Source of the DNA: a virus
IMG/VR virus record: IMGVR_UViG_3300035661_000243
Span: 1-30,903 of that record
Reading direction: 5' to 3' (one strand)
DNA: 30,903 bases
Shown: piece after piece, positions 1 to 30,903 of the stretch
How the letters are laid out: every line of letters begins with the position of its first letter
Numbering within the stretch: position 1 is the first letter of the stretch
Notes under the pieces: generated by a model
What the model saw: the letters and a program-made list of their open reading frames with translations, nothing else
Databases searched by the model: none
Told to the model about the DNA's origin: nothing
Program-made: the position numbers and the translations under genes

Positions 1-1
1 G

Positions 2-814
2 CTAAATGAGAATTTTATTTACATTTCTTTTGATGAGGTTAAAGAACCTAAACCAAAAGTCATTGAAAATCGTTATTTAGGCATTGACATGAACCCATCA
101 AATATTGGATGTTCAATCATTGAAAATACAAAAGATGGTTCGGTTAAAGTCATTGCTGTTAGAGAATATTCTGTTAAAGTATTAATAGACAAGATAAAGA
201 ACTTAAATGTTGCTTCTTCTGATCCAAAGTTTAAACATTTAAACAATAAATTGAACTTTGAATCCATTCAAATAGCAAAGTCCATAAATGAACTTGCTAA
301 AGAGTACCATTGTAAAGGAATATTCATCGAGGACTTAAAATTCAAAGACAAAACTGGTGAAACTAGTGATTATAAATCCCATTCTTTCAATAGATTAACA
401 AAGAATTTATGGAAACGTGAAATGTTTAGTCAAAATTTAAAGAAACGTGCTCATTTAAGTGGCTTAACTTTTTATGAAGTCAGTCCAATGTATTCATCAA
501 TTATAGGTAATTTAATGTATGATTACACTGACCCAATAAATGCTTCTATAGAAATTGCTAGACGTGGCGCACAAGTCATATTTGAAAAAGAAAAAAATAA
601 AAGAAAATTCTATCCGGAATTTAAAATAAGCTCATTAAAGCACCAATGGAAGGAACAATTTAGTGAGTGTAAAGACTGGAAAGAAATATTTCTTAATCTA
701 AAAAACTCTAAAATGAAGTATAGAGTTTCTTTACCTAATGAACAATTAGGACGAGTTTTTAGCCTAAACTGTGTAAAAAGTTTGACTTTTTATCATAATT
801 GTTCATTCAATTAA
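2..814 (+). CDS. TnpB-like RuvC nuclease, 5'-truncated by window edge
   Basis: The reading frame is open to the left edge, so the gene starts outside the window. The first ATG inside it (89) lies after the first catalytic motif and cannot be the true start. Three RuvC-type motifs are visible: Y-L-G-I-D at 74-88 (Asp codon 86-88), I-F-I-E-D-L with Glu at 329-331, and Y-T-D-P-I-N-A-S with Asp at 530-532. This order and the ending A-S-I-E-I-A-R-R-G fit TnpB/IS605 OrfB-related proteins, which are RNA-guided nucleases. The CxxC zinc-ribbon pairs usual between the second and third motifs are absent. No TnpA or clear element ends are visible. It may be a domesticated phage nuclease or a homing-type element beside the replication genes; that role is inference. 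Confidence 0.75.
   Translation, partial: LNENFIYISFDEVKEPKPKVIENRYLGIDMNPSNIGCSIIENTKDGSVKVIAVREYSVKVLIDKIKNLNVASSDPKFKHLNNKLNFESIQIAKSINELAKEYHCKGIFIEDLKFKDKTGETSDYKSHSFNRLTKNLWKREMFSQNLKKRAHLSGLTFYEVSPMYSSIIGNLMYDYTDPINASIEIARRGAQVIFEKEKNKRKFYPEFKISSLKHQWKEQFSECKDWKEIFLNLKNSKMKYRVSLPNEQLGRVFSLNCVKSLTFYHNCSFN
774..792 (+). other. short perfect hairpin in the 3' end of the TnpB-like gene
   Basis: An 8-bp perfect stem (TAAAAAGT / ACTTTTTA) with a 3-nt loop lies about 20 nt before the stop codon. No U-tract follows, so it is a poor intrinsic terminator. TnpB genes often carry a guide RNA overlapping their 3' end, so it could be part of such an RNA. A chance AT-rich palindrome is equally possible. 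Confidence 0.25.
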
Positions 815-924
815 ATAGTTTTTGTACTTTATGATATTTCTATTAACAGAATACATGAACATAAAAATAAGCAAAACTTTATTCAAAAATCAACATATAA
901 CAATAAAAATTTATTTTAAACCTT

Positions 925-1671
925 ATGAAACATCAAATTAAAAAAATTGATTTAACTAATTTAGTGTCACTTATTAAACGTGTTAGTACAATGGACACGG
1001 CTGTGTATTTAAACATTGACAAAGATCAAATATGGTCTTCTGTTTATACACCAACTAGAGATGTTGTTAAATCTGTTGCGATGAAATTATCAACTGTTAT
1101 GGAATTTGAAAAACCATTAACGGAAACAATTAAATTGTCTTTTTATTCAGGACAAAAACTTTTACAAAGTTTAGGTTTTTTTGATAAAAACCAAATTTCG
1201 GCCGAAATTGAAACTTTCGAAGAAGAAAATGTTGTTTATGCAGAAAAAATTATATTGAAAGATAATACTTTGAAAATTACAATCTTTTGCCAAGATATTT
1301 CAATGGGATTTACTTCAATGACACCAGATCAAATTAAAAAAGTATTTGACGAAAGTACTAAAATGTATGATTTTAAATTATCATTAGAAAATCTTGGAAA
1401 AATTGCATCACTTCAATCACTTGATAAAAATGAATATTTAACAATATATGCAGATTCCGAAGGAGTACATGCCAAATGTGATTCATTTGATATTATTTTA
1501 GATGATAAATATACACAACCAAAAACAAGTAAAGACTCTGTATTTTTCAAAACACATCTTCAAAAAATGGATAAAGAAACATACGATGTTATTGTATGTG
1601 ACCAAAAAATTCTTTACTATTCAACTGAATCTAATACAAAATTAGCAACAAATTTAGTAGTTATAGATTAA
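925..1671 (+). CDS. 45: Sliding clamp (gp45-like)
   Basis: This 248-residue protein is close in length to the T4 clamp gp45 (228). It has the alternating beta-strand pattern and the closing strands I-L-Y-Y-S-T-E-S ... L-A-T-N-L-V-V-I-D expected of a PCNA-fold clamp. There is no single diagnostic motif, so the call also rests on position: its stop codon is one base before the start of a DNA polymerase gene. In T4 the clamp tethers gp43 to DNA and also acts as co-activator of gp55-directed late transcription. Both partners are encoded in this window. The 110-nt gap upstream (815-924) is AT-rich with no confident promoter or terminator. Confidence 0.65.
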   Translation: MKHQIKKIDLTNLVSLIKRVSTMDTAVYLNIDKDQIWSSVYTPTRDVVKSVAMKLSTVMEFEKPLTETIKLSFYSGQKLLQSLGFFDKNQISAEIETFEEENVVYAEKIILKDNTLKITIFCQDISMGFTSMTPDQIKKVFDESTKMYDFKLSLENLGKIASLQSLDKNEYLTIYADSEGVHAKCDSFDIILDDKYTQPKTSKDSVFFKTHLQKMDKETYDVIVCDQKILYYSTESNTKLATNLVVID

Positions 1672-1672
1672 A

Positions 1673-2410
1673 ATGATAAACCCTCAATCGTTAACACAAC
1701 AAGAACTTGAAGACCTTGACTATTCTACGCTTAGTAATGAAGAACTTGAAGCCTTCAAGACTTTTGCAAAAAATTGCGCATCACAAGAACAATCCATTAA
1801 ATTAACTATTAATTCTATTTACGGAGCGTTCGGAAATGAATTTTTTCATTTTTACAATTCAGATATTGCTGAAACTATTACACTTCAAGGACAAGAAGCA
1901 ATTAGACATACAGAAAAAATGATTGAAATGTATTTTCATGAAATTTTTCATAAAGATGTTGAACTTCATAGAAAATTAGGAGTACCAGAAGGATTTAAAG
2001 TGCCAAAAATAAAAGGAACTATTTACAAATATGGTGACACGGATAGTGTTGAAAAATCATCTACTGTAATTGATAATATTTTAGGAGAATTGTCAATAGA
2101 AGAGTTTTTTAAATTTTATTCAAAAAATGGCTACACAATAGATTTGAATCAAAATGAAGTTGTAACATTAAATGAAGGTTTTGTAAAAATACTAAATTGG
2201 GATGATAAATTAAAATGGTCGTCAGTAAAACATATCATTAGACACAAAGTCAAAAAACAAAAATGGAAAGTTATATCAAAAAGTGGTAAATTTATTGAAA
2301 TAACAGATGACCATAGTATAATGGTTTTGCGAAATGGTGCAAAAATAAAAATAAAAGCATCTGAAATAGATGTTAAAAATGATTTACTTATTGGTGTAAA
2401 AAAGTTGTAA
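1673..2410 (+). CDS. 43: DNA polymerase gp43, middle fragment fused to N-half of a split intein
   Basis: Residues 1-124 are family B polymerase sequence. Motif B is K-L-T-I-N-S-I-Y-G at 43-51, and motif C begins at 120-124 (Y-G-D-T-D). Residue Ser125 starts a 121-residue N-intein that includes block B (I-T-D-D-H-S-I). The C-half at 3652 begins, after its terminal His-Asn, with S-G-Y-L-S-F. Ligation therefore restores YGDTD-SGYLSF, a complete motif C. The start ATG follows the gp45 stop by one base (TAAAATG). The exonuclease domain and motif A, about 500 residues in T4 gp43, are missing from this ORF. They must lie outside the window, so the polymerase appears to be in at least three pieces. 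The 3' end is followed by an endonuclease gene. Confidence 0.88.
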   Translation: MINPQSLTQQELEDLDYSTLSNEELEAFKTFAKNCASQEQSIKLTINSIYGAFGNEFFHFYNSDIAETITLQGQEAIRHTEKMIEMYFHEIFHKDVELHRKLGVPEGFKVPKIKGTIYKYGDTDSVEKSSTVIDNILGELSIEEFFKFYSKNGYTIDLNQNEVVTLNEGFVKILNWDDKLKWSSVKHIIRHKVKKQKWKVISKSGKFIEITDDHSIMVLRNGAKIKIKASEIDVKNDLLIGVKKL

Positions 2411-2427
2411 ATTTAATCACTTTATTA

Positions 2428-2472
2428 AGTATCTTTGTGATATATAAATAAAACATATAATATGGAGATACT
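2428..2472 (+). promoter_or_regulatory. Inverted repeat flanking a late promoter and covering an endonuclease start codon
   Basis: AGTATCT at 2428-2434 is the exact reverse complement of AGATACT at 2466-2472. G-U and A-U pairs can extend the stem through 2462-2465, which includes the ATG at 2462. The late promoter (2439-2452) lies in the loop. Read-through RNA from upstream would form the stem. RNA started at the late promoter would lack the 5' arm. This matches the logic known for T4 I-TevI, where early transcripts hide the start site. The function is inferred from geometry. Confidence 0.55.
2439..2452 (+). promoter_or_regulatory. T4-type late promoter for the gene 43 endonuclease
   Basis: GATATATAAATAAA contains the T4 late element TATAAATA (2443-2450). 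It matches motifs placed before gp15, gp20 and other virion genes in the window. Predicted initiation is near 2457, only a few bases before the ATG at 2462. Confidence 0.75.
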
Positions 2473-3682
2473 CGATTTAAAGAAATTAATTAAAAAACAA
2501 AAATCAACTAATGATAAAAATATTTATGCTTATATTGACTTAAAATTTTTTCCTAATTCTGCTAAGTGTATTATTTGTAATAATAGTATATTTTATGATG
2601 GTAGTTCATATAAAATAAGCAATTCTACTATTAAAAAAATAGGTAAATCAGATGAACTAACTAAAAAAGTAAATGAAACTACTTATAATTTATGTGTTTG
2701 TGAAAGTTGTTTAATAGATAAATTTCCTTCATATAAATTAAAAACAAAAAATAGAGTATTTAATACACTAAATGATATAACTTGTTTTGCTTTTAATATA
2801 AATGAATCTGATAAGCAAATACAAAGGAAAAAATTAGGTATAACGTTAGAAAATTCTATAAATAGACATGGTGATATTAAAGGTAGAGAAATATATGAAA
2901 ATTATTGTAAATTACAAGCAGAAAAAAATAAATTTGAATATAAAAAATTAAAGTACGGTTGGACAAAATCAGAATTTGATGAATTTAATAAATCAAGAGC
3001 TATAACAGAAAAAAATTTAATAAGTAAATATGGTGATACTGAAGGTAAAATAAGGTTTGAAAATTACAAAGCTAAGCAAGCCTATGTCGGAAATTCAAAA
3101 GATTATTTTATTGAAAAATATGGTTATGTTGAAGGATTAAAGAAATATGCAAATGTTTGTAAACAAAAAGGTATTACATCTAGCAATCTTATTAGATTAT
3201 ATGGTAATGAAATTGGTTTAAAAAAATACAAAGAATTTATAGAAAAAACTACTAGTCATTTATATTCTAATGTGTCTCAAGAGCTTTTTTCTACTTTAGA
3301 TAAATCAATAGAAGAATTAAATTTAACTACATATTATGCAACTAAAAATATGGAATTTGGTAAATATTTAAAATCATTAGGAAAATATGTTAAACTTGAT
3401 TATTTTATAAATGAATTAAATTTATGTATTGAATTCAATGGAGACTTATATCACGCTAATCCAGAAATTTATTCAGCTAACGATAAAGCATTTTTCTTTA
3501 ATAAGAAATTAAAAGCTATTGATATTTGGAAAAATGACTTAGAAAGGTATAAAACTTTAAACGAAGAACATAATATAACAACTATAGTAATTTGGGAATC
3601 AGATTACAATTTAAACAAAACACAAATTATTAATAATCTTAAAGAAAAAATATGGAATTTGACTATGAATTTGAGGAAATAG
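2462..3682 (+). CDS. EDxHD (Vsr-like) homing endonuclease between the gene 43 intein halves
   Basis: This 406-residue protein sits between the two halves of the fractured polymerase gene. The N-terminus has two cysteine pairs (C36/C39, C80/C83) likely to form a zinc site. The middle carries at least four repeats of the type Y-G-(x)2-E-G-(x)3-Y, probably DNA-binding modules. The C-terminal nuclease domain has I-E-F-N-G-D-L-Y-H with E324, D328 and H331, then W-E-S-D at 378-381. This is the signature of the EDxHD family (I-Bth0305I type, Vsr fold). It is expected to cut the uninterrupted gene 43 allele and so spread the insertion. Its last 31 nt overlap the start of the polymerase C-half. It is probably expressed late (promoter and hairpin upstream). 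Confidence 0.85.
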   Translation: MEILDLKKLIKKQKSTNDKNIYAYIDLKFFPNSAKCIICNNSIFYDGSSYKISNSTIKKIGKSDELTKKVNETTYNLCVCESCLIDKFPSYKLKTKNRVFNTLNDITCFAFNINESDKQIQRKKLGITLENSINRHGDIKGREIYENYCKLQAEKNKFEYKKLKYGWTKSEFDEFNKSRAITEKNLISKYGDTEGKIRFENYKAKQAYVGNSKDYFIEKYGYVEGLKKYANVCKQKGITSSNLIRLYGNEIGLKKYKEFIEKTTSHLYSNVSQELFSTLDKSIEELNLTTYYATKNMEFGKYLKSLGKYVKLDYFINELNLCIEFNGDLYHANPEIYSANDKAFFFNKKLKAIDIWKNDLERYKTLNEEHNITTIVIWESDYNLNKTQIINNLKEKIWNLTMNLRK

Positions 3683-4608
3683 AATCAGTTGAATGTTTAG
3701 GAGATTTTGAAGATGAATATGTTTATGATATAGAAATGCACGATGATACGCATACATTTATCGCAAATAATTTATTAGTTCACAATTCTGGTTATCTTTC
3801 TTTTGGTGAAGTTATGGAAGCTGTTAAATGGCAAGGAACTGAAAAAGACTTTGTTATGGCTCTTAATGATTTTAGACTTGCTAAGTTCATTAAAAATGTA
3901 TTAAATGATTTTGCTACTGTTAGAAATACAAATAACTTTTTGGATTTTGAACTTGAAACTATTGCTGAATCAGCAATTTTTGTTGCAAAGAAAAAATATG
4001 TACAAAACATAGTTTGGAAAGATGGCAAAAACTTTGATCCATTAACTTATATTAAAACAACAGGACTTGAAATTGTTCAATCATCATCACCTCCATTTGC
4101 AAGACAAAAGTTGATTGAAGTTATTAAAGTAATATTCAAAAAGAAAACGCTTAAATATGAAGACAATGCAGATTTAGTAAAACTTCTTAAATCAATTAAA
4201 GAAGAATTCAAATTAACAAATCTGGAAAAATTATCTGTTTCTTTTTCAATTTCTGATTATAATAAATACATTTTAAATGATGTTGATAAATTAGAAATTG
4301 CTTCAAAATGTCCAGTTCATGTTAGGGCAGCAGGAAATTTCAATTATCTTGTAAATAAAGCAAACTTAAAAACAAAATATGAATTAATACATACAGGTGA
4401 TAAAATTAAATTTTATTACACAAATGAAAATGCTTGTGATGTATTTGCATTTAAACCAGGTATTTTCCCATCTGAAATAGCTCCAAAAATGGATATTGAT
4501 AAACAATTTGAAAATGTTATAATCAATCCTCTTAATAGAGTTATTGTTGCTGCAGGATTACCTCCGCTAAATCCAGTACTTTCATATTACAAAAATACTC
4601 TTTTTTAA
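3652..4608 (+). CDS. 43: DNA polymerase gp43, C-terminal fragment preceded by C-half of split intein
   Basis: Residues 1-45 are the C-intein: block F (Y-V-Y-D-I-E-M-H-D-D-T-H-T-F-I-A-N) and block G ending L-V-H-N. The extein starts at Ser46 with S-G-Y-L-S-F-G-E-V. The remaining 273 residues align with the T4 gp43 C-terminus: T-G-L-E-I-V-Q-S-S-S-P matches its M-G-M-E-T-Q-Q-S-S-T-P, and C-P-V-H-V-R-A matches C-P-F-H-I-R. The final L-S-Y-Y-K-N-T-L-F resembles a clamp-binding tail. The start overlaps the end of the endonuclease gene in another frame, suggesting translational coupling. Trans-splicing with the 1673 product rebuilds palm motif C and the thumb. Confidence 0.88.
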   Translation: MEFDYEFEEIESVECLGDFEDEYVYDIEMHDDTHTFIANNLLVHNSGYLSFGEVMEAVKWQGTEKDFVMALNDFRLAKFIKNVLNDFATVRNTNNFLDFELETIAESAIFVAKKKYVQNIVWKDGKNFDPLTYIKTTGLEIVQSSSPPFARQKLIEVIKVIFKKKTLKYEDNADLVKLLKSIKEEFKLTNLEKLSVSFSISDYNKYILNDVDKLEIASKCPVHVRAAGNFNYLVNKANLKTKYELIHTGDKIKFYYTNENACDVFAFKPGIFPSEIAPKMDIDKQFENVIINPLNRVIVAAGLPPLNPVLSYYKNTLF

Positions 4609-4624
4609 AAAATAAAAATTAAAT

Positions 4625-4918
4625 ATGGCAAAGGAATTAAAAACTTTTTCTCTTGATGAAGTAAGAAAAGAATTAAAAACGATTAATCAATTTGGTGGTG
4701 TAATTTCTAGTACTGATTTTACGAAAACGTTAGAATATATTGGTACTGGAAATTATCATTTAAATGCGTTATTTTCAGGAGACTTATTTAAAGGAATTCC
4801 TTGTAATAAAGGGGTTGCTATTGTTGGTGAATCAGGCTGTGTACAAAAAAATCAAAGGATAAAGATATATAAAATAAAATCTAATCCTAATGCAAAACAC
4901 AAAATTATCAATATGTGA
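4625..4918 (+). CDS. uvsX: UvsX recombinase, N-terminal fragment with a 26-residue N-intein
   Basis: Residues 1-71 are the N-terminal part of a RecA/UvsX-type strand-exchange protein, ending in the first half of Walker A (V-A-I-V-G-E-S-G). Cys72 begins the intein (C-V-Q-K-N-Q-R-I-K-I-Y-K-I-K) and the ORF stops after only 26 intein residues. Block B and later parts lie in the downstream piece at 6097, so this is an atypically split intein with a very short N-half. Ligation to T-A-K-T gives G-E-S-G-T-A-K-T, a Walker A variant with Ala before Lys; T4 UvsX also varies there. The 3' end contains a late promoter motif and overlaps the next gene start (4890). Confidence 0.85.
   Translation: MAKELKTFSLDEVRKELKTINQFGGVISSTDFTKTLEYIGTGNYHLNALFSGDLFKGIPCNKGVAIVGESGCVQKNQRIKIYKIKSNPNAKHKIINM
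4864..4879 (+). promoter_or_regulatory. Late promoter inside the uvsX N-intein, for the endonuclease at 4890
   Basis: GATATATAAAATAAAA has one extra A relative to the common motif and is identical to the element before gp21 (24283-24298). It lies within coding sequence, 11 nt before the ATG at 4890. AGGAT (4856-4860) and ATCCT (4884-4888) could form a weak 5-bp stem around it. Confidence 0.55.
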
Positions 4919-6095
4919 TTTATATTTTGAAAACTCTGTTAAAAATAAAACAATACATAAAAAAAATCCTGTAGATATTTTAGAATTTCATAAAAATATA
5001 CAAATAAGTTGTAATTTTTCAGATAATCCTAATTTAACTGTTTTAAAAAATTTATATAAGTTTTATTGTGAAAATTTCCATTTGTATGATAATTATAAAA
5101 AACGTAATTTTGGTAATCCTTATAAACTTTTAAAATTACATCCTAATTGTAGAAATTTAAAGTACTATTTAGATAGAGGATATAGCGAAGAATTTGGATT
5201 ATCAAAAATAAAAAAATTGCAGGCAACTTGTAATATAGAAATAGCAAAAAAAATACAATCAACATTAAAAAATAATCCAAATTTAGATAAAATAAATAAG
5301 TCTAAGGGTAATAGCAATAGATGGGAATTTTATTTAGACAAAATTAATCCTAATACTAATTTGTTATTTACCGAAATAGAAGCAAGAGAAAAAATTTATA
5401 ATAAACAAAGAACTGGATTTGTTAATCTTTGGAAAAATCATAAAAATGGTACCAAAGAAATGTTAACAAACATGCAATTAAAGTATTATTTAAACAAAGG
5501 ACTGGACTTACAAGATGCTAAAAATGCATTAGTAGAAAGAAAGTTACAAGGTGCTTTTACATTAGAAAATTGTATATTAAAATATGGAAAGGAAATAGGA
5601 ACTAATAAATTTATAGAAAGGCAGATTAAATGGAGATCTACAATGAATTCCAAATCCGATGAAGATAAAAACCAAATTAAAATAAAACAAAGGCTAAGAT
5701 TACCTAGAGTATCAAGTGTTTCAATTAAATTATTTGAGTCTATTATTTCTTCTTTAAATTTATGTATTGATGATGTATATTTTAATAACCCTGAATATTT
5801 TATTTATGATGATTTAACAAAACGATTATATTTTTATGATTTTGTTATACCTTCTAAAAAAATAGCAATAGAATACAATGGAACAACATTTCATCCTAAA
5901 CCAGATGCAACCGAAGAAGAAAAATTAACTTGGTTTAACCCATTAAAAAAAATGAATTATTTTGATAATTTAATTTTCGATAATTATAAAAATAATTTAA
6001 TAATTCAAAAAGGATACGATTTGCTTGTTGTATGGGATGATGATCCTTTTAAATTAGAAAAATGCATAGAATTTATAAAAAATAAAATTGTATAA
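4890..6095 (+). CDS. EDxHD-family homing endonuclease between the uvsX intein halves, altered active site
   Basis: This 401-residue protein overlaps the end of uvsX-N by 29 nt and stops one base before uvsX-C. The central part carries the module Y-Y-L-N-K-G-L-D-L-(x)-D-A followed by F-T-L-E-N-C-I-L-K-Y-G-K-E-I-G, shared with the endonucleases in genes 41 and 46 and probably DNA-binding. The C-terminal nuclease domain has Y-D-F and then I-E-Y-N-G-T-T-F-H (E328, H335). The Asp that the other three enzymes have after N-G is Thr332 here. Loss of this residue may reduce or abolish cleavage, or another acidic residue may substitute. The ending L-L-V-V-W-D-D-D is the counterpart of the W-E-(S/I)-D motif in the other three. 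Expression is probably late. Confidence 0.8.
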   Translation: MQNTKLSICDLYFENSVKNKTIHKKNPVDILEFHKNIQISCNFSDNPNLTVLKNLYKFYCENFHLYDNYKKRNFGNPYKLLKLHPNCRNLKYYLDRGYSEEFGLSKIKKLQATCNIEIAKKIQSTLKNNPNLDKINKSKGNSNRWEFYLDKINPNTNLLFTEIEAREKIYNKQRTGFVNLWKNHKNGTKEMLTNMQLKYYLNKGLDLQDAKNALVERKLQGAFTLENCILKYGKEIGTNKFIERQIKWRSTMNSKSDEDKNQIKIKQRLRLPRVSSVSIKLFESIISSLNLCIDDVYFNNPEYFIYDDLTKRLYFYDFVIPSKKIAIEYNGTTFHPKPDATEEEKLTWFNPLKKMNYFDNLIFDNYKNNLIIQKGYDLLVVWDDDPFKLEKCIEFIKNKIV

Positions 6096-6096
6096 A

Positions 6097-7569
6097 ATGA
6101 CAAAAAAAGAAAAAATAAAAGAATTGCTAATGTATCCTGAATGGGATATTGAAAAAATTCAAGCTATTGCAAGTGAAGACTTTGACCGTATTTTTGATTT
6201 GCATTGTGAAAAATACAGCGAATTTGTTGAAGCAGGCGATTTAGTTTTAAATTATACAAATTCTAATTTTTTAATAGATACACCAGATGGTTATCAATTG
6301 TTAGGTGACTTTTTTATTAAAAAACCAAGGAAGATTTTTCAATTAGAAACAATTGATAAAAAAATCAAAGTTTCGGAAGATCATTTAATAGAAAGTAGAT
6401 TTAATCTCGATTTTGAATTTACTAAAAATTTAAAAGTTGGTGACTTAATTTTAACTAATACAGGCTATCAAAAGGTAATTAGCAATGTTGAAATTGGGGA
6501 AGAAGAAGTGTATGATTGGGAAGTTTTACATGAAAATCATAGATATTGGTGTGATGGAATATCTTCACATAACACAGCAAAAACTTTTGCAATGTTAAAT
6601 ATAGCAAGAAATGCACAAGAACTTGGTTATTATGTAGTTTATTATGATACTGAAGGTGCTATTGATGTTGACTCTATTAAAGGATTTGATATTGATGGTA
6701 CAAAATTTGATCATCAACCAATGTCAGATTTAGCTAAGTTTAGAACTTCTATTACTACTTTAGTTAAAAAATTAATGGAAGCTAAAGAAAAAGGTTTTCA
6801 AATTCCAAAGATTGCAATTTTCTTAGACTCTTTAGGTATGTTAGCAACTACTAAAGAAATTGATGATGCATTAGGTGGTAATACTGCTGCAGATATGACA
6901 CGTGCTAAGATAATTAGATCATTGTTTCGTATTATTACTTCTGACTTATCTTGTTTAGGTATTCCCATGATTATGTCGAACCATACATACGCGTCAGTTG
7001 GAATTTTTCCTTCTGTTAATATTTCAGGTGGTGGAGGTATTATTTACGCACCTTCTATTATTGTTAATTTATCAAAAGCAAAATTAAAAGATGGGGCTGT
7101 TCAAACAGGCATTATTGTTACTGCAACTGCGTTAAAAAATCGTTATGTTAAACCTCAATCTATTAAACTACATATTAGATGGGATATGGGTATGAATCCT
7201 TATATTGGAATGGAAGAATATATTTCTTGGAATGTTTGTGGAATTCAAAAAGGAAACATACTAACAGCAAAAGAATATGAAAAGCTAAATGATAAAGACA
7301 AAACTTTAGCACAACCTTTTAATGCTAAAACAGGGGAATTAGTGTATTTTACACCTAAAGAAACTGCTCGTAATTTTATTGTTAAACATTTAGGAGAAGG
7401 AATTCCTCCAAGTAAATTGTTTACCGCGGAAGTTTTTAACCAAGAAGTATTAGAAGCCATTAATGAAAAATGCATCAAACCAAGGTTTACTTATGGATTA
7501 GATGATGAAATTACAGATGAATATCTAGATGACTTAATTGATGACTCAGGAGAACTAAATGTTGACTAA
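6097..7569 (+). CDS. uvsX: UvsX recombinase, C-terminal fragment preceded by a long C-intein
   Basis: The ATG at 6097, one base after the endonuclease stop, is preferred over an in-frame TTG at 6088. Residues 1-159 form the C-intein: a helical N-terminal extension, block B (V-S-E-D-H-L-I), block F (V-Y-D-W-E-V-L-H-E-N-H-R-Y-W) and block G ending S-S-H-N. The extein starts at Thr160 (T-A-K-T-F), completing Walker A. Walker B is probably I-A-I-F-L-D-S. The extein ends in an acidic tail (D-D-E-I-T-D-E-Y-L-D-D-L-I-D-D), as is common for UvsX. The spliced product would be about 402 residues against 390 for T4 UvsX. UvsX forms the presynaptic filament for recombination-dependent replication. Confidence 0.88.
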   Translation: MTKKEKIKELLMYPEWDIEKIQAIASEDFDRIFDLHCEKYSEFVEAGDLVLNYTNSNFLIDTPDGYQLLGDFFIKKPRKIFQLETIDKKIKVSEDHLIESRFNLDFEFTKNLKVGDLILTNTGYQKVISNVEIGEEEVYDWEVLHENHRYWCDGISSHNTAKTFAMLNIARNAQELGYYVVYYDTEGAIDVDSIKGFDIDGTKFDHQPMSDLAKFRTSITTLVKKLMEAKEKGFQIPKIAIFLDSLGMLATTKEIDDALGGNTAADMTRAKIIRSLFRIITSDLSCLGIPMIMSNHTYASVGIFPSVNISGGGGIIYAPSIIVNLSKAKLKDGAVQTGIIVTATALKNRYVKPQSIKLHIRWDMGMNPYIGMEEYISWNVCGIQKGNILTAKEYEKLNDKDKTLAQPFNAKTGELVYFTPKETARNFIVKHLGEGIPPSKLFTAEVFNQEVLEAINEKCIKPRFTYGLDDEITDEYLDDLIDDSGELNVD

Positions 7570-7880
7570 TGGATTTGAAAAACTTAAAATTAAAGTACAT
7601 ATTAGGGTCATATAAAAGTGACCCTAATTTTCCAACAATAGAAGATTTTGAATACTTTTATTTAGATTGGATAAGTAGTTCAACACAAATGGCGGCGTTA
7701 GAACAACGAAGGATTAGTGAAAATGATCCAACGGGTCATTTTTTTGTATACAATTTTTTATTGCAATATCTGGATAATGACAAAGAAAAAACCGATAAAC
7801 TTCTTAACACTCTCATAGAGTCCGGTAATGTAGCCCCACCAAGGAAAAAGGTTTATAAAATTTTAAAATTTGATTATTAA
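7569..7880 (+). CDS. Unknown small protein between uvsX and gene 41
   Basis: The product has 103 residues, is soluble-looking and rich in aromatic residues, with no signal peptide or membrane segment. Its ATG overlaps the uvsX-C stop (TAATG), implying translational coupling to uvsX. The position matches T4 gene 40, which lies between uvsX and 41, but I see no sequence evidence for gp40. The gene ends at a strong intrinsic terminator, so it closes the 45-43-uvsX transcription unit. Function not recognised. Confidence 0.75.
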   Translation: MDLKNLKLKYILGSYKSDPNFPTIEDFEYFYLDWISSSTQMAALEQRRISENDPTGHFFVYNFLLQYLDNDKEKTDKLLNTLIESGNVAPPRKKVYKILKFDY

Positions 7881-7910
7881 GGTACTCGAAAGAGTACCTT
7901 TTGTTATTTT
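7879..7910 (+). terminator. Intrinsic terminator after the uvsX operon
   Basis: A 9-bp perfect stem AAGGTACTC / GAGTACCTT (7879-7887, 7892-7900) closed by a GAAA tetraloop is followed by a T-rich run (TTGTTATTTT). It separates the 45-43-uvsX unit from gene 41. Confidence 0.85.
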
Positions 7911-7941
7911 TGTAAACTTTAGTCATTCTGGTGCATATAAT
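7908..7941 (+). promoter_or_regulatory. Candidate early or middle promoter for gene 41
   Basis: A TTTTG at 7908-7912 is followed after about 23 nt by TATAAT (7936-7941), which runs into TTTC. It lies just past the terminator and 28 nt before the gene 41 start. The TTG ... TA-rich arrangement is compatible with a host sigma-70-type or Bacteroidota-type promoter. Evidence is position plus loose motif only. Confidence 0.35.
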
Positions 7942-7968
7942 TTCTAAATAACTTAATAAATATCTTAT

Positions 7969-8658
7969 ATGGTTGGTTCTGATGCTTTTGAAAAAATTTT
8001 TTATCTTTATACAAGAGAAAATCCAAAATACTTAAAAAACGTAGTTGAGTCTTTTTATGAAAATAAACAGCTTTCAGTCCTTCATAATATTACAAAACAA
8101 TTTTATGAAAGGTTTAACCAGGTTCCTTCGGTAGCTCAATTAAAAACATTAGCTAATCAAGCACAATTTAAAACCCAAATATCAGAAAGTATTATAAATG
8201 TTGTTTTTGATGAAAAGTTAAGTGACTATGATCCAGATTGGTTGACTGAAACTTGTCAAGCTTGGGTACTATGGAAGTCATTAGATAAATCATTGGTAGA
8301 TACAATTGAATATGTAAAGACTGTTAAAGTAGACCCAAATAATGTAAAGGATGTTATTAACAAAGTAAAAACACTTATTAATGAAAGAAATTCGATATCT
8401 TTTAATACAAATTTAGGTAGTGACTTTTTTAATCCTGAGTCACATATAACTCCTGCTGGTACTAAATTTTCTTCTAATCACAATTGGATAGATTCTTTAT
8501 TAGGCGGATATTCATTAGGAACTTTAGTTGCTTACGCTGGTGAACCCAATATAGGTAAGTGTGCCCATAAAGATACTATTATTAAAATCCGTAATACAAA
8601 AACACTAGAAATTTTAAATATATCTATAGAAAAATTTTACAACTTAGTTAAGAAATAA
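7969..8658 (+). CDS. 41: Replicative helicase gp41, N-terminal fragment with a 32-residue N-intein
   Basis: Residues 1-197 carry the DnaB-type N-terminal domain and linker, then the start of the RecA-like core (L-L-G-G-Y-S-L-G-T-L-V-A-Y-A-G-E-P-N-I-G-K), ending at the Walker A lysine. Cys198 starts the intein (C-A-H-K-D-T-I-I-K-I), which stops after 32 residues with a helix (I-S-I-E-K-F-Y-N-L-V-K-K). Ligation to Ser148 of the 9931 product restores G-E-P-N-I-G-K-S. This is again an atypical split with a short N-half. The gene follows an intrinsic terminator and probably has its own promoter. In T4, gp41 is the hexameric 5'-3' helicase that partners the gp61 primase. Confidence 0.86.
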   Translation: MVGSDAFEKIFYLYTRENPKYLKNVVESFYENKQLSVLHNITKQFYERFNQVPSVAQLKTLANQAQFKTQISESIINVVFDEKLSDYDPDWLTETCQAWVLWKSLDKSLVDTIEYVKTVKVDPNNVKDVINKVKTLINERNSISFNTNLGSDFFNPESHITPAGTKFSSNHNWIDSLLGGYSLGTLVAYAGEPNIGKCAHKDTIIKIRNTKTLEILNISIEKFYNLVKK

Positions 8659-8691
8659 TTGGCTTTTTCCCTATATTTCGTTCACTTGCTT

Positions 8692-8705
8692 AGATATAAA
8701 ATAAA
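8692..8705 (+). promoter_or_regulatory. Late promoter-like element for the gene 41 endonuclease
   Basis: GATATAAAATAAAA lies 4 nt before the ATG at 8710. It is one TA step shorter than the usual GATATATAAATAAA, so a weaker match. Its position mirrors the elements before the other three endonuclease genes. I found only 4-bp pairings around it, not a convincing sequestering hairpin. Confidence 0.5.
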
Positions 8706-8709
8706 ACTT

Positions 8710-9924
8710 ATGGTACTTCAAGATTTATACTGTGATTTTAAATTAAACAAATTACGAAAAAAATATACTAATTGGAAAACTATTCCTGTTTGTTTTACTG
8801 AATTTGTTACTATAGTACAATCTTGTATTTTAAACTTAAATTTAGAAAATCATACATATTTTGAAAATTTATACGAGTCATATTCAACTAAGTATTTTGA
8901 ACTTATAACAAAACAAGACTTTAAAACATACAACACTCGTTTTAGTGCATTTAATTGTTTAGGAATTTATTCGACACATGCACAAAATGAAGCATATTGG
9001 TTGGATAGAGGTTGGAATATCGAGCAAATTAAAGATATTCGTTCTAAAAAGTTTGGAACTTGTTCAATAGATTTTTTACTTAATAAAGGGTTTTCACTAG
9101 AAGATGCAAAAAATAAATTAAAGATTACAACTAATAAAATTCAAGAAAAATCTTTAAAAACAAAAAAAGAAACTGGTAATTTTGGCCGACAAACGGTTGA
9201 AACTTATATTAAAATGGGTTTAACTGAAAATGAAGCTAAACAAAAAATGTTAGAAATTGGCAAAAAACGAAGTGCTGGAATAATAAAATGGAACAAACGA
9301 AACCCAAATTATTTTAAAAATGCTAAAAGACCAAATCAAATACAGTATTGGTTAAATAAAGGATTTTCCGAGGAAGAATCTAAACAATTTGTTAAAGAAC
9401 GTCAAAAAACTTTCACTTTAGAAAAATGTATTGCTAAATATGGAGAAGAATTAGGAATAAAAAAATATAATGATAGAAATTCTAAATGGTCTGCTAAAAT
9501 TGAATCTAAGTATAAAAATGGAGAGTTTTCAAAAAAACCAAAATCGATTAATTCTACTAGAATTTCAAACATTTCAAAAACTGTTATTGATGAATTATTA
9601 AAATTTTATCCAGATGCAATGTGTTATAAAAATGAATTTGAAATTTTCGATGAAGAACGTGGAAAACGGATGGGTTTTGATTTTAAAGTTGGCAAAAAAA
9701 TTATAGAAATTAATGGCGACTTTTGGCACATGAATCCCAGTATATACGACAAAGACTATTTTAATAAACGAACTAAAAAATTTGCTTATGAAAAATGGGA
9801 GATAGATAAGCAAAAAGTTGAATTAGCTAATTCTTATAATTATACAGTTTTGACTATTTGGGAATCAGATTTTAAACAAGATAAAAAACAAGTTATAGAA
9901 AAATGCATAGAATTTTTAAATTAA
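8710..9924 (+). CDS. EDxHD (Vsr-like) homing endonuclease between the gene 41 intein halves
   Basis: The ATG at 8710 (404 residues) is preferred to an in-frame TTG at 8659, because a late promoter motif lies between them. The middle carries Y-W-L-(x)-(K/R)-G-(F/W)-(S/N) modules, including Y-W-L-N-K-G-F-S-E-E-E-S-K, then F-T-L-E-K-C-I-A-K-Y-G-E-E-L-G and a K-W segment. The gene 46 enzyme shares the same order. The catalytic domain has F-D-F then I-I-E-I-N-G-D-F-W-H (E333, D337, H340) and W-E-S-D near the C-terminus, so all EDxHD residues are present. It is predicted to cut an intein-less gene 41 at the Walker A site. Its stop is 6 nt before gp41-C. Confidence 0.87.
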   Translation: MVLQDLYCDFKLNKLRKKYTNWKTIPVCFTEFVTIVQSCILNLNLENHTYFENLYESYSTKYFELITKQDFKTYNTRFSAFNCLGIYSTHAQNEAYWLDRGWNIEQIKDIRSKKFGTCSIDFLLNKGFSLEDAKNKLKITTNKIQEKSLKTKKETGNFGRQTVETYIKMGLTENEAKQKMLEIGKKRSAGIIKWNKRNPNYFKNAKRPNQIQYWLNKGFSEEESKQFVKERQKTFTLEKCIAKYGEELGIKKYNDRNSKWSAKIESKYKNGEFSKKPKSINSTRISNISKTVIDELLKFYPDAMCYKNEFEIFDEERGKRMGFDFKVGKKIIEINGDFWHMNPSIYDKDYFNKRTKKFAYEKWEIDKQKVELANSYNYTVLTIWESDFKQDKKQVIEKCIEFLN

Positions 9925-9930
9925 ATATAA

Positions 9931-11085
9931 ATGACCGATAATCAATTTAATGAGTTGTTAGAACTTTTTACAAAACCTAATTTAGAAATAAAACCTTCTG
10001 ACTTAGTAGAACATAAATACGAAGACTATTTTGAAATTTATGATTGGGAAATAGAAACCGATAAAGGATGGTCTTCGATTAAAGGAATTGGAAAAACTGT
10101 TCCTTATGAAGTTTGGGAATTGGAAACTAATCAAGGTAAAAAATTAAAGTGTGCCGATACTCATATTGTTTTTAATGAATTGTGGAGGGAAACTTTTGTA
10201 AAAGATTTAAATAATTTTAGTAAAGATCCAAGATATGATAAAATTGTTACAAAAACAGGATTAGATACGGTAGAAAAAGTCTCTAATTTAGGATATTTTG
10301 AAAATATGTATGACATTCAAGTTGATGATGAAAATCATAGATATTGGACAAATGATATACTTTCACACAATTCTATTTTCTTGGCAAACGAAGCAGTAAA
10401 TCACTCAAGAGCTGGGAATAATGTTGCTGTTATAACTGCTGAAATGTCGGAAGTTAATTATAATCAACGTATGGGTGCTAATTTATTAGATATTAAAATA
10501 GAAGATTATGAAAAAATGTCTAAAAAGCAAGATTATATAAAAAATAAGCTTTTGAATATATCAAATGGAATTATTCCACCAGGTCAACTTCATGTTAAAG
10601 AATTTGCAACATCAGCTGCATCAGTCCCGGATGTTGAATTATATTTAAGAGAATTAGAAGTAGCTAAAGGAATAAAATTTCAAGTTATAATAATCGATTA
10701 TATAAATATTTTGATGAATTATCGTAATCCTAATTCAGAAAATACTTATATGAAAATTAAACAAATTGCCGAAGATTTAAGAGCTATGGCAATTAGAAAT
10801 AATTGGTTAGTTATAACTGCAACACAATTTGGAAAACAAGGATGGGACTCTGCTAATGTTAATATGTCGGATATTTCTGAATCTGCAGCACTAGCTCACA
10901 CTGTGGATGTATTGTTAGGAATTATCCAAATACCAGAAATGCAAATTAGAAACGAGTATTGGCTTAAGCTTCTTAAAGTAAGGAATGGTGCAGGGAAGAA
11001 TATGAAGTGTAAATATAATGTTCAATACAGCTATATGAGACTGATAGAAACTGATGAAGTAATAATGGCTGACAATATTGTATAA
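9931..11085 (+). CDS. 41: Replicative helicase gp41, C-terminal fragment preceded by a long C-intein
   Basis: Residues 1-147 are the C-intein: block B (C-A-D-T-H-I-V-F), block F (M-Y-D-I-Q-V-D-D-E-N-H-R-Y-W) and L-S-H-N at the end. Its G-W-S-S-I-K segment aligns with K-W-S-S-V-K of the gene 43 N-intein, showing how far the split point has moved. The extein starts at Ser148 (S-I-F-L-A-N-E-A). It includes V-I-T-A-E-M-S, Walker B V-I-I-I-D-Y, T-A-T-Q and S-D-I-S-E-S-A-A-L-A-H-T-V-D, all typical of DnaB-family helicases. The spliced length is about 434 residues against 475 in T4. Confidence 0.88.
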   Translation: MTDNQFNELLELFTKPNLEIKPSDLVEHKYEDYFEIYDWEIETDKGWSSIKGIGKTVPYEVWELETNQGKKLKCADTHIVFNELWRETFVKDLNNFSKDPRYDKIVTKTGLDTVEKVSNLGYFENMYDIQVDDENHRYWTNDILSHNSIFLANEAVNHSRAGNNVAVITAEMSEVNYNQRMGANLLDIKIEDYEKMSKKQDYIKNKLLNISNGIIPPGQLHVKEFATSAASVPDVELYLRELEVAKGIKFQVIIIDYINILMNYRNPNSENTYMKIKQIAEDLRAMAIRNNWLVITATQFGKQGWDSANVNMSDISESAALAHTVDVLLGIIQIPEMQIRNEYWLKLLKVRNGAGKNMKCKYNVQYSYMRLIETDEVIMADNIV

Positions 11086-11099
11086 AATAAAATAAAATA

Positions 11100-11528
11100 A
11101 TGGTTCAAGATAACGATAAAATATTTTTTAACTCATTTTATGAATCGTATGGAGATGGATCTCCAATTTCATTTGATGTAGATGATTTTGCTAAAGTAGA
11201 TTCCTATGATACAAAAATGGATGAAGAAAAGGTCTATGAAAAAATTATGGAATATTTTGAAGCAGATGAAAAATTAAAAAAATACATAACGCCAAACAAA
11301 GAACGTAAATTTTCAAAAATTTCTAAATTAGAATTAAATGAAATTTACAGCTTTTGCAAAAACAAATTTAACCAAGAATATTTAATTGAAATTTTTTCAG
11401 TATTGGTAGAGATTTTAGATTTAAATCAATCTAAATTTTATGAGTCTCTTTCTAATACATTTAAAGATGAGCTTATTAAGGAATTAAGAACTAGAGGCTT
11501 TCTACAAAAAAATTACAGATTATTTTAA
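11100..11528 (+). CDS. Unknown 142-residue protein between genes 41 and 47
   Basis: The protein is acidic at its N-terminus (several D/E runs) and helical and Lys/Phe-rich at its C-terminus. It has no membrane segment or recognisable catalytic motif. The start follows gp41-C by 14 nt and the stop is one base before gp47, so it is co-transcribed with helicase and recombination genes. A replication accessory role is possible from context only. Confidence 0.7.
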   Translation: MVQDNDKIFFNSFYESYGDGSPISFDVDDFAKVDSYDTKMDEEKVYEKIMEYFEADEKLKKYITPNKERKFSKISKLELNEIYSFCKNKFNQEYLIEIFSVLVEILDLNQSKFYESLSNTFKDELIKELRTRGFLQKNYRLF

Positions 11529-11529
11529 G

Positions 11530-12615
11530 ATGAAGATAAATGCAAAAAGAGCATTCTTAGTTACTGATTCACATTTTGGTGCTCGATCAAACTCAAATGA
11601 ATGGCTGGAATTGATTTTAGATTACTTTTACAATGATTTTATACCAAGGGTTAAAGCAGAATATCGAGAAGGAGACATACTTATTCATTGTGGGGACTTT
11701 TTTGACAATAGACAATCGATTAATTTGTCAGTATTGCACGAATCCATAAAATTAATGGAAATTTTTTCATCTATTTTTAAGGATGGAGTTTACGTACTAG
11801 CAGGTAATCATGACATTTTTCGAAAGACTTCTAACGAAATAACTTCGTTAGATTCTTTTAAATATATACCAAGAGTTACTATTGTTAAAGAAACTCTTAT
11901 ACTTGAATTAGAGAACAAGAATTTGATGCTTATGCCTTGGCAAACTTCTGCTGCTGATGAAATAGCAGAAATACAAAAATTTGATTCTTTTAAACCTGAA
12001 TACTTGTTTTGTCATACAGATATTAAAACATTTGATTTTGATAAATCCAGAAAAATAGAAGAAGGATTGGAGCTTAAACATTTAGTCAAATTCAAAAAAG
12101 TTTATACGGGTCATATACACACTGCGCAAAAGCATAAAAATGTAGTCGTTTTAGGCAATTCATACCAAATGACTAGGTCTGATGCAAATAATAAAAAAGG
12201 ATTTTATTTAATTGATTTTCAAACAGATAAAGAAAAATTTTTTGAAAATAAAAGATCACCTAAATTTATAAGAGTTTATTTGCATAAGTATTTAGATAAT
12301 ACAATAGAAGAATTAATGGCTGTTTGTAAAAATAACAAAGTAGATTTGTACATTGATTCTGTTTTGTTGAAATATCAAATTCAAATAGCGCAAATAATTG
12401 ACATTTTAAGTAAAGTTGCTATTAAACTAGAAATTATTCCATTCGAGTCAAATGGTGAAGTTGGATTAGATGATGAAAAACTTGAACAAAATTTTAATAT
12501 TTTAGGATTATGTGAACGTTATGTTAAATCGTTAACATATACAGATGATGTTAAAACTAAATTAATTGATAGAATTGAATCTATGTACAATTCTATTTTA
12601 AAAGAAATGAGATGA
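11530..12615 (+). CDS. 47: Recombination nuclease subunit gp47 (SbcD/Mre11-like)
   Basis: The 361 residues contain the full calcineurin-like phosphoesterase motif set: D-S-H (13-15), G-D-F-F-D (55-59), G-N-H-D (92-95), a C-H-T-D histidine (162) and G-H-I-H (194-197). These residues bind the two metal ions of Mre11-type nucleases. The length fits T4 gp47 (339). The gene lies directly upstream of gene 46, its partner ATPase, as in T4. The gp46/gp47 complex resects DNA ends to make single strands for UvsX. Unlike its neighbours it is uninterrupted; it has no P-loop. Confidence 0.93.
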   Translation: MKINAKRAFLVTDSHFGARSNSNEWLELILDYFYNDFIPRVKAEYREGDILIHCGDFFDNRQSINLSVLHESIKLMEIFSSIFKDGVYVLAGNHDIFRKTSNEITSLDSFKYIPRVTIVKETLILELENKNLMLMPWQTSAADEIAEIQKFDSFKPEYLFCHTDIKTFDFDKSRKIEEGLELKHLVKFKKVYTGHIHTAQKHKNVVVLGNSYQMTRSDANNKKGFYLIDFQTDKEKFFENKRSPKFIRVYLHKYLDNTIEELMAVCKNNKVDLYIDSVLLKYQIQIAQIIDILSKVAIKLEIIPFESNGEVGLDDEKLEQNFNILGLCERYVKSLTYTDDVKTKLIDRIESMYNSILKEMR

Positions 12616-12665
12616 CATGTGTATATTAAACTTGAATAGAAGATTAAAAACTAAAAATTAAAACA

Positions 12666-12875
12666 ATGAGAATTTTGAACTTACGTTTCAAAAATTTTAA
12701 TAGCTATGGCAATGTAGAACAAGAACTTAACTTCGACACAAAAGAAGGTATGTTATATTTATTACACGGACAATCAGGTATTGGTAAATGTCTAGACCCT
12801 AGTACAAAATTAGAAATTAATATAAAAGATGATATAGTAAGAAAACAATTTTTAGAATTTCTAAAAAATAAATAA
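12666..12875 (+). CDS. 46: Recombination ATPase gp46 (SbcC/Rad50-like), N-terminal fragment with a 28-residue N-intein
   Basis: Residues 1-41 are the N-terminal strand region of an SMC/Rad50-type ATPase (L-R-F-K-N-F-N-S-Y-G), ending in L-L-H-G-Q-S-G-I-G-K. Cys42 starts the intein (C-L-D-P-S-T-K-L-E-I-N-I), and the ORF ends after 28 intein residues in a helix (F-L-E-F-L-K-N-K). The break is at the same Walker A position as in gene 41, between Lys and Ser. Ligation gives G-Q-S-G-I-G-K-S-T. The ORF is only 69 codons, so it could be missed by gene callers. Confidence 0.86.
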   Translation: MRILNLRFKNFNSYGNVEQELNFDTKEGMLYLLHGQSGIGKCLDPSTKLEINIKDDIVRKQFLEFLKNK

Positions 12876-12904
12876 TTATTTTGTTTGCCTATACCAGAAT
12901 ATCC

Positions 12905-12936
12905 ATGCTTTAAAAGATATATAAATAAAAAAGCAT
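12905..12936 (+). promoter_or_regulatory. Inverted repeat flanking a late promoter next to an endonuclease start codon
   Basis: ATGCTTT (12905-12911) and AAAGCAT (12930-12936) form a 7-bp perfect stem whose loop holds the late promoter (12916-12930). The 3' arm ends one base before the ATG at 12938. As at 2428-2472, only RNA started upstream can form the stem. Late RNA would be free to be translated. Confidence 0.55.
12916..12930 (+). promoter_or_regulatory. T4-type late promoter for the gene 46 endonuclease
   Basis: GATATATAAATAAAA is a full match to the motif found before the late virion genes here, 7 nt upstream of the ATG at 12938. Predicted initiation is close to the start codon, giving a nearly leaderless mRNA. 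Confidence 0.75.
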
Positions 12937-12937
12937 A

Positions 12938-14062
12938 ATGAAAACTGACTTAGCAAAGTTAAAAAATAGGAATTTATTAGAAATTGATTTTTTTAAAAAA
13001 TGGAATTCTGTAAAATTATTTGATACTATAGAAAAATTAGGATTATCGGTAGATGAAATTCCTACTTATATTTTAATAAAAACATTAAGTAATTATATTA
13101 AATCTGAAAATAATGGAAAACAACCTTCGTCACTAAATACTGAATACTATACATTAAGAGGACATTCTATTGAATATGCAAAAAAGGTAATAAGTGACTT
13201 GCAAAAAAATAATTCTGATAAACTGATAAAAAAACGTTTAATTAATCCAGAAAGGTACAAGTCTAATGGAGGTCCGATTTGTTTAAAATACTGGAAAGCG
13301 AAAGGATTTTCTACAGAAGATTCTGCTATAAAGCAATTAGAAAATTCACCAAATAGTATTTACTATTATATCAAAAAAGGATTTTCTAAGGAAGAATCTA
13401 TTTTAAAGGTTTCTGAATTTCAACGAAAACAAGCTTTAAAATTTTCTAAGAAAAGAAAGGAAAATCCAGAAAAATATATTGCCACGTTGCCAACTCAACT
13501 AAATTACTGGATTAAAAAAGGGCTTTCAATAGAAGAAGCTAAACAAAAATTAAAAGAACGTCAATCAACATTTACTCTTGAAAAATGTATTGAAAAACTA
13601 GGAATTATTGAAGGAACAAAAAAATATAATAATAGGCAGGAAAAATGGATTAAATCATTACATAAAAATTTTAATGAACAAGGTGACAGTAGGTCTCCTT
13701 CTTCTAAATTTGCTAATGAAATAATTGCATTAATTTGTAAAGAATTAAACATAGAAATTCCTAAAAAAGAAAAATGGATTAGTTCACATGATGGTAAATT
13801 GCGATGTTCCTATGATTTTACATATAATAATAAGATAATAGAATTTAATGGTGACTATTGGCATGCTAATCCATTAATGCATAAATCAACTGATGTTATA
13901 AGAGGTTTGAAAATAACAGCCAAAGAAAAATGGGACATGGATAATTTAAAAATAGAATTAGCTAAAATAAATGGATATGATGTTCTTACTATTTGGGAAA
14001 TCGATTATAATGAAAACAAAGAAAATACTTTACAAAAATGCTTAAATTACTTAAAAAATTAA
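12938..14062 (+). CDS. EDxHD (Vsr-like) homing endonuclease between the gene 46 intein halves
   Basis: This 374-residue protein sits between gp46-N and gp46-C. Repeated modules of the form Y-(Y/W)-I-K-K-G-(F/L)-S-(x)-E-E precede R-Q-S-T-F-T-L-E-K-C-I-E-K-L-G, nearly identical to the gene 41 enzyme. The nuclease domain has Y-D-F, then I-I-E-F-N-G-D-Y-W-H (E302, D306, H309) and W-E-I-D near the end, so all catalytic residues are present. The predicted target is the uninterrupted Walker A region of gene 46. Its stop lies 7 nt before gp46-C. Expression is probably late, with early translation blocked by the upstream hairpin. Confidence 0.87.
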   Translation: MKTDLAKLKNRNLLEIDFFKKWNSVKLFDTIEKLGLSVDEIPTYILIKTLSNYIKSENNGKQPSSLNTEYYTLRGHSIEYAKKVISDLQKNNSDKLIKKRLINPERYKSNGGPICLKYWKAKGFSTEDSAIKQLENSPNSIYYYIKKGFSKEESILKVSEFQRKQALKFSKKRKENPEKYIATLPTQLNYWIKKGLSIEEAKQKLKERQSTFTLEKCIEKLGIIEGTKKYNNRQEKWIKSLHKNFNEQGDSRSPSSKFANEIIALICKELNIEIPKKEKWISSHDGKLRCSYDFTYNNKIIEFNGDYWHANPLMHKSTDVIRGLKITAKEKWDMDNLKIELAKINGYDVLTIWEIDYNENKENTLQKCLNYLKN

Positions 14063-14069
14063 AATTAAA

Positions 14070-15986
14070 ATGATAAATTGTACATTAGGAGATTTGTTGG
14101 AATTTGAAAAATTGACAAATGCAATATCTAATAATAAAATAGAGGTTAATACAAGAATTGGATTAAAACATGTTGAAGCTATTGCAATAACTGCAAAAAA
14201 TAGTAAATGTATAAAAATATCAACAAAAAATAAATCAATAATAGGTTCGCCGGATCATTTATTATTTTATAAAAATTGGAAAAAAATAAAAGATTTTAAA
14301 GTAGGTGATAGTATTGAAACTATAGATGGCATAGAAATAATAACAAGTATTGAATTATTAAATGAAACTAAAGATTTATTAGATATACAAGTTTCAGATG
14401 TAAAAGAATTTTATGCTAATGGATTTGTATCCCACAATTCAACTATTGCAGAAGCTATTATATATGCTATGTATGGTCGTATTGAAAAGAAAAAGAAAAC
14501 TGACTTACCTAATAGAATTAACAAAAATCTTCAATGCAAAATACATCTTTTATCTAAAAATAAAAGTGTAGAAATTACAAGAGGTATTGCTCCCACATTT
14601 CTAAAAGTAGAAATTGATGGAATTGAGTATGATACGGCAGGTAACAATAACGTGCAAGATTATCTTGACAATGAAATTTTCGACATTCCTTATCACGTTT
14701 TCAAGAATATAGTTGTTCTTTCTATAAATGACTTTCGTTCATTTTTAACAATGACGCCTCTTGATAAAAGAAATATTATTGATAGGTTGTTTGGATTTTC
14801 TGTAATTAATGAAATGAAGGACCAAATAAAAAATGAAAGAAAAGAAATAAAAGAAAAACTTAAAACAATTTATGACGAGTTAAATATCATTGATTCGACG
14901 ATAATTTCTATAACAGATCGAATTAAAAAATTAGAAAATTTTAAAAAAAATGATAAAAATAAGCTAATTGCTGATTACAAAACCAAAATTCAAGAATTGT
15001 TAAACTCTAAAAAATTAGTAGATGAAGACTATGCTAAATTGACTCAATTAGAGACTAAGGTAACAGAATTATTGGAAAACAAAAAACAATCATTAGGTAA
15101 TTTACACCATGAACTAAAAACAATTAAAGAAAAAATTAGATTATATCAAAATGACACTTGTCCTACATGTGGAGCACCTTTAACAACAGATTCACATGTT
15201 CATAATAAACAAACATTAGAACAACAATTAGGAGAAAAGGAATTTATTGTAAATGAAGTAAAAAATGAGCTATTAGAATTAGATAAAAAAATAAAAGCTA
15301 TAGCAATAAAAGTAAAAGAACAATATGGTATTTCTACAAAATCATCTATTTTAATAACTCAATACAGAGAAGAAGCGGAAAAAATAGTTAATGAAGATAA
15401 AGAAACTGATAAAAACAGTCTTAATGAATTATTAGACGAAAATACAGTTAAAATAAGCGACAGGAAAGTTAAACAAACAGAGTATTTAACGGAAGATTCT
15501 TTCTTGGAAATTCTTGAATACATTTTAGGCGATGATGGTGTTAAGAATTTAGCAATGAAAACTATACTACCTACTCTTAATCAAAATATTAATATGATGA
15601 TTAATCAAGTTCACTTACCTTATGTTATTAAATTTGATGATAAGTTTGACTGTGTAATTACTTCAATCGGTGAACAAATAAATCCATTAAGCATGTCAAC
15701 TGGCGAAAGGAAACGTGCCGACTTTATTATTATTATTGCATTACTTAAAATTTTAAAAATTCAATATCCTACACTTAATTTACTTTTCCTTGATGAGATT
15801 TTCTCTTCTGTTGATGCAGCAGGTGTATATGAAATAATAAAAATTCTTCAAGAAATTACTAAAGAATATGAATTGAATACTTGGGTAATAAATCATAGCG
15901 AATTGCCTATGGAACTTTTTGATAAAAGAGTTGAAATTATTAAAGTTGGTGGTTTTAGCCAATTGCAAAAAGAAGCTATTCAATAA
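14070..15986 (+). CDS. 46: Recombination ATPase gp46, C-terminal fragment preceded by a long C-intein
   Basis: Residues 1-123 are the C-intein: block B (S-P-D-H-L-L-F), block F (L-L-D-I-Q-V-S-D-V-K-E-F-Y-A-N-G) and V-S-H-N. The extein starts at Ser124 with S-T-I-A-E-A-I-I-Y-A-M-Y-G, completing Walker A. It continues through long coiled-coil arms around a zinc hook C-P-T-C (about residues 364-367), the ABC signature S-M-S-T-G-E-R-K-R-A, Walker B N-L-L-F-L-D-E-I-F-S and the H-loop N-H-S-E. The spliced length is about 556 residues against 560 in T4 gp46. It partners gp47, encoded just upstream. This is the last gene of the replication block. Confidence 0.92.
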   Translation: MINCTLGDLLEFEKLTNAISNNKIEVNTRIGLKHVEAIAITAKNSKCIKISTKNKSIIGSPDHLLFYKNWKKIKDFKVGDSIETIDGIEIITSIELLNETKDLLDIQVSDVKEFYANGFVSHNSTIAEAIIYAMYGRIEKKKKTDLPNRINKNLQCKIHLLSKNKSVEITRGIAPTFLKVEIDGIEYDTAGNNNVQDYLDNEIFDIPYHVFKNIVVLSINDFRSFLTMTPLDKRNIIDRLFGFSVINEMKDQIKNERKEIKEKLKTIYDELNIIDSTIISITDRIKKLENFKKNDKNKLIADYKTKIQELLNSKKLVDEDYAKLTQLETKVTELLENKKQSLGNLHHELKTIKEKIRLYQNDTCPTCGAPLTTDSHVHNKQTLEQQLGEKEFIVNEVKNELLELDKKIKAIAIKVKEQYGISTKSSILITQYREEAEKIVNEDKETDKNSLNELLDENTVKISDRKVKQTEYLTEDSFLEILEYILGDDGVKNLAMKTILPTLNQNINMMINQVHLPYVIKFDDKFDCVITSIGEQINPLSMSTGERKRADFIIIIALLKILKIQYPTLNLLFLDEIFSSVDAAGVYEIIKILQEITKEYELNTWVINHSELPMELFDKRVEIIKVGGFSQLQKEAIQ

Positions 15987-15988
15987 TA

Positions 15989-16002
15989 GATATATAAATA
16001 AA
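15989..16002 (+). promoter_or_regulatory. T4-type late promoter before gene 15
   Basis: GATATATAAATAAA starts 3 nt after the gp46 stop and ends 12 nt before the gp15 ATG. It marks the switch from replication genes to late virion genes. Confidence 0.8.
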
Positions 16003-16014
16003 AGTAAATTTTAA

Positions 16015-16851
16015 ATGGCGGTTTATGATGTTCATTCTAATAAAGACCTTTCATTTTTAAGAAGTGTTATAGTAGGCTTTCTTGCTAAGATAAATGGTAT
16101 GTCTTGGATTAATCAAGTCGGACCAAATATTGAAGATAAGAAGTATATTGACATACCTTTTTATATGTCTACTACTGGATCAGAACGTTATTTAAATGAC
16201 GCGTTTTTAAATACTTTTGATTATGATCCAGCGAATCAATATTCTGAAACAGTTTATAATCAAATACCTAGAGGAATTGTTGAATTAGAAGGAATTTCTA
16301 TAGACTCTCAGTCAGTTGTAAATAAGTATGTTAGAACTGACCATATTGTACAAGAAGATGATGGTACATTAAACACTTATAACTCGGAAACATTTTTTAT
16401 TCCATTACTTATTAACTTAAATGTTTCTATATTAGTTGATACTATTTTAGATCAATTAAAAGCATCGGAAGTTATTTTTAAAGGATTTTATAAATCACTT
16501 CCTTTTAACATAGAATATCAAAACAACATGATTCCTTGTTATGCTATATTTCCTGAAGATGTGACAAGAGAACAAACTTTAGAGTATTCATTCGAAGACA
16601 AAAAGGAATTTAAATTGTCTTTTGCTATAGAAATAAAATGCAGTATGCCAGTTTACAAAGAAGAACATATATCAATTATGGGACAAACCGGTGATTGTGG
16701 TAGATTTTTCGTTGGTGATAAAATGGATAAAATTATTAGTACTGGATATGTAGCATCATCGGATGTATCAGGTCCTACTCCTTTAGTAACAAACACTGGA
16801 ATTCCAGGTGCAAGTGGACAACTTGGGTTTATAAATGAGGTAAAAAATTAA
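16015..16851 (+). CDS. 15: Tail sheath stabiliser / tail completion protein gp15-like
   Basis: The 278-residue product is close to T4 gp15 (272). Matching blocks in order are: Y-I-D-I-P-F-Y with T4 F-I-R-V-P-I-T-Y; I-P-R-G-I-V-E-L-E-G-I-S with I-L-P-R-I-N-L-H-L-V-D-F-S; a helix with I-L-V-D-T-I-L-D-Q-L where T4 has M-F-Q-I-V-E-Q-I-L; and F-K-L-S-F-A-I-E-I-K-C-S-M-P-V-Y with W-S-L-T-F-E-V-N-G-W-M-Y-P-P. In T4, gp15 caps the finished tail and contacts the head neck. It is the first late gene after the replication block and has its own late promoter. The alignment is from memory and by eye. Confidence 0.72.
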   Translation: MAVYDVHSNKDLSFLRSVIVGFLAKINGMSWINQVGPNIEDKKYIDIPFYMSTTGSERYLNDAFLNTFDYDPANQYSETVYNQIPRGIVELEGISIDSQSVVNKYVRTDHIVQEDDGTLNTYNSETFFIPLLINLNVSILVDTILDQLKASEVIFKGFYKSLPFNIEYQNNMIPCYAIFPEDVTREQTLEYSFEDKKEFKLSFAIEIKCSMPVYKEEHISIMGQTGDCGRFFVGDKMDKIISTGYVASSDVSGPTPLVTNTGIPGASGQLGFINEVKN

Positions 16852-16864
16852 AAAAAATTAGAAT

Positions 16865-16878
16865 GATATATAAATAAA
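16865..16878 (+). promoter_or_regulatory. T4-type late promoter
   Basis: GATATATAAATAAA, 14 nt before the ATG at 16893. Confidence 0.78.
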
Positions 16879-16892
16879 AATAAAGTTCAACT

Positions 16893-17855
16893 ATGAATTT
16901 AAAATCATATAATCAATATTTGAATGAAGACTTAGCAGGACAGTATAATTACTATGGTGCTGGATCTTTATATCCTATTGTTAAAAAACTACAAGCAGAA
17001 GGAAAAAATGCTAAAGTAGTTTATGTGTATTTGACAACTTTAGGAATTGATGAAGAAAGAAAACGAAAAGTTATTAGTCAAGTATTCTTAGGTGAATCTA
17101 TTGACTATGAAACTATGCAAAATGATATTCTTGATGAAGATCTTTTGAATGAAGATGACAAAGTTTTCTATCTTGTAAAAAATACTTCTATTAATAAATA
17201 TGAAGTTAAATCAGGTTCTAAAAATTTACCTACGTTTAAAACTGGTATATACAGATTTGATACTCTTGTTGAAGCTAATACTAAAGCAGATGAATTAAAT
17301 GAATCTAGTTTATTTGAAGAAGATAAAAAAGTTTCACAGTCAGATATCGATGATGTGTTAAATGCATCATCACAAGATTTAACTAAAGGAATTGATCCTA
17401 AAAAAGCTAAACCAGATACAGATTTATCAAAATCACTAGATAAGTTAAAAGAAAAACCAGAAGATGTAGATAAAAAAGAAGATACGGATAAAAAAGAAGA
17501 TACTGATAAAAAAGAAAATAATACAGCAAAAGCCAATTTAGATGCATTGCAAGCTGTGTTAAAAGATGCTGAAAAACTTCAAAAAATTAAAGAAATTTTA
17601 GCTGAGTCAAGTCTTTATGAAGGAGTTTCTTTTAAAAATACCAAAGATTTTAATAAATTTTTAGAAGAAATCGACGGTATGCCTGAATCTGCTATTAAAA
17701 AGATAATGGGTTCTGATTATATTGATACTCCTGGAATGTATTCTGAGGAAAAGGAAGATTATGACAATGACATAGTAGATTATATGAAGTCAAATATGGG
17801 CAAAGCAGAATTTGAAAGACTTAAAGCTTATTGGGAAAAAAACATCAAAAAATAA
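16893..17855 (+). CDS. Putative internal head protein with capsid-targeting-like N-terminus
   Basis: This 320-residue protein has no recognised fold. The N-terminus M-N-L-K-S-Y-N-Q-Y-L-N-E-D resembles the T4 capsid-targeting sequence (M-K-T-Y-Q-E-F-I-A-E), which gp21 protease removes after the Glu. Several more (L/I)-x-E sites follow (L-L-N-E, E-L-N-E-S, I-L-A-E-S), so multiple cuts are possible. The centre is low-complexity and highly charged, with a three-fold D-K-K-E-D-T repeat (17469-17520). Late promoter upstream; the next gene starts 15 nt downstream. The head role is inference from the N-terminus and neighbours. Confidence 0.65.
   Translation: MNLKSYNQYLNEDLAGQYNYYGAGSLYPIVKKLQAEGKNAKVVYVYLTTLGIDEERKRKVISQVFLGESIDYETMQNDILDEDLLNEDDKVFYLVKNTSINKYEVKSGSKNLPTFKTGIYRFDTLVEANTKADELNESSLFEEDKKVSQSDIDDVLNASSQDLTKGIDPKKAKPDTDLSKSLDKLKEKPEDVDKKEDTDKKEDTDKKENNTAKANLDALQAVLKDAEKLQKIKEILAESSLYEGVSFKNTKDFNKFLEEIDGMPESAIKKIMGSDYIDTPGMYSEEKEDYDNDIVDYMKSNMGKAEFERLKAYWEKNIKK
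17469..17520 (+). repeat. 18-bp in-frame tandem repeat encoding D-K-K-E-D-T
   Basis: GATAAAAAAGAAGATACG is repeated with one change at 17487-17504 and partially at 17505-17520. It encodes a Lys/Asp/Glu-rich linker. Confidence 0.8.
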
Positions 17856-17870
17856 AAAAATATAAATACA

Positions 17871-19382
17871 ATGCAACAATTAAAAAACAAATTTAACGAT
17901 TTCGATCTTAAATCAAAGTTGGCATCTTTACTTGGTCAAGTAGAAAATAATTCTTCTAAAATTATTTTAGAAAGAGCATACAAAAATCTTAATCAAGAAG
18001 ATATGATTATAGAAAATATGAAAGTTATTTCCGAGACACAAGAAAATGACATTCTTGTTAATCGTCTTCAAGTTCTTGAAAGTTTGACAAAAGAACTTAA
18101 AATTTATGATTGGCATAAAGATATTTTAGCTTTTATAAATGAAGCTACAAAATTTTTGGCAGACAATTCTATGCTTATTATTCTTGAAAGTATGGTCTTT
18201 GATTTGAAGAATGATAAAAATTCTAATTATTACACAGGAACAATTAAAAAGATTCAAGAATGCTCTGAAGCTGAAAAACCTGTTGAAATGATTTTAGAAA
18301 CTTTGAAAACTGAAAAATGGATTCCACTTGTTAAAAGATTATATGAATATGCCGAAACTTTAAAAGGTTCTTACAATGGTAAAAATCCTAATTTTGAAGT
18401 TTCAAAAGTTTATTCACCAGTAGAAATAGTTAACGAATCTTCTTATTTATTCCACTCTAATGGTTTGAATCTTACTTTAACAGAAGGTAAAATTGAAGTT
18501 TATAAAGAAGCTGCTTCTAATTCATTTGCATCTCTTTGTCAAATAGCTGAAAATGCAAAATTTGATAAAGATGTTATGAGAGTTTATCCTAACAATCAAC
18601 ATGTTTTAGATATTGAATTCCTTGCGGAAGGTGCTAAAGTTATGTTAGATAATAAAGAAATTGCTGCAAAAGACCTTGATACTTATCTTGTTACTAAAGG
18701 TATTGTATCTTTCAATGAATCTGCTAAACTTGGTTCTCTTCAACGTGCTATTAATGAAGGTAATAAAATCAAAGAAATTGATTTTGCCTACAATGTTAAA
18801 AGTAAAATTTATGAAGGAGTTTCTGCTACCGTATTCAATGTAGAAGATAAATTGTTCTTGCAATTGACTAATCATGGAATGAAAGAAAACAGGATTGTTG
18901 AATGTGAATCGGCTAATGATGCAATAGCAACTGTTAAAGAATTCATGAACTTTGATATTTCAGAATCTGTTAAATACTTAATTGATGAAGAACACAAAAT
19001 CGAAGTTGAAAAAGAAAAAGCAATTAGTGCAATTCAAGAAAAAATTGACTTTTTACGAGAAAATTTGACTAAAATTGATGAATTTGAAAAAACTAATGGT
19101 TTAACAGAAAGCATCAAAGAAGCACGTCAAATTTTAGTTGATGAATTAGCAGTTCAAGAAGAACTTAAAAAAAACACTTTAATTGAAAAAATTAATGACG
19201 AAGATTACGTCAATGGCGAATTAAATAAGGGAGTTAAATTAGCTGGTTTAGGTGGTACTAATGTTGTAAAAGTACATGCATTACAGTATGCTAAAGCAGG
19301 TAATCTTGATAAAATTGATATAATAACATCTACTGGTAAAAAGTTTCAAATAGAAAAATCATTAATTAGTGTTAAACTTTAA
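17871..19382 (+). CDS. Unknown 503-residue late protein, probably virion-associated
   Basis: The sequence is mostly helical, with a coiled-coil-prone stretch near residues 370-440 (K-I-E-V-E-K-E-K-A-I-S-A-I-Q-E-K). A conserved-looking C-terminal beta region follows (V-K-L-A-G-L-G-G-T-N). There is no signal peptide or catalytic motif. Many (L/I)-x-E sequences occur (for example I-L-E-S, V-N-E-S, L-T-E-G), as in proteins processed by the prohead protease. It lies between a putative head protein and gp55 in a late block. Function not recognised; a prohead core or internal protein is one possibility. Confidence 0.65.
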   Translation: MQQLKNKFNDFDLKSKLASLLGQVENNSSKIILERAYKNLNQEDMIIENMKVISETQENDILVNRLQVLESLTKELKIYDWHKDILAFINEATKFLADNSMLIILESMVFDLKNDKNSNYYTGTIKKIQECSEAEKPVEMILETLKTEKWIPLVKRLYEYAETLKGSYNGKNPNFEVSKVYSPVEIVNESSYLFHSNGLNLTLTEGKIEVYKEAASNSFASLCQIAENAKFDKDVMRVYPNNQHVLDIEFLAEGAKVMLDNKEIAAKDLDTYLVTKGIVSFNESAKLGSLQRAINEGNKIKEIDFAYNVKSKIYEGVSATVFNVEDKLFLQLTNHGMKENRIVECESANDAIATVKEFMNFDISESVKYLIDEEHKIEVEKEKAISAIQEKIDFLRENLTKIDEFEKTNGLTESIKEARQILVDELAVQEELKKNTLIEKINDEDYVNGELNKGVKLAGLGGTNVVKVHALQYAKAGNLDKIDIITSTGKKFQIEKSLISVKL

Positions 19383-19393
19383 ATTTTAAATAA

Positions 19394-19744
19394 ATGTACG
19401 TAGATCCTAAAGAATTATACGATGAAATTTGTATTTCGTTGGAAAAGGATGAGCTAACGCCAAAAGCAATAAACATGCTCATATTAATTGCACAAGAAGC
19501 TAGTAATAAATTAGTTTTTAAAAATCCAGTAGATAAAGAAGACTGCATTTCATTTGCAATTTTCGATTTGTTAAAGTACTGGAAAAAATTTGACCCTGCT
19601 AAATATACTAATGCATTTGCATATTATACACAAATAGCAAAACATGGTTATGCTAAAGGATGGGGAAAATTACATCCACCTAAATATAAAGGTACTGTTT
19701 CTATGTCAAATTCTAAAAGCGGAAATGGGATTTATACAATATAA
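19394..19744 (+). CDS. 55: Late transcription sigma factor gp55-like
   Basis: The segment A-I-N-M-L-I-L-I-A-Q-E-A-S-N-K-L ... F-D-P-A-K-Y-T-N-A-F-A-Y-Y-T-Q-I-A aligns with T4 gp55 (L-A-I-M-L-I-A-E-G-L-S-K-R-F ... F-D-E-T-K-Y-K-N-P-H-A-Y-I-T-Q-A). This is the sigma region 2 core that binds RNA polymerase and the -10 element. It should direct polymerase to the TATAAATA-type promoters seen throughout the window. The protein has only 116 residues against 185 in T4. It lacks an obvious C-terminal clamp-binding tail (S-L-D-F-L-Y-E in T4), ending instead in N-G-I-Y-T-I. Confidence 0.8.
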   Translation: MYVDPKELYDEICISLEKDELTPKAINMLILIAQEASNKLVFKNPVDKEDCISFAIFDLLKYWKKFDPAKYTNAFAYYTQIAKHGYAKGWGKLHPPKYKGTVSMSNSKSGNGIYTI

Positions 19745-19761
19745 AAATATTAAAAAAAGGA

Positions 19762-20145
19762 ATGTTTTTAAAATACAAAGAATTTTTATTACTTGAATCA
19801 ACTAATTTTAAAAATGTAATTGATGTTGAACTTTCTTGGTGGGCAATTTGGAAAAAACAAAATGCCAGCAAAGTAATAATTAAACAAAATGCAGTAGAAA
19901 AAACTTATGAAGTTAAAGATAAAGATGGTAAGGATTTATTTGTATTTGATTATGGTAGAAAAAAAGTTTTTTCAAATGAAAAATCTAGTTTTTTTGACAT
20001 AAAAGATACTAATATTTCTCCAACTGAATTACAAAAAGATAAAAAAGATGTTTCTAAGGATTTAGTTCCAAAAAAACCAAAAGAAAAAGAAAAACCAAAC
20101 GAAAAAAAAGAAGGAGAAGCGTCCAACGTACCTGAAGAAGAATGA
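19762..20145 (+). CDS. Small putative internal head protein
   Basis: This 127-residue protein starts M-F-L-K-Y-K-E-F-L-L-L-E-S, a capsid-targeting-like N-terminus with a predicted cut after Glu12. The body has a short beta-rich region, followed by a Lys/Pro/Glu-rich disordered tail (P-K-K-P-K-E-K-E-K-P-N-E-K-K). The charged tail would suit a DNA-packed head protein. The next gene overlaps its stop by 4 nt (ATGATGA). No homologue recognised. Confidence 0.65.
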   Translation: MFLKYKEFLLLESTNFKNVIDVELSWWAIWKKQNASKVIIKQNAVEKTYEVKDKDGKDLFVFDYGRKKVFSNEKSSFFDIKDTNISPTELQKDKKDVSKDLVPKKPKEKEKPNEKKEGEASNVPEEE

Positions 20146-20864
20146 TGAAAAAAATAATTTGTTACGAAGAATTTACTAATGAGTCGACTAAAATGTACTC
20201 TATAGATGGAGACCTCTTAGGAATAGGAAAAAGGGTTCTTTCTGTTGATGGAACTTCTGGTATAATTATTTCTAAAACTTCTAATGAAGGGATTGTTACT
20301 TATAAAGACCAAAATGGTGATACTTGGGTAGCAAATCCAGAAGAATTAATGATTACACAAAACAACAAAGAAGTTTCTGAGTTTGTCGATGGAACTGTTA
20401 CGGAAATGCCTAAAAAAATGCATTGGTATAATATCATTAAAGGAATTATAGCAATTGATATAATTAAATCAAAAAATTATTCTAGTGGTGGTATTGTAAA
20501 TAGTGAAAAACTTTTTCCGGCATGGAGAGCTAAAGTTGAAGGTAAATTAAAGGACATTGCAAAAGATCCTCAATATATTCAAATCAAGGCAACTTGTGAT
20601 AAAATAACGGATAAGTTTATTCATGATGATAAATTATCAAATTTGTTTTCGGAACTTGCTAAAAACCCTTACACAGATTTAAGTATTAAAAAATACTACA
20701 TAAATAAAAGGGAGTTTAATAAAATAGCACAAATTAATAACAATCGCAAAAGCCTAATTAGACAAATTGCAGTACATGTTGAAAAATCATTAGATGAAAT
20801 TGAATATAACATTTTAATTTCAATTGTAGATAAAGTAAATTCTAGAATATCAGAAATGGGGTAG
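20142..20864 (+). CDS. Putative head-associated protein with capsid-targeting-like N-terminus
   Basis: The gene begins at an ATGATG that overlaps the previous stop; either Met is possible. The 240-residue product starts K-K-I-I-C-Y-E-E-F-T-N-E-S, matching the targeting-like pattern with a possible cut after T-N-E. A small beta domain follows (G-T-S-G-I-I-I-S-K-T-S-N-E-G-I-V-T-Y), then a helical C-terminal domain. It is followed by a 116-nt gap with a late promoter. Function unknown; a virion role is inferred from the N-terminus and neighbours. Confidence 0.65.
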   Translation: MMKKIICYEEFTNESTKMYSIDGDLLGIGKRVLSVDGTSGIIISKTSNEGIVTYKDQNGDTWVANPEELMITQNNKEVSEFVDGTVTEMPKKMHWYNIIKGIIAIDIIKSKNYSSGGIVNSEKLFPAWRAKVEGKLKDIAKDPQYIQIKATCDKITDKFIHDDKLSNLFSELAKNPYTDLSIKKYYINKREFNKIAQINNNRKSLIRQIAVHVEKSLDEIEYNILISIVDKVNSRISEMG

Positions 20865-20943
20865 GTAGGAACAGGAACTTACGCATATACTTCTGATATA
20901 ATGTAATGACAATATGAATTTATAATACACAAAAAATAACAGA

Positions 20944-20959
20944 GATATATAAATTAAAA
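20944..20959 (+). promoter_or_regulatory. T4-type late promoter
   Basis: GATATATAAATTAAAA, 21 nt before the ATG at 20981. It has one mismatch from the usual motif (T for A after TATAAAT). Confidence 0.7.
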
Positions 20960-20980
20960 TAACTAAAAAAAATAAACAAT

Positions 20981-21280
20981 ATGAAAAAATTATTATCATT
21001 TGACGAATTTGTAAACGAACAATACGACGTTTTTGATCCATCTAAAACAATTGATGAAGATCCAATTGCTAAAGTATTGTCTTCTATAGATGAATTAGTA
21101 CCTGGTAAAGAGTATGTTTTGACTATTGATGGTGTTAAAAACACTGACATGTTATACCAAGGTGTAACTGATGGTTCTTACATTTTTAATGGAGAAGATG
21201 AAGCTCATGATATTTCTTTAAATGATGAAGAAATGCAAGCAGTTATTGCTGCTAATGGTGTTGTAGAAGTAGCAGAATAA
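20981..21280 (+). CDS. Small acidic putative head protein with capsid-targeting-like N-terminus
   Basis: This 99-residue acidic protein begins M-K-K-L-L-S-F-D-E-F-V-N-E-Q, almost the same as the 26213 protein (F-D-E-F-V-N-E-S). A cut after V-N-E is predicted. The rest contains a compact beta domain (G-K-E-Y-V-L-T-I-D-G-V ... Y-Q-G-V-T-D-G-S-Y-I-F). It has its own late promoter and lies 17 nt before gene 4. Likely abundant in or on the head, but the role is unknown. Confidence 0.68.
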   Translation: MKKLLSFDEFVNEQYDVFDPSKTIDEDPIAKVLSSIDELVPGKEYVLTIDGVKNTDMLYQGVTDGSYIFNGEDEAHDISLNDEEMQAVIAANGVVEVAE

Positions 21281-21297
21281 AATTATTAACATTTTAG

Positions 21298-21771
21298 ATG
21301 GACATTAAACAACTTAAGCCATCAAAAAAATCAGGTTTCGTGCAGGGGTATTTTGCCTTAAATGAGTGCAAAAAATATCTAGGTACGGGACCTGTTATTT
21401 TTAGATCATCTTGGGAAAGAAAATTTTGTTTATATTGTGAAAGGAATCCTCAAATTATAGGATGGACGTCAGAGTCAGTAGCAATTAAGTATTTTAATTT
21501 AGTAGACAATAAATACCACACATACTATCCGGACTATTTAGTTAAATTAGATACCGGGAAGGTTCTTTTAGTTGAAATTAAACCAAAGGCGCAATTAAAA
21601 AAACCTACAGAACCTAAGAGAAAAACACCTAAAACAGTAGCAGCTTATAAGTGGGCATATAACACTTGGTTAATGAACATGAGTAAACATCAAGCAGCAG
21701 TTAAATTTGCAGAATCTAGAGGTTGGGAATTTACTTTTGTTACTGAGGAGTTTTTCTCTACGGCAAAATAA
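21298..21771 (+). CDS. 4: Head completion nuclease gp4-like
   Basis: This 157-residue protein matches T4 gp4 (also called gp50/65) in length and blocks: R-S-S-W-E-R-K-F-C-L-Y-C-E-R-N-P (T4 R-S-S-W-E-Y-R-F-M-Q-F-C-D-L-N-P), then Y-Y-P-D-Y-L-V-K-L and L-V-E-I-K-P-K-(x)-Q. The P-D ... E-I-K pattern is a PD-(D/E)xK nuclease core. In T4 the protein is needed to finish the head before tail joining, probably by trimming the packaged DNA end. It lies in the late head gene cluster upstream of the portal. Confidence 0.86.
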   Translation: MDIKQLKPSKKSGFVQGYFALNECKKYLGTGPVIFRSSWERKFCLYCERNPQIIGWTSESVAIKYFNLVDNKYHTYYPDYLVKLDTGKVLLVEIKPKAQLKKPTEPKRKTPKTVAAYKWAYNTWLMNMSKHQAAVKFAESRGWEFTFVTEEFFSTAK

Positions 21772-21783
21772 AATTTAATAATC

Positions 21784-22545
21784 ATGCATATTGAAGATGA
21801 ATTAAATATTATTTTTAATGCAGTAGATAATGCTACAAATGATATTGTTAAACCAAGAGAAGCTAGTATTGAAGATGAATTTTCAACTAAAAATAAAATG
21901 ACTTCTTCCGAAGCCATTGCTTGGTATGAAAATGAACTTAAAAACAAATCCACAAAAGTTCAAGTTGTAACAAACCGTAGATTATTACCAGGAAAAATTT
22001 ACATTTTTAAATACAATGCAGAAACTGGTGAAAACTTATCGTACTGGGATAGGCATCCCATAGCTCTTATTTTTGGATTAAAAGATACAACAAATGGACC
22101 AGTTTTGTTAGGAATTAATCTTAGTTGGTACCCTTTAAGAGCAAGATTGTTTTTCCTTAAAACAATAAGGACTCTATATAAATCTAAATATGATGCAGAA
22201 ATTAAAAAAGCACCTAATGATGCCAAAAATCAAGGTTATGTGTTGTTAAACTTGTATAAAATTAAAAAATTAATGGATAAAGTAGGATTTTCATTTGGTA
22301 TGCGAATATACAAAATGGAAAATATACAACCAACTTTAACTTGTATAGCTTACGAGGAATGGAAAACTGTTGCAAGAATGAATACTCCACCTAAATATCC
22401 ACAACTTGTAACAGAAGGTTATTCTTTAAGAAGAATTTACTTGAATTTTATTAGATACATATCATACTATAATAAAAATATAGGTTCGATGAGGGATAAA
22501 CTCGAGGAAAACCACAGAAAAGGATTGTTCAAGTTAAGAAAATAA
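21784..22545 (+). CDS. Conserved T4-like virion protein of unknown function
   Basis: The 253-residue product starts 12 nt after gene 4. A central block, L-L-P-G-K-I-Y-I-F-K-Y ... Y-W-D-R-H-P-I-A-L-I-F-G ... L-L-G-I-N-L-S-W-Y-P-L-R-A-R, resembles a family I recall from T4-like marine phages, where it is usually unnamed. The C-terminus is basic. No membrane segment is seen. Position next to gene 4 invites comparison with T4 gp2 or gp53, but I see no convincing match to either. Confidence 0.65.
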   Translation: MHIEDELNIIFNAVDNATNDIVKPREASIEDEFSTKNKMTSSEAIAWYENELKNKSTKVQVVTNRRLLPGKIYIFKYNAETGENLSYWDRHPIALIFGLKDTTNGPVLLGINLSWYPLRARLFFLKTIRTLYKSKYDAEIKKAPNDAKNQGYVLLNLYKIKKLMDKVGFSFGMRIYKMENIQPTLTCIAYEEWKTVARMNTPPKYPQLVTEGYSLRRIYLNFIRYISYYNKNIGSMRDKLEENHRKGLFKLRK

Positions 22546-22550
22546 AGAGT

Positions 22551-22564
22551 GATATATAAATAAA
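22551..22564 (+). promoter_or_regulatory. T4-type late promoter for the portal gene
   Basis: GATATATAAATAAA, 24 nt before the gp20 ATG at 22589. It directly follows the stop of the preceding gene. Confidence 0.8.
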
Positions 22565-22588
22565 TGACAACCTTAAAATAACATAAAT

Positions 22589-24238
22589 ATGGCTGGTTTT
22601 ATAAACAGAGATGCATTATTCAATGAAAAAACTTCATCTGCATCTAAAAATAATGTATCAAGCTTACTTAAATCATTATCATCTTTCGGGATGAAATATG
22701 ATGATATGGTGTTGAGGAATTCAAAGGCTATTGGTTCAAATGAAAACAATTTCGGTTGGAAAATGGATCCAACTGGAATTATGGGCGGCGACTATGATGA
22801 TTATGCATTATTTGCAAATTTATCAATGACTGATATAAATTTAAGAAAAGCAATTTCTATTTTTGATAAATCATATCCTAAAAAACGAGAAGACTTAAGA
22901 AAATTTGCAGTACAAGATGAAATTGAAGAAATTTTAGATACGCTTTGCGATGAAGCAATTGTATATGATGATAAAAATTATTTTTGTTACCCTATAACTG
23001 TTGATGATGAAACTCTTCAACCCGAAACTCTTGCTAATATAAAAATGTCACTAGATGATAATTTCAAAAAGATTTATCAATACTTCGGTTTTAACAATGA
23101 TATTTCGGCATGGTCATTTTTTAGAAAATGGTTAATTGATGGTTTTTTAGCATTTGAAATTATTTATAATACAAAACAAACAAAAATTATTGGCTTTAAA
23201 GAACTTGATCCAATTTCTTTGGAACCAGGACTTGATAACGAAGGTAAAAAAATCTGGAAACAATACAAAGATCAACCCGGGAAAGAACGTAAGCTTTATG
23301 ATTCGCAAATCCTTTATATTTCATATTCTCAATCAAATACAAGCTCAAGAGTTTCTTATGTAGAACGTCTTATTCGTTCTTTTAATCTTTTAAGGATTAT
23401 GGAACATTCTCGTGTTATTTGGGCTACTGTAAACTCTTCATTTAAAACTAAATTTGTTATTCCGGTAGGTGGTAAATCAAAAACAAGAGCAAAACAATCC
23501 CTTGGTGTTTTGATGCAAAACTATCGAGAACAAATAGACTTTGATACAGAATCTGGTGAATTAAAAGTTAATGGTAAATCAATGATGCCATTCAACAAAG
23601 AATACTGGCTGCCTTCAAGTGACTCAGGTGAGCCACAAATAGAAACTATTGGTAATGATGGACCAGATTTATCTGACACTGATGCTCTTAAATACTTCCG
23701 TGAAAAACTTATCAAAGTTTCTAAAATTCCAATGTCACGTTTTGACCAAGAGTCTCCTCCGTCGTGGGAACTAAATGCAGAAGGTACTACTCGTGATGAA
23801 ATAAAATTCTCAAGATTTATTACAAGACTTCGTTCAGTATTTCAAGAAATGCTTGTTAAACCTATATGGTTGCAAATGTGTTTAGACTATCCTGAATTAA
23901 GAGAAGATGATGCATTTAAAAATCAAATTGGTATTAGATTTAATAAAATGAACATTTTTGAAGAAATGAAAGAAATTGAAATTCTTCAAAAGAAAATTGA
24001 ATTTATTACTGCTATGAAAGACTCTTTAGTTGAACAAGATGCTAATATGAATGAAGTAAAATTCTGGTCTTCTGAATGGCTTGTTAAACGTTATCTCGGT
24101 ATGTCCGAAGAAGATTTACGTGCTAATGCACATTATAAGAAACTTGAAGATGAAGCTAAACTTAAAAAGGCTAAAGAAGACTCTATAGCAATCGGTCAAG
24201 TTGACAATAGCCAAGCTAGTGGTGATGATGGATTTTAA
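22589..24238 (+). CDS. 20: Portal vertex protein gp20
   Basis: The 549-residue product fits T4 gp20 (524). Typical portal segments include K-R-E-D-L-R-K-F-A-V-Q-D-E-I-E-E-I-L, the wing and stem residues around S-Y-V-E-R-L-I-R-S-F-N-L-L-R-I-M-E-H-S, and the later T-R-D-E-I-K-F-S-R-F-I-T-R-L-R. It forms the dodecameric ring through which DNA is packaged and to which the neck attaches. The late promoter precedes it and gp21-22 and gp23 follow, as in the T4 head cluster (20-21-22-23). The charged C-terminus (A-K-L-K-K-A-K-E-D) is followed by a short tail. Confidence 0.9.
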   Translation: MAGFINRDALFNEKTSSASKNNVSSLLKSLSSFGMKYDDMVLRNSKAIGSNENNFGWKMDPTGIMGGDYDDYALFANLSMTDINLRKAISIFDKSYPKKREDLRKFAVQDEIEEILDTLCDEAIVYDDKNYFCYPITVDDETLQPETLANIKMSLDDNFKKIYQYFGFNNDISAWSFFRKWLIDGFLAFEIIYNTKQTKIIGFKELDPISLEPGLDNEGKKIWKQYKDQPGKERKLYDSQILYISYSQSNTSSRVSYVERLIRSFNLLRIMEHSRVIWATVNSSFKTKFVIPVGGKSKTRAKQSLGVLMQNYREQIDFDTESGELKVNGKSMMPFNKEYWLPSSDSGEPQIETIGNDGPDLSDTDALKYFREKLIKVSKIPMSRFDQESPPSWELNAEGTTRDEIKFSRFITRLRSVFQEMLVKPIWLQMCLDYPELREDDAFKNQIGIRFNKMNIFEEMKEIEILQKKIEFITAMKDSLVEQDANMNEVKFWSSEWLVKRYLGMSEEDLRANAHYKKLEDEAKLKKAKEDSIAIGQVDNSQASGDDGF

Positions 24239-24282
24239 GAAAATTTATCACAAAAATGATTAAAAATTTCAAAAAGCAAAAA

Positions 24283-24298
24283 GATATATAAAATAAAA
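24283..24298 (+). promoter_or_regulatory. Late promoter for the protease-scaffold gene
   Basis: GATATATAAAATAAAA, 8 nt before the ATG at 24307. This one-A-longer variant also occurs at 4864-4879. Confidence 0.65.
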
Positions 24299-24306
24299 TA
24301 TAAATA

Positions 24307-26139
24307 ATGAATAATAACTATTTATTAGTTCTTGAACGTTCTGAAGGTAATTTAGTTGCTAACACAAGTAATTCTGGTAAGTATTGCTTGGAAGGAGTAT
24401 TTACTGAATTTGGAGTAAAAAATAAAAACAACAGGATTTATGACAAATCAGAAATGATGCCTCATATAAAAGAACTCCAAGAAAAAATAAAAGGTAACAA
24501 ACTTTTAGGAGAGCTTGACCATCCAAAGTCTTTTGATATTTCTCTTAAAAATGCTTCACATATTATCGAAGAATTAAGATATGATGAAGCTACTAATAAA
24601 GTTTACGGAAAAATTAGATTATTAAACACCGATGCAGGTAAACAAGCAATGGCATTAGTGGATGCTGGTGTACCTTTGCATATTTCAAGTCGTGCTGCTG
24701 GTGTTGTAAGTTCAGATAATCATGTACAAATCAAGAAAGTTTTTACTTATGATTTGGTTGCGGACCCAGGTTTTGCAAATGCTGAATTAAATAGAGTTAA
24801 TGAAAACTTTGGTTTATCAAATGATGATTTGATACAAATTTATGAATTACCTTATTTAGAAGAAAATCAACAAAACGAAAATAAAATAAACAAAGGAACT
24901 AATATGGATGACGTTAAATTTATCACCTTAGAAGATTTCAACGAGTATACCAAATATACTAAAAATGAAATTGCTAAGTTGAACGAAATGTTATCTTCAT
25001 TGAATGAAAACAAAGGAACTCAGTTAAATGAAGGTATTATAAGATATTCCGAAGCAACAGCAGATCGTGTAAATGCTTTAACAGGATATGTTAAACATTT
25101 AGCTGAAACTGTTGATAATCTTATTTCACATAATGATTATATAATCGAAGGTCTTGAAAATGTAAAAAACTATGCAACTTATGCTGTAGAAAATGTAGAA
25201 AATGGTATTAACTATACCGAAAAAATTGCTGAGTCGACAGATAAACTTATTGAGTATGTGAAATTGGTAGCAGAATCAGCGGATAAAGGAATTGAATATA
25301 GCAAGATTATTGCAGAAAAAACTGATCAAGTTATTGAATTTAGTAAATATGTTGCTAATGAATCAAACAACCGTTGGGCTTATCAAACCTATATCAATGA
25401 AAACGTTGATAATATTATTTCTCATAATGACTATATAATTGAAGGACTTTCTTCGGCTGTATCTTATACGGAATATATGAAAGAAAACACTCAAAACTTG
25501 ATTAATTATGTAGACCACGTTATTAATGAAATGAATGAAGGTTTAGAATCACATATACCTTCTACTAAAACTGTTAATGAAAAAGTTGTTCCTATAGTAG
25601 AAAGTGTAGATGACTACAAAGCTAGTATTACTTCTAAACTTGATCTTATTCTTGAAAAAGCAAAAACAGAACCAAGTCCTGTTAAATTACCTTTCATGAA
25701 TTTTATGTCAGCAAGTAAAAAAGCAGAATTTGCTGCTTTAGATGAAAAAGAACAAAAAAGAATTATAACAATTTTTGAAAACAGTAAATTCTATGGAACC
25801 GCTGATGTTGAAGCTATTTATGAAAATGCTACACGTAAAGCACCTGTTGCATTGAATTGGTTAACTGATATGCCAGCTCAGTATCTTGAAAGTTGGTCAA
25901 ACTTAAATGAATCGCAAAAAAATCAAATTATTTTACAAGCATCTATTAGATCATTAGATACTGCTTATAAAATTGAAAACTTCTGGTCGACACGTGACTT
26001 ACGTCCTTCTAAAGTAGAAGTTGTTAATGAGTCTGAATTGAGAGCTGGTTTGAATTTAAACGAAACTCACTCATATGAAACTCCAAATGCATATATGGAA
26101 GCTGTTCAAGAAGGTTTGAAACGCAGATTTAATCGTTAA
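24307..26139 (+). CDS. 21: Prohead protease gp21 fused to scaffold core protein gp22
   Basis: Residues 1 to about 180 match T4 gp21: L-E-G-V-F-T-E-F-G-V-K-N-K-N-N-R-I-Y, G-E-L-D-H-P with the catalytic His at 72, I-S-S-R-A-A-G at 126-132 with the catalytic Ser, and L-V-A-D-P-G-F. Residues from about 200 to 610 are a long helical, heptad-rich region with no T4 gp21 counterpart. They match a scaffold core (gp22) in composition and position, and no separate gene 22 exists between 21 and 23. The junction has three L-N-E sites (225-227, 232-234, 240-242), candidate self-cleavage points. A Met at 200 may start a separate scaffold product. Confidence 0.85.
   Translation: MNNNYLLVLERSEGNLVANTSNSGKYCLEGVFTEFGVKNKNNRIYDKSEMMPHIKELQEKIKGNKLLGELDHPKSFDISLKNASHIIEELRYDEATNKVYGKIRLLNTDAGKQAMALVDAGVPLHISSRAAGVVSSDNHVQIKKVFTYDLVADPGFANAELNRVNENFGLSNDDLIQIYELPYLEENQQNENKINKGTNMDDVKFITLEDFNEYTKYTKNEIAKLNEMLSSLNENKGTQLNEGIIRYSEATADRVNALTGYVKHLAETVDNLISHNDYIIEGLENVKNYATYAVENVENGINYTEKIAESTDKLIEYVKLVAESADKGIEYSKIIAEKTDQVIEFSKYVANESNNRWAYQTYINENVDNIISHNDYIIEGLSSAVSYTEYMKENTQNLINYVDHVINEMNEGLESHIPSTKTVNEKVVPIVESVDDYKASITSKLDLILEKAKTEPSPVKLPFMNFMSASKKAEFAALDEKEQKRIITIFENSKFYGTADVEAIYENATRKAPVALNWLTDMPAQYLESWSNLNESQKNQIILQASIRSLDTAYKIENFWSTRDLRPSKVEVVNESELRAGLNLNETHSYETPNAYMEAVQEGLKRRFNR
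24904..26139 (+). CDS. 22: Possible nested scaffold (gp22-like) from an internal in-frame start
   Basis: The ATG at 24904 (residue 200 of the protease-scaffold ORF) follows AAAGGA at a spacing of 6 nt, in an A-rich context. Most gene starts here lack any such purine box. The product would be 411 residues of helical scaffold. Lambda C/Nu3 and herpesvirus UL26/UL26.5 make scaffolds in this nested way. The evidence is positional; the start has not been demonstrated. Confidence 0.45.
   Translation: MDDVKFITLEDFNEYTKYTKNEIAKLNEMLSSLNENKGTQLNEGIIRYSEATADRVNALTGYVKHLAETVDNLISHNDYIIEGLENVKNYATYAVENVENGINYTEKIAESTDKLIEYVKLVAESADKGIEYSKIIAEKTDQVIEFSKYVANESNNRWAYQTYINENVDNIISHNDYIIEGLSSAVSYTEYMKENTQNLINYVDHVINEMNEGLESHIPSTKTVNEKVVPIVESVDDYKASITSKLDLILEKAKTEPSPVKLPFMNFMSASKKAEFAALDEKEQKRIITIFENSKFYGTADVEAIYENATRKAPVALNWLTDMPAQYLESWSNLNESQKNQIILQASIRSLDTAYKIENFWSTRDLRPSKVEVVNESELRAGLNLNETHSYETPNAYMEAVQEGLKRRFNR
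25111..25155 (+). repeat. First copy of a 45-bp scaffold repeat
   Basis: Encodes V-D-N-L-I-S-H-N-D-Y-I-I-E-G-L (residues 269-283). The second copy is at 25405-25449, 98 residues later, which is exactly 14 heptads. The 14-residue pattern between them (Y-x-K-x-x-A-E-x-x-D-x-x-I-E) indicates internal duplication of coiled-coil units. Confidence 0.8.
25405..25449 (+). repeat. Second copy of the 45-bp scaffold repeat
   Basis: Encodes V-D-N-I-I-S-H-N-D-Y-I-I-E-G-L (residues 367-381). It differs from the first copy by one residue (Leu to Ile) and several mostly synonymous base changes, so the duplication is old and kept at protein level. Confidence 0.8.
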
Positions 26140-26156
26140 TAAAATAATAAAAACTT

Positions 26157-26192
26157 AAATAAAGTTAGGCCTTAATAAGTCTGACTTTATTT
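26157..26192 (+). terminator. Intrinsic terminator-like hairpin after the protease-scaffold gene
   Basis: AAATAAAGTTAGGC (26157-26170) pairs with GTCTGACTTTATTT (26179-26192) over 14 bp, including two G-U pairs, with an 8-nt loop. The right arm ends in a short T-rich run. It separates gp21-22 from the next gene. Confidence 0.7.
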
Positions 26193-26212
26193 ACTAAATA
26201 AAAGATTTAAAC

Positions 26213-27184
26213 ATGAAAAATATTATAACATTTGATGAATTTGTTAATGAAAGCCTTCTTTTAGAGTCTTTTAAAAGTCAAATACTTGCAGATTTTAAAT
26301 CTAATTTTATAGGGGGTAGCAAAGGAAATTTTGCAACTAAATTACCTAAAGGAATTCTTTGGGACCAAATACCTGATTCCGAGATTATACCAAAAGAAGA
26401 CGAACGTTTTAATAAAAAATTAGCCAAAGACACCGATTATGTTATTTTTTGGTATAATTCAAAACAACAAACTGTTAAATGGAATCAAACCACTTATACA
26501 AAATGGGGAGTAAAACGAGATAATAATATTTATTTAAGAGCAAATAGTTTGTTAATTACAAAAGGTATGAATTTTCTTTATGGAGGTTATTATGATATTC
26601 TTGACTCTCGTGTTGCTACTAATAAGTATGAAAAACCATTAGAAGGAGCACTAGCAGTTTCTAGACTATTTGATGATATTGAATGTGCTGCATTTGCTAT
26701 TAAATGGTCGACTTTGGAACAGTATTCTTCTTCTAGTTTAAGAACAGATAGAGCAATAGCTCAAAAAGGTGCTATAGCTCTTATGAAAGAAACAGATATT
26801 CTTTATGCAAATCAACGTAGATATGATGATGCAATTAAAGCAAGCAAACTAAATAAAGGTTCTAAACCAATTGCAGAAAAAGTTGAGTCAGTTATCTCTA
26901 AAATACGAAAAGAAATTGAAGAAGCGTCTAAAATACCATTTAATGACTTAGTAACATTTTCTACAGGAAAATTTGGTAAAGAAGGTGAAATGGAATCGGC
27001 TTATTTAAACAAAATTGATTATAGTAAACTTGAAGCTTTAACAAGAAAATATAATGATATTGTAAGTGCATTTAACTATTGGTATAATGAATACAAATCA
27101 TACATACGAAATAATTCTGATTCTTATAAAACATGGGCTGATACAGCCGAAGAAAGGTTAAATGCTTTATTAGCAAATGCTTAA
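26213..27184 (+). CDS. Putative internal head protein with capsid-targeting-like N-terminus
   Basis: This 323-residue protein begins M-K-N-I-I-T-F-D-E-F-V-N-E-S, with a predicted gp21 cut after V-N-E (residue 13). A second Glu site follows in L-L-L-E-S. The body is mixed alpha/beta with the block V-I-F-W-Y-N-S-K-Q-Q-T-V-K-W and no motif I can assign. It lies between the scaffold and capsid genes after a terminator-like hairpin, so it needs a promoter or read-through; no late motif is obvious in the 20 nt before it. An injected enzyme, like T4 Alt, is conceivable but unsupported. Confidence 0.68.
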   Translation: MKNIITFDEFVNESLLLESFKSQILADFKSNFIGGSKGNFATKLPKGILWDQIPDSEIIPKEDERFNKKLAKDTDYVIFWYNSKQQTVKWNQTTYTKWGVKRDNNIYLRANSLLITKGMNFLYGGYYDILDSRVATNKYEKPLEGALAVSRLFDDIECAAFAIKWSTLEQYSSSSLRTDRAIAQKGAIALMKETDILYANQRRYDDAIKASKLNKGSKPIAEKVESVISKIRKEIEEASKIPFNDLVTFSTGKFGKEGEMESAYLNKIDYSKLEALTRKYNDIVSAFNYWYNEYKSYIRNNSDSYKTWADTAEERLNALLANA

Positions 27185-27188
27185 TACT

Positions 27189-27410
27189 ATGAAAAACCTA
27201 CAAAAATTTAATGAGTTCATTAAAGAACAAATACCATTAAATGAAGGATTTGTTGATGTTAAAATAGCAATCCAAGATAATATAAAAACATTCCTTAATG
27301 ATATTGTTATAGCAAAATCTAAAGGTTATGTTAAGAATGAAAAAGATGCAGCAATGCTTTTGTTTGATATTTTAGAGGATATGTATAAAATTCCAAATAA
27401 AAATAGATAA
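27189..27410 (+). CDS. Small putative head protein with capsid-targeting-like N-terminus
   Basis: The ATG at 27189, 4 nt after the preceding stop, is preferred to an overlapping ATG at 27177, because it gives M-K-N-L-Q-K-F-N-E-F-I-K-E-Q, the same N-terminal pattern as its neighbours. The 73-residue product is mainly helical (A-A-M-L-L-F-D-I-L-E-D-M-Y). A second L-N-E site follows at P-L-N-E-G. It is probably co-transcribed with the 26213 gene. Function unknown. Confidence 0.65.
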   Translation: MKNLQKFNEFIKEQIPLNEGFVDVKIAIQDNIKTFLNDIVIAKSKGYVKNEKDAAMLLFDILEDMYKIPNKNR

Positions 27411-27456
27411 AATATCAAAAAATTACAAAAAAGTGAACTTTTCTAAAAAACAAAGT

Positions 27457-27468
27457 GATATATACTTT
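27457..27468 (+). promoter_or_regulatory. Variant late promoter for the major capsid gene
   Basis: AGTGATATATACTTT shares AGTGATATATA with the portal promoter but has CTTT where others have AATAAA. It leaves a leader of about 65-75 nt before the gp23 ATG, longer than for the other late genes here. Confidence 0.5.
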
Positions 27469-27540
27469 AACTAATAATAATTTGCTAACAGAACAAAAGC
27501 AAAAAAGTTTAAAATAAACAAAAAAAAATAAAAAAATAAT

Positions 27541-29166
27541 ATGTATTTAATTAACGAATCTGAAGTCGTTGGAAAATGGGCACCTATTATTGAATCTAAC
27601 ACTGGAATCTCTGAAAGAGAAAAAGTAAATTGGATGTCAAAATATTGCCACTACCACGAACTTTACGAAAACAACGCTTATGCTCAGTTAGGTTCGGTTA
27701 ACGGTATGGGAGCAACTCGTTTCCCAGGAGACCCAGGTCTTCAAAACCAATTCGCTGGTGCAGATAAAGGTTCAGGTGACAAAGCTCATACTTTGCTTCC
27801 TTTGGCAATGCAAGTTGCTGCTCAAACTGTAGGTCTTGACTTGCTTCCTGTTGTTCCAATGCCCGGTCCAATGGGTGTATTAACTTATTTAGATTTCGTA
27901 TACGCTGGTGGACAAACTAATGGAACAGGTGCAAATCTTCCATTGTTAATCAAAGTTAACTATGGTTCAACTGCGATTCCTGCTTTCGTAGCCGGTGCAA
28001 CTTCTACACCTATCAATGGCGTAACTCTTGCTTATGTTGGAGCTTCTCGTCTTGATGGTTATCCTATCTTCCACGTACAAGGAACTCTTACAGCAGGTAC
28101 TCTTCTTGCAGTTGTTACAAGTGCAATCGGAACTACTGGTATTGGTGGTGTAACTGGTCCAACATCTGGTTTAACTATTGAATTAGTAAAAGCTCTTGAA
28201 GATCACATTACAGGTTTCTCTGGTTCTTCTCTTGCTAACCAAGATTATACCAATGCTGTTAATGATCCTTATAGCCGTGCTCAAGGTGAATCTACTCAAG
28301 ATAATGTAATGAACTTGACTTTATTCAACAAGTCAGTTGAAGCTAAAACTTTCCAAGTTGCAGCTGCCGTTACTCGTGAACAAGTTCAAGATTTGAAACA
28401 ATTTGGTATTGATGCAGTTTCTCAAGTAGAATCTGTTCTTATTAATGAAGTAACTCAATCATTGAACAAAAATATCCTTGGATATTTGTTCCGTCTTGGT
28501 GAAACTAATCACGAAGCAATAATGCGTACTCAAGGTACTAACTTCTTCGTAAATATCGGTGCTACTGGTGCTACAGTATCAGCTTCTGCTACTGCTAATT
28601 CTACTACTGCATTTGGAGCTTATATAAACTCAGCATTATTGAAAGCTGCTTGGATGAATCCAACTGAAGTTGTTAACTCAGCATCTGAAAATCTTCATAG
28701 TCGTCAACGTAAAATCTTGTCTAAAATCTTAGCTATTGCTAACTTAATCGCTATCCGTGGCCGTAGAGGTCCAGCTACTTTCGTAGTAACTAACGGACAA
28801 GTTTGTTCAGCATTGCAAGATGTTGCAGGTTTCATCGCTGCTCCTATGGCAAACACAATTAATCAAATGAGTGGATCACTTTATCCAGTTGGTACTCTTG
28901 CAGGTCTTGCGATCTATAATGACCCTAACATGGCTTGGAATGATACTCGTTTCTTAGTTGGACGTAAAGGTGATGGAAATTCTCCAGGTTTGGTATTTAT
29001 GCCTTACTTAATGGCTGAATCAGTTCAAACTATCGCTGAAGGTACTATGGCACCTAAAGTAGCTGTAAAATCTCGCTATGCGTTGGTTGAAGCAGGTTTC
29101 CACCCAGAAACTATGTATCTTACATCAGGTGTATTCATGAATGCCGCTTTCAATGGTTTAGTGTAA
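27541..29166 (+). CDS. 23: Major capsid protein gp23
   Basis: The 541-residue product fits T4 gp23 (521). The N-terminus (V-V-G-K-W-A-P-I-I-E) matches T4 gp23 L-L-N-K-W-K-P-L-L-E. Later blocks include L-L-P-V-V-P-M-P-G-P-M-G-V-L-T-Y, Q-V-E-S-V-L-I-N-E-V-T-Q-S-L-N and the C-terminal R-Y-A-L-V-E-A-G-F-H-P-E. A predicted gp21 cleavage site is L-Y-E at 41-43, which would give a shorter propeptide than T4 (65). C-ending codons (TTC, AAC, ATC, TAC) are far more frequent than in neighbouring genes, consistent with very high expression. A strong terminator follows. Confidence 0.93.
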   Translation: MYLINESEVVGKWAPIIESNTGISEREKVNWMSKYCHYHELYENNAYAQLGSVNGMGATRFPGDPGLQNQFAGADKGSGDKAHTLLPLAMQVAAQTVGLDLLPVVPMPGPMGVLTYLDFVYAGGQTNGTGANLPLLIKVNYGSTAIPAFVAGATSTPINGVTLAYVGASRLDGYPIFHVQGTLTAGTLLAVVTSAIGTTGIGGVTGPTSGLTIELVKALEDHITGFSGSSLANQDYTNAVNDPYSRAQGESTQDNVMNLTLFNKSVEAKTFQVAAAVTREQVQDLKQFGIDAVSQVESVLINEVTQSLNKNILGYLFRLGETNHEAIMRTQGTNFFVNIGATGATVSASATANSTTAFGAYINSALLKAAWMNPTEVVNSASENLHSRQRKILSKILAIANLIAIRGRRGPATFVVTNGQVCSALQDVAGFIAAPMANTINQMSGSLYPVGTLAGLAIYNDPNMAWNDTRFLVGRKGDGNSPGLVFMPYLMAESVQTIAEGTMAPKVAVKSRYALVEAGFHPETMYLTSGVFMNAAFNGLV

Positions 29167-29186
29167 CCATTTAGATAAACTTTATT

Positions 29187-29224
29187 AAAAATAGCTACTT
29201 ATTTATTTAAGTAGCTATTTTTTT
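29187..29224 (+). terminator. Strong intrinsic terminator after gp23
   Basis: AAAAATAGCTACTTA (29187-29201) pairs perfectly with TAAGTAGCTATTTTT (29208-29222), a 15-bp stem with a 6-nt loop that runs into a T tract. Confidence 0.9.
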
Positions 29225-29255
29225 GTTTAAAAATCTAAAACTTTTATTAAATTTT

Positions 29256-29269
29256 GATATAAATAAAAA
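29256..29269 (+). promoter_or_regulatory. Late promoter-like element before the decayed endonuclease
   Basis: GATATAAATAAAAA contains an exact TATAAATA (29258-29265) and lies 16 nt before the ATG at 29286. This is the same placement as before the four intein-associated endonuclease genes. Confidence 0.55.
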
Positions 29270-29285
29270 CAATATATTAAACTTT

Positions 29286-29883
29286 ATGAGCCAAGATACT
29301 TTCAAATTGAATGATATTATTAATAGACTAATAGCCTCTCCAAAATCTACTTTATCAATATATAAACACAACAAAGAATATATTGATAATATGTTTGTAG
29401 GAGCGTCTTGTTATAGTGAAAAAATTGTGGTTAATAAAAGAAAAATTAGATCAAATACCTTTATGTAGTTGTGGCAAACCTAAAAAATTCAATAGTTTTT
29501 CAAAAGGTTATTTGAAAACATGTAATTCTAAAATTTGTGTAGATAGAAATAGAACTGAATCATATGTTAAATCTAACATGGAACGATATGGTATAAAAAA
29601 TACAAGTGTACTACAATCAACTAAAGATAAAATACAAAAAACTAATCTATTAAAATACGGGAGTACTTGTTCTTTACAAAACAAAGAAGTACAAATGAAA
29701 ATAAAAAAACCATGTTAAATAAATATGGGGTAGAAAGTCCACTACAATCTAAATTAATACAAGATAAAAGAGCTAAAACATTTTTAAAAAACAATGGTAC
29801 TTCAAGTTATTTGTATTCAATTAAATGGTTATAGAAGAATATATGATGCAGGATCAGATGTTTTTATTAAGTACTATAAATAG
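29286..29883 (+). pseudogene. Decayed homing-endonuclease-like gene after gp23
   Basis: Fragments in alternating frames read as one degraded protein. The first runs from the ATG at 29286. The second (about 29416-29718) has C-S-C-G-K-P-K-K-F ... C-N-S-K-I-C and repeats of M-E-R-Y-G-I-K-N-T-S / L-L-K-Y-G-S-T-C-S. The third (from 29712) has L-N-K-Y-G-V-E-S-P-L-Q-S-K and stops at 29832. The fourth (to 29883) has N-G-Y-R-R-I-Y-D-A-G. K-Y-G repeat modules of this kind are DNA-binding parts of phage homing endonucleases. At least three frameshifts are needed, and no catalytic domain remains. It occupies an intergenic site between gp23 and the next late gene. Confidence 0.72.
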
Positions 29884-29899
29884 TGTCAAAAAATTCTAT

Positions 29900-29913
29900 G
29901 ATATATAAATAAA
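29900..29913 (+). promoter_or_regulatory. T4-type late promoter
   Basis: GATATATAAATAAA, 18 nt before the ATG at 29932. Confidence 0.78.
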
Positions 29914-29931
29914 CAATAAATTAGTTAAGTT

Positions 29932-30450
29932 ATGTTTGCAAAACCCTCACTTATAATTGGCCTACAAATGGATATAAGCCAATTTTCTAAACTTTGTAGT
30001 CAATATCAATACAAACCTACGACAGATGAAATGAAAGAACTTATTAATTATTTGATGCTTACACAGTATTCGGCGTCAGGTATTATGACTGAATCTATAA
30101 GTAACTCTACTATGAATTATTTGTTAGAAAGTTTTGAAGAAAATTATGAAGCATTAAATGAACGAGGAAGTAGTGGATCAGTTCCAATTGGAGACTTGGA
30201 TGCATCATCTGTATTTAATGCCGGAGCTTCTGTTATTAAAAAAACAACCAAAGCTACAGGTGGTGCTTTTAAATATTTAATGTATCTTTTTACTAGAGGA
30301 AAAGCAAAAGCTGCATTACAACATATTTACGATATGCATAAAAAAGAATTAGAAATGTTTTTAGATATAGCAGATAAAAAAGCACAAATTGCTAAATTAG
30401 AAGGAACTGAATTACCTGGATTGTCAAATTTAATACCAACTTGGAGATAA
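29932..30450 (+). CDS. Unknown late protein, 172 residues
   Basis: The protein is mainly helical, with a short Gly/Ser/Ala-rich linker (G-S-S-G-S-V-P-I-G-D) and a hydrophobic helix around Y-L-M-Y-L-F-T-R-G. A basic/acidic helix (H-K-K-E-L-E-M-F-L-D-I-A-D-K-K) follows near the C-terminus. It has no clear signal peptide and no catalytic motif. It has its own late promoter and follows the capsid gene, so a virion or assembly role is likely. No homologue recognised. Confidence 0.65.
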   Translation: MFAKPSLIIGLQMDISQFSKLCSQYQYKPTTDEMKELINYLMLTQYSASGIMTESISNSTMNYLLESFEENYEALNERGSSGSVPIGDLDASSVFNAGASVIKKTTKATGGAFKYLMYLFTRGKAKAALQHIYDMHKKELEMFLDIADKKAQIAKLEGTELPGLSNLIPTWR

Positions 30451-30466
30451 AAAATCAAATAAAAAT

Positions 30467-30903
30467 ATGAAAGAACAATTAAGTAATTTTTTAATAAAAG
30501 AATATGACCGAATTTTATTTGAGTCTTATGAACTTTCTGAACAAAAAGAATTAGAAATAATCCAAGAATTATTATGTGAAGGAGTACTTTTTGAATCGGA
30601 AGATAGCTTAGATGATAAAATAGCTAGTTTAATATCTAAAAAACAAAAAAATCCTGGAAGAAATCCTGCTATTGCAAAAAAGAATAAATCAATAGATAAT
30701 GCATTATATGTATTAAGAAAAAAGAAAAAAGCATTATCACATAAAGATGAAGAACCTAAAGGAACTACTGGTCCTAATAAAGATGAAGAACCTAAAGGAA
30801 CTACTGGTCCTAATAAAGATGAAGAACCTAAAGGAACTACTGGTCCTAATAAAGATGAAGAACCTAAAGGAACTACTGGTCCTAATAAAGATGAAGAACC
30901 TAA
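30467..30903 (+). CDS. Repeat-containing late protein, 3'-truncated by window edge
   Basis: The ATG at 30467 opens a frame that runs to the right edge without a stop. The N-terminus (M-K-E-Q-L-S-N-F-L-I-K-E-Y) has a capsid-targeting-like pattern with a possible cut after I-K-E. Residues 1-90 are helical, with more (L/F)-x-E sites (L-L-C-E-G, L-F-E-S). A basic segment (L-R-K-K-K-K-A-L) leads into identical 12-residue repeats K-D-E-E-P-K-G-T-T-G-P-N. The total length and repeat number are not visible. It follows the 29932 gene by 16 nt and is probably co-transcribed with it. Confidence 0.7.
   Translation, partial: MKEQLSNFLIKEYDRILFESYELSEQKELEIIQELLCEGVLFESEDSLDDKIASLISKKQKNPGRNPAIAKKNKSIDNALYVLRKKKKALSHKDEEPKGTTGPNKDEEPKGTTGPNKDEEPKGTTGPNKDEEPKGTTGPNKDEEP
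30743..30903 (+). repeat. 36-bp perfect tandem repeat, at least 4 full copies
   Basis: Units at 30743-30778, 30779-30814, 30815-30850 and 30851-30886 are identical, and a fifth is cut at 30903 by the edge. Each unit encodes K-D-E-E-P-K-G-T-T-G-P-N in frame. Identity even at silent positions points to recent expansion by slippage or recombination. Copy number may be mis-assembled if short reads were used. Confidence 0.95.

What the first reader, a model, noticed from the sequence alone, without database searches (positions are those of the whole stretch)
1673..15986. Four essential replication genes fractured side by side by split inteins with nested endonuclease genes
Genes 43, uvsX, 41 and 46 are each cut in two at an intein, with a separate EDxHD-type endonuclease gene between the halves. 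In all four, joining the sequence before the intein's first Cys/Ser to the sequence after the terminal His-Asn restores an unbroken conserved motif. The single arrangement (fractured gene plus Vsr-like endonuclease) is known from metagenomic work. Four in about 14 kb means replication of this phage depends on at least four orthogonal trans-splicing reactions in the same cell.
Basis: partly seen in the sequence, partly recalled or inferred. Interest (0 to 1): 0.93.

Follow-up and report, generated by a model that had tools for sequence, protein, structure and literature searches.

The report
Phage replication genes split by inteins
A large uncultured phage encodes its DNA polymerase, recombinase, helicase and repair ATPase as separate halves that must apparently be stitched together by self-splicing protein tags, each half-pair wrapped around a selfish DNA-cutting gene; the same set of genes is broken in at least two other phages, and near-identical phages differ in which genes are broken.

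Summary
In the window, polymerase 43, uvsX, 41 and 46 are each two ORFs. Each N-half ends in an N-intein, each C-half begins with a C-intein ending His-Asn, and a Vsr/EDxHD-like endonuclease ORF lies between. Joined exteins run without gap into intact homologues for three genes; for 43 motif C is restored. The record is a fragment. A 94-kb contig of the same phage has three more split genes, seven in all, and no intact copies were found in it.

The unit is known ("fractured genes"). New, as far as I could search: (1) concerted fracture: of 69 record clusters with all four genes visible, 64 have none split and 3 have all four, on separate branches; (2) two phages 99.3-99.8% identical differ by clean presence or absence of whole cassettes in 41 and 43; (3) a series at gp46: empty, contiguous mini-intein, split without and with endonuclease; (4) the endonuclease seems to have moved between helicase and terminase genes without the intein (trees support, tests inconclusive).

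"Orthogonal" is not supported: helicase and terminase inteins are kin. Gene 43 also lacks its N-terminal part, a separate gene in relatives. Splicing itself is untested.

The parts
1673..2410 (+). gene 43 (family-B DNA polymerase, palm part only) N-half: extein 1673-2044 ending YGDTD, then Ser1 N-intein 2045-2407 (121 aa)
   Evidence: PF00136 48.3 bits, PF14890 29.3 bits (below its cut-off)
2462..3682 (+). EDxHD/Vsr-like homing endonuclease gene of the 43 cassette
   Evidence: phrog_22677 E 4.6e-61; in alignment A1, whose best PDB match is I-Bth0305I
3652..4608 (+). gene 43 C-half: C-intein 3652-3786 (45 aa, ends VHN), extein from Ser+1 at 3787
   Evidence: TIGR01443 19.7 bits, cut-off 15.6
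4625..4918 (+). uvsX N-half: extein 4625-4837 ending VGESG (Walker A), N-intein 4838-4915 (26 aa, Cys1)
   Evidence: phrog_97 E 1.6e-6
4890..6095 (+). EDxHD/Vsr-like homing endonuclease gene of the uvsX cassette
   Evidence: phrog_22677 E 6.9e-13
6097..7569 (+). uvsX C-half: C-intein 6097-6573 (159 aa, ends SHN), extein from Thr+1 at 6574
   Evidence: phrog_97 E 1.1e-38; AF2 model of 6097-6573, Foldseek top hit VidaL intein E 3.5e-9
7969..8658 (+). gene 41 helicase N-half: extein 7969-8559 ending GEPNIGK (Walker A), N-intein 8560-8655 (32 aa, Cys1)
   Evidence: phrog_19 E 0.0044
8659..9924 (+). EDxHD/Vsr-like homing endonuclease gene of the 41 cassette (listed TTG start follows the stop directly; true start may be later)
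   Evidence: phrog_22677 E 2.8e-13; AF2 model residues 300-421 match Vsr 1cw0 Z 11.2 (rmsd 2.8, 110 aligned) and I-Bth0305I 3r3p Z 11.0 (rmsd 3.3, 92 aligned)
9931..11085 (+). gene 41 helicase C-half: C-intein 9931-10371 (147 aa, ends SHN), extein from Ser+1 at 10372
   Evidence: PF03796, phrog_19 E 3.2e-41; TIGR01443 16.8 bits, cut-off 15.6
12666..12875 (+). gene 46 N-half: extein 12666-12788 ending GQSGIGK (Walker A), N-intein 12789-12872 (28 aa, Cys1)
12938..14062 (+). EDxHD/Vsr-like homing endonuclease gene of the 46 cassette
   Evidence: phrog_22677 E 3.2e-14
14070..15986 (+). gene 46 C-half: C-intein 14070-14438 (123 aa, ends SHN), extein from Ser+1 at 14439
   Evidence: phrog_77 E 4.2e-66; joined intein PF14890 36.9 bits, cut-off 35.8
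11530..12615 (+). gene 47, unfractured neighbour in the same operon (control)
   Evidence: phrog_100 E 2.2e-62
925..1671 (+). sliding-clamp-like gene (45 by position and synteny), unfractured neighbour
   Evidence: no Pfam or PHROGs match; collinear homologue in relatives; name inferred

Best explanation
Each of the four loci carries one mobile cassette: N-intein, stop, free-standing Vsr/EDxHD-type homing endonuclease gene, start, C-intein. The endonuclease most likely cuts the empty allele inside a conserved catalytic-site stretch (Walker A in uvsX, 41 and 46; polymerase motif C in 43), and recombination copies the whole cassette in. The two gene halves are then translated separately; N- and C-inteins associate, form one HINT fold, and ligate the exteins in trans, which keeps the essential enzyme active, so the break is tolerated. 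Repeated homing, plus exchange of the endonuclease module between sites, has filled most of the replication operon and other genes of this phage (seven split genes in 94 kb). Shown by sequence: cassette anatomy, continuity of joined exteins, conserved intein catalytic residues, intein and Vsr folds, empty alleles, and in a relative the clean presence or absence of the whole cassette between near-identical phages. Inferred: cleavage, splicing in trans, dependence of replication on it, and the endonuclease exchange.
For: Anatomy and junctions. Joined inteins match PF14890 above the curated cut-off for pol (46.3 bits) and gp46 (36.9); gp41 (21.5) is below it and uvsX has no match. A profile of 32 P-loop C-inteins (A3; H, D and terminal H-N invariant) best matches the gp41-1 (E 9e-16), VidaL (1.1e-15) and Cat (7.6e-14) inteins in PDB; the model of the weakest case, the uvsX C-intein, matches VidaL. 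Endonucleases: the four PDB matches to profile A1 at E up to 1 are I-Bth0305I and three Vsr entries, E 0.004-0.09; fold Z 11 to both. Intact syntenic alleles: LR756500.1 for uvsX, 41, 46 and four collinear sister phages for all four genes. Whole-cassette polymorphism: L222 is 99.3-99.8% identical to L194/L221 but has empty gp41 and pol sites; inserts 1,881 and 1,718 nt; the 442 nt just 3' of the pol insert hold 20 of all 65 differences, 19 at the third codon position, as after gene conversion from a diverged donor. Unsplit gp46 mini-intein at the same site in L223/L224.
Against: No splicing, cleavage or ligated protein was measured. The phage genome is incomplete (94 kb held; related records reach 462-735 kb), so intact second copies cannot be excluded. 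The joined uvsX intein has no Pfam match at E 0.01, and its C-half none in NCBIfam. The endonuclease match is weak by sequence, weaker with a larger alignment (3r3p E 0.078); Foldseek alone gave no match below E 0.001, and in the VIA list a mitoribosomal protein scores Z 9.5, not far below Vsr. The L194/L222 difference could be precise loss rather than gain, and was seen in a relative, not in this phage; the gp41 insert shows no such flanking tract, and the 442-nt stretch was picked after looking.
Confidence: 0.87

Rival explanations
1. The halves are not spliced: the enzymes assemble from two polypeptides without ligation, as the separately encoded N- and C-parts of this phage group's DNA polymerase presumably do, and the inteins are decaying remnants.
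For: The polymerase is already two genes in relatives, so non-covalent assembly is possible for at least one enzyme.
Against: The cuts fall inside Walker A or motif C, where a break with 26-159 aa of intein at the ends should destroy the active site (inference); intein catalytic residues are conserved in 32 of 32 aligned C-inteins (H, D, HN); in L009, where the endonuclease is gone from pol, 41 and 46, the intein halves keep similar boundaries (gp46 N-intein ends EFIKNK against EFLKNK here).
Confidence: 0.06
2. The broken genes are non-functional in a defective or degraded phage, with intact copies elsewhere or helper functions from another phage.
For: Only 94 kb of the genome is held, so copies elsewhere cannot be excluded.
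Against: All halves are open, with 4 amino-acid differences over the 12 ORFs between two records; no second copies in 94 kb; extein identity to four unfractured sisters (50-69%) is not lower overall than that of the unfractured neighbours gp45 and gp47 (51-58%); the same four-gene state recurs in two other phages.
Confidence: 0.05
3. Assembly artefact or stop-codon recoding makes continuous inteins look split.
For: In gene 41 the three ORFs lie in one frame separated only by TAA stops and six bases; Lak phages recode TAG (recalled).
Against: TAA ends 28 of 34 ORFs; in 43, uvsX and 46 the halves or the endonuclease are in different frames, and in L194 the pol insert is 1,718 nt, not a multiple of three; a second, non-identical record has the same stops.
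Confidence: 0.01

Closest known systems
Fractured genes with split inteins and EDxHD/Vsr-like endonucleases (Dassa et al. 2009, NAR 37:2560; paper not held; content recalled, title seen in reference lists)
   Same: Conserved enzyme gene interrupted by a split intein with a free-standing Vsr-like endonuclease gene between the halves; overlapping target genes (recalled).
   Different: Four adjacent fractured genes in one operon and seven in one 94-kb phage contig; recurrence of the four-gene state in other phages; cassette-plus/minus near-identical phages; likely endonuclease exchange between genes. Whether any of this is in that paper I could not check.
Tenacibaculum phages PTm1/PTm5 DNA polymerase (AP019524, AP019525)
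   Same: Polymerase fractured with a VSR endonuclease between, C-half junction HN|S at the same place, and the exonuclease part as a separate gene.
   Different: One phrog_22677 match at E 0.001 in each whole genome against six in 94 kb here.
VidaL / AceL-TerL / GOS-TerL / Cat atypical split inteins
   Same: Short N-intein (25-37 aa for AceL-, Cat- and GOS-TerL in the review passages; VidaL recalled) and long C-intein; best PDB and fold matches.
   Different: Here in uvsX, 41 and 46 (N-inteins 26, 32, 28 aa) of one genome; terL has a 51-aa N-intein.
gp41-1 / gp41-8 / NrdJ-1 / IMPDH-1 metagenomic split inteins
   Same: Same homologous family for the C-intein (gp41-1 6qaz E 9e-16).
   Different: Those used as tools come from separate metagenomic loci (recalled); here several co-occur in one phage.
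Intron- and intein-rich crAss-like and Jug phages (PMC7886860, PMC12363816; passages read)
   Same: Many essential genes fragmented in one phage (up to 14 introns and 3 inteins in a crAss-like genome). Jug phage nrdD and DNA polymerase genes are split around stand-alone endonuclease or 'Intein_splicing' genes, which may include the same kind of split intein.
   Different: [quoted passage not shown] 'trans-splic' does not occur in the Jug paper's main text, and I did not examine those genomes.

Membership tests
Fractured gene (Dassa-type; definition recalled) | Conserved gene cut in two inside a conserved motif by intein halves | tested here: met
   4 of 4 loci in the window
Fractured gene (Dassa-type; definition recalled) | Free-standing endonuclease gene between the halves | tested here: met
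   4 of 4 in the window; 6 of 7 in the 94-kb contig, the KxDG gene having none
Fractured gene (Dassa-type; definition recalled) | Endonuclease of the EDxHD / Vsr-like family | tested here: met
   Invariant S, D, I-E, G, H, W in 12 rows; PDB profile hits I-Bth0305I and Vsr; fold Z 11. Sequence match alone is weak; EDxHD residues were not mapped one by one
Fractured gene (Dassa-type; definition recalled) | Protein trans-splicing of the halves | not testable with these tools
   needs co-expression
Class 1 split intein | Cys/Ser1, block B His, block F Asp, terminal His-Asn, Cys/Ser/Thr+1 | tested here: met
   by reading at 4 of 4 window loci; H, D, HN invariant in 32 P-loop C-inteins
Class 1 split intein | HINT fold | tested here: met
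   uvsX C-intein model (pLDDT 78.5, 32 sequences) best match VidaL E 3.5e-9, TM 0.65/0.71; other loci by profile only
Atypical short-IntN split intein (VidaL/AceL-like) | N-intein about 25-37 aa | tested here: met
   uvsX 26, gp41 32, gp46 28 aa; not met by pol (121) and topo (102), which are canonical, or terL (51)
Mutually orthogonal split-intein set | No cross-reaction between non-cognate halves | not testable with these tools
   gp41 and terL C-inteins 40% identical over 133 aa; net charge does not separate pol, uvsX and gp41 pairs
Homing cassette | Empty alleles and precise insertion of the whole unit | tested here: met
   in relatives: L194/L221 against L222; unsplit alleles of all four genes in four sisters of this phage
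Homing cassette | Endonuclease cuts the empty site | not testable with these tools
   needs a cleavage assay

The most novel reading that the evidence does not exclude
A lineage of Vsr-type nucleases that targets catalytic-site codons, above all Walker A P-loops, breaks whole sets of essential phage genes in concert. The nuclease gene hops between P-loop genes of one genome (helicase and terminase here) while each split intein stays with its gene; when the nuclease decays the split intein remains as a ratchet. The end state is a phage whose replication depends on a network of simultaneous protein trans-splicing reactions, in one relative including a UvsX made from three polypeptides with a 13-residue middle extein.
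Probability: 0.45. Interest if true: 0.85.

Novelty: new variant of a known kind. Interest (0 to 1): 0.74.

Why it matters
It would be a natural phage whose core replication, recombination, packaging and topology enzymes all pass through trans-splicing at once, so specificity between co-resident split inteins, usually an engineering question, becomes a question about a living system. The near-identical plus/minus phages and the graded series at gp46 (empty, contiguous, split, split plus endonuclease) allow the origin of split inteins to be tested directly. New atypical split inteins with 26-32 aa N-fragments are also candidate labelling tools.

Tried and rejected
Recoding or read-through as the cause of the splits: rejected (stop usage and frames). 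Assembly artefact: rejected (second record). First reading rows L019, L031-L033, L040, L054, L056 as intein-bearing gp41: wrong, they are whole genes. Similarity of the DNA target sites as the reason for endonuclease exchange: no clear excess for gp41/terL (17 of 48 bases; gp46/topo 25 of 48). Endonuclease exchange: careful trees support it, but the AU tests do not reject the alternatives (HEN gp41 with L007 gp41 p 0.41; HEN of 7 gp41 rows p 0.196; HEN of 21 terL rows p 0.111; intein gp41+terL p 0.065; three intein tests unfinished). A sister pair of gp41/gp46 endonucleases in L116 (87) did not hold and is dropped. Faster evolution of fractured exteins: not seen against gp45/gp47. Near DNA matches of 1673-15986 in the phage collection: none. 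Paper searches: (28 papers; 0; 2; 18; 2; 2; 9; 6; 16), 121 (0); no title or abstract start listed describes several fractured genes in one phage operon; the library holds open licences only.

Rows dropped: one search uses 71 endonucleases, leaving out scores under 100, unlabelled loci and duplicates; labels come from the flanking half, some from the upstream half only, one (L113) set by hand. One search covered the records of 50 of the 80 loci; one search covered 35 records. The census uses the best 80 of 378 and best 80 of 457 (three already held, one of them this phage again and left out) loci from queries that contain an intein, plus L194, so it is enriched for split genes; genes with only one side aligned were not counted as split. 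The extein trees use 40 and 37 hand-picked rows.
Full report
What is there. The window is the whole of a 30,903-base IMG/VR record. Between 1673 and 15986 four genes of a T4-like replication operon are each encoded as two ORFs on the + strand: family-B DNA polymerase (43), UvsX, DnaB-like helicase (41) and SbcC/gp46. Gene 45 (named by position), gene 47 and two small ORFs in the same operon show no break. In each broken gene the N-half ends with an N-intein and a stop, an endonuclease ORF follows, and the C-half starts with a C-intein that ends in His-Asn before Ser or Thr. Intein lengths N/C are pol 121/45, uvsX 26/159, 41 32/147, 46 28/123. The three P-loop genes are cut inside Walker A and have short atypical N-inteins; pol is cut in motif C (GDTD|S) and has a canonical split.

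Is it real. Joined exteins of uvsX, 41 and 46 align without a gap over the junction with intact ORFs of the huge phage LR756500.1; in four collinear sister phages a single stop-free alignment spans the junction of all four genes; Pfam domain scores rise on joining. A second record of the same phage, 94,163 b, differs at 25 positions and keeps the stops of all 12 ORFs. Stops are ordinary: TAA 28, TGA 3, TAG 3 of 34.

The inteins. Joined pol and gp46 inteins pass the PF14890 cut-off; gp41 does not and uvsX has no match at E 0.01. A profile of 32 P-loop C-inteins from IMG/VR loci and this window has an invariant His (block B), Asp and terminal His-Asn, and in PDB best matches gp41-1 (9e-16), VidaL (1.1e-15) and Cat (7.6e-14). 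gp41-1 and Cat splice in trans according to review passages; VidaL from recall. The AlphaFold2 model of the uvsX C-intein (mean pLDDT 78.5) is nearest to VidaL (E 3.5e-9) among PDB structures.

The endonucleases. All four match phrog_22677. Twelve members share invariant S, D, I-E, G, H, W. Their profile's only PDB matches at E up to 1 are the catalytic domain of I-Bth0305I (E 0.0039) and three Vsr entries (0.06-0.09); a larger alignment gave 3r3p at 0.078. In the model of the 41 endonuclease (pLDDT 76.2, pTM 0.37) residues 300-421 match Vsr at Z 11.2 and I-Bth0305I at Z 11.0; a putative endonuclease (3hrl, 10.0) and a mitoribosomal protein (9.5) follow. Plain Foldseek ranked I-Bth0305I and Vsr first but with E 0.06 or more.

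More in the same phage. A phrog_22677 search of the 94-kb contig finds six endonucleases: the four here, one in the terminase (named by motif and position; N-half L091 10933-11478, C-half 7771-9654, GK|C...HN|T) and one in a type II topoisomerase subunit (N-half L091 1161-1703, C-half L090 17877-19121). A C-intein profile finds a seventh split gene without endonuclease (L089 13960-15180 and 15245-15772), cut after the Lys of a K-T-D-G motif, which suggests, from recalled motif knowledge, a ligase or nucleotidyltransferase; no family other than the intein matched its C-half. No intact copies of uvsX, 41, 46 or the 43 C-part occur in the 94 kb, and the exonuclease part of the polymerase is not found there. 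In PTm1, PTm5, MA9V-2, LR756500 and G037 that part is a separate gene, so this polymerase is presumably made from three polypeptides.

How common. Two scans from gp41 and gp46 queries, plus L194, gave 158 loci, 88 clusters of near-identical records. In 69 clusters all four genes were seen: 64 have none split, 1 has one, 1 has three (uvsX, 41, 46 in L008), and 3 have all four: this phage, L009 (IMGVR_UViG_3300036670_000250) and L194/L221 (IMGVR_UViG_3300036668_000307; its cluster also holds L222, which has only two split). The queries contain inteins, so split genes are over-represented, yet the nearly all-or-none shape is striking. In trees of the gp46 and gp41 exteins (40 and 37 picked rows, quick method) the three lie on separate branches, each also holding unfractured relatives; starred branches force at least 3 and 4 changes. 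For gp41 the split label is no more clustered than in shuffles (169 of 500 as low). UvsX is cut at a different place in the other two.

The cassette as a mobile unit. L222 (IMGVR_UViG_3300041586_000098) is 99.3-99.8% identical to L194/L221 but has empty 41 and pol sites. The inserts are 1,881 and 1,718 nt, each the whole N-intein, endonuclease and C-intein. Of 65 differences in 16,411 aligned bases, 20 lie in the 442 bases just 3' of the pol insert (binomial p 4e-16 for a stretch chosen after looking), 19 at the third codon position. That is what co-conversion during homing leaves (established knowledge of homing). The 41 insert shows no such tract. Direction, gain or loss, is not proven.

From contiguous to split. 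At the gp46 site relatives show every stage: empty (LR756500); a contiguous in-frame mini-intein whose ends match these halves (L224); split without endonuclease (L009); split with endonuclease (this phage, L007, L116). In L009 uvsX is cut twice; the middle polypeptide is C-intein, 13 extein residues, N-intein, and a short ORF beside it looks by eye like an endonuclease remnant (not searched). I read this as a ratchet: the endonuclease can be lost, the split cannot easily be.

Endonuclease and intein can part. In a careful tree of 21 P-loop loci the 41 and terL endonucleases of this phage are sisters (100/99), apart from five other 41 endonucleases (100/99); a sixth (L116) lies with gp46 and terL ones; none of 200 bootstrap trees unites the 41 endonucleases. 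The inteins instead follow their genes: terL inteins on one side in 86% of bootstraps, and this phage's 41 C-intein is 57% identical to that of L007. AU tests do not settle it. The uvsX cassette here is nearest, by path, to a PhoH-like P-loop cassette of LR756500 in both endonuclease and intein trees, which points to transfer between genes.

Not shown and partly doubtful: the four P-loop inteins of this phage (with terL) are homologous and the 41 and terL C-inteins are 40% identical. Net charges of N- and C-inteins have the same sign pattern in pol, uvsX and 41. Cross-splicing needs an assay.

Known or new. Single fractured genes are known from Dassa et al. 2009 (recalled; not held) and the pol case is annotated in PTm1/PTm5. 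Inteins favour P-loops, as passages of PMC5050341 state. Intein- and intron-rich phages are reported in PMC7886860 and PMC12363816 (passages); the split nrdD and polymerase genes of Jug phages, with stand-alone Intein_splicing or endonuclease genes between fragments, may be of the same kind. Three-segment trans-splicing appears as an engineered scheme in PMC12707363 (search listing only). The listings of ten paper searches showed no report of several fractured genes in one replication operon, of cassette plus/minus near-identical phages or of endonuclease exchange between split inteins, in a library that lacks most subscription papers. I file it as a new variant of a known kind.

Noticed in passing
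L009 6380-8831 (IMGVR_UViG_3300036670_000250): uvsX encoded as three polypeptides by two split inteins; the middle one carries only 13 extein residues between a C-intein and an N-intein.
   Followed up: partly
L094, L095, L096, L003 (LR756500.1): This 462-kb huge phage has at least five genes that read as fractured: pol (with a different kind of endonuclease, not searched), RNR, two topoisomerase subunits (gp52- and gp39-like) and a PhoH-like gene at its P-loop; names by resemblance. The gp39-like gene is whole in the window's phage.
   Followed up: partly
window 2-814: C-terminal part of a TnpB-like protein (TIGR01766 31.0 bits, cut-off 32) just upstream of gene 45 and pol; in Chryseobacterium phage MA9V-2 a TnpB gene directly precedes the intact pol C-part.
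   Followed up: partly
window 29223-29718: Two overlapping ORFs just after the major capsid gene, the second matching homing-endonuclease families phrog_12131/phrog_3339: likely a decayed endonuclease.
   Followed up: no
window 30741-30903: Perfect 36-bp tandem repeat, 4.5 copies, encoding DEEPKGTTGPNK units, running to the record end.
   Followed up: no
window 13774-13803: Nine of the 25 differences between the two records of this phage fall in 30 bp of the gp46 endonuclease gene, as if from a small conversion tract.
   Followed up: no
L193 14706-17759 (IMGVR_UViG_3300036668_000307): A gene that reads as ribonucleotide reductase, split by an intein with an HNH-like ORF between (not family-searched), besides the four operon genes and the KxDG gene: at least six split genes in 43 kb.
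   Followed up: partly
L223/L224 (gp46): Contiguous, unsplit mini-intein at the same gp46 Walker A site.
   Followed up: partly
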